A stretch of DNA of 64,000 nt from Alcanivorax sp. REN37 (lineage in GTDB: Bacteria; Pseudomonadota; Gammaproteobacteria; Pseudomonadales; Alcanivoracaceae): positions 124,001 through 188,000 of the forward strand of contig NZ_JBGCUO010000001.1 of NCBI RefSeq assembly GCF_041102775.1, written 5' to 3'. How positions within the stretch are numbered: position 1 is the first letter of the stretch; the number at the start of each line of letters is the position of its first letter. Of the stretch, positions 1 through 64,000 are shown piece after piece. The notes under the pieces are model-generated. The model saw nothing but the letters and a program-made list of their open reading frames with translations, made no database searches and had not been told where the DNA came from. Both the position numbers and the translations under genes were made by a program.

Positions 1-70
1 GGCTTGTTGCGTTGCCGGGCAGGTTGCACCATGGGTGCCCGACCCGGTTCTGGAACAGGAGGCAAGCAGC

Positions 71-1444
71 ATGGCTGAACGTATTGAACGGGATTCCCTT
101 GGGGACGTGCGGATTCCCGCTGATGCCCTGTGGGGACCGCAAACCCAACGTGCGGTGGATAACTTTCCAATCTCAGGCCCGATGCCGGCGCCATTCATCC
201 GTGCGCTGGCGCAGGTGAAGTGGGGCGCTGCGGCGGCCAATGCTGAGTTGGGCTTGCTGCCCGGCGACAAGGCGGCGGCCATCCAAGCCGCGGCCGCCGC
301 CATTGCCGACGGCGCCCATGCGGAGGCGTTTCCGGTGGATGTGTTCCAGACCGGCTCCGGCACCAGCAGCAACATGAATATGAATGAAGTGATCGCCCAT
401 TTGTGCCAGCAGCAAGGCGTGGCGGTGCATCCTAATGACGATGTGAATCTGGGGCAGAGCAGTAATGACAGCGTACCCACCGCGCTGCATTTGGCCGCCG
501 CCGACAGTTTGAAAGATGGTGTGTTGCCGGCGCTGTCGGCATTGATGCAACAGCTCGACAAGCGTGCTGGGGAATGGGCTGACGTGGTCAAGACTGGCCG
601 CACTCACCTGATGGATGCCATGCCGCTGACACTGGGCCAGGAATTGTCTGGCTGGGTGGCGCAGCTGCAGTTTGCCGAGCGTCAGTTGCAGCAGTCCTAT
701 GAGGCTGTGTTGTCGGTGCCGCAGGGGGGAACCGCGGTGGGCACCGGCATCAACGCCGATCCCGACTTCGCTGCCCGCTTTGCTGCCGCGTTGGCGCAAC
801 GTAGCGGTCATCCGCTACAGCCGTTGGCGTCGCCGTTTTCTGGCCAAAGCGCATTGGACCGACCGCTGTCCGTGTCGGCGGCGTTGCGTGCGTTGGCGGT
901 GGTGTTGATGAAAATCTGCAACGACCTGCGCTGGATGAACTCCGGTCCGATTCACGGTCTGGCGGAAATCCAGCTGCCGGCGGTGCAGCCGGGTTCCAGC
1001 ATCATGCCCGGCAAGGTGAATCCGGTGGTGTGTGAGTCGGTGTGCATGATCGCCGCGCAAACCATGGGGCTGGACCAAGCCAACGTGATAGCTGCTCAAA
1101 GCGGTAACTTCCAACTCAATGTGATGATGCCGTTGATGGCCGCCAACTTGGTGCAGATGGCGGGCTACCTCGAACGGGGTATGGGCATTCTAGTGCCCAT
1201 GCTGGCCGGTATGCAGGCCAACCGCGAGCACTTGGCCGAGACGGTGGCGCGTAACCCGGTGTTGGTCACTGCGTTGAATCCCGTGATCGGCTATGAAAAG
1301 GCAGCGGATATCGCCAAGGAGGCCTTCCGCACTGGTCGACCGGTGCTGGAGGTAGCACGTGAATACACCGACTTGGACGACCAGGTGCTACGCCAGCTGC
1401 TGGACCCGGAGCAATTGACTCACGGGGGCATCCAAGCACAATGA
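71..1444 (+). CDS. fumC: Class II fumarate hydratase (fumarase C)
   Basis: Catalyses reversible hydration of fumarate to L-malate in the cytosolic TCA cycle; class II enzymes are iron-free homotetramers. The superfamily signature GSSIMPGKVNP lies at residues 308-318 and the catalytic-site segment TGRTHLMDAMPL at 175-186, with GSGTSSNMNMNEV further upstream. The 457-residue length is close to E. coli FumC (467). The ATG at 71 is preferred over one at 35 because AGGAGG sits 8 bases before it and homology begins at AERIERDSLG. An acyl-CoA synthetase follows after 102 bases on the same strand. The family call is secure; separation from aspartase or argininosuccinate lyase rests on the overall fumarase-type sequence. 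Confidence 0.95.
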   Translation: MAERIERDSLGDVRIPADALWGPQTQRAVDNFPISGPMPAPFIRALAQVKWGAAAANAELGLLPGDKAAAIQAAAAAIADGAHAEAFPVDVFQTGSGTSSNMNMNEVIAHLCQQQGVAVHPNDDVNLGQSSNDSVPTALHLAAADSLKDGVLPALSALMQQLDKRAGEWADVVKTGRTHLMDAMPLTLGQELSGWVAQLQFAERQLQQSYEAVLSVPQGGTAVGTGINADPDFAARFAAALAQRSGHPLQPLASPFSGQSALDRPLSVSAALRALAVVLMKICNDLRWMNSGPIHGLAEIQLPAVQPGSSIMPGKVNPVVCESVCMIAAQTMGLDQANVIAAQSGNFQLNVMMPLMAANLVQMAGYLERGMGILVPMLAGMQANREHLAETVARNPVLVTALNPVIGYEKAADIAKEAFRTGRPVLEVAREYTDLDDQVLRQLLDPEQLTHGGIQAQ

Positions 1445-1546
1445 ATCCGATTTTTCTCCGTCCTGGATGCGGCTGGGCAGGCCGCATTCTTGCGCTGTAT
1501 ACAACAAACGCACGGCCTGCGGCCGTGTCATAACGAGGAGTACTCC

Positions 1547-3181
1547 ATGACAGCACGACTGATCGCACGCACCCCGTCAGCAGTGGCCACGCAGATGGTC
1601 ATCGGGACCATTCTTGAAACCGGCGTGCGGACCAGCCCGAACCAGGAAATCGTCTATGCGGATAAATGCCGCATGACTTACCTGGAGCTCCAGCAGCGCG
1701 TTGGCCGTCTGGCCTCTGCACTGGCCGCGGCCGGCGTCAAAGCCGGTGATACCGTGGCGGTAATGGACTGGGATACCCACCGTTACCTGGAGTGCTTCTA
1801 TGCGATCCCGATGATGGGCGCAGTGCTGCACACCGTGAACGTCCGGCTGTCGCCGGAACAGGTGCTTTACACCATTAACCACGCCAAGGATGACGTCATC
1901 CTGGTGAACCGTGAATTCCTGCCGCTGATCGACGCAGTGAAGGACCGTATCGAAACGGTGAAAACCTTCATCCTGCTGGACGATGAAGGCGGTGATGTAC
2001 CGGCTGGTTTCGCCGGTGAATACGAAGCGTTGCTGGCACAGGCCGACAGCAATTACGCGTTCCCGGAGCTGGATGAGAACACCTGCGCCACCACCTTCTA
2101 CACCACTGGCACTACCGGCCTGCCGAAGGGCGTCTACTTCAGCCACCGTCAGTTGGTGTTGCACACTTTTGCGTTGCGCGCAGTGACCTCCGGCGACGGT
2201 CAGGGCCGCTTCAACCAGTCTGACGTGTACATGCCGATCACGCCGATGTTCCACGTGCATGCGTGGGGGGTTCCCTACCTGGCCACGCTGCTGGGCGTGA
2301 AGCAGGTGTACCCGGGCCGCTATGTGCCAGAGATCCTGCTGAAATTGCTGGTGACCGAGAAAGTCACCTTCTCGCACTGCGTACCGACCATTATCCAGAT
2401 GCTGCTGGGCAGTGAAGTGGTGCGTCAGCTCGACCTGAGCAAATGGAAAGTCATCATCGGTGGTTCGGCGTTGCCGAAATCGCTGGCCAAGGGCGCTATG
2501 GAGATGGGTATCGACATCTTTACCGGCTATGGCATGAGCGAAACCGGCCCGGTACTGACGTTGGCGAACCTGATGCCGCACATGGAGGAGTGGGACATGG
2601 ATGCGCAGGCGGATGTGCGCTGCCGTGCTGGCCGCCCGATTCCGATGGTCGATCTACGCATTGTCGACGGCAACATGAACAGCTTGCCGCACGATGGCAA
2701 AACCCAAGGCGAGATCGTGGTGCGGGCACCTTGGCTTACCCAAGGCTACTTGGACGATCCGGCTAATTCGGAAGAACTGTGGCAGGGCGGTTGGCTGCAT
2801 ACCGGCGATATTGGTGTGATTGACGCTGATGGTTACCTGAAGATCACCGACCGCATCAAGGATGTGATCAAGACCGGTGGTGAGTGGATTTCCTCGCTCG
2901 ATTTGGAAGGCCTTATTCTGCAACATCCGGGCGTGGCAGAGTGCGCTGTCATTGGTATGCCGGATGCAAAATGGGGCGAACGTCCGCTGGCATTGGTAGT
3001 GAAAAAACCAGATGCAGATGTGACCAGTGAAGCGATCCAAAACCTAGTAGCAGACTTCGCTGAAAAAGGTGTGATTTCGCGCTACGGCATTCCGGAAAAT
3101 ATCAAGTTTGTTGACAGCCTACCGCGTACTAGCGTGGGCAAGCTTGACAAGAAATTGATGCGTACCGAGCACCTTGGTTGA
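1547..3181 (+). CDS. Fatty acyl-CoA synthetase (AMP-forming, AlkK-like)
   Basis: Activates a fatty acid with ATP and CoA through an acyl-adenylate, feeding beta-oxidation or lipid storage. The adenylation-superfamily core [10 protein letters not shown] is present, as are the GYGMSETGP motif, the hinge region [19 protein letters not shown] and the C-terminal [11 protein letters not shown] with the probable catalytic lysine. At 544 residues it matches the medium/long-chain ligase class typified by AlkK of alkane degraders. The ATG at 1547 is chosen because CGAGGAG lies just before it; an in-frame ATG at 1490 has no ribosome-binding site and adds non-homologous residues. A strong terminator follows. 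Chain-length preference cannot be read from the sequence. It fits with the wax ester synthase and acyl-CoA dehydrogenase in this window. Confidence 0.88.
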
Positions 3182-3194
3182 TCTATGAAAAATA

Positions 3195-3227
3195 AAAAAT
3201 GCCCGCTGTTAGAGCGGGCATTTTTTT
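3195..3227 (+). terminator. Rho-independent terminator after the acyl-CoA synthetase
   Basis: ATGCCCGCT pairs with AGCGGGCAT around a five-base loop and is followed by seven T. A-rich sequence precedes the stem. Confidence 0.9.
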
Positions 3228-3434
3228 AAAAATCATTCGTTTATATTTCTATAAAAAATATATTTATATGGCCGTTTTTTAATTTGTAAATTAATAATTA
3301 CTAATTTTGTTCGCATCTGTAATTATATATTTTATAAGTTCATAAACTACTCTTCTAAGACCTGTCGCAGCACTACGCCAGTGAGTACATTGTCGACACC
3401 CGACGTTTGCCCTTCCAATACTGCCGGGTCACGG
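3228..3434. other. AT-rich intergenic island
   Basis: Between the terminator and the YgjP-type gene there is no convincing gene. The first ~130 bases are almost entirely A and T (runs of TATAAAAAATATATTTATAT type), in sharp contrast to the GC-rich surroundings. From about 3358 composition returns to normal and one frame there, beginning DLSQHYASEYIVDTRRLPF, reads like coding sequence, but it starts right after a stop codon with no initiation site. I could not identify it; it may be a gene remnant or chance. Confidence 0.5.
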
Positions 3435-3464
3435 CGGACAGCTCGGCCCCGCCTGTAATATACT
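3435..3464 (+). promoter_or_regulatory. Putative sigma-70 promoter giving a leaderless mRNA
   Basis: CGGACA (3435-3440) and TATACT (3459-3464) are 18 bases apart. Transcription would begin about seven bases after the -10, at or next to the ATG at 3472, and no Shine-Dalgarno sequence is visible. The -10 is good, the -35 moderate. Confidence 0.45.
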
Positions 3465-3471
3465 CGCGCGC

Positions 3472-4170
3472 ATGTCACAGACCGACCTGGAGCAGTACCG
3501 CGTCATTCGCAGTGGCCGGCGGACGCTGGAGCTGCGCCTGACGGCGGATGGAGAAGTAGAGGTGCGCGCCCCGTGGCGGGTGCCGGATGCCGAGATTGCT
3601 GCGTTTGTTGCCAGTCGAGGAGACTGGCTGCGGCGCGCCCGGCAACGGTTGGCCACGCGGCAAGCACCACTGGAACTGGCTCTGGAGACGGGGGCAGTAC
3701 ACCCGTTTCGCGGCAAGCCGCTGGTACTTGAGTTAGACTGCGCGCCCCGCGCCAGTGTGCAGCTGGAGGACGGACGCCTGTTGATCAGGGCGCCTGATCT
3801 GTCAGCGGCACCGGTGGCAGCGTTGCTGCAGGGCTGGTACCGGCAGCAGGCTCGACATTATTACGACGCAGAGATCGATCGCCATTTCCCTTGGTTTGCA
3901 GAGCGGGGGCATGCGCGGCCGGTGCTGCGGGTCAAACAAATGCGGTCCCGCTGGGGGTCTTTGTCGGCGCGAGGGTATATCAACCTCAGTCTGACGCTGA
4001 TCCAGCTGCCGGCGGAGTGCCTGGAGTACGTGGTTGTCCATGAGCTGTGCCATCTGGAGCACATGAACCATGGCCCCGGTTTCTACCGGTTGATGACGGC
4101 GCGCCTGCCCGATTGGCAGCCGCGCCGTCATTTGCTCAACCACTTGCCTCGGATAGCGCTTGCGTTCTAA
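3472..4170 (+). CDS. YgjP-like metallopeptidase (DUF45, M48-type zincin)
   Basis: Probable cytosolic zinc metalloprotein of the YgjP/SprT-like group. The zincin motif HELCH is at residues 189-193 within VVHELCHLEHMNHGPGFY, where the downstream histidine is the likely third ligand. The family segment RWGSLSARGYINLSLTLIQLP precedes it. The protein has 232 residues, like its relatives (about 230-240). The N-terminal half carries the usual beta-rich YgjP region (RSGRRTLELRLTADGEVEV). No signal peptide is seen. The start has no ribosome-binding site but lies next to a good -10 element, suggesting leaderless expression. The cellular substrate of the family is poorly known. Confidence 0.87.
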   Translation: MSQTDLEQYRVIRSGRRTLELRLTADGEVEVRAPWRVPDAEIAAFVASRGDWLRRARQRLATRQAPLELALETGAVHPFRGKPLVLELDCAPRASVQLEDGRLLIRAPDLSAAPVAALLQGWYRQQARHYYDAEIDRHFPWFAERGHARPVLRVKQMRSRWGSLSARGYINLSLTLIQLPAECLEYVVVHELCHLEHMNHGPGFYRLMTARLPDWQPRRHLLNHLPRIALAF

Positions 4171-4222
4171 ATGGCGCCCCCGCGACTGAAAAACACTCAT
4201 TGACAGGATCAGGGAGTTACCA

Positions 4223-5572
4223 ATGACTCAACCGATCGAGCGGCTGGACCAGCTGCTCCAGCAGATGCGGCAACGGGATCCGGGCGAACCGGAATTCCAC
4301 CAAGCAGTGGAAACCGTGCTGCGTGCGTTGTGGCCGGACATCGAAAACCGGGAAGAAATCTTTGCCGCCGGCATCCTCGACCGCCTGATCGAGCCTGAGC
4401 GCGTGATCCAGTTCCGGGTGCCGTGGGTGGACGACCAAGGTGTGGTGCGCGTCAACCGCGGTTATCGCGTGCAGATGAACAGCGCCATCGGCCCCTATAA
4501 AGGTGGCATCCGCTTCCACCCGTCGGTGAATGCCGGCGTGTTGAAGTTCCTGGCGTTTGAGCAAACGCTGAAGAATGGTCTGACCACGCTGCCGATGGGT
4601 GGTGGTAAAGGCGGCGCTGACTTCGATCCGAAGGGCAAGAGCGAGGGCGAAGTGATGCGCTTCTGCCAGTCCTTTATGACCGAACTGCAGCGCCACATTG
4701 GCCCCAACCTTGACGTGCCGGCCGGTGATATCGGCGTTGGCGCCCGGGAAGTGGGCTATATGTTCGGCCAGTACAAGCGCTTGAAGAACGAATTCACCGG
4801 CGTGCTGACCGGCAAAGGCCTGACTTGGGGCGGCAGTTTGCTGCGTCCGGAAGCCACCGGCTACGGTCTGGTTTACTTCGTTGAAGAAATGCTGCGTCAG
4901 AAGGGATCCGGCCTGGATGGTATGCGCGTGGCACTGTCCGGCTCGGGTAACGTGGCTCAGTACGCCATGCTGATGCTGGTTGAAAGCGGCGCCAAGGTGC
5001 TGACCCTGTCTGACTCCAGCGGCACGGTGGTGAACGAAGAAGGCTTCACCCGCGATCATTGGCGCGCGCTGATGACGCTGAAGAACGAGAAGCGCGGTCG
5101 CCTGAGCGAGCTGGCCGCCGAATTCAACCTCAAGTATCTGGAAGGTGAACGTCCGTGGGCCAATGTGTCCTGCGACGTGGCACTGCCGTGTGCCACTCAG
5201 AACGAGTTGGACGAGGCTGATGCGGCCGCGCTGCTGAAGAACGGCTGCTACTGCATCGCTGAAGGTTCCAACATGGGTTGCACCGCTGATGCGGTGTCCC
5301 TGTTCCGCCGTGAGAAAGTGCTCTATGCACCCAGTAAGGCGGCTAACGCCGGCGGCGTGTCAGTATCCGGTCTGGAGATGAGCCAAAACTCCCTACGTCT
5401 GCTCTGGACCGAAGGCGAGGTGGACGAAAAGCTGCATGCCATCATGCACGCTATCCACAACGCCTGTGTGAAGTACGGCCGCGACGGTGACCACGTGGAT
5501 TACGTCCGTGGCGCTAACGTTGCTGGTTTCATGAAAGTGGCAGAAGCGATGTTGGCGCAAGGCGTGGTGTAA
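4223..5572 (+). CDS. gdhA: NADP-specific glutamate dehydrogenase
   Basis: Catalyses reductive amination of 2-oxoglutarate to glutamate with NADPH, the ammonium-assimilating reaction of the hexameric small GDH class. Recognisable blocks are GPYKGGIRFHPSV, PMGGGKGGADFDPKGKS (substrate lysines), the DVPAGDIGVGAREVGYM stretch and the Rossmann motif GSGNVAQYA. The 449 residues match E. coli GdhA (447). AGGGAG is placed 6 bases before the ATG at 4223. It is followed by a hairpin shared with the convergent esterase gene. NADP specificity is inferred from similarity to the 450-residue GdhA class. Confidence 0.96.
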   Translation: MTQPIERLDQLLQQMRQRDPGEPEFHQAVETVLRALWPDIENREEIFAAGILDRLIEPERVIQFRVPWVDDQGVVRVNRGYRVQMNSAIGPYKGGIRFHPSVNAGVLKFLAFEQTLKNGLTTLPMGGGKGGADFDPKGKSEGEVMRFCQSFMTELQRHIGPNLDVPAGDIGVGAREVGYMFGQYKRLKNEFTGVLTGKGLTWGGSLLRPEATGYGLVYFVEEMLRQKGSGLDGMRVALSGSGNVAQYAMLMLVESGAKVLTLSDSSGTVVNEEGFTRDHWRALMTLKNEKRGRLSELAAEFNLKYLEGERPWANVSCDVALPCATQNELDEADAAALLKNGCYCIAEGSNMGCTADAVSLFRREKVLYAPSKAANAGGVSVSGLEMSQNSLRLLWTEGEVDEKLHAIMHAIHNACVKYGRDGDHVDYVRGANVAGFMKVAEAMLAQGVV

Positions 5573-5590
5573 CCACCTTCGCTGCCATGA

Positions 5591-5616
5591 CAACGGGCGC
5601 CTCAGGGCGCCCGTTG
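5591..5616. terminator. Hairpin between convergent gdhA and esterase genes
   Basis: CAACGGGCGC (5591-5600) pairs perfectly with GCGCCCGTTG (5607-5616) around a six-base loop. Neither side has a long T tract, so it could be a weak bidirectional terminator. Confidence 0.6.
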
Positions 5617-5627
5617 TGTTAACGGCA

Positions 5628-6278
5628 TCAGGCCAACCGCGCCAGCATCCAATCGCGCACATCATCCAGCTGCGGCATACACACTTCATGGCCCATGGGG
5701 TACCACTGTTCGGTCACCGGATAGCCCCACTGCTGTAACTGGCTGATGGCGGACTTACCACGTGCAGGCATCACCACTTCGTCATGGTGGCCGTGGTGGA
5801 CGGCGATCGGCAGATCATGATTGGCGTCGCTACGGATCAGCGAATCGCTGGTAGCCAGATAGGTGGAGCAGGCCAGTAAACCGCCCAGTCTCTGTGGATA
5901 ACTTAGAGCGGTGTGATAGGCCACCGCCCCGCCCTGTGAGAAACCAGCCAATACAATACGGTCTGCGGCCATGCCGGCGGCACGCTCGGCGTCGATAAAA
6001 GCAGCAATCTGTGTTGCGGAGTGCTGGACCCCTTCAGTATCCACCGCATCGTTGCGACCGCTGGCACGCAGGTCGTACCAGGCTGGCATGATATGGCCAT
6101 TGTTCACTGTGACCGGCATTTGCGGGGCATGAGGCAAAATGAAGCGTACCTTCGGCAACGCCAGATAACGGGCCACCGGTGCGAAATCATCGCCGCTGGC
6201 GCCGAGGCCGTGCAGCCAGATGACGCAGGCATCCGCCGATTGGGTGGGCTCGAGTCGCAAATGGGGAAGCAGAGACAT
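5628..6278 (-). CDS. Alpha/beta-hydrolase carboxylesterase (phospholipase/carboxylesterase family)
   Basis: Hydrolyses carboxylic esters, perhaps lysophospholipids or acyl-thioesters. The 216-residue protein has the oxyanion segment IWLHGLGASGDDF near the start, the nucleophile elbow GFSQGGAVA, the acid region PIAVHHGHHDEVV and a C-terminal histidine in YPMGHEVC, which gives a complete Ser-Asp-His set typical of the EstB/acyl-protein-thioesterase-like family. There is no signal peptide, so it is probably cytosolic. The ATG at 6278 has AGGA upstream; a longer frame to 6335 would add a non-homologous tail that runs through the DnaA-box-like sequences. It is divergent to the lipoprotein gene at 6433. 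Confidence 0.88.
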   Translation of the reverse strand: MSLLPHLRLEPTQSADACVIWLHGLGASGDDFAPVARYLALPKVRFILPHAPQMPVTVNNGHIMPAWYDLRASGRNDAVDTEGVQHSATQIAAFIDAERAAGMAADRIVLAGFSQGGAVAYHTALSYPQRLGGLLACSTYLATSDSLIRSDANHDLPIAVHHGHHDEVVMPARGKSAISQLQQWGYPVTEQWYPMGHEVCMPQLDDVRDWMLARLA

Positions 6279-6291
6279 GATCTGTTCATCC

Positions 6292-6344
6292 TGTGGATAA
6301 CTTTGTGGACACTGCGTGTAGGACCGGTGGAGCACTGTGGATAA
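6292..6344. promoter_or_regulatory. Pair of perfect DnaA-box sequences in a divergent promoter region
   Basis: TGTGGATAA occurs at 6292-6300 and 6336-6344, with a partial TTTGTGGAC between them at 6302-6310. It is the complement of the strong DnaA box TTATCCACA. A third exact copy lies at 5893-5901 inside the esterase gene. The matches are exact; a function in DnaA binding is inferred. Confidence 0.5.
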
Positions 6345-6432
6345 TCGCGGCAGCCTTTACAACTCCTTGCTTGAGTCAGCCCGGTCGCAGTCGCATGATG
6401 AATCGTCTTTTTTATTCAATGGAGCTTCTCTC

Positions 6433-7281
6433 ATGATGAGTCAGCGCACAGGCTTGTGGGCGTCTGCCCTGGTATTGGGTACTACTCTTGCCCTCAGCGG
6501 GTGTGACAAGCCGGCCTCGAAGCCGTCCGGCAATACCGAGACTAGCGCTCAAGGCAGCAGCTCGGAAAGCAACGTGCCGACGGCCAAGCGTGTACTCAAG
6601 GGTGAAGTGATCTATCGAGAGCGCGAGGCACTACGCGAAGGTTCTGAACTGCGTGTGCAGTTGAACGATGTGTCCCGCGCCGATGCGCCGTCGCGGTTGA
6701 TCAGCGAGCAGGTCATTAGTACCCGTGGCCAAGTGCCGATTGCCTTCGAGCTGCATTACGACGAGGCGGATCTGACCCGCGGCTTCACTTACAGCGTCGG
6801 CGCCAGCATTCGTGATCCGGAAGGCGATCTGCGTTGGATCAGCATGGATCACAACGACCCGAAGCTGGAAGTGGGCAAGGATCCCGCGGCGATGGAAATC
6901 ATGCTCGGCAAGGTGACCGACCCGGATGAGCGTATTTTGCCGGACGAGGCAGTCTGGAGTGAGCCGTGGGATAAAGCCCGCGAGCGTGGCGTGACCTTCC
7001 GTGCGGTCGGCAATGAGCCGGGCTGGTATCTGGAAGTGTCCGGCAAAAAACATCTCAAATTGGTAATGGACTACGGTGAAAAAGTCGCCGAGACCGATAG
7101 CTTCCAACTGCGTCCGGTGGAAAACGGTGACGAGTACCGCGCTGAGCTGGCCGGCAATCCGATCCGAGTAGTGGCGCTGCGCAAAGGCTGTGAAGATGAC
7201 ATGAGTGGCGAAGCGTTCAGCTACACGGTGGAAGTCGAGCTGGATGGACAGAACTACAAAGGCTGTGGCCGCACTTTATAA
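6433..7281 (+). CDS. Lipoprotein with YbaY/YscW-like and COG3650-like domains
   Basis: Predicted outer-envelope lipoprotein of 282 residues. A signal peptide ends in the lipobox LALSGC. After a Ser/Thr-rich linker, roughly residues 50-160 resemble the YbaY/YscW domain (LKGEVIYREREALREGSELRV, then the FELHYDEADL block). The C-terminal ~100 residues (TFRAVGNEPGWYLEVSG to the end, two cysteines) resemble the COG3650-type domain often fused to it. The start at 6433 is chosen because GGAGC lies 7 bases upstream and the signal peptide begins there; a second ATG follows at 6436. A bidirectional terminator follows. Role unknown; other members are thought to be envelope-stress or lipoprotein-chaperone related. 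Confidence 0.75.
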   Translation: MMSQRTGLWASALVLGTTLALSGCDKPASKPSGNTETSAQGSSSESNVPTAKRVLKGEVIYREREALREGSELRVQLNDVSRADAPSRLISEQVISTRGQVPIAFELHYDEADLTRGFTYSVGASIRDPEGDLRWISMDHNDPKLEVGKDPAAMEIMLGKVTDPDERILPDEAVWSEPWDKARERGVTFRAVGNEPGWYLEVSGKKHLKLVMDYGEKVAETDSFQLRPVENGDEYRAELAGNPIRVVALRKGCEDDMSGEAFSYTVEVELDGQNYKGCGRTL

Positions 7282-7294
7282 GCCATCGCACCAT

Positions 7295-7324
7295 AAAAAA
7301 AGCGCCCATTAGGGCGCTTTTTTT
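7295..7324. terminator. Bidirectional Rho-independent terminator
   Basis: The arm AAAAAAAGCGCCC pairs with GGGCGCTTTTTTT around ATTA, which gives a T tract on both strands and serves both the lipoprotein gene (+) and rapA (-). Confidence 0.93.
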
Positions 7325-7340
7325 GGGTTCCGAAAACGCT

Positions 7341-10187
7341 TCATCCGCCGGCGACAATGACGCGTACTGCGGCCAAATGGCAGCGTGTTTCGGCCAACGC
7401 AGCCGTCAGCGCCTGGCGCTCCACATTATAGGCGGCAATGTCTGCGTCGCTGATGTCAGCATTGCGTTGTTGCAGTTGCCGTAGACGTTGTTGCTCCCGG
7501 GACAATTCGGTCTCCATCTTCTCCCGCGCTTGGTCGAGCGTGTCCTGAGCCAGCGCCTGCATCCGTTTCTGGTCCTGTGCCAGCAACTGGGTCAGTAGTG
7601 TCTGCTGGCTTTCCACTACTTTGCGAGACAGCCCTTTGTCCATCTTCTGGCATTGCTTCGATAGACCGTCATGGGAAATGCTGCCGCCCAGATCGCGGCC
7701 CTGGGCATCCAGCAGGCTGCGCATCACTGTGGTAGGCAGGAAACGCTCCACCTGCAAGGCTCGCGGCGCGCTGCAACGCAGGCTGTAGATCAATTCCACC
7801 AGTAGGGTGCCGGCTTTCACCTTCGGATTGCGTAGCAGAGCCGTGGCCGCCTTGCCCCGGTCTTCTCCCAGCACCAGTTCGATGGCACCGGTGACCATCG
7901 GATGCTCCCAGGTCAGGAACAGCATGTCGTCGCGGCTTAGCGCCGTGCTGCGGTCTGTAGTGACGGTGACGCCTTCTTCCGGCAGGCCGGGGAAGGGCGC
8001 CAGCATGTGGGCGCCGGGGCGCAGAATATCGGCGTGCTCGGAATGTTCTTCTACTTCCACGCCGAAACGCTCGAATACCCGCTCCATGAAATCGTGGGGG
8101 GTATGCGCATCGGCTGCCGCCAAGGCGGCAATGAGCTGTGCCGAGCCATTGGGATCGTGGGAACCGAGCTCCAGCAGGCGGTCGCGACCGGATTCCAGCT
8201 GGCCGAGCAGGGTATCCATGGTGGCGGCGGTGTCTGCCACCAGTGCGTCGCGGCGGGCGCTGTCGGCTGGTGCGGCCAGCGCCTGTTCAAGCGCCGCACC
8301 GGTGGCGGCAAGAATCTGCGAACCAGCGGGGTTGGTGCGACTGAAGGCGCCCATGCCGTCGTGATACCAATGGAACATCACTGCTTGGGCATGATCGCTG
8401 AAGTAGGGCACGTGGATTTGAATGTCCTGCTTTTGACCAATGCGGTCGAGCCGCCCGATGCGCTGTTCCAGCAAATCCGGGTGGCGTGGCAAATCCATCA
8501 ACACCAGGTCATGGGCGAACTGGAAGTTACGGCCTTCGCTGCCGATTTCGGAGCAGATCAGCGCTTGGGCGCCATCTTCAAAATCGGCGAAGTAGGCGGC
8601 TGCGCGGTCGCGGCTGATGAGGTCCATGTCTTCATGGAACACCGCCACGTTCATGCCGAGTTTGTAGCCGCACCACGCATGCAGATCGATGGCGGTTTCC
8701 TTGTGAGCACAAATGATCAGCACTTTGCGGCTGCGCTCGCGGCGCAGGAAATCCGCCAACCAGGTGACACGCGGATCTTCAGCGCACCAGCGGTCATCAG
8801 AGAATCCGCGCTCCGGGAACAGGTCGGTCTCTTCGCCGGCGTACTGTGGTGGTACCGCTAGCGGGACCGGCTGCAGTTGGCGCTGTGGGAAGCCACTGAT
8901 GTTCTTGCGGGTGTTGCGATAAAGCACGCGGCCGGTGCCGGAGCGGTCTAGCAATGCGGCCAACAGCGCATCGCGGCGGGTTTCGTCCAGCGCCTCATCC
9001 GGCAGCAGCGCGGCCAGCTTGTTGCGCAATGCCGTGTCCCACACCGGTTGGTCGATCATGGCGCCGGCAACGTCAGCCACTTCACGGTAGGCGGCCTGTT
9101 CGGCGCGGAACGCGTCAAGATCGTGAAAGCGGGCGGGATCAAGCAACTGCAAGCGCGCAAAATGACTTTCCAAGCCCAATTGCTCTGGTGTGGCCGTTAG
9201 CAGCAGTAAGCCTTCCGCGGCGTCAGCCAGTTTGGCCACCCGTTGGTATTCCTCGCTTGGCGCGTCCGGCGACCACGCCAGATGGTGGGCCTCATCGACG
9301 ATAAGCAGATCCCACTGGGCATCGATCAGCTGTTGCAGATCGCACTCCGCCAGGAAGTCGGTGCTGATCAGAATCAGTTGCTCAGTAGAGAACGGGTTGT
9401 CTGCTTCGGCAGGTGCAGCGCCGGCCTCTTCTGCAATCAGGCGCGCCATCATGTCCTTGATGGACTCCTGCGGTTGCAATGCCGCCAAGCGCTCATGGTC
9501 GAAAATGCTGAAGTGCAGGTTGAAGCGCCGCACCATTTCCACAAACCACTGGTGGACTAACGCCGGCGGCACCACGATCAAAATCCGTCGGGCGCGCTCG
9601 GTGAGCCATTGCTGATGCAGGATCAACCCCGCTTCGATGGTCTTACCCAGACCGACTTCATCAGCCAACAGTACTCGTGGGGCCTTGCGGGTGCCGACAT
9701 CATGAGCAATCCACAACTGGTGGCCGATCAAGTCCACGCGCGGACCGCGCAGGCCAAGTACCGGTGAGTTCTCGGTTTCTGCTTGGGCATACAGTGCCGC
9801 TACGCGCAGATTGAACCAACTGCTGCTGTCGAGTTGTTTGGAGAACAGTCGGTCTGCGACGGCGGTCAGCGATACCCGGTAACCTAATTGGCTTTCCGGA
9901 ATGATGCGTTCGCTGCCGTCTTCGTCACGCACTTGGTAGAGGTACAGCTCTTGCTGGACGCTCAGTGACTCCACCGTGAAGCTGTCGCCATCCTGGTTCT
10001 CGATGGTGTCGCCGGGGCCGAACACCATGCGTGACAGCGGAGCGTTAGTTTTAGCGTAAGTGCGTTCTTCTTCGCAGGCGGGATAAAACAGGGTCACCAG
10101 GCGGTAGTCGATATTGACCACGATGCCCAAGCCCAGCTCGGTTTCGGTCTCGCTGAGCCAGCGTTGTCCAACGGCGTAATCAGTCAT
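7341..10187 (-). CDS. rapA: RNA polymerase-associated ATPase RapA (HepA)
   Basis: SWI2/SNF2-family translocase that binds RNA polymerase and promotes its recycling after termination. The N-terminal tandem SH3-like (Tudor) region starts GQRWLSETETELGLGIV. Walker A is in LLADEVGLGKTIEAGLIL, the DEAH box in LLIVDEAHHLAWS, and the C-terminal helicase motif VI in LEQRIGRLDRIGQ. The long C-terminal RapA-specific region follows. Length is 948 residues against 968 in E. coli. The start MTDYAVGQRW at 10187 is chosen by homology; an upstream frame to 10292 adds unrelated residues. It is monocistronic between the terminator and a 148-base gap. Confidence 0.95.
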   Translation of the reverse strand: MTDYAVGQRWLSETETELGLGIVVNIDYRLVTLFYPACEEERTYAKTNAPLSRMVFGPGDTIENQDGDSFTVESLSVQQELYLYQVRDEDGSERIIPESQLGYRVSLTAVADRLFSKQLDSSSWFNLRVAALYAQAETENSPVLGLRGPRVDLIGHQLWIAHDVGTRKAPRVLLADEVGLGKTIEAGLILHQQWLTERARRILIVVPPALVHQWFVEMVRRFNLHFSIFDHERLAALQPQESIKDMMARLIAEEAGAAPAEADNPFSTEQLILISTDFLAECDLQQLIDAQWDLLIVDEAHHLAWSPDAPSEEYQRVAKLADAAEGLLLLTATPEQLGLESHFARLQLLDPARFHDLDAFRAEQAAYREVADVAGAMIDQPVWDTALRNKLAALLPDEALDETRRDALLAALLDRSGTGRVLYRNTRKNISGFPQRQLQPVPLAVPPQYAGEETDLFPERGFSDDRWCAEDPRVTWLADFLRRERSRKVLIICAHKETAIDLHAWCGYKLGMNVAVFHEDMDLISRDRAAAYFADFEDGAQALICSEIGSEGRNFQFAHDLVLMDLPRHPDLLEQRIGRLDRIGQKQDIQIHVPYFSDHAQAVMFHWYHDGMGAFSRTNPAGSQILAATGAALEQALAAPADSARRDALVADTAATMDTLLGQLESGRDRLLELGSHDPNGSAQLIAALAAADAHTPHDFMERVFERFGVEVEEHSEHADILRPGAHMLAPFPGLPEEGVTVTTDRSTALSRDDMLFLTWEHPMVTGAIELVLGEDRGKAATALLRNPKVKAGTLLVELIYSLRCSAPRALQVERFLPTTVMRSLLDAQGRDLGGSISHDGLSKQCQKMDKGLSRKVVESQQTLLTQLLAQDQKRMQALAQDTLDQAREKMETELSREQQRLRQLQQRNADISDADIAAYNVERQALTAALAETRCHLAAVRVIVAGG

Positions 10188-10335
10188 GGAATCCGGAATA
10201 TCGTCGCAGGCCGCGTCCCGGCGGCAATGAAACCAGCGCCCTGACTTCGTCACGGCTCCACTGGGTCCCGAACCGTGCCGGGAAAGCGCCAATTATAAGG
10301 GGAAAGGCCCCATGCCTGTCCAAGCGGGCAAATTT

Positions 10336-10692
10336 TCAGCGGGGCGTGAGTACGGCTTCGGGCATGGTGAGGTGTGCCCAACCATGGCGGGCGAAGATGC
10401 GCAGGTTGGTATGGCCGCTGCCTTGCGGATCTGTCAGCACGCCATCACGGTAGTGGTGACCAAAACAAGCCAGCGTTTCGGCCACAGTTAGTCGGTGTTG
10501 CTGGGCGAAGGCAAACAGGCGGCAGGACACTTCATTGGTACCCGCGGGATTATCACATTGCTGCCCCGGCGGTCCGTTAACGAACCGGTGAGGCTGGTAG
10601 TGGTAACCAGCCTCGATGATGACCAGCACTTCCTCGCATTCAATACGGTCACCGCGGCGGATACGCGTCAGTAGCGCCTGCTCCTCGGTCAC
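10336..10692 (-). CDS. HopJ-domain protein
   Basis: A 118-residue protein matching the HopJ family (first named from Pseudomonas syringae). Diagnostic parts are YHYQPHRFVNG, NEVSCRLFAFAQQHRLTVAE and LACFGHHYRDGVL, ending with a GWA segment. The start is a GTG that overlaps the TGA of the preceding gene as GTGA, indicating translational coupling. Despite the name, homologues are widespread in free-living bacteria without type III secretion, and no secretion machinery is seen here, so an effector role should not be assumed. Function unknown. Confidence 0.8.
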   Translation of the reverse strand: MTEEQALLTRIRRGDRIECEEVLVIIEAGYHYQPHRFVNGPPGQQCDNPAGTNEVSCRLFAFAQQHRLTVAETLACFGHHYRDGVLTDPQGSGHTNLRIFARHGWAHLTMPEAVLTPR

Positions 10693-11108
10693 AGGTTGTC
10701 GCCGGCATCCGGGGTGAGCGGGCGCGGCGACTGCGGCCGATTCGGTGCCGAGGGCAGCAGCGGATTGCAGTCTTTCAGCACCACGCGCCCTTCCAGCAGG
10801 TTCCCGCGGGAATATTCACTGAAAATGCAGCGGTTAGTGGCGGGATCGTAGTTCTCGATCCAAAGATGGTCGCCTTTCCAGGTGGCGCCAAGATGCATCT
10901 GGCCGTCAGGGATAGTGATCGACATTGTGCCGCCCCAACGTTTGACGAACAGCTGCTCGAAGTAGAAGTAGTAACTGCTGGTACCGATCAACAGCAGCAG
11001 GGCGGCCACCGCACCGGCGATTTTCCAATGACCAAGCCGGGCCCCGAATCCGAGCAACACGGCAAACACCAGCGCAGCCAGCAGGAACCAATAAAGGTAG
11101 GAAATCAT
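10689..11108 (-). CDS. Small membrane protein with two N-terminal transmembrane segments
   Basis: 139 residues. Two hydrophobic helices lie at about residues 3-20 (YLYWFLLAALVFAVLLGFG) and 29-47 (IAGAVAALLLLIGTSSYYF), followed by a hydrophilic domain with two cysteines (NRCIFSEYSRG, LKDCNPLL) and a proline-rich tail. I do not recognise the family. The ATG at 11108 follows AGGCG-like sequence; the longer frame to 11171 begins in the divergent gap. It overlaps the HopJ gene by four bases, so the two are probably one operon. Confidence 0.65.
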   Translation of the reverse strand: MISYLYWFLLAALVFAVLLGFGARLGHWKIAGAVAALLLLIGTSSYYFYFEQLFVKRWGGTMSITIPDGQMHLGATWKGDHLWIENYDPATNRCIFSEYSRGNLLEGRVVLKDCNPLLPSAPNRPQSPRPLTPDAGDNL

Positions 11109-11185
11109 CAGGCGCTCCTTGCGGGGTGGCGGGGCAGGAAAGGTGGCTGGATAATAGCACGCGCACGCCACCGACGAGTTGACTC

Positions 11186-11464
11186 ATGGCACACACCGAA
11201 CCGGGTAGCTGGTATGTCTACATGCTGAAGTGCAGTGATGGCAGCCTGTACACCGGCATCACCCGTGATCTGGAGCGCCGGGTGCACGAACACAATCACA
11301 CCGCTGCCGGTGCCCGTTATACGCGCGCACGTCGTCCGGTGTCGCTGGTGTTCAGCCAGCAGCAGGCATCCCGTGGCGATGCTGCGCGGCGGGAAGCAGC
11401 CATCAAAAAGCTGCCGCGCCAGGCGAAGCAAGCGCTGTTGGGGGCAAACGCCGAACAGGAGTAG
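11186..11464 (+). CDS. GIY-YIG nuclease-family protein (UPF0213/YhbQ-like)
   Basis: 92-residue single-domain GIY-YIG protein. The motif halves are WYVYMLKCSDG and YTGITRD, followed by the conserved arginine in LERRVHEHN and KKLPRQAKQALL near the end, as in E. coli YhbQ. Such proteins are small DNA nucleases of uncertain in vivo role, distinct from UvrC and homing endonucleases. Ribosome-binding site is weak (GACGAG). It is divergent from the membrane-protein gene and is followed by the terminator of the convergent cold-shock gene. Confidence 0.85.
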   Translation: MAHTEPGSWYVYMLKCSDGSLYTGITRDLERRVHEHNHTAAGARYTRARRPVSLVFSQQQASRGDAARREAAIKKLPRQAKQALLGANAEQE

Positions 11465-11487
11465 GCGTCAGCTCACAATGACAGGCA

Positions 11488-11512
11488 CAAAAAACCCCAC
11501 CGAAGTGGGGTT
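11488..11512 (-). terminator. Terminator of the cold-shock gene
   Basis: Read on -, ACCCCAC pairs with GTGGGGT around TTCG and is followed by a T tract (AAAAAAA on +). Position is just after the cold-shock stop codon, within the convergent gap. Confidence 0.9.
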
Positions 11513-11540
11513 CCTTGCTGCAAGATGCAAACGTCGGGCC

Positions 11541-11741
11541 TCAGACCACAACGTTAGCGGCTTGCGGGCCTTTCGGACCTTGCTGGATTTCGTAGGTCAC
11601 TTTCTGACCTTCCTGCAGGGTCTTGAACCCAGTGCCTTGGATAGCACTGAAGTGTACGAATACGTCTGCGCCGCCGTCGTCCTGGGTGATGAAGCCAAAG
11701 CCCTTGGACTCGTTGAACCATTTCACAGTGCCGGTAGCCAT
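11541..11741 (-). CDS. CspA-family cold-shock RNA chaperone
   Basis: 66-residue single cold-shock domain, an OB fold that binds single-stranded RNA/DNA and melts RNA structure. Both RNP motifs are present: KGFGFI (RNP1) and VFVHF (RNP2), within the usual [15 protein letters not shown] start. GAGGT lies 9 bases before the ATG. A 352-base gene-free stretch lies upstream, leaving room for the long structured 5-prime leader typical of cspA-type genes. Whether it is cold-induced or a constitutive paralogue cannot be told from the coding sequence. Confidence 0.95.
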
Positions 11742-12093
11742 TGAATCTATACCTCAAAAAAACAATTTCATCGTGAGAGCGTGCAGGCTTCGGGGGATGG
11801 GGGTGTTGAGGTGGTAACTCCGACAGCGACGACCAAAACAACCACTGCCTTCCTTCTGCAGCACGAGCCACCTTACGCGGTTTGCCTGGGGGGCGCTAGT
11901 GTTTTTTGACCAAATGGCAAGCCTCTTTCTGCTGTGCAAGATGATCATAAATCCAGCAATAAATGGTTGTTTTTCAACCACATGAGAGGCGGGTAAGGCA
12001 AGGATATGGGGGTGGAGGAAAAACCGAGCAGGAAAATAGTCCCGTAACCCCGCCGGATTTGTACAAATTTGACGCTTCCGGCGGGGATTTGGC
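11742..12093. other. Gene-free region: cold-shock leader/promoter and atfA1 3-prime hairpin
   Basis: Serves the cold-shock gene (on -) and the end of the wax ester synthase gene. A large hairpin is formed by CCCCGCCGGA (12048-12057) and TCCGGCGGGG (12076-12085); a perfect 12-base palindrome ATTTGTACAAAT lies at 12057-12068 at its edge. GGTTG-TTTTT-CAACC forms a small hairpin near 11966-11980. No clear -35/-10 pair was found for the cold-shock gene. A 128-codon frame across this region overlaps the synthase end and is judged spurious. Confidence 0.5.
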
Positions 12094-13470
12094 TTAGCGC
12101 AGGTCTGCGGCGATCTCCAGCTCGCGAATGCCGTGTTCAAGGTAATCCAGCAGCCGCTGCATGGACGGCAGTGTGCGGCGGCAGGCTACCAATCCGAATT
12201 CCAGATGATCGATGTAGCTGGTTAGCGTGATATTGAGAGCAATCTGGTTGAGCGCGATTGACACCGGATACATGCCTTCCAGGCGTGCGCCGTTCCAGTA
12301 CAGCGGCTTGGTGGGACCGGGCACGTTGGAAATGATCACATTGAAAGCTCGCCATTCTGGTGCCAGCCCGGTGAGCAAGTTGAGGCCGGTGGGCGCCATC
12401 ATCAGCGCGGTGAGATTGAGGATCTCTTCCGGCGACATCTGTTTGTAGCGCGCTTTGCTGTCTTCCACCGATGCTTTGATTACCCGCAGGCGGTTGGCGG
12501 GGTCGGCGATGTGGGTGCCCAAGTTGGCCAAGATCATGGCGATCTGGTTGCCGCCGGTGCTGTCATCTTGGCGCAGGTTCACCGGTACCATGGCGATCAG
12601 CGGTTTATCCGGAAGCGCATTCTGGCTGATCAGGTAATCGCGCAGGGCGCTGCCGCATACCGCTAGCACCACATCATTAAGAGTGCAGCCGAACGCTTTG
12701 CCGATGGCGCGGAAGCGCTCGGTGGCATAGGACTGGGCGGCAAACCGGCGGCTGCCGGTGATACGCTGGTTGATCATGCTTTGCGGCGCTTGGAAGATCG
12801 ACACGTAGTCTGGATCACGGCGCGCTTTCTGCGACATCTGGTACAGCTGCCGGGTCAGCACTGGCAGGGTGGCGATTTGTCGGCTGAGGCCGCCAGTCAA
12901 CTTGGCCAGCCCGCTGAGCGCCACCACCGGGTTGGCGCTCAGGCTCAGACGCTCCTTCTTCGGCGGTGAATAAGCCCATACCGGCGGCAGGTCGCGCTGA
13001 TTTGGATCGTCGCTCAGTGCCTGGGTGCCGAGTCGCATGGCGGAAATGCCGTCCATCACTGAATGGTGCACTTTGGAATAGAGCGCGAAGCGCCGTCCGC
13101 GAATCCCTTCAATTAAGTGCACTTCCCACAGCGGCCGTTCACGGTCGAGCAGGTTGGAGTGTTCGGCGGACACCAGTGTCAGCAGTTCACGGATACGGCC
13201 TGGCTTCGGCAGCGCGCTATGGCAGAAATGGTGTTCGATATCGAACTGGGTGTCTTCCACCCAGAAGTTCTGACCCAGCCGGCTTTGCAGGCGTTGACTG
13301 AACGGACCCACCGGCGCGTTATATTCGCGCATCGACTGTGCCAGCTCGCTGATGTATTTGGGGCCGGCGTCTTCAGGGAAACTGAACAGTTGCAGGCCGG
13401 CTACGTGCATCGGCTGCTGGCGCCGTTCCAGCCACAGGAACAACTGATCCAAAGGGCTCAGGGGCTTCAT
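12094..13470 (-). CDS. atfA1: Wax ester synthase / diacylglycerol acyltransferase (WS/DGAT)
   Basis: Bifunctional membrane-associated acyltransferase that esterifies fatty alcohols or diacylglycerol with acyl-CoA to make storage wax esters and triacylglycerol. The catalytic HHxxxDG motif is KVHHSVMDGIS. Other family blocks are PLWEVHLIEG and the C-terminal NVIISNVPGP. At 458 residues it has the length of Alcanivorax borkumensis AtfA1 and is very similar to it as I recall that sequence (opening LSPLDQLFLWLERRQQPMH), which is the best species clue in the window. AGGA precedes the ATG. A short-chain dehydrogenase lies 54 bases upstream on the same strand and may be co-transcribed. Confidence 0.94.
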   Translation of the reverse strand: MKPLSPLDQLFLWLERRQQPMHVAGLQLFSFPEDAGPKYISELAQSMREYNAPVGPFSQRLQSRLGQNFWVEDTQFDIEHHFCHSALPKPGRIRELLTLVSAEHSNLLDRERPLWEVHLIEGIRGRRFALYSKVHHSVMDGISAMRLGTQALSDDPNQRDLPPVWAYSPPKKERLSLSANPVVALSGLAKLTGGLSRQIATLPVLTRQLYQMSQKARRDPDYVSIFQAPQSMINQRITGSRRFAAQSYATERFRAIGKAFGCTLNDVVLAVCGSALRDYLISQNALPDKPLIAMVPVNLRQDDSTGGNQIAMILANLGTHIADPANRLRVIKASVEDSKARYKQMSPEEILNLTALMMAPTGLNLLTGLAPEWRAFNVIISNVPGPTKPLYWNGARLEGMYPVSIALNQIALNITLTSYIDHLEFGLVACRRTLPSMQRLLDYLEHGIRELEIAADLR

Positions 13471-13524
13471 CGGTGATCCTTTTGTCTTCTATTTATCGTT
13501 ATGCGTGAGTGATGTAGCGAAAAA

Positions 13525-14334
13525 TCAGGCTTTGCCGCGCCAGGACTTCATCGAGCCGGTGATGCCAGTACGGCGCGCAAGTTGGTCCCACAACGGCCGC
13601 GGCAGGGCGCCTTTCATCAAATCAATGGTGCGTACCGACGCCGGTGCGACTACCACCGCTTCGCGTCGACGCATGGCGCGCAGGGTCTGCTGCACCACTT
13701 TTTCCGGACTGAGCATGCGCGACAGGAATGGCGAACGGACCCCGTCGAACATGCCGGTACTGATGTAACTCGGGCAGACCGTGGTGACCGCCACGTTGTG
13801 GAAGCCGCGCTCGGCCATTTCCAGCCGCAGTGATTCGGAAAAGCCCAGCACCGCCCACTTGCTGGCGGCATAGGTGCTGCCGTAAGGCAGGCCGATATAG
13901 GCGCTGGCACTGGCGATGTTGACCAAATGCCCCTGGCGGGCTTGCTGAAGATCGGGCAGGAAACTGTGGCACAGCGCCATCAGACCAAGAGTGTTGGTGG
14001 TAAAGGTGTCGAGATGGCGCGCCAAGGGGACTTGCTCGAACTCTCCGCCGAATACCACGCCAGCATTGTTGATCAGTCCATCCAGCGGTCCGTATTGCTG
14101 GTGGAGCCGGTCGCGGAACGCCGGAATCGCTTCCACATCGGCTACGTCTAGTACTTCAGCGTGGGCGATGCCGCCGTTGAGGCGGATGCTGTCCGCTACT
14201 TCCGTGGCGGCTTCCAAGCGGCGTGCGGTAACAATGACAGTGGCGCCGGCTTGCGCCAGCCGTTGTGCCAGCAGGGCGCCGAGGCCAGTGCCGGCACCGG
14301 TAATCAGAATCCGTTTGTGCTCAAAATACGACAT
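13525..14334 (-). CDS. Short-chain dehydrogenase/reductase (classical SDR)
   Basis: 269-residue NAD(P)-dependent oxidoreductase. The cofactor motif TGAGTGLG is at the N-terminus, NNAG at mid-protein, the catalytic serine is in IASASAY and the Tyr-Lys pair is in YAASK. The arginine pair after beta-2 (TARRLEAA) suggests NADPH. The C-terminal basic segment RRREAVVVAPASVRTIDLMKGALP resembles lipid-associated SDRs. AAGGGGA precedes the ATG. Its position directly upstream of the wax ester synthase suggests a role in fatty aldehyde/ketone or lipid metabolism, but the substrate is not determined by the sequence. Confidence 0.85.
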   Translation of the reverse strand: MSYFEHKRILITGAGTGLGALLAQRLAQAGATVIVTARRLEAATEVADSIRLNGGIAHAEVLDVADVEAIPAFRDRLHQQYGPLDGLINNAGVVFGGEFEQVPLARHLDTFTTNTLGLMALCHSFLPDLQQARQGHLVNIASASAYIGLPYGSTYAASKWAVLGFSESLRLEMAERGFHNVAVTTVCPSYISTGMFDGVRSPFLSRMLSPEKVVQQTLRAMRRREAVVVAPASVRTIDLMKGALPRPLWDQLARRTGITGSMKSWRGKA

Positions 14335-14477
14335 GCAAGATCCCCTTTGCAGTCAGGATGTGCGTGAAAGATTAAAACAAAAGAGGTGCCATTGCCTCTG
14401 GAAAAGGCCGGCCATCACTGACGCGTGGGTCATGCCAGTAGCGGCTGTCACGGTCGCGCAAACGGAGAGGAAAGACA

Positions 14478-14505
14478 GCACTGCCCGCGCGGGGGCGGGC
14501 AGTGC
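14478..14505 (-). terminator. Hairpin terminator after the acyl-CoA dehydrogenase
   Basis: GCACTGCCCGC and GCGGGCAGTGC form a perfect 11-base stem. On - it is followed by a T/C-rich stretch (TGTCTTTCC). Confidence 0.7.
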
Positions 14506-14515
14506 CATGGGGCGT

Positions 14516-16330
14516 TTACTCGTAGTCGAAGGAGAAGTGCTCCGGCTTCAACTGCATCGCCACTTTAGTGGGGTTGAGCATGCTTTGCGCATGGCCCTTT
14601 GCCTGCGGCAACAGCTGCTCGAAGAAGAACTCTGCGGTGGCCAGTTTGGCCTCGTAGAATTCTTTCGGTTGCTCGCCGCCGTTGGCAATTTTTTCCGCTG
14701 CCGTGGCCGCCATCAGCGCCCAGAAATACGCCATCATGGCGTAGCCGGAGTACATCAGGAAATCATAACTGGAGGTGCTGACAGCATCGCGGTTCTTGGA
14801 CGCGGTAAGCATGATGCGCGTGGTCAGGTAGTTCCATTGACCAGCGATTTTCAGCAACTTCCAAGCGTACGGGCGCAGGGTGCTGTCGGTCATGTTGCGG
14901 GTGCCGAAGTCGAGCAGTTTTTGGCTGAATTCGCGGACGCATTTACCGCGCGTCATCAGCAATACTTTACGGCCCAGCAGATCCAGCGCCTGAATGCCGG
15001 TGGTGCCCTCGTACAAGGTGGAGATGCGCGCGTCACGGGCGATTTGTTCCATGCCGTGCTCGCGGATGTAGCCGTGGCCACCGAATACTTGCATGCCGAG
15101 GTTGGCCGCTTCCAAACCTTTCTCGGTGAGGAAGCCTTTCAAGATTGGGGTCAGGAAGCCCAGTTGGCCATCCCAGTACTGTTGTTTTTTCTCGTCATTT
15201 TCGAGAATTCCGGAAATCATCTTGTCGGCATATTGCGCAGTGAAATAGAGCATTGCGCGGCCGCCTTCGGCGATGGCTTTCTGAGTCAACAGCATGCGGC
15301 GCACGTCACCGTGATGAATCAGCGCATCGGCTACTTGGTCCGGATCTTTCTTGCCGCTCAGCGCGCGCATGGAGCGACGCTCTTTGGCGTAGGCCAGCGC
15401 GCCTTGGAACGACAGCTCGGCGTGGCAAACACCCTGCATGGCAGTGCCGATGCGAGCGGAGTTCATGAAGGTGAACATGCACTCAAGGCCTTGGTTTTCC
15501 GGCCCGATCAGATAGCCGATGGCGTCATCGAAGTTCATCACGCAGGTGGCGGACGCTTTGATACCCATTTTCTTTTCCAGTGCACCGACGGTGACACCGT
15601 TGCTCTCGCCGATTTTGCCCGGCAGGTATTTGGGCACGATGAACAGCGAGATACCGCGGGTGCCCGCCGGCGCGTCCGGCAGGCGGGCCAGAACGATATG
15701 CACCACGTTCTCGGTAAGGTCGTGGTCACCGGAAGAAATAAAGATCTTGGTGCCAGTGATCTTGTAGCCGCCGTCACCAGTGGGCACGGCGCGGGTCTTC
15801 ACCTGGCCGAGGTCGGTGCCGCACTGTGGCTCGGTGAGGCACATGGTGCCACCCCAGGTGCCTTCGGTGAGCGGCGTCAGATAGGTGTCTTTTTGCTCGT
15901 CAGTGCCGTGCAGCATGATGGTATTCATGGCACCCAGCGACAGGCCCGGGTACATCGCGAACGACCAGTTGGCGGTGCCAAGCATTTCTTGCTTGAACAG
16001 ACCCAGCGACATCGGCAGGCCTTGGCCGCCGTATTCCGGCGGATGTGACAGCCCCTGCCAGCCACCGGCGACGTACTCGTTGTAGGCTTCCTTGTAACCT
16101 TTCGGTGTGAACACCTGTCCATCTTCCAGACGGCAACCTTCTTCGTCGCCGCTCTGGTACAGCGGTGCGATGGTTTCTTCGCACAGACGTGCACACTCAG
16201 AGAGGATCGCATCGACCATGTCCGGCGTGGCGTCGGCGCCGTTCGGCAGGCCTTGGTAATGGCGCTCGTAGTCGAACACTTCGTTGAGCAGGAAGCGCAT
16301 GTCGCGCATCGGCACTTTGTACTGGGGCAT
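14516..16330 (-). CDS. Acyl-CoA dehydrogenase (600-residue class with extra N- and C-terminal domains)
   Basis: FAD flavoprotein catalysing the first oxidation step of beta-oxidation. The N-terminal AcylCoA_DH_N-type segment is KVPMRDMRFLLNEVF. The substrate/FAD signature is CLTEPQCGTDLGQVKT and the base-containing segment is LYEGTTGIQALDLLGRK. A C-terminal extension of the kind found in the FadE/DmdC-like 600-residue class follows. Length 604. The ATG at 16330 is preceded by CAGGAGA; the frame continues to 16468 without homology. It fits the alkane/fatty-acid lifestyle suggested by the neighbouring lipid genes. Chain length specificity is not readable; DmdC-like enzymes of sulfur metabolism are an alternative. 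Confidence 0.9.
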   Translation of the reverse strand: MPQYKVPMRDMRFLLNEVFDYERHYQGLPNGADATPDMVDAILSECARLCEETIAPLYQSGDEEGCRLEDGQVFTPKGYKEAYNEYVAGGWQGLSHPPEYGGQGLPMSLGLFKQEMLGTANWSFAMYPGLSLGAMNTIMLHGTDEQKDTYLTPLTEGTWGGTMCLTEPQCGTDLGQVKTRAVPTGDGGYKITGTKIFISSGDHDLTENVVHIVLARLPDAPAGTRGISLFIVPKYLPGKIGESNGVTVGALEKKMGIKASATCVMNFDDAIGYLIGPENQGLECMFTFMNSARIGTAMQGVCHAELSFQGALAYAKERRSMRALSGKKDPDQVADALIHHGDVRRMLLTQKAIAEGGRAMLYFTAQYADKMISGILENDEKKQQYWDGQLGFLTPILKGFLTEKGLEAANLGMQVFGGHGYIREHGMEQIARDARISTLYEGTTGIQALDLLGRKVLLMTRGKCVREFSQKLLDFGTRNMTDSTLRPYAWKLLKIAGQWNYLTTRIMLTASKNRDAVSTSSYDFLMYSGYAMMAYFWALMAATAAEKIANGGEQPKEFYEAKLATAEFFFEQLLPQAKGHAQSMLNPTKVAMQLKPEHFSFDYE

Positions 16331-16476
16331 GGAGCTCTCCTGAGGGTGGCTCCGGAGCAGCGGCGCGGGACCGCGCACCCGAAATCGGGAATCCGGAAAT
16401 TCGGGCGCAGTTATAACGAAAGCAATGTGAACGAGCGTTGACTGGAAAAACCCGGCAACAGGGCGCAAATGAGAAT

Positions 16477-16504
16477 CTGCCGCCGGGCTCCCGCCCGGCG
16501 GCAG
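16477..16504 (-). terminator. Hairpin terminator after the K+/H+ antiporter
   Basis: CTGCCGCCGGGC pairs with GCCCGGCGGCAG over 12 bases around TCCC. On - it is followed by ATTCTCATTTG, a moderate T tract. Confidence 0.7.
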
Positions 16505-16506
16505 GC

Positions 16507-18210
16507 TCAGTGGGCGTGCGGCAACCGGATACCGAACCGGGTCACGCGACCGCCTTCAATCACGCGGGCGCGCAGTCGTAGGCCCACCAGCTCCACCGCA
16601 TCACCGAGCACTGGTTGGCCGCGGTGGTGTTCTTGGAAGTACTGCTCCAGTGTTAGGGAGGCATCGCGCTCGCTGACGCCGCTGAGGCCGTAATTGTCCA
16701 ACAAATCCGCTACTGGCACGCTGCTGTTGACGATGAAGTCGCCGTAGAACGTGCGCAGTTCCTGCGGTGAAGCGTGCAGCCACTCACTCATCGGCGTCTG
16801 ATCGGCGGGCGTGGTCATCAGCGTGAGAATGTCGCCGGCCTGCAGTGTGGTGTGGTCGTCGCACTCCAGCGGCGCGCCGGCGCGCGATAACGCCAGCAGC
16901 TGAGTCGTCGGCGGGATCAGATCAAGGCTGCGGCCATCGGCCTTGCTGTCGGCGCCGACTGCATATTGAACAATGAACCGGTCGTCGAGACCGGCCAGTT
17001 CCACTTCGTTGATCGGCTGTGCGGCATGGGGCAAGGCCAGCTTCAACGTGCGCGCCAGCGGCCCCAGCGTCATACCCTGCAACAGCAGCGATGCCATCAC
17101 CACAACGAAGACGATGTTAAAGATTTGCCGACTTTCCTCGATGCCTGCCACCAGCGGGAATACCGCCAGTACTACCGGTACCGCACCCCGCAACCCGGTC
17201 CAAGCAATAAAAATTTGCTCGCTCTTCGGATAGTTGAAGGGCTTCAGCAGCAGCCAAGTGGCCAGCGGCCGCGCCACCAGCATTAAGAAGGCGGCGATGC
17301 AGAGCCCGGGGACCAATGACTCCAGCATCTCCCGTGGCGTCACCAGCAGCCCCAGCATCAGGAACAGGCCTGATTGCGACAGCCATGCCATGGAGTCCAT
17401 GGAGCGCAACACGTTGTCGCTGGTGCCTTGGCGCCAGTTGCCGGCCATCAGTCCGGCAATATAGGCCGCCAAGAAGCCGGAGCCGCCAAGCATGTTCGCC
17501 AGCGCCCAGATAGTCAGGCCGCCGGTGCACAGCAGCAACGCATGCAGCCCTTCATTGCCGCGCACCCGCACCAGCAACTCCGCCAAGGCGATGCCGAGCA
17601 GGATGCCCATTAGCACACCGACGCCGAACTGCTGTACCAGCATGCCCAGCGTTTGCAGCCCCCAGCTCATGGCCGGGTTGGTGATCAATTCGATCAGCAT
17701 TACCGTGATGAAAATCGCCATCGGGTCGTTGAGGCCAGATTCCATTTCCAGCGTGCTCGACACCCGTTCATTCAGCCGCACCCCGGAACTGCGGATCATC
17801 GAGAACACTGCCGCCGCGTCGGTGGAACCGATGATGCCGCCCACCAGCAGCCCGATGCGCCAATCGACCCCCAGTAGCCAGGTGGCGAAGGCGCCGGTGA
17901 GGGCTGCCGGCAGCACTACCCCGAGCGTGGCCAGCGTCAACGCCGGCTTTAGGGCAACGCGGAAGTGTTCCAAGCGGGTGCGCAGGCCACCATCGAGCAG
18001 GATGATTGCCAGCGCCAGATTGCTGATCAGGAATACCGTATCGACGTCTTCAAACTGGATTTTGCCAATGCCGTCCTCGCCGGCAGCAATGCCCACGGCA
18101 AGAAATGCCAGCAAGGTGGGAACCCCGACGCGGGGACTGAGGGTGCCGAGCAACAGGCCGATGAACAGAACCATGGCGCCCGCCAGGATAATCACATCAA
18201 TGTTTTCCAC
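16507..18210 (-). CDS. nhaP2: K+/H+ antiporter of the NhaP2/CvrA family
   Basis: Inner-membrane CPA1 antiporter exchanging K+ (or Na+) for H+ in ion and pH homeostasis. About 12 hydrophobic segments cover the first 390 residues, with the conserved MESGLNDPMAIF (transport-site Asp) and a DGGLRT segment. After residue ~410 come an RCK_C-like domain (LDLIPPTTQLLALSR onward) and a CorC_HlyC-like tail ending VTRFGIRLP, the usual arrangement of NhaP2. The 567 residues compare with 578 in E. coli. Start is GTG with AGGA upstream. It is divergent from mnmG. Confidence 0.9.
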   Translation of the reverse strand: MENIDVIILAGAMVLFIGLLLGTLSPRVGVPTLLAFLAVGIAAGEDGIGKIQFEDVDTVFLISNLALAIILLDGGLRTRLEHFRVALKPALTLATLGVVLPAALTGAFATWLLGVDWRIGLLVGGIIGSTDAAAVFSMIRSSGVRLNERVSSTLEMESGLNDPMAIFITVMLIELITNPAMSWGLQTLGMLVQQFGVGVLMGILLGIALAELLVRVRGNEGLHALLLCTGGLTIWALANMLGGSGFLAAYIAGLMAGNWRQGTSDNVLRSMDSMAWLSQSGLFLMLGLLVTPREMLESLVPGLCIAAFLMLVARPLATWLLLKPFNYPKSEQIFIAWTGLRGAVPVVLAVFPLVAGIEESRQIFNIVFVVVMASLLLQGMTLGPLARTLKLALPHAAQPINEVELAGLDDRFIVQYAVGADSKADGRSLDLIPPTTQLLALSRAGAPLECDDHTTLQAGDILTLMTTPADQTPMSEWLHASPQELRTFYGDFIVNSSVPVADLLDNYGLSGVSERDASLTLEQYFQEHHRGQPVLGDAVELVGLRLRARVIEGGRVTRFGIRLPHAH

Positions 18211-18295
18211 GCATTGAATCCTGTCAGGAGGGTAACGGGGGCAAACAGCCGGTGAGCAAAAAGTGCACGCCAGTCTAGCACAGCTTCCAGCAACG

Positions 18296-18324
18296 CTTTC
18301 TTTTCAAGCGGCGCACTATATACT
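18296..18324 (+). promoter_or_regulatory. Possible promoter of mnmG
   Basis: A good -10, TATACT, is at 18319-18324 in the divergent gap. The matching -35 position (about 18296-18301) is poor. Leader to mnmG would be about 120 bases. I see no other strong candidate. Confidence 0.35.
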
Positions 18325-18449
18325 TACGCCCCTTGCTCATAATTTGACCAGCATGCCGATTCCGGCGTGCTCCATGAAGGGGCCAGCGTCATCCGTGTTG
18401 CGGTTGGTGCTGGCCCCTTCCGACGCTCTGCCAGACAGGTACAACGGTA

Positions 18450-20339
18450 ATGGATTTCTCCAAGCGTTTCGGCGTGATCGTGGTGGGTGGCGGTCATGCC
18501 GGCACCGAGGCGGCGTTGGCCGCTGCCCGCATGGGGGTCGACACCCTGCTGCTGACCCACAACATCGAAACCCTCGGCCAGATGAGCTGCAACCCGGCCA
18601 TTGGCGGGATCGGCAAGAGCCATCTGGTGCGCGAGATTGACGCCCTCGGCGGCGCCATGGCGCGCGCCACCGACCGCGCCGGCATCCAGTTTCGCGTGCT
18701 CAATGCCCGCAAGGGCCCGGCCGTGCGCGCCACCCGTGCCCAGGCTGACCGTGTCCTATATAAGGCGGCCATCCGCAGCATGCTGGAAAATCAGCCGCAC
18801 CTGACGCTGTTCCAGCAGGCGGTGGATGACCTGATCATCGAGCAGGACCGCTGTGTCGGCGTGGTCACCACCATGGGGCTGCGCTTCCATGCTCAGGCGG
18901 TGGTGCTCACGGTGGGTACTTTCCTCGGTGGCCGCATCCATATCGGCCTCGACAATGAACCCGGCGGCCGTGCCGGCGACCCGCCCTCCAACGCGCTGTC
19001 GCGGCGGCTGCGGGAGTTGCCGTTCCGCGTGGACCGGCTTAAGACCGGCACCCCACCGCGTATCGACGGCAACAGCGTGGATTTCTCTGTGATGGAACAG
19101 CAGTGGGGCGACGACCCGCTGCCGGTAATGAGCTACCTCGGCGATGTCGCTGAGCACCCACAGCAGGTGTGCTGCTACATCACCCATACCAATGAGCAGA
19201 CCCACGACATCATCCGCAGCGGCTTCGACCGCTCGCCGATGTTCACCGGCGTCATTGAGGGTGTTGGCCCGCGTTACTGCCCGAGCATTGAAGACAAGGT
19301 GAATCGCTACCCGGACAAGGATTCGCACCAGATCTTCGTGGAACCGGAAGGGCTGACCACTCACGAGCTGTACCCGAACGGTATCTCCACCAGCTTGCCG
19401 TTTGATATTCAGCTGGCGGCGGTGCGTTCGATCCGCGGTTTCGAGCAGGCGCACATCACCCGCCCGGGCTATGCCATCGAATACGACTACTTCAATCCGC
19501 AGGACCTGAAGCATTCACTGGAAACCCGCTTCATGCCGGGACTGTTCTTCGCCGGCCAGATCAACGGCACCACCGGTTATGAAGAGGCCGGCGCGCAGGG
19601 TCTGCTGGCGGGTCTGAACGCAGCGCGCATGGCGCAGGATCAGGAGTGCTGGTTCCCGCAGCGTGACGAAGCCTACATCGGCGTACTGGTAGACGACCTC
19701 ATCACTCTCGGCACCCAGGAGCCGTACCGCATGTTCACCAGCCGGGCCGAATACCGGTTGCTGCTGCGCGAAGACAACGCCGACCTGCGGCTGACGGAGA
19801 CGGGCCGCAAGCTGGGCCTGGTAGATGACCAGCGCTGGGCAGCGTTCTGCGCCAAGCGCGACGGCGCTGTCAGCGATGCCGAGCGTCTGCGCAGCCATTG
19901 GGTGCGTCCGGGCACCGCTGATGCCGAGGCAGTGAATCCGCTGCTGGGCACGCCGCTGGCTCACGAATACAACCTGATGGACCTGCTCAAGCGGCCGGAA
20001 GTGGATTACCCGACCCTGCTCGGGGCAGTGGGGCTGCCGCTGGCTGATGCCGCGGTGGCAGAACAGGTGGAAATCCTCGCCAAATATGCCGGCTACATCG
20101 AGCGCCAGCAGGGGGAAGTGGCGCGTTTGCGCGCGGCGGAGACGACGCCGCTGCCCGCTGATCTCGACTACGGGCAAGTCAGCGGTTTATCCAACGAGGT
20201 GCGTCAAAAATTGGAAGCAGTGCGCCCGACCACGCTCGGCCAGGCCGGGCGGGTACCGGGGGTGACCCCGGCTGCGATCTCGCTGTTGCTGGTGCACCTG
20301 AAAAAGACCGCACTGGGCCGCGCTGGAACCGCGTCGTGA
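18450..20339 (+). CDS. mnmG: tRNA uridine 5-carboxymethylaminomethyl modification enzyme MnmG (GidA)
   Basis: FAD-dependent partner of MnmE, modifying U34 in the wobble position of several tRNAs. The N-terminal dinucleotide-binding motif is [19 protein letters not shown]. Family blocks [19 protein letters not shown] and [17 protein letters not shown] are intact. The 629 residues equal the E. coli length. Its last codons overlap the GTG of rsmG as GTGA. The mnmE partner is not next to it in this window, although in many gammaproteobacteria it is adjacent. Confidence 0.97.
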
Positions 20340-20983
20340 AGGCGGTTGCCCAGCGCCTGGCGGCCGGCGTGGCCGCTCTGGGAGTGTCGCTGTCTGACGC
20401 CCAGCAACAACAGTTGGTCGATTACGTCGCCCTGCTCCACAAGTGGAACCGCGCGTTTAACCTCACCGCGGTGCGGGATCCGCAGGAAATGGTGACCCGC
20501 CATATCCTCGATGCGTTGGCGGTGCTGCCGTGGCTTGGCAGCGGCTCGACCCTGGATGTGGGCACCGGCGGCGGCATTCCCGGCATCGTGCTGGCGATTG
20601 CGCGGCCGCAGCAATCCTTTGTGTTGCTCGACAGCAACGGCAAGAAGACCCGTTTTGTGCGCCAGGCAGCACTGGAGCTGGGGCTAGCCAATGTCGAGGT
20701 TGTGCAGGCCCGTGTGGAACAGTACCGTAATGGCGCGTCGCAGGTGATATCGCGCGCCTTCGCTTCCCTCGTCGACATGGTTTCCGTGACCGGCCATTTG
20801 CTGGAGGACGGCGGCCATCTGCTCGCTATGAAGGGTGCCTTGGTGGAGCAAGAAATTGCCGCCTTGCCGCCGCAGTGGCAGACCGAGGCGGTGGAGCTGA
20901 GCGTCCCCGGCCTGGCCGAAGCCCGTTATTTGGTAGTGCTGCAACCCGCGCCGCAGCGGATTTTCCAGGGAGATTGTGCGTGA
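20336..20983 (+). CDS. rsmG: 16S rRNA (guanine-527-N7) methyltransferase RsmG (GidB)
   Basis: S-adenosylmethionine-dependent methylation of 16S rRNA position G527; loss gives low-level streptomycin resistance in other bacteria. SAM motif [19 protein letters not shown] is intact, preceded by [17 protein letters not shown]. 215 residues (E. coli 207). The start is GTG, overlapping the mnmG stop by four bases, and the end overlaps the parA GTG in the same way, so mnmG-rsmG-parA form a coupled chain. Confidence 0.96.
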
Positions 20984-21792
20984 CCACGGTGTTTGCCATT
21001 GCCAACCAGAAAGGCGGGGTCGGGAAGACCACCACCAGCGTGAACTTGGCCGCCTCGTTGGCCGCCACCCGTAAGAAAGTGCTGCTGGTGGATATCGATC
21101 CGCAGGGCAATGCCACCTCCGGTTCCGGGGTCGACAAGTACGATGTGCCGCACACCATCTACGATGTGCTGGTGGAAGGCCTGCCGGTGGAGCAGGCGGT
21201 GGTGACCACTCCAGAGCAGTCCGGTTTTGATCTGCTGGCGGCTAATGGTGACCTCACCGCCGCCGAGGTGCAGATGTTGGACCTCGAGGCCAAGGAATAC
21301 CGACTGCGCGATGCGCTGGCGCCGGTGATGGACCGTTACGACTTCATCCTCATCGACTGCCCGCCGTCGCTGAACATGTTGACCGTGAACAGCCTGGCGG
21401 CGGCCACCTCGGTGATTGTGCCGATCCAGTGCGAGTACTACGCCCTTGAAGGTCTGACCGCACTGCTGCAGACCATTGAGAAGATCAGTGCGGTGCTGAA
21501 CCCGTCGCTGCATATTGGCGGTTTGCTGCGCACCATGTATGACCCGCGCAACAGTTTGTCCAATGATGTCTCCAACCAGCTGATCACCCACTTCGGTGAT
21601 CGGGTGTACCGCACCATCATCCCCCGCAACGTGCGGCTGGCTGAAGCGCCCAGCCACGGTGCACCGGTGATTACTTACGACGTCAAGTCCCGGGGCGCCA
21701 TCAGTTATATGGCATTGGCCGGTGAAATCCTGCGCCGCGAGCAGACGCTGCGGCAGCAGGCCCGAGCCCGCGCCACCGAAAACCAGGAGTAA
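20980..21792 (+). CDS. parA: Chromosome-partitioning ATPase ParA (Soj)
   Basis: Deviant-Walker ATPase that acts with ParB to segregate the origin region. Deviant Walker A KGGVGKTT is at residues 11-18, Walker A-prime/B in [14 protein letters not shown] and [11 protein letters not shown]. The chosen GTG at 20980 gives [13 protein letters not shown], the typical N-terminus, with AGGGAGA upstream and a four-base overlap with the rsmG stop. The longer frame from 20875 lies inside rsmG and is rejected. 270 residues, standard for chromosomal Soj-type ParA. Confidence 0.96.
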
Positions 21793-21795
21793 GGC

Positions 21796-22719
21796 ATGGC
21801 CGCAAAACGCAAAGGGGGCCTGAGCAAGGGCCTGGATGCACTCTTGAGCCAGAGCGCGGCGCGCAGCGCCCCAGCCGGCCGTGAGCAGGTCAGCCTCGAC
21901 GACGATAGCGTGGCGCCAGTTAGCGCAGAACGGCCGCCGCAGGATGGTGAGCTGCGCAAGCTGCCGGTGGAGTTGATGCAGCGCGGCCGCTACCAGCCGC
22001 GTCGTGATATGTCGCCGGATGCGCTGGAAGAGTTGGCCGAGTCAATTCGAGCCCAGGGTGTGATGCAGCCGATCGTGGTGCGTCCGATCGGCGATAAACG
22101 CTACGAGATCATCGCCGGCGAGCGCCGCTGGCGGGCGGCACAGCTGGCCGGTTTGGCGGAAATCCCGGCCGTTATCCGCGAAGTAGCCGACGATGCCGCC
22201 ATTGCCATGGCGTTGATCGAGAACATCCAGCGCGAAGACCTCAATCCGATGGAAGAAGCGCTGGCGTTGGCGCGCCTGAAAGACGAGTTCAATCTGACTC
22301 ACCAGCAGGTGGCAGACGCGGTGGGCAAGTCGCGCGCCATGGTCACCAACCTGCTGCGGTTGATCAGCCTTGAGGACGAAGTGCGCAAGCTGCTGGAGCA
22401 CGGCGACCTGGAGATGGGCCATGCGCGGGCGCTGTTGTCGCTCACCGGCGCCAGCCAAGTAGATGCGGCACGCATGGTGGTCGCGCGCGGGCTGAACGTA
22501 CGCCAAACCGAAGCCTTGGTGCGCGACTACGACAAGCAGCGCGCAGCGGCCACGCCGCCGTCACGGGAAGATCCGGATGTGCGCCGGCTGCTCAACGACC
22601 TGTCCGATCGCCTCGGGGCGCCGGTGGCCCTCAAGCAGTTGGGCGGTGGCAAGGGGCGGCTGGTAATCAGCTATAACAGCCTCGACGAATTGGACGGCAT
22701 CCTCAGCCACATCAAATGA
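21796..22719 (+). CDS. parB: Chromosome-partitioning protein ParB (Spo0J)
   Basis: CTP-dependent DNA clamp that loads at parS. The N-terminal ParA-interaction peptide GGLSKGLDALLSQ is clear. The CTPase/ParB-nuclease-like domain carries the GERRWRAAQLAGL box, followed by the helix-turn-helix LTHQQVADAVGKSRAMVTNLLR, and the C-terminal dimerisation domain ends LDGILSHIK. 307 residues. It starts 3 bases after parA with AGGAG upstream. I saw no parS-type CACGTG-centred palindrome near the gene. Confidence 0.96.
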   Translation: MAAKRKGGLSKGLDALLSQSAARSAPAGREQVSLDDDSVAPVSAERPPQDGELRKLPVELMQRGRYQPRRDMSPDALEELAESIRAQGVMQPIVVRPIGDKRYEIIAGERRWRAAQLAGLAEIPAVIREVADDAAIAMALIENIQREDLNPMEEALALARLKDEFNLTHQQVADAVGKSRAMVTNLLRLISLEDEVRKLLEHGDLEMGHARALLSLTGASQVDAARMVVARGLNVRQTEALVRDYDKQRAAATPPSREDPDVRRLLNDLSDRLGAPVALKQLGGGKGRLVISYNSLDELDGILSHIK

Positions 22720-22727
22720 TCCGCCCG

Positions 22728-22747
22728 GCGCGACTGGACAGTCGCGC
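22728..22747 (+). terminator. Hairpin after parB
   Basis: GCGCGACT pairs with AGTCGCGC around GGAC, followed by TTGCTCTT. Eight perfect base pairs but a weak T tract, so a partial terminator or mRNA stabiliser. Confidence 0.5.
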
Positions 22748-22861
22748 TTGCTCTTACCCCGTCACCCTTGGCACGTCGGTGCTGCCGCAACCCGCATGAG
22801 ACCTTGGTTCTGTCTTGTCAGACAATAGGTAGTAAAGGTGCCGAAACCGGGCCCGGTTCGG

Positions 22862-22890
22862 TTGCTATCAAAAAGCCATGTCCCTATACT
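22862..22890 (+). promoter_or_regulatory. Sigma-70 promoter of the atp operon
   Basis: TTGCTA (22862-22867) and TATACT (22885-22890) are exactly 17 bases apart. Two inverted repeats lie directly upstream: TTGTC-A-GACAA at 22815-22825 and the perfect palindrome AACCGGGCCCGGTT at 22845-22858. The leader to atpI would be about 85 bases. Confidence 0.75.
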
Positions 22891-22981
22891 CTGCGCGCCT
22901 GTGATCGGGGGCTCGCTGGATACGCCTGCGAGTCTATACCCACACTGCTGTGACGGCAGCGCTGGCATGCCCGGAGTCACC

Positions 22982-24330
<1,349 letters not shown>

Positions 24331-24344
24331 ACGGGTTCCGATAA

Positions 24345-24611
<267 letters not shown>

Positions 24612-24651
24612 AACCCGAAAGGGACCACCAATCGCGGTTTGAGGTGTTCGC

Positions 24652-25122
24652 ATGAACATTAATGCAACACTGCTTGGCCAAGTCATCTGGTTCGCCCTGT
24701 TTGTGCTGTTCTGCATGAAGTTCGTTTGGCCGCCCATCACCCGGGCCCTGAGCGAGCGTAAGCAGAAGATTGCCGACGGCCTGAGTGCCGCGGATCGAGC
24801 GCAACGCGATCTGGAGCTGGCGCAAGCGAAGGCCACCGACAGCCTCAAAGAGGCGAAGGACAAGGCCGCCGAGATCATTGACGCAGCGAACCGTCGCGCC
24901 AACCAGATCCTTGAAGAAGCGAAGGGCAATGCCGTCGCTGAAGGTGCCCGCCTGATCGAGAAGGCTCAAGCGGACATCGAACAAGAGATCAACCAGGCTC
25001 GTGAACAGCTCCGCAAGGAAGTGTCCGTGCTGGTGCTGCAAGGGGCCGAACAGGTTCTGCGTGCTGAAGTGAATCGGGATGCACACAAGCAGCTGCTCGA
25101 GCAGCTGGCGGCCGAACTCTGA
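24652..25122 (+). CDS. atpF: F1Fo ATP synthase subunit b
   Basis: Peripheral stalk protein: one N-terminal membrane helix (LGQVIWFALFVLFCMKFVWPP) and a long charged alpha-helical right-handed coiled coil to the end, rich in Ala, Glu, Lys and Arg. 156 residues, the same as E. coli. Located in the canonical order after atpE. Confidence 0.97.
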   Translation: MNINATLLGQVIWFALFVLFCMKFVWPPITRALSERKQKIADGLSAADRAQRDLELAQAKATDSLKEAKDKAAEIIDAANRRANQILEEAKGNAVAEGARLIEKAQADIEQEINQAREQLRKEVSVLVLQGAEQVLRAEVNRDAHKQLLEQLAAEL

Positions 25123-25137
25123 CAGAACGGGTAACCC

Positions 25138-25677
25138 ATGGCTGAATTGACCACCATCGCTCGCCCCTACGCCAAGGCCGCGTTCCGGTTCGCCCAGGAC
25201 GCAGGTGTTACGGCGCAGTGGGAAAACATGCTGGCGCTGGCTGCGGCAGTGTCCGAACAGCCGGCCATGCGCGCATGGCTGCAACAGCCGCAGCTGACCG
25301 CTTCTGACAAGGCCCAGGCCTTGCTCGAAGTGTGCGGCAGCGACGCGCTGGACGAGCCGGCACGTAACTTCATCACCCAGCTTGCCGAGTACGGCCGCCT
25401 GGCCCTGCTTCCGGCGATCCTGGAGCTGTTCCACGAACTGTTGGCGGCTCAGGATGCATTCGTCGACGCAGAAATCGTCTCGGCGGACGTGCTGGAAGAA
25501 GCCGAAGTCGAGCGGCTGGTGAGCAGTCTGAAACAGCGCCTGGGCCGGGATGTGCGAGTCACAACGCGTGTTGACGCATCCCTGATCGGCGGCGTCCTCG
25601 TTCGCGCGGGCGACACAGTGATTGACGGCAGTGTGCGCGGCAGATTGGCCCGCCTGGCCGAGCAACTGAACTCTTGA
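25138..25677 (+). CDS. atpH: F1Fo ATP synthase subunit delta
   Basis: Joins the peripheral stalk to the top of F1. The N-terminal helical domain starts ELTTIARPYAKAAFRFA, and the C-terminal OSCP signature is ITTRVDASLIGGVLVR-like (here VTTRVDASLIGGVLVRAGD). 179 residues (E. coli 177). Starts 15 bases after atpF. Confidence 0.97.
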   Translation: MAELTTIARPYAKAAFRFAQDAGVTAQWENMLALAAAVSEQPAMRAWLQQPQLTASDKAQALLEVCGSDALDEPARNFITQLAEYGRLALLPAILELFHELLAAQDAFVDAEIVSADVLEEAEVERLVSSLKQRLGRDVRVTTRVDASLIGGVLVRAGDTVIDGSVRGRLARLAEQLNS

Positions 25678-25694
25678 GTTTGAGGGATTGAAGC

Positions 25695-27239
25695 ATGCAG
25701 CAACTCAACCCGTCTGAAATCAGTGAGATCATCAAGCAGCGCATCGCCAAGCTTGATGTCTCCACCCAGGCGCGCAATGAAGGAACGGTGGTGTCCGTTT
25801 CTGACGGTATCGTTCGCATCCACGGCCTGGCCGACGTGATGTACGGCGAAATGATCGAGTTTGAGGGCGGCATGTACGGCATGGCCCTCAACTTGGAGCG
25901 TGACTCCGTGGGCGCGGTAGTGCTCGGCGATTACCTCGGCGTAGCAGAAGGCCAAAAGGTCAAATGCACCAGCCGCGTACTCGAAGTGCCGGTGGGTCCG
26001 GAATTGCTCGGTCGCGTGGTAGACGCACTGGGTAACCCGATCGATGGCAAAGGTCCGCTGAACACCCAACTCACTGAACCGGTAGAAAAGGTTGCGCCGG
26101 GCGTGATTTGGCGTAAGTCAGTGGATGAGCCGGTGCAGACCGGTATCAAAGCCATCGACGCTATGACCCCGGTTGGCCGTGGCCAGCGTGAGCTGATCAT
26201 CGGTGACCGTCAGATCGGTAAGACCGCCATCGCGGTCGATACCATCATCAACCAGCGCGATTCCGGCATTAAGTGCATCTACGTTGCGATCGGACAGAAG
26301 CAGTCCACCATCGCCAACGTAGTACGCAAGCTGGAAGAGCACGGTGCGCTGAAGAACACCATCATCGTGGCGGCATCCGCGTCCGATCCGGCGGCCATGC
26401 AGTACCTGGCCCCGTTCGCCGGCTGCTCCATGGGTGAGTACTTCCGCGACCGCGGCGAAGACGCCCTGATCGTGTACGACGACCTGACCAAGCAAGCTTG
26501 GGCATACCGTCAGATCTCCCTGCTGCTGCGCCGCCCGCCGGGCCGCGAAGCTTACCCTGGCGACGTGTTCTACCTGCACTCCCGTCTGTTGGAGCGCGCT
26601 GCCCGTGTGAGCGAAGAGTATGTGGAGCAGTACACCAAGGGCGAAGTGAAAGGCCAAACCGGTTCCCTGACCGCGCTGCCGATCATTGAAACCCAAGCCG
26701 GTGACGTGTCCGCCTTCGTACCGACCAACGTGATCTCCATCACCGATGGCCAGATCTTCGTTGAGTCCGACATGTTCAACGCCGGTCTGCGTCCGGCCAT
26801 GAACGCCGGTATCTCGGTATCCCGGGTAGGTGGTGCGGCGCAAACCAAGATCATCAAGAAACTCGGTGGCGGTGTGCGTCTGGCACTGGCTCAGTACCGT
26901 GAGCTGGCAGCGTTTGCCCAGTTCGCCTCGGACCTGGATGAAGCCACCCGTGCTCAGTTGGAGCATGGTCAGCGCGCCACCGAGCTGATGAAGCAGAAGC
27001 AGTTCAGCCCGATGTCCGTGGCCGAGATGGGTGTGTCCCTGTACGCCATGAACGAAGGCTTCCTGAAAGATGTGGCACTGGACAAGATTGGCAGCTTCGA
27101 AGCCAGCCTGCTGTCCTACATGCTCAGCGAGCACAAGGCGCTGATGGACAAGATCAACGAAAAAGGCGATTTCAACGCCGAGATCGAGTCCGGCATCAAG
27201 GAAGCCATCGAGAAGTTCAAGGCTACCCAGACCTGGTAA
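25695..27239 (+). CDS. atpA: F1Fo ATP synthase subunit alpha
   Basis: Regulatory nucleotide-binding subunit of the F1 hexamer. The P-loop is GDRQIGKT, the arginine-finger region is in [14 protein letters not shown], and the ATPase alpha/beta signature is near [16 protein letters not shown]. 514 residues against 513 in E. coli. TGAGGGATTGAAGC precedes the ATG. Confidence 0.98.
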
Positions 27240-27259
27240 TCGCTTAGAAGGATAGTCCT

Positions 27260-28132
27260 ATGGCCGGCGCGAAAGAGGTTCGTACCAAAATCGCAAGTGT
27301 CCAGAGCACGCGGAAAATCACCCGTGCCATGGAGATGGTTGCCGCCAGTAAGATGCGTCGCGCGCAGGAGCGCATGGCGGCTTCCAAGCCCTATGCCACC
27401 CACATCCGCAACGTCATCGCTCACCTGGCCAACGCGGAAACCGAGTACCGTCACCCTTACCTGCGCGAGCGCGAGGTGAAAAAAGTGGCGTACATCGTGG
27501 TCAGCAGTGACCGCGGTCTCTGTGGCGGCTTGAACGTGAACCTGTTCAAGGCCCTGGTGCGCGATGCGCGCCAGTGGTCTGAGCAGGGCGTTCAGGTGCA
27601 GTACGCAGCGGTCGGCAGCAAGGCGATCGGCTTCTTCCGCAGCTTCGGTGGCAACTTGGTTTCCACCGTCAGCGGCCTCGGCGACACCCCGCACCTGGGG
27701 GACCTGGTCGGGTCCATCAAGGTGTTGGCGGATGCTTTCGAAGCGGGTGAAGTGGATCGCGTGTACTTGGTGTACAACGAGTTCGTGAACACCATGACCC
27801 AGAGCCCGCTGGTGCAGCAATTGCTGCCCCTGAAGTCCGGTGACGAGTCAGACTTCAAGAAACCCACGGGCCAGCGTTGGGATTACATCTACGAGCCCTC
27901 CGCCCAGGTGCTCATTGACGGCCTGCTCAAGCGGTTCGTCGAGTCTCAGGTGTATCAAGGTGTGGTTGAGAACAATGCCTGTGAACAGGCCGCCCGAATG
28001 GTGGCCATGAAGGCAGCGACCGACAACGCCGGCGACCTGATTCGTGATCTCCAGCTCCTGTATAACAAGGCGCGCCAGGCCGCCATTACGCAGGAGATTA
28101 ACGAAATTGTGAGTGGCGCCGCTGCGGTTTGA
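27260..28132 (+). CDS. atpG: F1Fo ATP synthase subunit gamma
   Basis: Central rotor shaft. The N-terminal helix [19 protein letters not shown] and the C-terminal signature [21 protein letters not shown]-like region (positions ~250-270) form the coiled coil inserted in F1; the globular Rossmann-like middle begins [18 protein letters not shown]. 290 residues (E. coli 287). AGAAGGA precedes the ATG. Confidence 0.97.
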
Positions 28133-28154
28133 CCGGGCGGGCGAGCAAGCTTAA

Positions 28155-29573
<1,419 letters not shown>

Positions 29574-29607
29574 GCCCTGACTGCCCCAGCTGGCAGGAGA
29601 GTGTCCC

Positions 29608-30033
29608 ATGGCGATGACTGTTCATTGCGATATCGTCAGCGCTGAAAAGCAGCTGTTTTCCGGTGCGGTGGAACTGCTCGTCGCCGCCGGTGCGGAAGGC
29701 GACCTGGGCGTGATGCCCGGTCACGCACCGCTGCTGACGTCCCTCAAGCCGGGTCCGGTACGTATCGTGCTGCAGGGCGGCAAGGAAGAAGTGTTCTACG
29801 TGAACGGCGGCTTCCTTGAAGTCCAGCCTAAAGTGATCACGGTGTTGGCAGATGCTGCCGCCCGTGCCGAAAACCTCGACGAAGCCGCGGCGGAAGAAGC
29901 GCGCCAACGCGCCCGCGAGGCACTGGAAGGCAAGCACAGCGATCTGGATTACTCTGCCGCTTCGGCGCAGTTGGCTGAATCGTTGGCCCAGCTGCGTGCG
30001 ATCCAGCAGATGAAGAAGAAGTTCGGCGGCTGA
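29608..30033 (+). CDS. atpC: F1Fo ATP synthase subunit epsilon
   Basis: Rotor subunit and inhibitor of ATP hydrolysis. N-terminal beta-sandwich contains [19 protein letters not shown]; the C-terminal two-helix hairpin begins near residue 90 with [15 protein letters not shown]. 141 residues (E. coli 139). AGGAGAG precedes the ATG. Last gene of the operon, followed by a terminator. Confidence 0.97.
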
Positions 30034-30065
30034 ACCCATGTGGGGAACGCCGGTCGGATAACAGG

Positions 30066-30094
30066 AAAGGGTGGCGCTAGCGCTGCCCTTTTTT
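30066..30094 (+). terminator. Rho-independent terminator of the atp operon
   Basis: AAAGGGTGGCGC pairs (two G-T wobbles) with GCGCTGCCCTTT and runs into six T. It separates atpC from glmU. Confidence 0.88.
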
Positions 30095-30146
30095 GTTTGC
30101 GTCGCCGGCTGTCGCCGCGACAGACAGATTCACGATGAGGTGTTAG

Positions 30147-31508
30147 ATGGAACTTGCGATCGTCATCCTGGCTGCGGGCAAAGGTTCGCGCATGCGCTCG
30201 GCGCTGCCCAAAGTCGCTCACCCGCTGGCCGGGAAACCGCTGCTGTCCCACGTATTGGACAGCGCCCGAGTATTGCAGCCTGCGACGCTGTGCGTGGTGT
30301 ACGGCCATGGCGGTGACCAAGTGCGCGCCGCGGTGCCGGCCACTGATGTGGCGTGGGTGGAACAGGCGCAGCAACTGGGCACTGGTCACGCCGTGGCCCA
30401 AGCGATGCCGGAAGTGCATGAAGACGTGGTGCTGATTTTGTACGGCGACGTACCGCTGATTCGCCCGGAGACCCTGCAGCGCGTGGTGGCCGATGTACGC
30501 GAAGACCAGTTGGTGCTACTGACATTAGACATGGACGATGCCGGCGCTTATGGCCGCATCGTGCGCAACGAACAAGGCGCGGTACAGGCCATTGTTGAAT
30601 TCAAGGACGCCAACGCCGAACAGCGTGCCATCGGCGAGATCAACACCGGCATTCTCGCCTGCCCGGCGCGGTTCCTGGCCGATGCGCTGCCGCAGTTGTC
30701 CGCTAATAACGCCCAAGGCGAGTACTACCTGACTGACGTGATCGCCATGGCGGTGGCGCAAGGGCTGACCGTGGAAGCGGTGCAGCCGGAGTTTGCGTGG
30801 GAAGTGGATGGCATCAATGACCGGGTGCAACTGGCGCGCCTGGAGCGCATTCACCAGCAGGTCCAGGCCGAAGCGCTGATGCGTGGCGGCGCCAGTTTGA
30901 TGGACCCGGCTCGCATCGACGTGCGCGGCACGCTGCAGTGCGGCCAAGATGTGGTGATTGATATCAACGTGGTGTTCGAGGGCGATGTGGTGCTGGAGGA
31001 CGGGGTGCGCATTGGCCCGCACTGCGTCATTCGCAACGCACGCATCGGCGCCGGAACTGTGGTGGATGCGCACAGTCTGATCGACGGTGCCGAGTTGGCA
31101 GAGGGTTGCCATGTCGGCCCGTTCGCGCGGCTGCGTCCGGGTACTGAACTGGCAGCCGGTGCTCGTATCGGCAACTTTGTTGAAACCAAGAAAGTGCAGA
31201 TTGGTCCCGGTAGCAAGGTGAATCACCTGACCTATCTGGGCGACGCGCAAGTGGGCGCGGGCGTGAACGTCGGCGCTGGCACCATCACCTGCAACTACGA
31301 TGGTGTGAACAAGTTCGTCACCGAGATCGGCGACGGTGCCTTCATCGGCTCCAACAGCTCGTTGGTGGCGCCGGTGACCATTGGTGCCGGTGCCACCGTC
31401 GGCGCCGGCAGCGTCATCACCCAAACCGTGCCGGATCAACAACTGGCGGTAGGGCGCAGCAAACAACGGAATATCAGCGGCTGGACACGGCCGACTCGAA
31501 AAAACTGA
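30147..31508 (+). CDS. glmU: Bifunctional UDP-N-acetylglucosamine pyrophosphorylase / GlcN-1-P acetyltransferase
   Basis: Makes UDP-GlcNAc for peptidoglycan and lipopolysaccharide in two steps. The N-terminal nucleotidyltransferase domain opens with [15 protein letters not shown] and has YGDVPL; the C-terminal left-handed beta-helix with hexapeptide repeats covers about residues 250-440, including the [20 protein letters not shown] acetyl-CoA region. 453 residues (E. coli 456). GAGGTG precedes the ATG. glmS follows after 11 bases, the usual glmUS pair. Confidence 0.97.
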
Positions 31509-31519
31509 CAGGGACTTTT

Positions 31520-33346
31520 ATGTGCGGAATTGTCGGCGCCATCGCAGAACGCAACGTAGCACCGATCCTCATCGCTGGACTGCAGCGACTCGAATACCGC
31601 GGTTATGACTCCGCCGGTTTGGCACTGCTGGGCAGCGCCGGTCTGGTGCGATTACGCCGGGAAGGCAAAGTGGCCGCACTGGAGCAAGCGTTGAAGCAAG
31701 CCGGCGCCCAGGGTGGCGTCGGCATCGCTCACACCCGTTGGGCCACTCATGGCGTGCCGTCGGAGCGCAATGCCCATCCCCACCTGTCTGGTGACGCACT
31801 GGCTGTCGTGCACAACGGCATTATCGAAAACTACCAAGCCTTGCGTTTCGAACTGGAAGCGGGCGGTTATGCCTTTGCCTCCGACACCGATTCCGAAGTG
31901 GTGGTGCACCTGATCCACCAGCAGCTACAGCAGGGCGCCGATTTGCTGGCCGCTGTACAGCACGTAGTCACTCGCTTGGAAGGCGCCTACGCACTGGGCG
32001 TGGTCAGCGCTGACGAGCCACAGCGCTTCATCGCGGTGCGTAGCGGCAGCCCATTGGTGGTGGGGCTGGGGATCGGTGAAAACTACGTGGCGTCCGACCA
32101 GCTGGCGCTGCTGCCGGTGACCAATCGTTTTGTGTTCTTGCAGGAGGGCGACGTCGCCGAAGTGCGCCGTGAAAGCGTGCGCCTGTTTGCCGCCGACGGT
32201 GCCGAAGTACAGCGACCGGTGCACGAATTTGAAGGCGCGCACGAAGACGCCGAAAAGGGCGAATACCGCCACTTCATGCTCAAGGAAATCTTTGAGCAAC
32301 CGCTGGCGCTGCAGCGGACGTTGGAAGGCCGCCTGGGCGGCGCCGAGGATCTGGCGCAGATGTTCGGTGAGCGCACGGCGATGCTGCGCGATGTGCAGTG
32401 CGTGCAGATTATCGCGTGCGGCACCAGCTACCACGCCGGCGCGGTGGCGCGCTATTGGATCGAAGCGTTGGCGGGGGTGCCCTGTCAGGTGGAGGTTGCC
32501 AGCGAATTCCGTTATCGCGCCCACGTGGTGCCGGAAAAAACGCTGTTCGTCACCATCAGCCAGAGCGGCGAAACCGCCGATACCTTGGCGGCGCTGCGTG
32601 CCGCCACCCACGCTCACTACTTGGCCCACCTTGCGGTGTGCAACGTGCCCAGCTCGTCGTTGGTGCGTGAGTCGGAACTGGCGCTACTGACGCGGGCCGG
32701 GCCGGAAATTGGCGTGGCATCCACCAAGGCGTTCACCACTCAATTGGCGGCGCTGCGGCTGTTGGTGTTGGCGCTCGCGCATGCGCGAGGCCTCGGCGAA
32801 GCGGCTCTGTCGCAGCATCTGGAAGAACTGCGGCAGCTACCAAATTTGGTGGAAAAAGCACTGCAGATGGATGCGGCGATTCAAACTTTGGCGGAAGACT
32901 TCGTCGAGAAGCAGCACACCCTGTTCCTCGGCCGCGGCACCCAATACCCGGTGGCTATGGAAGGAGCGCTGAAGCTCAAGGAAATTTCCTACATTCATGC
33001 CGAAGCCTATCCTGCCGGCGAGCTCAAGCACGGGCCGTTGGCGCTGGTAGATAAGGACATGCCGGTGGTGGCTGTGGCACCACGCGATGACCTGCTTGAA
33101 AAGCTGAAGTCGAACCTGCAGGAAGTGCGCGCCCGCGGCGGTGAATTGTATGTGTTTGCCGACCAACAAGCTGAGCTGCAAGACGAAGCCGGCATGCGCG
33201 TACTAGCGATGCCGACAGTTCCGGAAAGCCTGATCCCGATCGTTTATTCGGTCCCGCTGCAACTGCTTAGCTACCATGTGGCGGTGCTACGGGGCACCGA
33301 TGTGGACCAGCCGAGAAACCTGGCAAAGTCGGTCACAGTGGAGTGA
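31520..33346 (+). CDS. glmS: Glutamine-fructose-6-phosphate aminotransferase (isomerising)
   Basis: Forms glucosamine-6-phosphate from fructose-6-phosphate and glutamine, the first committed step of amino-sugar synthesis. The catalytic Cys1 follows the initiator methionine (MCGIVGAI), glutaminase domain to about residue 240, then two SIS sugar-isomerase domains ([25 protein letters not shown], and the C-terminal [11 protein letters not shown]). 608 residues (E. coli 609). CAGGGA precedes the ATG. No ribozyme-like leader, as expected outside Gram-positives. Confidence 0.98.
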
Positions 33347-33360
33347 CGATCCCGTTTAAG

Positions 33361-33385
33361 AAGCCCGGATTTTCCGGGCTTTTTT
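33361..33385 (+). terminator. Rho-independent terminator after glmS
   Basis: AAGCCCGGA pairs with TCCGGGCTT around TTT and is followed by TTTT. Confidence 0.93.
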
Positions 33386-33415
33386 GTTAGCGCTGTTGTT
33401 AATAAGTCTCCTAGC

Positions 33416-34129
33416 TTACTTTCCTAGTCGTTCGATTCGTTGGCGAATCGCTTCGGCGAGCGCTTTCTTGTCCGCACCATAGTGGAGTTGTCGATGGCAA
33501 TTTGGGCAGACGGCAATCGCATTTTCTACGGTGTCTGCACCCCCATCTATAAGGCGCTGGACATGATGTACTTCTAGGTAGGCAGAGCCGTCTTCGCGGA
33601 GAAATGGGGCGGGTGCTAGACAGCTTTCACATTGTCCTTTCGCTTGGTGGAGGACCCAAGCCACTACGCTTGGGTCTCTAACAAACTGAGTAACTGAAGA
33701 CTGGACGATGGCTGGCGAAATATTGCCTTTCGGTACCGCTTGCTGTTATGCGCAGGCAACAAGCTGTACCACGTTGGCGTTAAAGGAAGCGCTTGCCGCT
33801 ATATGCTGTCCTTCTCGCTCTGCAATTAGCGTTTCCAGTGTCTGAATGACATTGGTACCGACATTCCGTGCTGACCGCAGACCGGTAATCCAGCTTCGTC
33901 CTTGCAGTGCATAAATATAAGAAATGTTTTGCATCCGGTATTCATAGGATTTGACTGTTCGACCATATTCTTTCGACAGTGCTCTGTAGTAATCCTTCTT
34001 AACGAATGGTTGCCCGCTTTGTTGGTGCTGCAGCATGTCGATATAGGCGTCCACGGCGGCACCAAGCTCTTGTAAAGACCACTGCTTTTCCAATATTGAT
34101 GTATCCCTGTCGCCTACTTGTGCTTGCAA
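33416..34129 (-). pseudogene. HNH endonuclease gene interrupted by one in-frame stop codon
   Basis: Two open segments in one frame are separated only by TAA at 33746-33748. The first part (34129 down to 33749) encodes the N-terminal domain seen in many HNH proteins (WSLQELGAAVDAYIDML, GRTVKSYEYRMQNIS, SARNVGTNV). The second, after the stop, reads QQAVPKGNISPAIVQSS and leads without gap into a complete HNH/zinc module: CESC, LEVHHVQRLIDGGADT, CPNCHRQLHYG. The N-terminus has no ATG; TTG at 34129 or 34093 are the only candidates, so the start may be damaged too. A separately translated HNH domain from the GTG at 33664 is possible. A single sequencing error would also explain it. Confidence 0.75.
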
Positions 34130-34345
34130 GGACTGTTCGTGTCCCCAGCCCTATCGTTCTGGAAAGCATAGTTGTGTTAATGGAATATTTCATCTTGGCA
34201 AATAAAATCCCTTTTGTTAGCAAACAGATAGGACGACTCGTCTTTGAGAATAACTGGGGCAAGCCAAGAAACATGTAGAACAGCTTCGGTGCTAGCTCGC
34301 TTCAACCGTCTTCTCTGACCAGCGGCTTCTGGAAAGGCGGGATAC
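34130..34345. other. Gene-free stretch beside the broken HNH gene
   Basis: Composition is lower in GC than the flanks. Short frames exist on both strands (for example 34006-34278 on +) but have no ribosome-binding site or recognisable motif and overlap the HNH gene. Nothing firmly identifiable; likely the edge of an accessory insertion. Confidence 0.4.
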
Positions 34346-34864
34346 ATGGAACGCACTACTCGCGTCGGCATGCAGGAGCTCGACAAGCATTTGTCGCGCA
34401 TCGTCGAGAACGCCCGCCGGGCGCCGGTGGCGGTACACCGGTATGGCGCGCCTTGGGTGTGGATCGTGTCGCAGGAGCTGTGGTGCCAGCAGCGCCAGCA
34501 GTGCCTTGAAGACTATCTGCCGCTGGACCATCCGCTCTATGCCCTCAGCCATCAGTTGGATCAGGACGGCTTGCTTGAGCAACTGGCCGAGCACCTGCCC
34601 GACGGCGAGCTGCCGGCGTCGCTGCGGGCGCGCTTATTGGTGTTGGCGCGCTACGACGGTCATGACACCGACGGGCAGCGCTTGCACGATGTTCTCGGCT
34701 ACAACTTGATGTACCGCTGGTTTGTGTCGCTGCCCATGAATCAGCGCCCCTGGCCCGCCGGACAGTTGGCAGCTGCTCTGCAGCAGGGCTGGGCGGACGT
34801 GCAGCAAACCCCGCTGCTGGCCCATCGGTTGCGCCAGCTGCACGGCGGCGTGCCAGGCAACTAG
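34346..34864 (+). CDS. Phd-like antitoxin domain fused to a transposase-N-terminal-like (DUF772) domain
   Basis: 172 residues. Residues ~1-50 read like a Phd/YefM antitoxin: GMQELDKHLSRIVENARRAP, then VAVHRYGAPWVWIVSQELW, equivalent to the DNA-binding half plus beta-hairpin. Residues ~60-150 resemble the helical N-terminal domain of IS5/IS1182-type transposases: DHPLYALSHQLDQ, LRARLLVLARYDG, and the hallmark LGYNLMYRWFVSLPM. No DDE catalytic domain follows and no toxin gene is adjacent. A GGCGGG-type ribosome site precedes the ATG. Function unknown; a DNA-binding regulator made from a transposase fragment is the simplest idea. The domain calls are by eye. Confidence 0.6.
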   Translation: MERTTRVGMQELDKHLSRIVENARRAPVAVHRYGAPWVWIVSQELWCQQRQQCLEDYLPLDHPLYALSHQLDQDGLLEQLAEHLPDGELPASLRARLLVLARYDGHDTDGQRLHDVLGYNLMYRWFVSLPMNQRPWPAGQLAAALQQGWADVQQTPLLAHRLRQLHGGVPGN

Positions 34865-35018
34865 TTCGTCCGGTTCGGCGCGTTCGCGCCATGGCAAATG
34901 AATCTTCCGTGAAACTCCCTGGCGCTCGCTTCGGTGCCTTCAGGTATGGACCGTCCCTTCCCTCAAGGACCTGAATCCGCGGCTGCCTTGGCGGCCCGCA
35001 ACCGGAGTTGAACAGCTA

Positions 35019-38000
35019 ATGGCGGCTCGTACCCTGTTTCCGCGAACCCTGCGGGTGTCCCGCACCCACCGTTTCCTGCTGCGTCCGTTGGCGCAGGCCG
35101 TGGCACTGGCCATGCTTAGTCAAGGCGCCTTGGCGGCGATGCCGGGCTGGATGCATGGTGGTACCGCGCCGCCCAGTCAGGGCGGCAGTGCTGGTGCGGG
35201 CTATCCTGGTGGGCTGCCGCCGGGTACTGGCGTGCCGCGGCCGCCGATGCCGACGCCGGATGCTCAATTGCGTGAAAGCATGCGCAACCTCGGCAACACG
35301 CTGTCCAATATTGCTGCTGCGCAGGCCCGTCATGCAGCGTCGCGCCGTGCCGCCTATGACTCCGCCATCGACATCCCCGATGGCTTGGGCGAAGGCGGCC
35401 TGCAAATTGACCGTTCGCTGCCATTTGAAGAAGCTTGGCGCAATGCCAAGGCGCCGGTGCAAACCATCAAGGATGGCAGAACCGAGGTCACCATTACCCA
35501 GACCGACGACAAGGCGATCCTGAACTGGGAAACCTTCAACGTCGGCCGCGACACCACGGTGAACTTTGAGCAGGAACGGGACTGGGCGGTGCTCAACCGC
35601 GTCAATGATGCCCAGTCGCGACCGTCGCAGATCCTTGGTCAGGTGAAGGGCGACGGCACTGTGATGATCGTCAACCGCAACGGTGTGATCTTCACCGGCA
35701 CCTCACAAGTCAACGTGCGCAATTTGGTCGCGGCGGCGACGCAGATCAGTGACGAGCAGTTCAGCGAGCGCGGCATCTACGCGAGCGAAAGCAACAACCA
35801 ATACACCCCCAGCTTCACCGCCGCCGGCGGCAAAGTGGTGGTTGAGGCCGGCGCTGAGATCACTACCCACAAAGCCGAAAAAGCCACGGAAGCGGGCGGC
35901 TACGTGATGCTGCTTGGGCGTGAAGTGCACAACGCCGGCCGGATCGTGACCGCCAATGGTCAGGTCACGCTGGCCGCCGGGGATGAATTCGTCATCCGCC
36001 GCGGTTACAGCACCGACAGCAACCCGGGCTCCAGCACCCGTGGCAACGAAGTGGGCGTGCGCCGCGCTGCCGGCAGCGACAGCGGCTTGGTGACCAACAG
36101 CGGCATCCTGCAAGCCTCCACCGGCGACATCACCTTGGCAGGGCATCAGCTGCGCCAGGACGGCGTCATCGTCAGTTCGACCTCGGTGGACAATCGCGGC
36201 ACCGTGCACCTGCTCAACAGCGCCCGCGACAACGAGGGCAGCATCACCTTCGGCAAAGACAGTGTCACCGCCATTCTGGTGGAGGACAGCGATGTTACCG
36301 GTTTGGATGCACAGAAAGACGCCGGGCTCACCAACCTTGTTGGTCAGGGTCCCAATCAAGTGAATAACACTGGCGACTTCGACCTTTATAGCGGTGCCCG
36401 TACCCACGGGGCCCTGTCGCGGGTGGAAGTTGTCAGCGGTGGTGAAGTGAATTTCGAAGGTGGCAGCACCACGCTGGCGACCGGCGGCCACATCACAGTG
36501 GACGCGCCCCGCACCCAGATCCGCGATGGCGCAGTGCTGGACGTGTCCGGCGCTACCGGTGTGGTGGTGTCGATGGAATCGAACAGCATCCGCATCAACG
36601 TACAGGGCTTTGAGCAGCGCGAATCACCGGTCAACCGCGACGAAAAAAATCTCAACAGCAAGCGCGTGTGGATTGATCTGCGCGATCTGATTTTCGTGCC
36701 GTCGGGCACCAACGGCTACGACGGCGACCGTTGGTACACCGCCGGCGGCCTGTTGGAAGTAGGTGGTCATGTGGCCAACCTGGGGCGTGGTATCGGTGAG
36801 TGGTTGTCGCAGGGCGGCAGCCTGCGGGTCAGCGGCAAGGATCTGGTCACCGAGCAAGGTTCTCGCATCAACCTGTCCGGCGGCACCCTGCAGGTGCAGA
36901 CCGGCTACGTCTACAAGTCCTATGTGAAAGGTGCCGACGGCAAGCTCTACGACGTTGCCACCGCCCCCGGCGACGTGCTCTACACCGGCCTGTACCAAGG
37001 CTTCGAGCGCCGCAGCGAGCGCTGGGGTCATACCGACTATTACTGGAATCCGATGGTGGCGTCACAGCGGGTGCTGGAGAACGGCTACACCATCGGCCGC
37101 GACGCGGGCCAGATGATGGTCGGTACCGAAACCGCCTCCCTGGCCGGCGACCTGATCGGCGAGGTGTACCAAGGTGATCGCCAGATCCGTCGCGGCCAAG
37201 CCGGCCTGGAAAGTTTCTATCAGTCGCAGAACGCCATTGCCCGCGGTGCCGAGTTGATCATTGGCAAGCTCGAGCAGTTCTACGACAAGAGCAGCGGTCG
37301 GTTGGTGGATCGCTTCAGCGCCGTGACCGACCAAGTGACCTTGGGGGGCGATGCCCGCGACAGCGGCATCCACCTCAACGGCGATTGGCTCGACGCCCAA
37401 GGTTTGAGCCGCCTGCGCGTGGCCGGTCTCGACAGCGTCAGCGTGGAACAGAAAGTGTCAGTGGCCGACGGCGGCAGCATCCAGCTGCTGTCTCCCCATG
37501 TACGCATCAACGCCGACTTGGTGGCGCGCAGTGGGCGCATTGAAGCGGGCAATATCAGCCGCCAACCGACGGTCCTCAACGACACCGTCACCATGGGCGA
37601 CCATCTACTGCGCGCCCGCGGTGAGAATCCGGTGGGCATCGAAGTGGCCGAAAACGTGGTGCTGGATGCCTCGGGTCGCTGGGTGGTGCTGAGCACCGGC
37701 GGCGATACCAAGCAGCTCGCATACCGCGATGGTGGCGATGTGTTGCTGCGCAGCAGCGGTGACACAAAGCTGGCGGATGGCAGTTTGATCACGGTGTCCT
37801 CCGGCGGTGGCTTTGGCGAGAACGGCAAGCGGCTGGGTGGCCGCGGCGGCAATGTCACCTTCGGGCATATCGAGCTGGGCGGTGATCTGGAACTGAACGG
37901 CGAGATCGAAGGCTACGGCGTGGACGGTGGCGGCACGTTGACGTTGATTTCAAGTCGTGGGGTGGTGATTTCTGATGATGATAGCGCCGGCGCGGAGGGG

Positions 38001-41000
38001 ATCATTGAAGCCGGGGAGGAAATCGGTACCGGCTTCCGTTTGCAGCGGGACATCACCGTAGAAGTGAAGGAAGGGCAGCGGCTGCCGTTCGAGGTGACAC
38101 TGCAGCGGACCCATGTGGACGGTGGGCAGGTGGTCCCAGTGCGCGTTAATTACGACGTCTCACCGGCCAAACCATTAGTGTTGGCTGAGAGCTGGACCGT
38201 GCCTCCGAGAGGTACCCCGGGGATGGGTACCAACGCTATCTTTGCACTGGGTGGCACCAGTGGCAGTGTACGGCCGGGGGACGTGATTCCTGCAGGCAGC
38301 ACCATCACTAACCGGAGTGGTTTGGTCGCTTTGCTCGGGGTGGGCGCTCGCATCCCCGCCAACGTTTTTCCCAGTGGTATTCCGGTGCTGGCTCCCTATA
38401 GCCAAGTGGTTCCTGCGGGGTCGATGTTGTCGGCGTCTATGGTGGCTGCCTTGGGCGGAGTCGCGACGGCTGCGGCCGGCACTTTGCTGAAGGCTGGTGA
38501 AATAGCCTCCGTGGATTTCGCTGTCCAAGCGCAGCAGCGCTTGGGTACGGATCAATTCTCTAAAGGTTTCTCCCACTACCAAGTGGGTGGCCGAGATGGC
38601 TTGACGGTGGCCGCGGGCACATTGCTGGAAGTGGTTATGCCCGTCTTGCGGGCGGCGCCGGGATCAAGCACGGCAGATGTCTGGTTGCCCGACCAGTTCA
38701 CGGTGAACGGTGACGCATCCGCCCTTGAGCAGCGTGCAGGTGCTGGACTTTCTCTGACCACGGGCGCTACGGGCAGCTTCAACCCGACCGCACAACTACG
38801 TGTTGATCAGGGCGCAGAGCTACGGGTGGATGATGGCCAGCAGATAGCACTTACGGGCGACACAGTAGATATCCGTGGTCGCATTCAGGCTCATAGTGGC
38901 AGCGTCGATGTTGCGGCGGCCAATATTACCGAATTAGCCGGCCATGGCATCGTGGTCCGTGATGGAGCGGTGCTGGATGTGTCAGGTAGAGCCTGGCTTG
39001 AAGAGCGTTCTGATCGTCGATTGGGTTGGGTGGGCGCCGGTGGGCGCATCCGGCTTGGAGGTGATGTCGATGACGCAACGGGCAGGCTGAATATGTTGCT
39101 GCCGGCCACTAATGGACAGGGGGCGGTAGTACTGGAGTCAGGTGCTTCGTTAAAAGCCTCCGGCAGCGAGGCAGAGTTCGATATCGAAGCGTTGGGTCGC
39201 ACGCGCCGTGCCACCGATGGTGGCAGCATCAGCCTTGCCAGCCGCCGACAACTGGATTTGGAGGGAGAGCTGCTGGCGGCTTCCGGCGGAGAGGGCGCCA
39301 GTGGCGGACGCTTGTCTGTGGCAATGGGCATTGCCACCTACCCAATTAATCAAGGTGCCGTATGGCAGATGGATGAAGGGCTGTTCCGCATTCGTCAGAT
39401 TATTCTCACCAATACCGAAGCTGAGCGACCAGAAGCGGAGTCCGGCTCGGCGTCACTGTCGATGGAAAAAGTAGCGGCGGGTGAATTCGATGAGTTGACG
39501 ATTCACAGTGAGGGTGGGATCCAAGCGCTGGGTTCATTGGAAATGTCGCTGGGCCGTGCTATTCGACTTTTTGCTGGAGGGTATGGCTGGGCTTCTGGAG
39601 TTGATGCCGGTGCAGGTCATCGATGGGCGGTGCGGGCGCCTTATGTAATGCTTGGGGGAATTTCTTTCCCCACCGAGATCGCTAACGGCGCTATTGCTCC
39701 TAGCTATCAGCTTAATACTGGGAGCAATACGCCTGGTCTGTCGAAGGCGGCCGGTGACTTGGTGATCAAAGCAGATCACGTAGATTTGGCAGGTCACGTC
39801 GCTCTGGGCAATGCTCCTACTGCTGGGAATCAGATCATTGTCGAACGTGAGAAGGCGGAGCTGAAAGGGTTTGACGCCGTCAGCATCCGCAGCTCCGGGG
39901 ATATCCGTTTCTTGGGCTTTAATGCAGGTAATGGTCAATCGTCTTTGAGAACGGCTGGGTTCTATACTGCCGGGGACATTTTCCTAGAAAGTCAGCGCGT
40001 TTATCCAGCCACGCATGTGCAGGTTACAGTTGTTGCGGGGCGTGAGGGGGCGGTCTCGGTTCCTGGCAGCTCTTTAGAAATAAAGTCTGTGGCAGGCTTG
40101 CTCCGTGAACAGAAGCCCTATTCAGTTTTTGGTTCATTGAATCTGTCAGCGGAGTACATCCGCCAAGGTGGTGCCCTTTATGCACCGCTAGGTCACGTCA
40201 GTATGGGAGGTGCCCATACCTCTTCTGTGGTGCTGGAGCGTGGCAGTCTGACATCAACCAGCAGCGCTGGGCTGGTGATGCCCTATGGCGGCACCGTGGA
40301 CGGTGAGGTGTGGTGGTATGGAGGCGTTGAGAAAAATCCGGACGCTCTGTTTGGCGGTAGCCAAAACCGGGTAGACATCATCGGTAATCACCAGCAAGTG
40401 GAGCAAGACGCGATAATTGATGTCAGCGGCGGCGGGGAGTTGGCCGGCGCCGGGTTCCTGCCAGGTCGAGGTGGTTCCACCGATGCTCGCCTCGCACCGT
40501 TAATTCAAATCGGTACGGATGGATTCAGGCTCCCGGGTTTGGCGACTAACCCGGTTTATGCTTTGGTGCCAGGCTACCAGTCCGCTTATGCCCCTATTGA
40601 TCCAGAGCAGGGTGCTGGACTGCCGGACGTCGGGCGTCAGGTGGTCATTGAAAGCGGTGTGCCTGGGCTGCCTGCCGGTGTTTACACCTTGATGCCTTCC
40701 ACCTACGCCTTGCTGCCGGGAGCGTTCCGCATTGAGTTTAATGGCGATGCTTTGCCCGGCGATCGCGTCCAGTCACTGACCAATGGTTCTTTCTCCGCGC
40801 CCGTCCTAACGCAGGTGGCCGGCACCAATATTGGCGATGTGGCGCCCCGCCAAGCCTTGATTACCTCCGCCGCTAACCTGCGTCGCTACGCTGGCTATAA
40901 CGAGACCTCCTACAGCGAGTATCAATTGGCTACCGCGTTATCTGATGGCGTGCTGCGCGGTCGGCTGCCTGCCGACGGCGGTACGTTGCGTCTCAACTTC

Positions 41001-44000
41001 AACACCGGTAGCGATCAAGGCGAGTCTCTGGACTACGCAGGTACGTTGCGGGCCGGCGCTGCGGAAGGCGGCATTGGCTCAACCCTTGAGATTGTCGCGG
41101 CTCGCACCGGTGAAATGGAAATTGTGCAGTCCGGGGCAGGGCGCAGCGAAGATTTTGTAGGCGCCTCGTTATCAGCGGACTCGTTGATGACGCTGGCGGA
41201 GGACATGGAGCGCTTGGTGATAGGCGGCGTGCTGAGTGGTGGCGGCACGGTAGCCAGTGGCAACTTGGTTAACGTGACTGCCCAAACCGGCGCCCTTCAC
41301 GTGCGTGAGAACGTGCACTTAACCGGCAACGAGCTGTGGTTAATTGCGGGCGGTACTGGTGCTGGAGTCAATCTAGAACAGGGGGTAGTGGTCGATACCC
41401 TTTCCGGTAAGCGCCCGGTGCTGGATGCCGCTTCCGGTGTGCGCTTTGAGGTAGATGGGGCGGCATTGGTGGTCAGCAATGGCGTCCAGCGCGTGGATGT
41501 GAAAAGCGGCAGCAGCGCCCGCCTGCAGATTGGCGAGCAGGCGCGCCTCTACAGCCAGGGTAGTCTGCGCTTTGTGGCAGCATCAGATGTGAGCCTGGCA
41601 GACAGTGTGCGCTACGGCACTCGCCACTTGGGCCTGTCGTTAGGCCACGTGAACATGGGATCTGCAGAGGCGTTGGCCGAAGCCCAAGCGAACGGTGTGC
41701 TGCCAGACGGCTTCAGTTTCGACCAACAGACCCTAGAGCGATTGTTGCAAGGCGATACGTCCAGCGGAGCGCCGGCACTGGAGAGCTTCACACTCGGCGC
41801 GTCACAAGGCATGAACTTGTTTGGCGACGTGACCTTGAGCACCTATGACAGCCAAGGAAAATCCCTGCTGGATGTCTTCATGCTGTCAACGCCAGCCATT
41901 CTTGGCGCTGGCGGAGCGGACGACACCTTCACTCTTAACACACGACACTTGGCCTGGGATGGTGGAGTCGCTGCCGCGGAGCGGCCAGAGCAAGTCGTCG
42001 AGGGTGGTGCGGGCAACGGTTCAGGGCGCTTTGTGGTGAACGCCGATGTGATTGAAATGGGACCCGGACCGGATGCCTCTCAGGTGAGTCGCGACAGCCG
42101 CGACCGCACCCTGCTCGGCTTTGCCGAGGTGGTACTGCAAGCGCGCCAGCGCTTCACCACCGGCCACACCGGCACACTCAAGGTCTACCAATCTCGCGGT
42201 GACTACGTCGAAGGCGAGGGGTACCGCTATCAAGGCGGCAACCTGCGCATTGAAACCCCGCGCATTACCGGTAACGCCGGGGCCGATCTGTCGGTGATGG
42301 CTGGCGGCGATGTATTGCTCACCGGTCTGCCGACAGGTGTTGAGGCGGTTGAAGACAAGCGCGATCTCACCCGCGACCTGGGTGCCTCGCTGTCGTTTGC
42401 CGGCGAGCGCGTCACGCTCGACACCGAGGTGCTGCTGCCCACCGGTAAGTTGGCTCTTAAAGGCCAAGGCGATGTGGTGCTCACCGATAATGCCGTGATC
42501 GATGTGGCCGGCCGCACCCTGCAATACCGCGATCAGCGTCAATACACCTGGGGCGGTGATGTGGAGCTGGAAAGCGAACAAGGCCGCATTACCACTGCCG
42601 CCGGCAGCAGCATCGACCTCAGCGCCACCAACAGCCAAGGTGGCACCTTGAAGGTCACCGCGCTCGGCGAACAAGACGGCCATGTGGATTTGCGCGGCCG
42701 CATCCGTGGCGCGGTCAGCGGCGAGTACGACGCCGCAGGAACCCGGCTGCCTTATGCCGGTGCTGAAGTGACGGTACGTGCCCAAACGCTGGCAGACTTT
42801 GCCGAGTTGAACTGGCGCCTCAATGACGATCAGGTGTTCGGCGCCCGTCGCTTCCAGCTAAAACAAGGCGACTTGGTAGTCAGCGATGAGGTCAAAGCGC
42901 GTGAAGTGCGCATTGCCTTGGATAACGGCAGGCTGACGGTGGATGGCAAGATCGACGCATCAGGCCTGCTCACCGGCACCATCGAACTGTTCGCCCGCAA
43001 TGGGCTCACTGTCACCGGCCGTGGTGTGTTGGATGCCCACGGCACGCGCCTGCGGGTGGACTCTTATGGCCAGATCATCGATGCGGTCAACCGTGCGCAG
43101 GTGTTGCTCAGCAGCGGCGATGGCGAGCTGGTGATGGAGCAGGGTGCCCGTGTTGATCTGCGCCACGGCGTGGACGCACCGCGCACCGGCAAAGGCGCCC
43201 ATGATGGTGCCGAGCGCGGCACTCTGACACTGATCGCCCCCCGTCGCGGCGCGGATGCGGACGGCGATGTGGCGGTGGATATCCGTGGCCAAGTCCAGGT
43301 TGATGGCGCCCGCCGCATTGATCTGCTGGCGTTGCGCAGCTACGACGACGCACCGGTGGACTGGGACAACGCCGACGGTGACCGCGAGCAGATCATCAAC
43401 CAGGCGTACCTGGACCAGAAGCACCAAGACAGCACCTTGTTCATCAACGCCGCGCTGCGCAACGACGACCTGCGCGCTCGCTTTGCCGGCTTGCGCGATG
43501 GCCGCGAACAGGCCTTCCACCTGCGCCCGGCGGTGGAAATCCGCTCAGACACCGACGACGGCAAACTGGTAGTTCAGGGCGATCTGGACCTGTCCCGCTA
43601 CCGCTACGCCAGCTTGAACCCCAACACCCCGATGACTGGCGACTACGGCTCCGGCGAAGCCGGCGCCTTGACGCTGCGTGCCGGCGGCGACCTGGAGGTG
43701 CTGGGCAGTATTACCGATGGTTTCATGGCACCGCCGGTGTCTCCGGACGAGAACGGATGGTTCCTCAGGGCTGGAGTCGATCGCTACTCGACGGACGTGA
43801 TCCTGCAGGTTGCAGATATTGTGCTTGCTCAAGGCACCGCGTTTCGACCGGGGCAAACACTGAACTACGATGTGCCGTTGGCCGCCTTCTGGATGGCTGC
43901 GGGCGGCGCGTTGGGAACTGAAGTAATACTGGATGCGGTAGCCACCTGGCCTGCTAATACGGTTTTGGCTGCGGATATCCTACTGCCCGACGGCACCCGC

Positions 44001-47000
44001 TACAGTGCCGGGACGCTACTGACTGACACCTTAGTGCTGCCGGCAGGCAGTCGGCTGGGGGCAGGATCGGTATTGCCCGTCGCCGTGCAGGTGGCGGCGA
44101 TGACTTGGCCAAAAGGTATCGCTCTGCCATTTGGCAGTGCTAACGCGCAAGCGGCCCCTACCAATTTGGCTGAGTACAGAGTTTGGCGGCTAGAGACCAG
44201 TCATGATCTGGCTCTTAAGCGCGGCTCTCTCATTCCGGCGGGGATTGACGTGAAATTGCCGGATGGCGTCGAAGAGTTCGACTTGCGCAGTCCGGTGGAC
44301 GGCTCTCAGGGACGCAACTGGGCGCTGGCCGCCATGTTGCCCAATGGTTTTGAGTCCTGGGATTTGTCTTTGGTAGCCGGCGGTGATCTGGATAGTGTTG
44401 ATCCATTAGTGGCTCGCCGCCATGGTCGCTTGACGCTCTCAGACCACCATTACCAAGTGGCCCGACGTCTGGCCGAGACACCTCGGTACCTTTGGCAGGC
44501 GGGTAATGGGATGGGGATGGCCCCTGGAGAGGACGTGGCGCCGGAGCAACTGGTTGAGTGTGAAGCGAACCCCGGCTGGTGCGCACAAGACCTTTTCGCC
44601 AAGCGTCGTCTGGTCGTTGGTTTGATCCCGAGCGTAGTGCGGACTGGCACAGGTCGGTTGGATCTCGTGGCGGGGGGGGATGTCAGCATGGACTCCCTTT
44701 ATGGAGTCTATACCGCCGGAACGCCACTACCGGTGGCTGCTGTGTATAACCAGCCGCGCGCAGAGAGCGAGCTCGCTGGTGTGGCGGGTGGGGATTACCA
44801 GCATTTGGTTGGCGGTAGTCAAACACCATGGCAGGCGTGGTATCCGGAATACGGTGGGCAGTTGACGGTCAGAGCAGGCGGTAACCTCACAGGTTTCATG
44901 GCCTCGCCGAGATATGAAGTGAGCGCGCCTCGAAGCGTTAACTATGTCAAGCCGGGTGCTTGGCTCTGGCAACAGGGGATCGGTGAGGGTGGTTTGGAAC
45001 AGCCGATACCTGGCGCTTGGTGGATAAACTACGGGACTTACATCCGACAAGACGAGGACGTCGGGGCTAGCTTCCACACCGACCCGCTGGATCGGCAAAC
45101 AGCCAACCGGGCGCCCCGGTTTGTCGGCTTCACGGGTGTAGGGACGCTTGGTGGCGGCAATCTGGCGGTGGAGGTCGCAGGCAGTATCGGTGTGGTGGCG
45201 CCGAGGCGAAATGCCAACAGTTTTGTGTCACAGGGTATCCAGTTCTGGGTGGCTTCTTCTGCCCGTGACGTGGCGGGTGAAATGCTCGCCGCAGGCGGAG
45301 GGGATCTACGGATGCGCGCCGGGGATATCAATCCGCTGGATGTTGTGAGTTTTTACGGGGTGAATCCCACTACGTCTTCATGGGCGGGTAGTTTGGGGGT
45401 ATTGCGCGGCGCACTACAACTGCAGGCGGGCAGTAGCGGTTACGGGCGCCTCGCTGACGCAACTCTGCTTTCCCCTTCGGGCTGGGCGGTTGGCTTAGGG
45501 CAGCGGCCTCAGCGTGTGTCAGCATCTGGCGCGTTGGACTTGGTATTAGGGGACGCACAGGCCTCCCTCGCTGTTCAGAGAGATGCTTGGATTAACACCA
45601 TTGCGGACATCACCAGGATTGGTGGCACCCACCTTGCTTCCACTCCGTCTTGGTTCACCAGTTGGAGTCCGGGTACCGGTGTCACCGTATTGTCAGCCGG
45701 TGGTAATGCGGGGCTGCGGTTCAACGCACATTTACTTAATGGCGGTGATAGCGTTAACAGTGCCCCCAAGGAAGGAGAAATTGGCACCGCAGCGGGCGTG
45801 GGAAACTACTATTTGCCTTCGCGGGTCGATTTGTTCGCCGGCGGCGAGAGCATTTTTATCGGCGGCGCTTTTTCTTCAGGGCAGCGCCAGCAAGGAAAGT
45901 CGCAATACTTTATGCCTTCAGAGCAAGCGTCCATCCGGCTGCTGGCGCGGGACAGTATTTGGGGTGGGGGATCCAGCTGGCTGCCGATCGATACCAGCAT
46001 AGACGCTTTGGCAACCATTTTCCGTCCAGCCTATGCGGGTAACGTGTCACTAGGGCCGGGTAACTGGAAAAATGACCTCCATGCCTACGGTTCTTATAGC
46101 ACAGCCTCAGACTCTGACCGTGCCATGCCGCTCTGGGCTTATGCCCTCGATGGATACCTAACGGACTTCCATGTTGGCAGTGTGCGCCGCGACCCAGGGG
46201 GGCGCACACTGTACGCGGCCGGGGGGCCGGTCCATCTGTATGCCGGCAAAGACATTATCGGAGTGGGTCAGCCCGATGCGGTCACTAATAACGAGGGAGG
46301 TGCTTATGGTCTCGCCAGTCACAGCCGCAACGACGACGTCAGTACCATCGAAGCCGGAGGGCGCATCCTTTCTTCGTCATTCCGCGTGGCGGGTCCCGGG
46401 CGGCTGAACGTCTTGGCGGGTGGCAGCATCCTGTTGAAGGACCAGGGTCAATTCACATCCCTGGGGGTGGTGGTGCCCAATGATTTGCGCTTGGGTGCAG
46501 ACATCCAGATGGTAGCAGGCTTGAATCAAGCTCCCCTTGCAGCCGATGCCCTGCTGGACAAGTACTTGGACGATCAATGGCTGGCCGACCCTGAGCTGCC
46601 ACTGGCGGACCAGCCTGGCTATGTGGTGAAGAGCTACCGCAAGGAATGGGCGGAGTTCCTGCGCGAAAATGCGGCGTTCCAAGGGACAGATGACGAAGCG
46701 CTGGCACAGTTGGGTCTGGTTGCTGCGAGGCTGCGTGAGGACTTTGCTCGGCAAATCGTGCTCAACGAATTGCTGCTCAGTGGGCGCGAGTTCAATGATC
46801 CGGACAGTCGCCGTGTTGGCAGCTATTTGCGTGGGCGCCGTGTTATTGAGATGGCTTATGTCGACCGCCCTGAACCTGACGGCGCTCTTTCTGCGGATGT
46901 CATTATGTTCGGTGGCTCCGGCATCCGGACGATCAATGGCGGGGATATCCATGTCCATACGCCGTTTGGTGCCCAAACCTATGGCGTGGAAGGCGTCGAT

Positions 47001-47714
47001 CCGCCGGGCACCGCGGGGGTAATTACTCTGGGGCAGGGCGATATCCGCCTGTTTTCCCGAGACTCCATCCTGCTGGGACAAAGCCGGATCATGACGTTGC
47101 TGGGCGGCAGCATCCAAGCCTGGAGCGAATTGGGCGACATCAACGCCGGCCGAGGTGCTCAGGGTACGCAGTTGTTCACGCCGCCCCGTCGCCTGTATGA
47201 CCAGTGGGGCAATGTGTTGCTGGCTCCTAATGCGCCCAGCAGCGGAGCGGGTATTGCCACCTTGAGTCCGGTGCCGGGCACCGAACCGGGGGACGTGGAT
47301 TTGATTGCTCCGCTCGGCACCATTGATGCCGGTGAAGCGGGTATCCGCGTGTCCGGCAACGTCAATATCGCCGCGCTGCAGGTACTTAACGCGGACAACA
47401 TTGAGGTACAGGGGGAGGCCAAAGGATTGCCGGTGTTGGCGGCAGTGGATGTGGGTGCGCTGTCTGCAGCCAGCGCAGCATCAAGCGCGGCTGCCCAAGC
47501 AGCAGAGGCGGTGAATCGTCAGCGAGAGCGCAGCCAACAACAGTCTTTGATCAGTGTAGATGTGCTCGGCTACGGGGACGAGGACTTGGCCCCTGGAGGA
47601 GCGCCGCTGTCTCAGGCGGCGCCCCCCCCTGCGGTAGAAGTGTTGGGTGGCCCCACCCTCCAGGCTCAGGCCTTGGCGTTGTTGACGGCGGAAGAGGTGT
47701 CGGCGATGCGTTAA
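35019..47714 (+). CDS. Giant filamentous-haemagglutinin-family exoprotein (TpsA, PdtA-like)
   Basis: 4,231 residues, a very large two-partner-secretion substrate. A long signal peptide ends near residue 41 (VALAMLSQGALAA). The TPS secretion domain spans about 125-300: NWETFNVGRDTTVNFEQ, then VNRNGVIFTGTSQVNVRNLVA, the equivalent of the NPNG-type motif. The body is repetitive beta-helix sequence (GG-, N- and D-rich 20-residue-like turns, e.g. GGHITVDAPRTQIRDGAVLDVSG). Two non-helical insertions rich in PAG(T/S) lie near residues 1045-1210 and 2910-3085. The C-terminal ~900 residues resemble the DUF3739-type end of this family, with an alpha-helical piece near 3840-3950, an Ala-rich helix near 4150 and a proline-rich tail; no outer-membrane anchor is visible. 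Codon usage varies along the gene. The cognate TpsB lies 4.7 kb downstream. Confidence 0.88.
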   Translation: MAARTLFPRTLRVSRTHRFLLRPLAQAVALAMLSQGALAAMPGWMHGGTAPPSQGGSAGAGYPGGLPPGTGVPRPPMPTPDAQLRESMRNLGNTLSNIAAAQARHAASRRAAYDSAIDIPDGLGEGGLQIDRSLPFEEAWRNAKAPVQTIKDGRTEVTITQTDDKAILNWETFNVGRDTTVNFEQERDWAVLNRVNDAQSRPSQILGQVKGDGTVMIVNRNGVIFTGTSQVNVRNLVAAATQISDEQFSERGIYASESNNQYTPSFTAAGGKVVVEAGAEITTHKAEKATEAGGYVMLLGREVHNAGRIVTANGQVTLAAGDEFVIRRGYSTDSNPGSSTRGNEVGVRRAAGSDSGLVTNSGILQASTGDITLAGHQLRQDGVIVSSTSVDNRGTVHLLNSARDNEGSITFGKDSVTAILVEDSDVTGLDAQKDAGLTNLVGQGPNQVNNTGDFDLYSGARTHGALSRVEVVSGGEVNFEGGSTTLATGGHITVDAPRTQIRDGAVLDVSGATGVVVSMESNSIRINVQGFEQRESPVNRDEKNLNSKRVWIDLRDLIFVPSGTNGYDGDRWYTAGGLLEVGGHVANLGRGIGEWLSQGGSLRVSGKDLVTEQGSRINLSGGTLQVQTGYVYKSYVKGADGKLYDVATAPGDVLYTGLYQGFERRSERWGHTDYYWNPMVASQRVLENGYTIGRDAGQMMVGTETASLAGDLIGEVYQGDRQIRRGQAGLESFYQSQNAIARGAELIIGKLEQFYDKSSGRLVDRFSAVTDQVTLGGDARDSGIHLNGDWLDAQGLSRLRVAGLDSVSVEQKVSVADGGSIQLLSPHVRINADLVARSGRIEAGNISRQPTVLNDTVTMGDHLLRARGENPVGIEVAENVVLDASGRWVVLSTGGDTKQLAYRDGGDVLLRSSGDTKLADGSLITVSSGGGFGENGKRLGGRGGNVTFGHIELGGDLELNGEIEGYGVDGGGTLTLISSRGVVISDDDSAGAEGIIEAGEEIGTGFRLQRDITVEVKEGQRLPFEVTLQRTHVDGGQVVPVRVNYDVSPAKPLVLAESWTVPPRGTPGMGTNAIFALGGTSGSVRPGDVIPAGSTITNRSGLVALLGVGARIPANVFPSGIPVLAPYSQVVPAGSMLSASMVAALGGVATAAAGTLLKAGEIASVDFAVQAQQRLGTDQFSKGFSHYQVGGRDGLTVAAGTLLEVVMPVLRAAPGSSTADVWLPDQFTVNGDASALEQRAGAGLSLTTGATGSFNPTAQLRVDQGAELRVDDGQQIALTGDTVDIRGRIQAHSGSVDVAAANITELAGHGIVVRDGAVLDVSGRAWLEERSDRRLGWVGAGGRIRLGGDVDDATGRLNMLLPATNGQGAVVLESGASLKASGSEAEFDIEALGRTRRATDGGSISLASRRQLDLEGELLAASGGEGASGGRLSVAMGIATYPINQGAVWQMDEGLFRIRQIILTNTEAERPEAESGSASLSMEKVAAGEFDELTIHSEGGIQALGSLEMSLGRAIRLFAGGYGWASGVDAGAGHRWAVRAPYVMLGGISFPTEIANGAIAPSYQLNTGSNTPGLSKAAGDLVIKADHVDLAGHVALGNAPTAGNQIIVEREKAELKGFDAVSIRSSGDIRFLGFNAGNGQSSLRTAGFYTAGDIFLESQRVYPATHVQVTVVAGREGAVSVPGSSLEIKSVAGLLREQKPYSVFGSLNLSAEYIRQGGALYAPLGHVSMGGAHTSSVVLERGSLTSTSSAGLVMPYGGTVDGEVWWYGGVEKNPDALFGGSQNRVDIIGNHQQVEQDAIIDVSGGGELAGAGFLPGRGGSTDARLAPLIQIGTDGFRLPGLATNPVYALVPGYQSAYAPIDPEQGAGLPDVGRQVVIESGVPGLPAGVYTLMPSTYALLPGAFRIEFNGDALPGDRVQSLTNGSFSAPVLTQVAGTNIGDVAPRQALITSAANLRRYAGYNETSYSEYQLATALSDGVLRGRLPADGGTLRLNFNTGSDQGESLDYAGTLRAGAAEGGIGSTLEIVAARTGEMEIVQSGAGRSEDFVGASLSADSLMTLAEDMERLVIGGVLSGGGTVASGNLVNVTAQTGALHVRENVHLTGNELWLIAGGTGAGVNLEQGVVVDTLSGKRPVLDAASGVRFEVDGAALVVSNGVQRVDVKSGSSARLQIGEQARLYSQGSLRFVAASDVSLADSVRYGTRHLGLSLGHVNMGSAEALAEAQANGVLPDGFSFDQQTLERLLQGDTSSGAPALESFTLGASQGMNLFGDVTLSTYDSQGKSLLDVFMLSTPAILGAGGADDTFTLNTRHLAWDGGVAAAERPEQVVEGGAGNGSGRFVVNADVIEMGPGPDASQVSRDSRDRTLLGFAEVVLQARQRFTTGHTGTLKVYQSRGDYVEGEGYRYQGGNLRIETPRITGNAGADLSVMAGGDVLLTGLPTGVEAVEDKRDLTRDLGASLSFAGERVTLDTEVLLPTGKLALKGQGDVVLTDNAVIDVAGRTLQYRDQRQYTWGGDVELESEQGRITTAAGSSIDLSATNSQGGTLKVTALGEQDGHVDLRGRIRGAVSGEYDAAGTRLPYAGAEVTVRAQTLADFAELNWRLNDDQVFGARRFQLKQGDLVVSDEVKAREVRIALDNGRLTVDGKIDASGLLTGTIELFARNGLTVTGRGVLDAHGTRLRVDSYGQIIDAVNRAQVLLSSGDGELVMEQGARVDLRHGVDAPRTGKGAHDGAERGTLTLIAPRRGADADGDVAVDIRGQVQVDGARRIDLLALRSYDDAPVDWDNADGDREQIINQAYLDQKHQDSTLFINAALRNDDLRARFAGLRDGREQAFHLRPAVEIRSDTDDGKLVVQGDLDLSRYRYASLNPNTPMTGDYGSGEAGALTLRAGGDLEVLGSITDGFMAPPVSPDENGWFLRAGVDRYSTDVILQVADIVLAQGTAFRPGQTLNYDVPLAAFWMAAGGALGTEVILDAVATWPANTVLAADILLPDGTRYSAGTLLTDTLVLPAGSRLGAGSVLPVAVQVAAMTWPKGIALPFGSANAQAAPTNLAEYRVWRLETSHDLALKRGSLIPAGIDVKLPDGVEEFDLRSPVDGSQGRNWALAAMLPNGFESWDLSLVAGGDLDSVDPLVARRHGRLTLSDHHYQVARRLAETPRYLWQAGNGMGMAPGEDVAPEQLVECEANPGWCAQDLFAKRRLVVGLIPSVVRTGTGRLDLVAGGDVSMDSLYGVYTAGTPLPVAAVYNQPRAESELAGVAGGDYQHLVGGSQTPWQAWYPEYGGQLTVRAGGNLTGFMASPRYEVSAPRSVNYVKPGAWLWQQGIGEGGLEQPIPGAWWINYGTYIRQDEDVGASFHTDPLDRQTANRAPRFVGFTGVGTLGGGNLAVEVAGSIGVVAPRRNANSFVSQGIQFWVASSARDVAGEMLAAGGGDLRMRAGDINPLDVVSFYGVNPTTSSWAGSLGVLRGALQLQAGSSGYGRLADATLLSPSGWAVGLGQRPQRVSASGALDLVLGDAQASLAVQRDAWINTIADITRIGGTHLASTPSWFTSWSPGTGVTVLSAGGNAGLRFNAHLLNGGDSVNSAPKEGEIGTAAGVGNYYLPSRVDLFAGGESIFIGGAFSSGQRQQGKSQYFMPSEQASIRLLARDSIWGGGSSWLPIDTSIDALATIFRPAYAGNVSLGPGNWKNDLHAYGSYSTASDSDRAMPLWAYALDGYLTDFHVGSVRRDPGGRTLYAAGGPVHLYAGKDIIGVGQPDAVTNNEGGAYGLASHSRNDDVSTIEAGGRILSSSFRVAGPGRLNVLAGGSILLKDQGQFTSLGVVVPNDLRLGADIQMVAGLNQAPLAADALLDKYLDDQWLADPELPLADQPGYVVKSYRKEWAEFLRENAAFQGTDDEALAQLGLVAARLREDFARQIVLNELLLSGREFNDPDSRRVGSYLRGRRVIEMAYVDRPEPDGALSADVIMFGGSGIRTINGGDIHVHTPFGAQTYGVEGVDPPGTAGVITLGQGDIRLFSRDSILLGQSRIMTLLGGSIQAWSELGDINAGRGAQGTQLFTPPRRLYDQWGNVLLAPNAPSSGAGIATLSPVPGTEPGDVDLIAPLGTIDAGEAGIRVSGNVNIAALQVLNADNIEVQGEAKGLPVLAAVDVGALSAASAASSAAAQAAEAVNRQRERSQQQSLISVDVLGYGDEDLAPGGAPLSQAAPPPAVEVLGGPTLQAQALALLTAEEVSAMR

Positions 47715-47744
47715 CCGGAGGTCAACTTCATAGGCGTGTTTAAA

Positions 47745-47780
47745 AAATCCCCTGCTCTTGATGGAGCAGGGGATTTTTAA
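47745..47780 (+). terminator. Strong terminator after the giant exoprotein gene
   Basis: A 14-base perfect stem, AAAATCCCCTGCTC with GAGCAGGGGATTTT, around TTGATG, ending in TTTTT. It separates the exoprotein transcript from the DING-like gene. Confidence 0.95.
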
Positions 47781-47958
47781 TTTAAAGAGCGCGTTATTTC
47801 CCACTTTTTATGAAAATTAAAAGAACCCGAGTTTTTTTAATTCTTCTTCAATGAGTGGCGTCTAAGGTGGTGTTCAGCGCCAGACACCGGCCGATACCAA
47901 GGCTGCCGATGTGGGCGATGACCACGCATTCAACCAATCACTCAACGAGGGCAACATC
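47781..47958 (+). promoter_or_regulatory. AT-rich promoter region of the DING-like gene
   Basis: The first ~75 bases are AT-rich (runs such as TTTTTTTAATT and AAAATTAAAAG) and presumably hold the promoter, but I could not settle on a -35/-10 pair or a Pho box. ACGAGG precedes the chosen ATG. Confidence 0.4.
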
Positions 47959-49113
47959 ATGGATCTGATCAAGAACGCTCTGGTGGCCGGTGTGGCCGCT
48001 GCTGCTCTGGCCGGTGCATCGGTCGCTTCTGCTGCAGTAATCGGTGGCGGTGCTACGCTGTCCCAACCGCTGTTTGAAGATCTGGTGGTATACAACCCGA
48101 GCTACGGTTGGGATTACGCCGGCACCGGCAGCGGTACCGGCAAGAAAGCCTTCTTCGGCAACGATGCCACCCACTTCAACGCCGTGCGCCAGCAAAACGG
48201 TCTGCCGCCGTATGCAGCGGGCACCGCGGTGAAGTATGCGGGCAGTGACTCCGTCGTATCTGAAGCGGAAGCTCTGGACTTTGCTACTGATCTGGAGCCG
48301 ACCGTGGGCAAGCTGATCCAAGTACCGCTGGCGGCCACCTCGGTGACGGTGCCGTTCAACGTGCCGGGCCTGTCTTCTTTGAACCTGACCTCCGCTCAGC
48401 TGGTTTCCATCTTCAAAGGCGAGATCACCAACTGGAACCAGCTGGACAGCTCCTACCCCGACCTGGCCCTCAAAGTGGTGTACCGCACCGGCGGCAGCGG
48501 CACCACCGAGATTTTCGTGCGCCACCTGAAGGCTGTGGATTCAGTCAAGTTCCCGGACGTGACCAATGACTTCCAAAGCACTATCGATCCTTCCAACCCG
48601 GTATTCGTGCAAGCGACCGGCAGCGGCGGCGTCGCCGGTTCTGTTCAGGCCACGCCTGGCGCCATTGGCTATGTGAGCCCGGATCCGGCCTACATCGACG
48701 TCAACGATGCCAGTCAGGTTGCTGCACTGCAAAACCCGAATGACGGGCAGTTCTACCTTCCGACCGAAGTGAACGTGATCATGACCGTGGAATCTGTAGA
48801 GCCGCCGGAGGGTACTGATCGTCTCCAAGCCATCAATTGGGGTAAGACCTTTGCCAACCCGACTGCGGGCTATTCCATCGCAGGCTTCACCTTCCTGCTG
48901 GCGAATGAGTGCTACGCGGATCCTAGCGAAGCGTCCTCTATCCGTGCGTTCTTCCAAGATCACTACACCGGCACCCACGATGCGGATATCAGTGCCCACG
49001 CCCTGATCCCGCTGGCTGCCAACTGGAACAGCGCTGTGATGGCGACCTACATCAACAGTGGAGCTCCGGCAGAAATCAACGGTGCTGGTTGCTCTACTAA
49101 AGCCGGCCGCTGA
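47959..49113 (+). CDS. DING/PstS-like phosphate-binding protein
   Basis: Secreted or periplasmic 384-residue protein with a clear signal peptide (VAAAALAGASVASA, cleavage near residue 25). The mature start AVIGGGATLSQPLFED corresponds to the DINGGGATLPQ start that names DING proteins, with the DIN part altered. Other matching blocks: KYAGSDSVVSEAE, LIQVPLAATSVTVPFN, VYRTGGSGTTEIFVRHL (phosphate-binding loop) and the C-terminal ECYADPSEASSIRAFF and ALIPLAANWNSAV. DING proteins bind phosphate with high affinity, and the P. aeruginosa LapA homologue is secreted under phosphate starvation. Its place directly after the TpsA gene supports a phosphate link. No pst transport genes are adjacent, so it is probably not a standard ABC-importer subunit. 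Confidence 0.85.
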   Translation: MDLIKNALVAGVAAAALAGASVASAAVIGGGATLSQPLFEDLVVYNPSYGWDYAGTGSGTGKKAFFGNDATHFNAVRQQNGLPPYAAGTAVKYAGSDSVVSEAEALDFATDLEPTVGKLIQVPLAATSVTVPFNVPGLSSLNLTSAQLVSIFKGEITNWNQLDSSYPDLALKVVYRTGGSGTTEIFVRHLKAVDSVKFPDVTNDFQSTIDPSNPVFVQATGSGGVAGSVQATPGAIGYVSPDPAYIDVNDASQVAALQNPNDGQFYLPTEVNVIMTVESVEPPEGTDRLQAINWGKTFANPTAGYSIAGFTFLLANECYADPSEASSIRAFFQDHYTGTHDADISAHALIPLAANWNSAVMATYINSGAPAEINGAGCSTKAGR

Positions 49114-49129
49114 TCCACCCCGCCCCACC

Positions 49130-49155
49130 AAAACGGGCCCTCACGGGCCCGTTTT
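49130..49155. terminator. Terminator between convergent DING-like and small secreted-protein genes
   Basis: AAAACGGGCCC pairs with GGGCCCGTTTT around TCAC. T tracts occur on both strands (TTTTGCTTT on +; AAAA on the other arm), so it probably serves both directions. Confidence 0.85.
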
Positions 49156-49170
49156 GCTTTCCCCAATTCA

Positions 49171-49479
49171 CTAGCGCGGCGGCCGTTCCGGTACCACGCC
49201 CTTGCCGAATTGATTGCCCAGCATGGTCCGCAGTGCGGACTGATTGAACAGGCCCCATTGCTGCGGCGCACGTTGAGGGTCGGTGCCATCCAGGTTCCAA
49301 GGGGCAACGCCGGGTTGACCAGAGGCTGCCGGTGCCGCCATCGCTGCACTCAGGCACTGATAGTCAGGAATGCGCACGCCATCCACCTCAATGCTGACGC
49401 ATACCGGCAGCTCCGTAGCTGTTTCGGCGTGACTGATCAGCGGCAGGCCGATGAGCAGCAGGGCAGTGAAGGGGCGCAT
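49171..49479 (-). CDS. Small secreted protein of unknown function
   Basis: 102 residues with a signal peptide (FTALLLIGLPLISHA) and a short mature chain with two cysteines flanking SIEVDGVRIPDY, which could form one disulfide. The rest is rich in Gly, Pro and Gln without recognisable domain. The ATG at 49479 is chosen because the signal peptide begins there; the frame extends to 49773 over the Pho-box-like element and the divergent gene and is not credible beyond. It is the only - gene inside the island. I do not recognise the family. Confidence 0.6.
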   Translation of the reverse strand: MRPFTALLLIGLPLISHAETATELPVCVSIEVDGVRIPDYQCLSAAMAAPAASGQPGVAPWNLDGTDPQRAPQQWGLFNQSALRTMLGNQFGKGVVPERPPR

Positions 49480-49579
49480 GGCGGGACTCCGAAACACAGC
49501 GGGACACCAGTATGGCCAACTGGCGCGCCGCGCCGGTGACAGCTTTGCAAAATCCCTGTTGGCCGCCGCCGGGGTGTGT

Positions 49580-49616
49580 TTGTAACGCCTCTGTAACCGG
49601 GTCTCACCAGTATTGT
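49580..49616 (+). promoter_or_regulatory. Pho-box-like direct repeat with -10, before the signalling cassette
   Basis: TTGTAAC (49580-49586) and CTGTAAC (49591-49597) are spaced by GCCT, so the repeat period is 11, as in a Pho box (CTGTCAT-N4-CTGTCAT; E. coli phoE has CTGTAAT). A -10-like TATTGT is at 49611-49616, 13 bases after the box, where PhoB-dependent promoters have it. It is 45 bases upstream of the STN protein start. Match to consensus is partial. Confidence 0.5.
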
Positions 49617-49661
49617 GATCCGGCGCACAGGTGGCCTGGGCGCGCTCAGCGGGAGTGCCGC

Positions 49662-50276
49662 ATGCGGTGGCAACGGATCGCCTGCACCGGCTGGCTGGTG
49701 CTGGCGGCGGCAATGGCGATGGCTGCGGAGCGGCGGCAGTTTGATCTGCCTGCGGCGCCGCTGCATGAGGCATTGGAAGCCTTCAGCGCGGCCACCGGTA
49801 TGGCGGTGCTGTACCCGCGCCCTTGGGTGGACGGCCAGCAGGCACCGGCGCTGCGCGGGGCGTTTGAAGATCAAGACGCGCTGGCTCATTTGCTGGCCGG
49901 CAGCGGTCTGGAGGCGGCGTTCAGCGACTCGCGTCAGCGTGCCTTTACGTTGCGGCGGCTGGCGCCCAGTGCGGCGCCGGTGGTGGATGACCGCGCGCTG
50001 GCCGATGGCCTGCGCCGCTGGCTCTGCGCCACGCCGCTGCTGGCGCCGGGGGATTACCGCGCCGCCTTGCAGTTGTGGTGGCATCCGGACGGCCGCGTCC
50101 GGCAGGTGAAGTTGTTGGCCAGCACTGGGGTGCCGGACCGCGATCGCCAGTTGCAGCGTCGGCTCGGGCAATGGCAGCTCGCGCCGGCAGCACGACAAGG
50201 ACGGGAGCAGCCGGTCACCCTGCTGCTCACGCCGCAGCCCGGTGGGCCGGCGGCGCAGTGTTCAGGAGAGCGCTAG
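49662..50276 (+). CDS. STN-domain protein with a TonB-C-like domain and no barrel (VreA-like)
   Basis: 204 residues. Signal peptide CTGWLVLAAAMAMA; then an STN (secretin/TonB short N-terminal) domain at ~25-100: RRQFDLPAAPLHEALEAFSA, VLYPRPWVDGQQAPAL, LLAGSGLEAAF. Such domains at the front of FecA-type receptors signal to FecR proteins. The receptor barrel is absent; residues ~115-195 instead resemble a TonB C-terminal domain (LQLWWHPDGRVRQVKLLAST, then DRQLQRRLGQWQL and PVTLLLTP). This recalls P. aeruginosa VreA, a signalling protein without a barrel. It is 3 bases upstream of the sigma factor gene, so the group is one operon. GGGAG precedes the ATG; a start at 49512 is rejected. Confidence 0.75.
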   Translation: MRWQRIACTGWLVLAAAMAMAAERRQFDLPAAPLHEALEAFSAATGMAVLYPRPWVDGQQAPALRGAFEDQDALAHLLAGSGLEAAFSDSRQRAFTLRRLAPSAAPVVDDRALADGLRRWLCATPLLAPGDYRAALQLWWHPDGRVRQVKLLASTGVPDRDRQLQRRLGQWQLAPAARQGREQPVTLLLTPQPGGPAAQCSGER

Positions 50277-50279
50277 CCG

Positions 50280-50885
50280 ATGAGCAAGGAACAAATGAAA
50301 ACGCTGTATCTGGAGCGTTATCACGAGCTGAAACGGCGCCTGGTGGCGCGGCTGGGCAACGAGCACATGGCCGAGGATGTGCTGCAGGAAACCTGGATGA
50401 AGGTGGACCAAATGGCGGACGCGACCGCCGTGGCCAACCCGATGGGCTACCTGCTGCGTATCGCTGTCAATCTGGCCATGGACCAGCACCGTGCCGAGCA
50501 ACGCTTGCTGTACAGCGACGAAGTGGAATCCCTGATGCATGACATGGCATCCGGGCCGGGGCCGGCGGAAGCGGCCCAGGCCGAGCAGGAAGTGTGGTTG
50601 CTGCGGCGCGCGTTGCACCGGCTGCCGAGCCGGCGGCGGCGCATCTTGTTGGCATCACGGCTGGCGGGGGTGGGGCACCGGGAGCTGGCGCAGGAATTTG
50701 GGGTGTCGACCCGCACCATCGAAAAAGAACTCAAGGCGGCGCTGCTGTTTTGTGGCGACCTAGTGGAACGGGATGTGTACCAACGGTTCGGTCCCGGGGC
50801 CGGCAGTCGGTCTGTTCCTCATGCGCGGACGCAACCGGCGTCCGACTCTGATGCGGTGACCGATTCCCATGGTGATCCGGCCTGA
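50280..50885 (+). CDS. ECF sigma factor of the FecI type
   Basis: Directs RNA polymerase to the promoters of the surface-signalling regulon. Region 2 is seen in LGNEHMAEDVLQETWMKVDQ and ANPMGYLLRIAVNLAMDQHR, region 4 in LHRLPSRRRRILLASRLAG and the recognition helix ELAQEFGVSTRTIEKELKAA. 201 residues, slightly longer than FecI owing to a Ser/Asp-rich tail. It is encoded between the STN protein and FecR genes, the standard surface-signalling order, and overlaps fecR by 17 bases, which suggests coupled translation. Counterpart of P. aeruginosa VreI by context. Confidence 0.9.
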   Translation: MSKEQMKTLYLERYHELKRRLVARLGNEHMAEDVLQETWMKVDQMADATAVANPMGYLLRIAVNLAMDQHRAEQRLLYSDEVESLMHDMASGPGPAEAAQAEQEVWLLRRALHRLPSRRRRILLASRLAGVGHRELAQEFGVSTRTIEKELKAALLFCGDLVERDVYQRFGPGAGSRSVPHARTQPASDSDAVTDSHGDPA

Positions 50886-51798
50886 TACAGCGCCGCACAC
50901 AGCATCCACTGAGGAAGCGGTGGATTGGATTGTTCGGCTGACCTCCGGCGCTGCTACGGCAGCGGATGCGGAGGCATTCCGCCAATGGTGTGCGGCCAGC
51001 CCTGACCATCGCGCGGCATTTCAGCGCGAGTACCGGCGCTGGCAACAACTTTCCCACTGCGCGCTGGCGACTGCCGCGCCGCAAAATCCGCAGCGCCGAC
51101 GGCTGCTCAAGGGCCTGCTTGCCGGTGGCGCGGTGGCGGCCGGCATGGCGGGACTGGGCGTCGGTGTTGCCGGCTGGCGCAGCCCTAGCGGCGACTATGT
51201 CACGGCGGTGGGCGAGCAGCGCGAGCTGTCGCTGGGTGACTTGGCTCTGACGCTCAATACCGACAGCGCGCTCAATGCGCGGCCTCAAGACCGTGGCTGG
51301 TGGCTGGAACTGCTGCGCGGCGAACTGCTGCTGACGGCGCCAGCACAGGGTTTGGCCATGGTGCGGGCGGGCGCGGCGTTGGTGCAGGTGCGCGATGCCC
51401 AGGTCAATGTGCAGCAGTTGTCCGAACGCTTGTGCATCACCTGCCTGCAGGGCCAGGTGCGGGTGCATTCCGGCAGCCAGCAGACCGCGCTCTCCGGCGG
51501 CCAGCAACTGGTGGTGCGCGGTGAGCGGCAGAGCGATGTCTACCGCGCCGACGCCGACAGCGTGTTGGCGTGGCAACACGGGGTATTGGTGTTCAACGAC
51601 CGGCCGCTGGCGGAAGTGGTGGATGAACTTAATCGTTATTGGCCCGGCCGGGTGCTGCTGCTGCGCCGCGAACTGGGGCGCATGCGGGTGCAGGCGCGCT
51701 TCGAGCTGGATCAAATCAACGAGATTCCGCAATTGATCGGCACCGCCTATGGATTGTCGGTGACGCGCTTGCCGGGGCAGGTGGTGGTGCTCAGCTGA
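50869..51798 (+). CDS. FecR-type anti-sigma factor
   Basis: Inner-membrane regulator that holds the ECF sigma factor until signalled from the periplasm. N-terminal cytoplasmic DUF4880-type domain (EAVDWIVRLTSGAATAADAEAFRQW, here positions ~16-41), a membrane helix near 84-101 preceded by RRRLLKG, a twin-arginine-like feature also found in other FecR proteins, a FecR domain near 110-215 and a C-terminal STN-like domain ending PQLIGTAYGLSVTRLPGQVV. 309 residues, normal for the family. The start overlaps the sigma gene. Confidence 0.9.
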   Translation: MVIRPDTAPHTASTEEAVDWIVRLTSGAATAADAEAFRQWCAASPDHRAAFQREYRRWQQLSHCALATAAPQNPQRRRLLKGLLAGGAVAAGMAGLGVGVAGWRSPSGDYVTAVGEQRELSLGDLALTLNTDSALNARPQDRGWWLELLRGELLLTAPAQGLAMVRAGAALVQVRDAQVNVQQLSERLCITCLQGQVRVHSGSQQTALSGGQQLVVRGERQSDVYRADADSVLAWQHGVLVFNDRPLAEVVDELNRYWPGRVLLLRRELGRMRVQARFELDQINEIPQLIGTAYGLSVTRLPGQVVVLS

Positions 51799-51897
51799 GC
51801 CGTCGATCCTGTGCTGGCGACCGCCGGGGTTGTCGCGGGCCATCGCCGAGGTGTGCTTGGCGATACTGCCGCGGCAATGGAGCGGCGGAGCGCGGAC

Positions 51898-52329
51898 GTG
51901 AAACGGTTGCTGATAATGCTGTGTAGTGTGGCCGGGTGTGCGGCGCCGCCGGTGCAACTGCACCTGCCCGCCGGCCAGTGGCCGTTGGACGGCGTGACGC
52001 CGGTGGCGATCGGCCATAGCGGCGACATGTTGCTGCTGCGGTTTGCCGACGGCCGCTACCTCGGCCACCGCCAGTTGACCCATGACGAGTTGGCCTACTT
52101 TCAGTCCGGCGGCGCCACCGATGATCAGCGCGCCGCTCACTTCCTGTCAGCGACCGATGCCGCGCCTTTGCTGCACCGAACCGCCGGCGATCGGGCGCTG
52201 TGGGTGCAGCCGGTGCCCAACAGTGCCGGAGCTTCCAGCCTGCTGCTGCGCCATGGCGCGCACTATTACTACCTCGATACCAGCGTCGATCCGACGCTGT
52301 TGCTGCACTGGCTGCAGCGCTGGCACTGA
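51898..52329 (+). CDS. Small lipoprotein of unknown function in the signalling operon
   Basis: 143 residues from a GTG with GGAG 7 bases upstream. Signal peptide RLLIMLCSVAGC has a lipobox with the cysteine at about residue 14. The mature chain (VQLHLPAGQWPLDGVTPVAI onward) is beta-rich with no recognised domain. It lies 99 bases after fecR and 136 before tpsB. An in-frame ATG at 51811 would place the signal peptide internally and is less likely. Perhaps a modulator of the STN-FecR pathway or an assembly factor for the exoprotein; this is inference. Confidence 0.65.
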   Translation: MKRLLIMLCSVAGCAAPPVQLHLPAGQWPLDGVTPVAIGHSGDMLLLRFADGRYLGHRQLTHDELAYFQSGGATDDQRAAHFLSATDAAPLLHRTAGDRALWVQPVPNSAGASSLLLRHGAHYYYLDTSVDPTLLLHWLQRWH

Positions 52330-52465
52330 CTGCCGTGTGAATTCTTTGTGACAACCCTTCGGTGCCGCGTCGGCATCGCCGTCAACTGGGCACTGTTCGG
52401 GTGGCTGGCTGCGGCGTGGCCGCCCGGTTGCCCCCCTGGCCGGGGACCAAAGGGAAAACCAAGGC

Positions 52466-54094
52466 ATGACGGCAGCAACAAGGACGCGTCGATTCGGCGC
52501 ACACGGAATTTTCGCCAGTGCGTTGATGCTGGCACTGGCAGCGCCGGCGTTAGCGGCGGAACAAGCGGACGTCAGCGACGACGCGGCGCACATCGATACT
52601 GCCACCGTTACGGTGCGCGAGTACCTGGTGCGCGGCAACACGGTGCTGACGGTGCGCGAGATCCAGGACACCGTGTACCCCTTCCTCGGCGAGCAGCGCA
52701 CGCTGGCTGACATCGACGCCGCCCGCGAAGCGCTGCAACAGCGTTATGAGGCGGCCGGCTACCAGTCCGTGTTCGTCGATTTACCCGAACAAGCGGTGAC
52801 CGGCGGCGTGGTGCTGCTGGTGGTCAACGAAACCCGCATCGGCCGGGTGCGAGTGGAAGACGCCACCCATACCTCGCCGCAAGCCATCCGCGATCAGGTG
52901 CCGGCGTTGACTGAGGGCAGCGTGCCCAACTTCCAAGCGGTGCAGCAAGAACTGGGTGCGGTGGCGCAGCGGTTGCGGCCGGTGGCGCCGGTGGTCCGCG
53001 AAGGACAGTTGCCGGGCACCATGGACGTCACTCTGCAGGTGGACGACCAGCGGCCCAGCTACGGCAGCTTGGCGTTCAATAACGACTACAGCGCTGACAC
53101 CACCCACTATCGCGCCGTGGTCACCGTGGGCCACCGCAACCTGTGGCAGAAAGGCCACGATGCCTCGCTGACCTTCTTCACCGCCCCGGAAGACCTGGAT
53201 GACGCCAAGGTCTGGACCGGTTCCTACCTGGCGCCGCTGGGCGGCAACTGGTCGCTGCGTGCCAATGCGTTCAAATCCGACAGCGACGTGGCCACCGTCG
53301 GCGGCACCACCGTGGTCGGTCGCGGCACTGCCTACGGCGCCACCCTGCTGTACAGCTGGCCGTTCCAGAACCGCTGGCTGCACTCGGTGTCGGCGGGCAT
53401 GGAGTTCAAGAGCTTCCGTGAAGCGCTCGGCATGGCCGGCGTCGACGCCCAGCGTTACCCGATCAAATACGCGCCGCTGTCGCTCGGTTACACCGGCTAC
53501 CGTTTCGGCGACAAGAGCCAGTCTGACTTGCACCTGACCGTGGTGACGGGCTTTGCCGAGTTCTTCGGTTACGGCAGCAGCGACGAAGAGTTCAACGACA
53601 AACGCCACCGCGCCCGCCCCAGCTTCACGCTGCTCAAGGCCGGTGCCTCGCATACCCATAACCTCACTGAATCCGGCTGGCAGCTGCACGGCACGGGCTC
53701 GGTGCAGCTGGCCACCGGCCCGCTGATTTCCAACGAGCAGATGTCTGCCGGCGGCGCCACCAGCGTGCGCGGCTACCTGTCCGCGGAATCCACCGGGGAC
53801 ACCGGTGGTTTGCTGTCCGCCGAGCTGCGCACGCCGACGCTGTCGGGCTGGCTCGGGCCAGACCTGAATGACTGGCGCTTCTATCTGTTTGCCGACAGCG
53901 CGCGCTTGGAACTACTGAAACCGTTGCCGGAACAGCGCTGGGTGCACCGCCTAGCCAGCGCCGGGGTCGGCACGCGCGCACAGATGTACGACTGGCTGTC
54001 GTGGGGCCTGGATCTTGCCTGGCCGCTGCGCGACGGCGCTAACACTGAACGTTACGACCCCCATGTGCACTTCAACGTGCGCGCCACCTTCTGA
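52466..54094 (+). CDS. TpsB outer-membrane transporter (ShlB/FhaC/HecB family)
   Basis: Omp85-superfamily pore that exports the giant TpsA across the outer membrane. 542 residues: signal peptide ending ALAAPALA, POTRA region from about 50 (EYLVRGNTVLTVREIQDTVYP, then the LADIDAAREALQQRYEAAGY helix), then the barrel from about 185 (PSYGSLAFNNDYS). The lid-loop motif is TSVRGYLSAE, the VRGY signature of the family. The chain ends in phenylalanine (VRATF), as expected for BAM-dependent barrels. Heads a tight row of genes to 59847. Corresponds by position to P. aeruginosa PdtB. Confidence 0.92.
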   Translation: MTAATRTRRFGAHGIFASALMLALAAPALAAEQADVSDDAAHIDTATVTVREYLVRGNTVLTVREIQDTVYPFLGEQRTLADIDAAREALQQRYEAAGYQSVFVDLPEQAVTGGVVLLVVNETRIGRVRVEDATHTSPQAIRDQVPALTEGSVPNFQAVQQELGAVAQRLRPVAPVVREGQLPGTMDVTLQVDDQRPSYGSLAFNNDYSADTTHYRAVVTVGHRNLWQKGHDASLTFFTAPEDLDDAKVWTGSYLAPLGGNWSLRANAFKSDSDVATVGGTTVVGRGTAYGATLLYSWPFQNRWLHSVSAGMEFKSFREALGMAGVDAQRYPIKYAPLSLGYTGYRFGDKSQSDLHLTVVTGFAEFFGYGSSDEEFNDKRHRARPSFTLLKAGASHTHNLTESGWQLHGTGSVQLATGPLISNEQMSAGGATSVRGYLSAESTGDTGGLLSAELRTPTLSGWLGPDLNDWRFYLFADSARLELLKPLPEQRWVHRLASAGVGTRAQMYDWLSWGLDLAWPLRDGANTERYDPHVHFNVRATF

Positions 54095-54127
54095 TGTTTG
54101 CCCCGGACCCGGAGTAAGGACGACGCC

Positions 54128-55891
54128 ATGCAACGCCTGATAACCCTCTTGATCACTTGCCTGCTGCTGGCGCCGCTCACCGCCCAGGCGTGGTGGGATG
54201 CCAACTGGAAGTACCGCAAGCAGATTTCCGTGGACACCACTGCCGAAGGCGCCGCCATCGACCAGGCGCCAGGGCGCACGCCGCTGCTGGTGCGGCTGCA
54301 CACCGGCAACTTCGAATTCAATGATGTGCAGGAAAGCGGTGCCGACCTGCGGTTTGTCACCGGTGATGACCGCACTGTGCTCAACCACCAAGTGGAGCGG
54401 TTTGATGCACTGATGGGCGTGGCCTATGTGTGGGTCGATGTGCCGGCGGTGGACGGCGGCACCCGCCAAGACCTGTGGCTGTACTACGGCAACGACAACG
54501 CCCCCAGCACCAGCGACGGTGGCCAGACCTTTGATCCCAACTACACGCTGGTCTACCACTTCGATGATCCGGCCGGCAGCGCCCCGCGCGACAGCACCGG
54601 CTACGGCAATCACAGCACCAGCACCCTCAACGACCTCACCGACGGCGTTATCGGCCGCGCCGCACAGTTCAATGGCACCGGTGGCCTGACGCTGCCGGCG
54701 GCGGCCTCGCTGGCGCTGCCCAACGGCGGGCTAATGACGCTGAGCCTGTGGGTGCGCCCGGACCAGCTGGATGGCGACCGCGTGCTCTATGCCCGCGCCG
54801 ACAGCGGCCAGCAATTTTTGCTCGGCCTGGCGGACGGCGCGCCCTATGTGGCGGTCAACGGCCAGCGCTCCACCCTTGGTGCGCCGCTGGTCACCGGCCA
54901 GTGGCAACACCTGGCGGTGACCGCCGACGGCACCCAAGTGCGGCTGTATGTTGATGGCCGTGCCGCTGCCAGCCTGGCGGCGTTATTGCCGCCGCTGAAC
55001 ACCGCCGCGCACCTCGCCGCCCTGCCCAATGTGGCGGTGGAGGGCGATGCGCCGGCGCCGGTGGCGCAGCCGTTCGTGGGGGCACTGGATGAACTACGAC
55101 TGTCACGCATCGTGCGCCCGGAGGCTCTGCTGCGTGCGGACGCTGCGGCGCAGGGCGCAGATTCGCGGTTGGTCAGTTACGGCGTTGATGAGCAGCAGTC
55201 CGGCATGGGCTTCGGCGCACTCGGCTTCCTGTTCAGTGCGGTGCCGTTCGATGCCTGGGTGATCCTGTTCATCCTGCTGCTGATGATGCTGCAAAGCTGG
55301 GTAATTATGGTGCGCAAAAGCCGCGCCCTCACCCGCATGGAAACCGAAAACGCCGCCTTCCGTGACCAGTTCAACCACGCCGGCACCCGCCTTGAGCAGT
55401 TGCATCAGGCCACCGCCGACCGCTACCCGCACTCCTCGCTGTACCGCATCTACGACGCCGCCATGGAACAGGTGCAAGTGCGTCGCAGTGAAGGCATGAC
55501 GCGGCTGTCTCCGGCGGCACTGGAGTCGGTGCGTGCCAGCATGGACGCCGCCCGCTCCGGTGCGCTGCAGCAACTCGGTGCGCGTCTCGGGGTGCTGTCC
55601 AACGCCATCGCTGGCGGTCCCTACATCGGCCTGCTCGGCACCGTGCTCGGCATCATGGTGGTGTTCCTCGGCACCGCGATGGCCGGCGACGTGAACATCA
55701 ACGCCATCGCGCCGGGTATGGCTGCGGCGCTACTGGCCACCGCCATGGGCCTGTTCGTCGCTATCCCGGCGCTGTTTGGCTACAACCGCCTGGTGTCGCG
55801 CAACAAGGATGTCAGCGCGGACATGCGCGTGTTCGGCGACGAACTGCTGGCGCGGCTGGCTGAGCGCAGCGACGCCGCGCAGGAGGTGTGA
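54128..55891 (+). CDS. ExbB-type proton channel with N-terminal DUF2341 and LamG-like periplasmic domains
   Basis: 587 residues, more than twice normal ExbB (about 240). Signal peptide ITCLLLAPLTAQA; then a DUF2341-type domain (WWDANWKYRKQISVDT, LWLYYGNDNAPSTSDG), then a LamG/concanavalin-like fold at ~145-315 (LTLSLWVRP-type, here LMTLSLWVRPDQLDGDRVLY, and QWQHLAVTADGTQVRLYVDG). A membrane helix at ~371-394 leads into the MotA/TolQ/ExbB core, with helices at ~494-518 (GGPYIGLLGTVLGIMVVFLG) and ~531-557. The periplasmic part may bind glycans or the exoprotein. exbD and tonB follow directly; 33 bases separate it from tpsB. AAGGA precedes the ATG at 54128. Confidence 0.88.
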   Translation: MQRLITLLITCLLLAPLTAQAWWDANWKYRKQISVDTTAEGAAIDQAPGRTPLLVRLHTGNFEFNDVQESGADLRFVTGDDRTVLNHQVERFDALMGVAYVWVDVPAVDGGTRQDLWLYYGNDNAPSTSDGGQTFDPNYTLVYHFDDPAGSAPRDSTGYGNHSTSTLNDLTDGVIGRAAQFNGTGGLTLPAAASLALPNGGLMTLSLWVRPDQLDGDRVLYARADSGQQFLLGLADGAPYVAVNGQRSTLGAPLVTGQWQHLAVTADGTQVRLYVDGRAAASLAALLPPLNTAAHLAALPNVAVEGDAPAPVAQPFVGALDELRLSRIVRPEALLRADAAAQGADSRLVSYGVDEQQSGMGFGALGFLFSAVPFDAWVILFILLLMMLQSWVIMVRKSRALTRMETENAAFRDQFNHAGTRLEQLHQATADRYPHSSLYRIYDAAMEQVQVRRSEGMTRLSPAALESVRASMDAARSGALQQLGARLGVLSNAIAGGPYIGLLGTVLGIMVVFLGTAMAGDVNINAIAPGMAAALLATAMGLFVAIPALFGYNRLVSRNKDVSADMRVFGDELLARLAERSDAAQEV

Positions 55892-55892
55892 G

Positions 55893-56306
55893 ATGGCCCG
55901 CTCCAACGCGCCGGACGAAGACGATGATGTGGTCGACGGCATCAACATCACGCCGCTGGTGGACGTGCTCATGGTGGTGCTGGTGATGTTCATCCTCACC
56001 GCCACCGCGCAAGTGGCAGGCATTCGCGTCGACCTGCCCAAGGCCAGCACCTCCACCTCGCTGTCGGAATCCAACACCAAAGCGATTTCCATCAACGATG
56101 TGGGTCAGGTGTTTCTCGATGCCTACCCGGTCACTCTGCCGGAGCTGGAAGACCGGCTGCGCCGCGAAAAAGCCATCACCCCGGATTTCCCGGTGGTGGT
56201 GCGCGGTGACGCGGTGGTGCAGTACCAGAAAGTGGTGGAAGTGCTGGACCTGCTGCGGCGGCTGGACTTGAACCAGGTCGGCCTGGTCACCGGGCGGCCG
56301 AAATGA
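55893..56306 (+). CDS. exbD: ExbD/TolR-type motor subunit
   Basis: 137 residues with one membrane helix (LVDVLMVVLVMFILTATA). The proton-carrying aspartate is D24 in NITPLVDVLMV, equivalent to E. coli ExbD D25. The periplasmic domain holds the usual LRREKAITPDFPVVVRGD segment. AGGAGG overlaps the stop region of the ExbB fusion, and the ATG comes one base after that stop. A longer frame from 55776 lies inside the previous gene. Confidence 0.93.
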   Translation: MARSNAPDEDDDVVDGINITPLVDVLMVVLVMFILTATAQVAGIRVDLPKASTSTSLSESNTKAISINDVGQVFLDAYPVTLPELEDRLRREKAITPDFPVVVRGDAVVQYQKVVEVLDLLRRLDLNQVGLVTGRPK

Positions 56307-56324
56307 TCGGCGGGAGGCCATGCG

Positions 56325-57023
56325 GTGAACAAGCGCGCTGACAACGCCGGTAACGGACGGAGCAAGACCATGCTGTGGTGGCTGCTGGGTGTGATCGCCT
56401 TGGTGCTGATCGGCGCTTTGGTGTGGTACTGGGCGCAGCAACAAAGCGGCATCCGCCGCGAGACGCCGCCGCTGCAGACCATCATCCCGCTGCCGCCACC
56501 GCCAGAGCCGCCGCCGGAGCAGGAGCCGCCGCCGGAACCGGAAGAGGTGGAGCAGGACGTGCCAGATCCGGACCCGGAGCCGACGCCGCTGGATGAACCG
56601 CTGCCCGAAGACGACGTGCCGCGTCCCAGTGATGACCTGTCGGAAGCGATGCAGATCGACGGCGATGCCCAATCCGGCAGCGATGCCTTCGGCCTCAGCG
56701 CCGGCGGGGGCGGCGGCATGGGCGGCAGCGGCGCCGGCCGCGCCGGCAACGCCACCTACGGGCAATACCTGGCCTATCAGTTGCAGCGGGTGCTGCGCGA
56801 TGACGCCGATACCCGCGCGCTGGTGTTCCAACTGCGCCTGAACCTGTGGCTGAACGAAGGCGGCCAGATCACCCGCGTGGAAGTCCTGCGTTCCAGCGGT
56901 GATGACAGCGTGGACGAAAAAGTGGTGACGGCGCTGCGACGGGCAGCGGCGTTCGGAGAACGGCCGCCGGCGTCGCTGCGACTGCCGGTGACGATTGCGG
57001 TGTCCGGGCGTCGCCCGGGCTGA
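56325..57023 (+). CDS. TonB-family energy-transducing protein
   Basis: 232 residues from a GTG with GGAGG upstream. An N-terminal membrane anchor (LWWLLGVIALVLIGALVWYW) is followed by a Pro/Glu/Asp linker at ~48-105 (PLPPPPEPPPEQEPPPEPEE), a glycine-rich hinge (AGGGGGMGGSGAG) and a TonB C-terminal domain from ~145 (LNLWLNEGGQITRVEVLRSS, VTALRRAAAF). With the ExbB and ExbD genes it makes a complete, dedicated Ton system. The barrel partner is not obvious: no TonB-dependent receptor plug is in the window. Confidence 0.85.
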   Translation: MNKRADNAGNGRSKTMLWWLLGVIALVLIGALVWYWAQQQSGIRRETPPLQTIIPLPPPPEPPPEQEPPPEPEEVEQDVPDPDPEPTPLDEPLPEDDVPRPSDDLSEAMQIDGDAQSGSDAFGLSAGGGGGMGGSGAGRAGNATYGQYLAYQLQRVLRDDADTRALVFQLRLNLWLNEGGQITRVEVLRSSGDDSVDEKVVTALRRAAAFGERPPASLRLPVTIAVSGRRPG

Positions 57024-57044
57024 TCGCTGACCAAGGAGAGCTCA

Positions 57045-58715
57045 ATGAAACGCAAACTCGTGATGCTGGCACTGCTCACCGCCGGCGTGGCCCAAGCACA
57101 AGCCCCGGACGCCACCACCGTGAACCTGATCCGGCTGCTGGTGGAGCAGGGCGTGCTGGAAGCGGAGCAAGCCGATGCCCTGCTGCGCCAAGCGCAGCAG
57201 CAGGCGGCACCGGCACTGACGGCAGAGCCCGGCGATGTGCGGGTGCCCTACATTCCGGAGAACGTGCGCGAAGAAATCACCGCCTCGCTGCGCGAGCAAG
57301 TGATCGCCGAAGCCGAACGCGATGGCTGGGCCGCGCCCGGCCAAGTGGCCGATTGGACCCGCCGCATCAAAGTGGACGCCGACGTGCGCTTGCGCGATGA
57401 GTCGCGCTTCATGGGTGACGGCAACGATCCTTACTTGGTCGATTACCACCGCTTCAACCAAGAAGGGCCGCAGGACATGTCGCCGGCGCAGATCGGCCTC
57501 GGCGCCTACCCGCCGTTCTACAACACCACGCGTGATCGCACTAACCTGATCCGCGTGCGCGCCCGGCTGGGTGTGACGGCAATGCTGTCTGATCACTGGG
57601 AGGCCGGGCTGCGGCTGGCCACCGGCAGCAGCGACGATCCGGTGTCCACCAACCAGACCCTTGGCGGCGGTCTGGAGAAAAAAGATTTCTGGCTGGATCG
57701 CGGTTACATCCGCTGGCGCTCCGGTGACCGCTGGAGCGTCACCGGGGGCCGGTTCGCCACCCCGTTCCTGTTCACCGACATGCTCTATTCCAACGATCTA
57801 AATCTGGATGGTCTGGCGGTGGGCTTTGACGACACCGACGGCAGCGGCCTGTTCGCCACCCTGGGCGCCTTCCCGCTGGAGTACACCAGCGACGACAGCC
57901 CCAGCCGCAGTGAGGTGAAGCAGCGTTCGAAGGACAAATGGCTGTTTGGTGCCCAGGTCGGTGCGCGTTTCCAGTTCTCCGAGCGCAACAGCCTGTTGGC
58001 GGCGGCCAGTTTCTATGAGTTCGACAATATCAGCGGTGAGCGCAGTGCTGCCTGCTCCCCCTGGCGCTCGCCGCGCGAGGGCGGCTATGGCTGCTCCACG
58101 GACTGGTCGCGCCCGGCGTTCATGCAGAAGGGCAACACCGTGTTCATGCTGCGTGACATCGCGCTCGATCCCACCGATCCGGCCGCCACGCCGATGCCGC
58201 AGTACGTGGGCTTGGCCGCCGAGTTCCAGTTGCTCGACCTGCACCTGCGCTGGGACGGTGATCTGGTCAATGACCTGCGCTACCGCGTGCACGCCAACTA
58301 CATCCAGAACCTCGGCTACAGCGAGAGCAAGATGTACCGCCGCATGGGCGCCACCGCCCAAGGCAGCACCGACGGCTTGATCGGTAACAACGTCGACCTC
58401 GCCGGTCGCATCAAGAGCGGCGACACCGCCTGGATGCTGGAGCTGTCGGTGGGCAACGCCCTCGATATCCGCGAGCAGGGCCAGTGGCTGCTGCAGGCCG
58501 GCTACAAGCGCATCGAGCCCGATGCCCTGCCGGACGCCTACAACGACGCCAGCTTCCACCGTGGCGGCACCAACGCCAAGGGCTTCTACCTCAGCGGCGC
58601 CTACGGTCTGCACCGCAATGTCTGGACCCAGCTACGCTGGATGAGCACTGAGGAAGTCTATGGCGCTCCGCTGGCGTTCGACATCGTCCAACTCGACCTG
58701 AACGCGAGGTTCTGA
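57045..58715 (+). CDS. Putative outer-membrane porin (Porin_5-like)
   Basis: 556 residues. Signal peptide VMLALLTAGVAQA; a short helical region (LIRLLVEQGVLEAEQADALLRQ) resembling the N-terminus of the putative-porin family; then a predicted beta-barrel with alternating aromatic strands (TNLIRVRARLGVTAMLSDHWEAGL-type, near residues 165-190), terminating in LDLNARF with the C-terminal phenylalanine. AGGAGAG precedes the ATG. It is the only barrel besides TpsB in the cluster, so it might be the target of the dedicated TonB or a separate uptake pore; this is inference. Substrate unknown. Confidence 0.75.
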   Translation: MKRKLVMLALLTAGVAQAQAPDATTVNLIRLLVEQGVLEAEQADALLRQAQQQAAPALTAEPGDVRVPYIPENVREEITASLREQVIAEAERDGWAAPGQVADWTRRIKVDADVRLRDESRFMGDGNDPYLVDYHRFNQEGPQDMSPAQIGLGAYPPFYNTTRDRTNLIRVRARLGVTAMLSDHWEAGLRLATGSSDDPVSTNQTLGGGLEKKDFWLDRGYIRWRSGDRWSVTGGRFATPFLFTDMLYSNDLNLDGLAVGFDDTDGSGLFATLGAFPLEYTSDDSPSRSEVKQRSKDKWLFGAQVGARFQFSERNSLLAAASFYEFDNISGERSAACSPWRSPREGGYGCSTDWSRPAFMQKGNTVFMLRDIALDPTDPAATPMPQYVGLAAEFQLLDLHLRWDGDLVNDLRYRVHANYIQNLGYSESKMYRRMGATAQGSTDGLIGNNVDLAGRIKSGDTAWMLELSVGNALDIREQGQWLLQAGYKRIEPDALPDAYNDASFHRGGTNAKGFYLSGAYGLHRNVWTQLRWMSTEEVYGAPLAFDIVQLDLNARF

Positions 58716-59407
58716 TGATGCTGTCCACGCCCCGATACTTGCTGCCGGCGCTGGTGGTGCTGGTCAGTACGCTCGGCTCGGTGCAGGCGCTGGGGCAAGC
58801 CGCCCCGGCGTCGCTGGAGGACCGCCTGCGGGCGGAGCTGCGCAGCGTCAGCGATCAGTTGCAGCGCGCCCAGGCAGAACTGCGCCAACTTACCGCCGAG
58901 CGCGATCAGGCCCAGCACGCACTCAAGAGCGCCGAACAGCAGGTCGAACGCCATGCCCGCGACTTATCGCGTGCCGAATCCCAGCACGACCGGCTGCGTG
59001 ACCAAGCCTCAGCGCAGATCAGCGCTCGTAACGAGCGGCTGGAGGAATACCGCGCCGCCTACGACGAGCTGCTGCATACCGCGCGCGAAAAGGAACAGCA
59101 GCGCAGTGTGGCCGAAAACGAACTGCGTTTCCGCCGTGCTCAAGTGGAGCAGTGCACGGTGCAGAACGAGGCACTGTATCAGACCGGTCACGAGGTCATC
59201 ACCGCCTTTGAACAGCTGCGTACCCGCGACCTGTTGCGAGCGCGCCAGCCGTTTGCCACCCACCAGCGCGTCAAGCTCGACAATCTGGTGCAGGAATACG
59301 CCGACAGTCTTTACGGCCACCGTTACCACCCGGCCCAACCGTTGCCGGAGGCCGAACAGGCCACCGCACCGGCGGCGCCGACCACGTCTTCAGGAGCGTC
59401 CCAATGA
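58715..59407 (+). CDS. Secreted coiled-coil protein
   Basis: 230 residues: signal peptide ALVVLVSTLGSVQA, then an almost unbroken charged alpha-helical coiled coil from about 33 to 145 (heptads rich in Leu, Arg, Glu, Ala and Gln), a single cysteine in VEQCTVQNEA and a proline/alanine tail. The ATG overlaps the porin stop by one base (TGATG), showing translational coupling. Could be a periplasmic spacer or scaffold around the motor and exoprotein. No enzymatic motif. Family not recognised. Confidence 0.7.
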   Translation: MMLSTPRYLLPALVVLVSTLGSVQALGQAAPASLEDRLRAELRSVSDQLQRAQAELRQLTAERDQAQHALKSAEQQVERHARDLSRAESQHDRLRDQASAQISARNERLEEYRAAYDELLHTAREKEQQRSVAENELRFRRAQVEQCTVQNEALYQTGHEVITAFEQLRTRDLLRARQPFATHQRVKLDNLVQEYADSLYGHRYHPAQPLPEAEQATAPAAPTTSSGASQ

Positions 59408-59847
59408 GCGAGCATCTCGAACTGATCCGTCACTTCAGCGCTGAACAACTGGCCACTTTGCTGCGTGAGCAAGGCTACCGCGTCACCGTGGATGAGGAGG
59501 GCCGGCTGCTGCGCAGTGCCAGCCAAGGCCTGGCGTTCCTGGCTCGGTTCGGTAATGCGGCCGAGACCGATGGCCAGTGGCTGGATGTCACCTTTGGCCT
59601 CACCCTGCAAGTGGACGGCGAACTGCCGGCCGAGCTGGTGAACCGCTGGAACAGCCGCATGCGTTTCGCCCGCCTCAGCCATCAGGGCGATGCGCTGGTG
59701 CTGGAGCAAGACCTGATGGTGGCGGGCGGTGTCCATGTGGATGCCGTGAAGGCCCAGCTAACGCTGTGGGACCGGCTGATCCAAGAACTGGTGTTTTTCC
59801 TACGCGAGCAATTGGCGGCAGACGATAGCCAGCGCGCCAGCGCTTAA
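59404..59847 (+). CDS. YbjN-domain protein
   Basis: 147 residues without signal peptide. The pattern ELVNRWNSRMRFARLS followed by ALVLEQDLMVAGGVHVDAV matches the YbjN family (a T3SS-chaperone-like fold). YbjN-like proteins are often tied to surface and motility functions, but their biochemistry is unclear. The ATG overlaps the previous stop as ATGA. Being at the end of the tpsB-exb-ton row it could be a cytosolic chaperone for the exoprotein; inference. Confidence 0.7.
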   Translation: MSEHLELIRHFSAEQLATLLREQGYRVTVDEEGRLLRSASQGLAFLARFGNAAETDGQWLDVTFGLTLQVDGELPAELVNRWNSRMRFARLSHQGDALVLEQDLMVAGGVHVDAVKAQLTLWDRLIQELVFFLREQLAADDSQRASA

Positions 59848-59924
59848 GCCACGGCGCCGGCACGGGAAGGCCGGCGCGTCCTGACTATCCCGGGGGCAGA
59901 TCTGATGAGGGCAAGGAGGCAATC

Positions 59925-60821
59925 ATGGCACGGTTTATCGCACCGGCTTCCAGCGCGGCCAGCCCGCTGCCGCCGGTGCAATTGGAAAGCGCTTTTGTGC
60001 GGGTCGCCGAGCGCGGCAACTTCGCCGATGCGGCACAAGACCTGGCGCTGACGCCGGTGGCGCTGCGCCGCATGATGGATCGGCTGCAACGCCAGCAGGG
60101 CGCGCGGCTGTTGTTCCGCCAAGAACGGCAGGTGTGCCTGACCTGGGCCGGCCAGCAGCTGTACCAGCGCTTGCAGGGGCATCCGTTGACGCCTTCGCGA
60201 CCGCTAGTGATGGCAGTATCGGAGCCGCTGTTGTCCGGCTTCCTGCAACGCGGATTGTTGCAACTGATGCGCCAGCAACCGCAGTTGCAGCTGGTGCTAC
60301 AGGCGGTGCCGCTTGGTGCCGCCGCCGCGCAGTCAGATTTGGCGGTACTGCTCAGCGACAGCGCGCCGGCGGACGACGCCCGCCACATGGGGCAGGTGGA
60401 ATTCTCGCCCCATGTGGCGCGGCGTCAGCTGCGCCATAGCCCATGGCTGGCGGAACTGGACAGCGCTGCGGTCGGCCAGTTGGTCGGCGTACAGCCGGAA
60501 AGCATGGCTCAGTGCCCGACGCTGGCGGGTTGGCACCAGTGGCTGTCGCGCTACGCCCAAGGTTGGGTGCAAGTGCCGGCCAGCGAACACGCCCGCGCCC
60601 AGCTGCAGGGTGGCCGCGCGGTGGCACTGCTGCCCACCTTCACGCCGCAATTGGCACCGGAGCTGGTGGCCGTGCGTTGGCGCGGCGAGTCATTGCCGCA
60701 TTTGCGTGTGTGGTTGCACAGCGATGCCGCCGCGCCGAGCGCGCCGCTGCAGTGGCTGCATAACGCGGTCGGCGGCCTGCTGCAGGAGCGCGCCACCTGG
60801 CTCGGCACCCGGGTGCAATAA
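59925..60821 (+). CDS. LysR-type transcriptional regulator
   Basis: 298 residues. An N-terminal winged helix-turn-helix at ~18-80 (LESAFVRVAERGNFADAAQD, VALRRMMDRLQRQQGARLLF) with the standard LysR spacing, then a substrate-binding domain that is degenerate relative to typical LysR proteins. Preceded by AAGGAGG. It follows the island on the same strand, 77 bases after the YbjN gene, so it may regulate the island or the RND pump downstream; neither can be settled from the sequence. The effector is unknown. Confidence 0.8.
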   Translation: MARFIAPASSAASPLPPVQLESAFVRVAERGNFADAAQDLALTPVALRRMMDRLQRQQGARLLFRQERQVCLTWAGQQLYQRLQGHPLTPSRPLVMAVSEPLLSGFLQRGLLQLMRQQPQLQLVLQAVPLGAAAAQSDLAVLLSDSAPADDARHMGQVEFSPHVARRQLRHSPWLAELDSAAVGQLVGVQPESMAQCPTLAGWHQWLSRYAQGWVQVPASEHARAQLQGGRAVALLPTFTPQLAPELVAVRWRGESLPHLRVWLHSDAAAPSAPLQWLHNAVGGLLQERATWLGTRVQ

Positions 60822-60953
60822 CAACTGTGCAGTAATTGAGGATTCCCCCACCGCGCAGTTGCCGCGTAAGGAAGCCACTTCCTACAATGCGGCACTGTTT
60901 ATCATTGTTCGGCCCGGGGCACGGCCCGCGCCGTTGCCGTGGGGAAATCCTGG

Positions 60954-62183
60954 ATGTCGCAACCTGCTTCTGCCCGTCTGTCTCGCGCCGCCTTGGTGTG
61001 GGGCTTGGTGTTTGTGCTGTTGGTCGGCGCCATCCTCTGGGTGCTGATGCGCACGCCGAAGGCGGCCACGGCGCCGTCCCGCGGTCTGTTCGGACAGCCG
61101 GCGGTGGTGCGCGTGGTGCCGGTGGAACGTGGCCCACTGTCGGTGCAGGTAAAAGCGATTGGCACCGTCACCCCGCTCAATACCGTGCAAGTGCGCAGCC
61201 GCGTGGCGGGCGAGCTGGTGCGGCTGGCGTTCGAGGAAGGCGCCGAAGTGGCCGCCGGCGACCTGCTCGCTGAAATCGACCCGCGTCCCTACCAAGTACA
61301 GCTGGCGCAAGCCGAAGGCCAAGCGCGGCAGAACCAAGCCCAACTGCAGAATGCCGAACAAGACTTGGCGCTCTATGAAGAGCTGTTCAAGGACGATGCC
61401 ATTGCTCGCCAGACGCTCACCGAGCAGCGCGCGCTGGTGGCGCAGCTGCGCGCTGCCGCTCAGACCAACCAGGCCCAGATTGATGATGCCCGTCTGCAGC
61501 TGTCGTGGACGCGCATCACCGCGCCAGTGGCTGGACGCGTTGGTCTGCGCGCGTTGGACCCGGGCAACCTGGTCGGCGCCAATGACAGCACCGCGCTGGT
61601 GACGCTGACCCAGACCCGCCCCATCAACGTGCTGTTCACCGTGCCGGAAACCCAATTGCAGGCGCTGCGTGACGCACTGGGTGCTCAGCCGCTGGTGGTA
61701 GAGGCGGTGGCGCGCAACGACCAAACGGTGCTGGCGCGTGGCACCCTGACCACGTTCGATAACCAGATCGACACCGCCACCGGCACGCTGAAACTGAAAG
61801 CCGAATTCAGCAACGACGATGACGCGCTGTTCCCCAACCAATTCGTTAACGTGCGGCTGTTCCTGCGCACCCTGGATGACACCCTCACCATTCCCTCCGA
61901 TGCGGTGCAGTACGGCTCGCGCGGCACCTATGTGTATGTCGAGCACGACGGCAAAGTGGCATTGCGCTTCATCGGCCTCGGTCCGGTGGACGGCGAGCGG
62001 GTGGCGGTGTTGAGTGGTCTGGAAGAAGGCGAACAGGTGGTGCTGGAAGGCATCGACCGACTGCGCGACGGTGCCCCGGTGGTGGTCACCGATGGCGCGC
62101 CGGAAGCGGTCAACGTGGATGCGGTGCCGACTGAAACCAGTGAGGACGCACCTGCCCGCAGCGGCCGCCGGGCCCGTCAATGA
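60954..62183 (+). CDS. mdtA: RND efflux periplasmic adaptor (MdtA-like)
   Basis: Membrane-fusion protein linking an RND pump to an outer-membrane channel. 409 residues: N-terminal anchor [18 protein letters not shown] without lipobox, barrel-sandwich domain ([20 protein letters not shown], then [19 protein letters not shown]), helical hairpin, and the membrane-proximal domain ending [17 protein letters not shown] precedes the ATG at 60954; a GTG at 60939 gives five more residues. The four-base overlap with the pump gene (ATGA) shows coupling. No TolC-like gene is in the window. Confidence 0.88.
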
Positions 62184-64000
62184 GCAGTTTCTCGCGCCCG
62201 TTCATCCTGCGGCCAGTGGCCACCTCGCTGCTGATGCTGGCGTTGCTGGTGGCCGGTCTGCTGGCGTGGCGACTGTTGCCGGTGGCGGCGCTGCCACAGG
62301 TGGATTACCCGATCATCCAGGTGTTCACCTTCCACCCCGGTGCTGGCCCGGATGTGACCGCGCGCACCATCACCGCGCCGCTGGAACGCAACCTCGGCAA
62401 GATACCCGGACTCAAGCAGATGTCGTCCACCAGCTCCGGCGGTGCTTCGGTGATCACGCTGCAATTCGGGCTGGATGTAAACCTCGGTGTGGCCGAGCAG
62501 GAGGTGCAGGCAGCGCTCAATACCGCGGACAGCCTGCTGCCGTCGGACCTGCCGTCACCGCCGATCTACCGCAAGGTGAACCCCGCCGATGCGCCGATCC
62601 TGACGCTGGCGGTGACCTCGGAAAGCCTGCCGCTGCCCCATGTGCACGATTTGGTTGATACCCGCATGGCGCAGAAGTTGGCGCAGCTGCCCGGTGTCGG
62701 CATGGTCAGCCTTGCCGGCGGCCAGCGGCCGGCGCTGCGGGTGCAGGTCAACGCCGCGGCGCTGGCAGCGCAAAGCCTGACGTTGGATGACGTGCGCAGC
62801 GCCATCGTCGCCACCAACGTCAACCAGCCGAAAGGCAGCTTCGATGGCCCGTTCCGCTCCACCATGTTGGACGCCAACGACCAGATCCAATCGGTGGCCG
62901 ACTACCGCAAGCTGATCCTCAGCTGGGCCGGCAACGCGCCGCTGCGGCTCGGCGATGTGGCCGAGATCCGCGAAGACGCCGAAGACCGTTTCCTCGCCGC
63001 CTGGGCCGACACCCAGCCGGCGGTGCTGGTCAATATCCAGCGCCAGCCCGGCGCCAACGTGATTGACGTTGCTGACCAGGTAAAAGCCCTGCTGCCGCAG
63101 CTCACCGCCACCTTGCCGGCCTCGGTGGATGTGCGGGTGCTCACCGACCGCACCGAAAGCATCCGTTCGGCGGTGCGCGATGTGCAGCGCGAATTGCTGT
63201 TCGCCATCGGCTTGGTGGTGCTGGTGACTTTCGTATTCCTGCGCACCGCCTCGGCCACCGTAATCCCCAGCGTGGCCGTGCCGCTATCGTTGGTCGGCAC
63301 CTTTGCGTTCATGTACTTGGCCGGTTATTCGATCAACAACCTGTCGCTGATGGCGCTCACCATTGCCACCGGCTTTGTGGTCGATGACGCCATCGTGATG
63401 CTGGAAAACATTGCCCGTCACCGTGAGCAAGGCGCGTCGCCGATGCAGGCGGCGCTGGTGGGCGCCAAAGAGATCGGTTTCACCCTGGTGTCGCTGACGG
63501 TATCGCTGGTGGCAGTGCTGATTCCGCTGCTGTTCATGGGCGATGTGGTGGGCCGGCTGTTCCATGAATTCGCGGTGACGCTGGCGGTGGCGATTGGGCT
63601 GTCGCTGGTGGTGTCGCTGACGCTGACGCCGATGATGAGCGCGCGCCTGCTGAAACGGTTGCCGCCGCAGGCGGATCCCAACAGCTGGAGCGAGCGCATG
63701 ATCCGCCGCTACGGCGAGGCGTTGGATTGGGTGCTCGACCATCAACGCTGGGCGCTGCTGGCAATGTTGGTCACGCTGGCGTTGACCGCGTTGCTGTACC
63801 TGATGGTGCAGAAGGACTTCTTCCCGGTGCAGGACAGCGGTGTGATCCAGGTGGTCACCGAAGGCCCGCAAACCACCTCGTTCGTGGCCATGGCGGAGCG
63901 CCAGCAAGCGCTGGCGGCGGTGCTGCTGGAAGACGACGCGGTCAGCAGCCTGTCGTCGTTTATCGGCGTCGATGGCACCAACACCACCCTCAACAGCGGC
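62180..64000 (+). CDS. mdtB: RND efflux pump permease, MdtB-like (truncated by window end)
   Basis: Inner-membrane proton-driven pump; 607 residues visible of an expected ~1,040. It begins [20 protein letters not shown] with helix 1, then porter domains, then helices 2-6 around [15 protein letters not shown] and the proton-relay double aspartate in [17 protein letters not shown]. The [13 protein letters not shown] start is characteristic of MdtB/MdtC pumps. No stop before the window end. In E. coli mdtA is followed by mdtB and mdtC; mdtC would lie outside. Confidence 0.88.

Follow-up and report, generated by a model that had tools for sequence, protein, structure and literature searches.

Gene content of the locus

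The window, by which we mean the whole stretch of 64,000 nucleotides of Alcanivorax sp. REN37 DNA that was analysed, contains a gene island built around a giant two-partner secretion (TPS) exoprotein, TpsA (Table 1). The original prediction had listed the genes of a 25-kb part of the window; each of these was recovered as described and where it had been placed, all on the plus strand, and their arrangement exceeds chance by far. A small secreted protein encoded on the minus strand (49479-49171) had been overlooked. The STN protein may start at 49512, but Met51 (49662) is the more likely start. In genome-wide searches TpsA was the sole TPS-domain gene, and the genome had four ExbD sites and 15 Plug-domain sites, none of the latter inside the window. 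DING proteins are defined by the N-terminus DINGGG; the N-terminus of the protein encoded here reads VIGGGATL, which is not an exact DINGGG, and its best solved relative was the DING protein 2q9t (E 6e-50 vs 3e-12 for PstS). A DING phosphate-binding gene adjoins TpsA in the window and in two further genomes (G653 and G693).

Table 1. Features of the TpsA island, with positions in the window and the evidence for each assignment.
Feature	Position	Strand	Evidence
Phd/YefM-like ORF, possible PhdA counterpart (tentative)	34346..34864	+	Pfam PhdYeFM_antitox E only 0.078; phdA belongs to the P. aeruginosa locus (available excerpt of PMC7035377)
TpsA, giant TPS exoprotein, 4231 aa	35019..47714	+	TPS (PF05860) residues 135-406, E 3e-27; DUF3739 residues 4029-4139, E 2e-36
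DUF3739 domain of TpsA, beta-helix end	47103..47435	+	Pfam and model
Box1, TpsA residues 4177-4186 (LISVDVLGYG), proposed grip for motor TonB	47547..47576	+	tail-box matrix and alignment
Degenerate box2-like C-terminus, TpsA residues 4205-4231, proposed grip for VreA	47631..47711	+	under box2 score range
DING-type phosphate-binding protein	47911..49113	+	PBP_like_2 E 2e-24; DING 2q9t E 6e-50
Small secreted protein, 102 aa, divergent from vreA	49171..49479	-	relatives in stretches of G653, G502, G748, G274, G625, G671
VreA-like protein, STN and TonB-like C-terminal domain	49662..50276	+	STN 2e-5; TonB_C 7e-4
ECF sigma factor (VreI-like)	50280..50885	+	Sigma70_r4_2 5e-11; Sigma70_r2 2e-9
FecR anti-sigma factor (VreR-like)	50869..51798	+	DUF4880 3e-15; FecR 1e-9
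Small lipobox protein	51811..52329	+	no Pfam family matched; lipobox SVAGC spotted by eye
TpsB outer-membrane transporter	52466..54094	+	ShlB 3e-17; POTRA_2 4e-15
ExbB with N-terminal DUF2341 and laminin-G-like domains	54098..55891	+	MotA_ExbB 3e-26; Laminin_G_3 2e-20; DUF2341 5e-19
ExbD	55890..56306	+	ExbD 1e-27
Dedicated TonB (C-terminal domain 56736-57020)	56325..57023	+	TonB_2 6e-6; model and Foldseek
Porin_5 outer-membrane protein	57045..58715	+	Porin_5 7e-170
Secreted coiled-coil protein, PA0697 position	58715..59407	+	conserved neighbour among relatives
YbjN-family protein, PA0698 position	59404..59847	+	YbjN 3e-13
LysR-type regulator, perhaps PA0701 counterpart (tentative)	59925..60821	+	HTH_1 6e-12; LysR gene in the P. 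aeruginosa locus (available excerpt of PMC7035377)

The island is related to the PUMA3/Pdt locus of P. aeruginosa. According to the available excerpts of the P. aeruginosa literature, PUMA3 and pdtA-phdA-pdtB-exbB2-exbD2-tonB4-PA0696-PA0701 hold the same kinds of genes as the window (PMC2729926, PMC4971064, PMC7035377), and the PAO1 phdA promoter transcribes phdA, pdtB, exbB2-exbD2, tonB4 and PA0696-PA0701 (PMC4971064). The excerpt of PMC7035377 describes PA0696 as a putative porin, PA0698 as YbjN and PA0701 as LysR, and PA0697 is there said to resemble channel-forming colicins. The Pdt order TpsB-ExbB-ExbD-TonB-porin-PA0697 position-YbjN, as given in the same excerpt, is shared by the window, a comparison made by genes and their order. 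As the P. aeruginosa locus includes phdA and a LysR gene, the island may reach the Phd/YefM-like ORF on one side and the LysR gene on the other. The Vre part is likewise similar: the STN protein of the window has no barrel and carries a TonB/TolA-like C-terminal domain, like P. aeruginosa VreA, and is adjoined by an ECF sigma factor and a FecR anti-sigma factor.

In contrast to the P. aeruginosa locus, the island has no Hxc type II cluster, its DING gene directly follows TpsA, and a search for a pho box found none. The ORFs between 47911 and 60821 matched no T2SS family in Pfam scans; as a distinguishing trait the absence of a type II cluster had been overstated, since in gene maps of the 20-kb stretches fetched from most relatives the TPS-motor module has no need of such a cluster. 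The prediction had also taken the island to be phosphate-responsive, which is not supported. A consensus pho-box scan, a weak test, of the five regions upstream of the PhdA-like ORF, TpsA, the DING gene, VreA and TpsB gave no match that beat shuffled sequences, and hints of such a response come only from the DING protein and from the relatedness of the island to the P. aeruginosa locus, which is under PhoB control.

The window has in common with classical TPS systems of the FhaB/FhaC type a TPS domain, a beta-helix exoprotein and a POTRA-bearing TpsB with a ShlB barrel, but adds to them a dedicated ExbB-ExbD-TonB motor, DUF3739 and a tail, predicted to be disordered, with a conserved box that 14 other TpsAs lack. 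With TonB/ExbB/ExbD systems it shares the motor proteins and the TonB/TolA-type C-terminal domain; it differs from them in that it has no TonB-dependent receptor, that its ExbB bears DUF2341 and LamG, and that the proposed partner is a secreted exoprotein. The overall layout of TPS, ExbBD and porin has been known since 2009: according to the available excerpt of Llamas et al. (2009), TPS, ExbBD and PA0696 homologues accompany the PUMA3 clusters in six other strains or species (PMC2729926). What is new here is what the motor probably drives.

Co-occurrence of the motor with DUF3739-type TpsA

The distribution of the motor was followed in a class sample of 369 genomes, among which DUF3739 was present in 24, DUF2341 in 30 and both in 22. 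When the ExbB domain itself was checked, the DUF2341-LamG-ExbB fusion was found in 21 of the 24 DUF3739 genomes vs 1 of the 345 others (Fisher p 5e-30, kinship ignored). The lone fusion genome without DUF3739 (G104) is 85% complete, and the three DUF3739 genomes without the fusion comprise one with its TpsA at a contig end (G101), one that is 64% complete (G200) and one with a DUF3739 match under the cut-off (G223). In 20 of the 21 genomes the fusion lay on the TpsA contig, at most 24 kb away. The original prediction, that the proton motor is an integral part of this type of TPS, is thus supported by its co-occurrence with the TpsA type in other genomes, and an attempt to refute it on that ground failed.

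DUF2341 alone was rejected as a marker of the motor; nine class-sample genomes were not counted as fusion carriers, and in eight of these, all among the 30 with DUF2341, the fetched stretch gave no ExbB domain (G067, G101, G128, G143, G163, G164, G210 and G354, the last of which runs off its contig). In the available excerpt of PMC12505986, DUF2341 is an extra N-terminal domain on MotA/ExbB homologues, the function of which is not known.

A second set consisted of the best 80 of at least 528 relatives from a scan of genome contigs, made with patterns that lie in DUF3739 and ranked with use of the tail as well. The ExbB fusion was inside the fetched stretch at 59 of these 80 loci, and the usual order was TpsB-TpsA-ExbB-ExbD-TonB-Porin_5-coiled coil. 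Twenty genomes of this second set were searched whole, 13 of them chosen since no motor had been seen near TpsA; 19 had a clear ExbB-type fusion, and that of the remaining genome (G380) was partial.

The TpsA tail, the motor TonB and VreA

The C-terminus of TpsA consists of DUF3739, a variable linker rich in Ala and Ser, and a short motif near the end, box1, with the consensus LxVEVLGFG. Box1 was seen by eye in all 21 complete C-termini of the first set. With a matrix derived from that set, 74 of the 80 second-set tails outscored 99% of shuffled tails; three of these 74 belong to training-set genomes, and four second-set loci are first-set contigs (L121, L124, L131 and L146). The six low-scoring tails were one cut by a contig end (L146), one reading LDVAVVGL (L117), L130, and three variants of the form FxxVKxFCxG or similar (L119, L137 and L153). 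Among the 74 scored boxes, G occupied position 6 in 72 and position 8 in 73, and V position 2 in 61. The entropy of the box was 1.47 bits vs 3.17 in the preceding 30 residues (75 sequences). Twenty of the same genomes held 15 TPS genes without DUF3739, and none of the 14 C-termini read carried the box (three run off the contig; the 216-aa fragment G119:C3 was excluded). The tail past DUF3739 is predicted to be disordered: in an AlphaFold model of the last 330 residues the pLDDT was 46-60 over residues 241-310, box1 included (52-57), and 64-69 in the C-terminal helix.

By sequence, a clean identity of box1 as a TonB box found no support. A PSSM of 31 TonB boxes from ordinary receptors ranked the tail within the top 1% of positions for 2 of 21 TpsAs (median 5.6%), a PDB profile search with the box matched lectins and a chlorophyll-binding protein and no TonB-dependent receptor, and an NCBIfam search of eight tails matched no family. 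The box shares a loose LxxVxV pattern with receptor TonB boxes, which is not distinctive inside TpsA; it may also resemble the SusC/RagA box. A TonB box on TpsB was rejected, its N-terminal strand having the look of a normal POTRA strand in a 10-sequence consensus. In titles and abstracts of the open-access literature no TonB-type tail on a TpsA was found described, and a search of the open-access literature for DUF3739 found nothing.

The motor TonB was predicted to comprise a membrane helix, a Pro-rich linker and a compact C-terminal domain, which by its model has a TonB/TolA-type fold. Ranks 1-24 of a Foldseek search with this domain were all TonB/TolA/HasB/FusB C-terminal domains, the best E being 5.5e-3 and none being at or below 1e-3. 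In a profile search TonB (E 0.005), HasB (0.019) and TolA (0.08) appeared among Pro-rich false matches, three of which ranked higher. TonB and TolA domains take up a peptide as an extra beta-strand.

Genomes with several giant TpsAs were informative about the relation of box1 to the motor. Two Bradyrhizobium genomes have five (G379) and two (G382) giant TpsAs and one DUF2341 motor each, and box1 was present in all seven proteins. Between such shared-motor paralogues the box identity was 0.9-1.0 in 11 of 11 pairs and the domain identity 0.39-0.62, all pairs being from Bradyrhizobium and not independent. Five genomes have two TpsAs and two DUF2341 hits, the motor genes being partial in G380 (both) and G385 (one); here the box identities were 0.6, 0.6, 0.6, 0.4 and 0.9, the exception at 0.9 being G380, and the domain identities 0.50-0.59. 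Two other genomes, G748 and G571, each carry three TpsAs that share the same box; their fetched stretches contain one motor. On these alignments (11/11 shared-motor pairs, 4/5 two-motor genomes) box1 appears to track the motor rather than the gene.

The VreA of the window matched Pfam TonB_C (7e-4) below the curated cut-off and scored 36.6 bits on an HMM built from 67 motor-TonB domains. With this HMM all 14 VreA proteins scored 33-69 bits and four ordinary TonB/TolA proteins 21, 15, 15 and 12.5 bits; by sequence, the C-terminal domain of VreA resembles that of the motor TonB. Full-length VreA was found in at least 11 of 398 phylum genomes (at least 17 genes, matches ordered by E-value), and a DUF3739 TpsA was present in 11 of the 11 full-length-VreA genomes among the matches listed. 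The copies of VreA and TpsA numbered 3:3 in G748, 2:2 in G653, 4:3 in G571, 1:2 in G526 and 1:1 in the others, and VreA-sigma-FecR often lay directly before a TpsA.

Most TpsAs of VreA-bearing genomes have a second motif, box2, at the extreme C-terminus, with the consensus Y-D-P-x-S-x-V-Q-V-L-G-x-G-x-L. When each was scored by a model that excluded its whole genome, 18 of 24 such TpsAs reached at least 12.7, vs none of the 93 other TpsAs, in which VreA was absent from the fetched stretch and the maximum was 9.5; three rows above 9.5 are box1 matches that were not counted. Box2 is degenerate in the window (9.1, below the floor of 12.7) and in G274, G671 and G762, and there is none in G526. The TpsAs with box2 may form one clade, so that the association with VreA could partly be due to descent.

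A possible coupling of TpsA to the Ton motor

By current teaching, type Vb secretion requires no energy coupling at the outer membrane. On our assessment there is an even chance that the island encodes a TPS system coupled to its own proton-driven Ton motor, with the tail of TpsA as the partner of that motor; the conserved tag in this tail is probably what the motor grips. From the computed gene module, its co-occurrence, the conservation of the box, the predicted disorder, the TonB/TolA-type fold and the kinship of the VreA domain we infer the binding, the location and the use of force: TonB, and perhaps VreA, would grip the TpsA tail. TpsA would leave through TpsB with its N-terminus first, and its last ∼90 residues would remain in the periplasm for some time at least, forming a loose tail whose box1 would pair with the motor TonB. 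Powered by the proton gradient, ExbB-ExbD would anchor the surface fibre, put it under tension, pull it back or in the end release it. In systems of the Vre type, VreA would read box2 through its TonB-like domain and would report the presence of the TpsA tail in the periplasm to the FecR/sigma pair. This fuller version, in which secretion is coupled to the proton motive force by a Ton motor that grips the tail box across the periplasm while VreA reads box2 as a sensor gauging the fibre's own tail, is put forward tentatively and on the doubtful side. In the available excerpts on P. aeruginosa, VreA was not required for activation of sigma-VreI (PMC7035377), and a mutant in the tonB homologue PA0695 retained VreI-induced lethality in zebrafish (PMC2729926).

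The motor might instead energise Porin_5 to take up a nutrient that TpsA captures or releases, the tail serving something else, which we regard as rather unlikely. Porin_5 and the coiled-coil protein come after TonB in nearly every module, Porin_5 bears a conserved periplasmic N-terminal segment (consensus VRVpYVPe), and the DING gene found beside TpsA in three genomes would suit such a role. However, Porin_5 is not a TonB-dependent receptor family and the window is devoid of Plug domains, and porin uptake leaves unexplained why box1 should follow the motor, both where one motor is shared and where there are two, and why a VreA with a motor-TonB-like domain goes with box2.

A further reading, in which the Ton genes are co-regulated neighbours only and TpsB or some other envelope protein reads the tail box as a signal for secretion, retention or a chaperone, would agree with the TonB-box statistics, which give the box no support, and with TpsB being as constant a neighbour as the motor. 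It is nevertheless improbable in view of the 14 other TpsAs of the same genomes, all of them boxless, of the genome-wide co-occurrence, which persists where the motor is unlinked, and of the box pattern among paralogues, which follows the motor (a comparison made with the copy number of the motor). The box is also beta-like (VxVLG) and placed after the beta-helix, so a last strand that caps the helix was considered; the AlphaFold model, which leaves the box unpacked at low confidence after a variable linker, led to the rejection of this reading, and it is very improbable.

The available excerpt of PMC7035377 describes the ExbB2-ExbD2-TonB4 motor of P. aeruginosa as 'still uncharacterized' and treats the role of VreA as unknown. 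For the question of what the motor drives, the conserved TpsA tail itself is now a testable answer. If this tail is the partner of the motor, a single peptide would allow the roles of the motor and of VreA in P. aeruginosa to be tested, and giant adhesins of a widespread class would have a mechanical connection to the inner membrane.

Additional motor genes

Second DUF2341-ExbB-ExbD-TonB sets were present in three of the compared genomes (loci L085, L089 and L090, in G136, G119 and G150), and all three lacked both the porin and the coiled-coil gene. In G119 this set has a TPS-domain fragment as a neighbour, along with genes for type II secretion. Two consecutive ExbD genes were observed in modules L119, L133 and L153, and in two of these three (L119 and L153) TpsA has a variant tail whose end is a Cys-containing box.

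Surroundings of TpsA and vreA

Terminator-like sites showed no excess over the whole region (10 versus 8.0 in shuffles); one such hairpin precedes the DING gene. DING-type genes also adjoin the TpsA C-terminus in L396 (G653) and L399 (G693), as in the window. The small secreted protein encoded divergently from vreA has relatives in the Vre stretches of G653, G502, G748, G274, G625 and G671, and no Pfam family was found for it.

Features beside TpsA and vreA
Feature	Size	Position	Strand	Context
Terminator-like hairpin		window 47755-47772		between TpsA and DING gene
Small secreted protein	102 aa	window 49171-49479	-	divergent from vreA
Free secreted protein	159 aa	L156:11770-12249		closely 3' of Bradyrhizobium TpsA

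A free TonB-like domain

The free secreted protein of L156 scored 36.5 bits against the motor-TonB domain HMM. It may be a third tail-binding domain.
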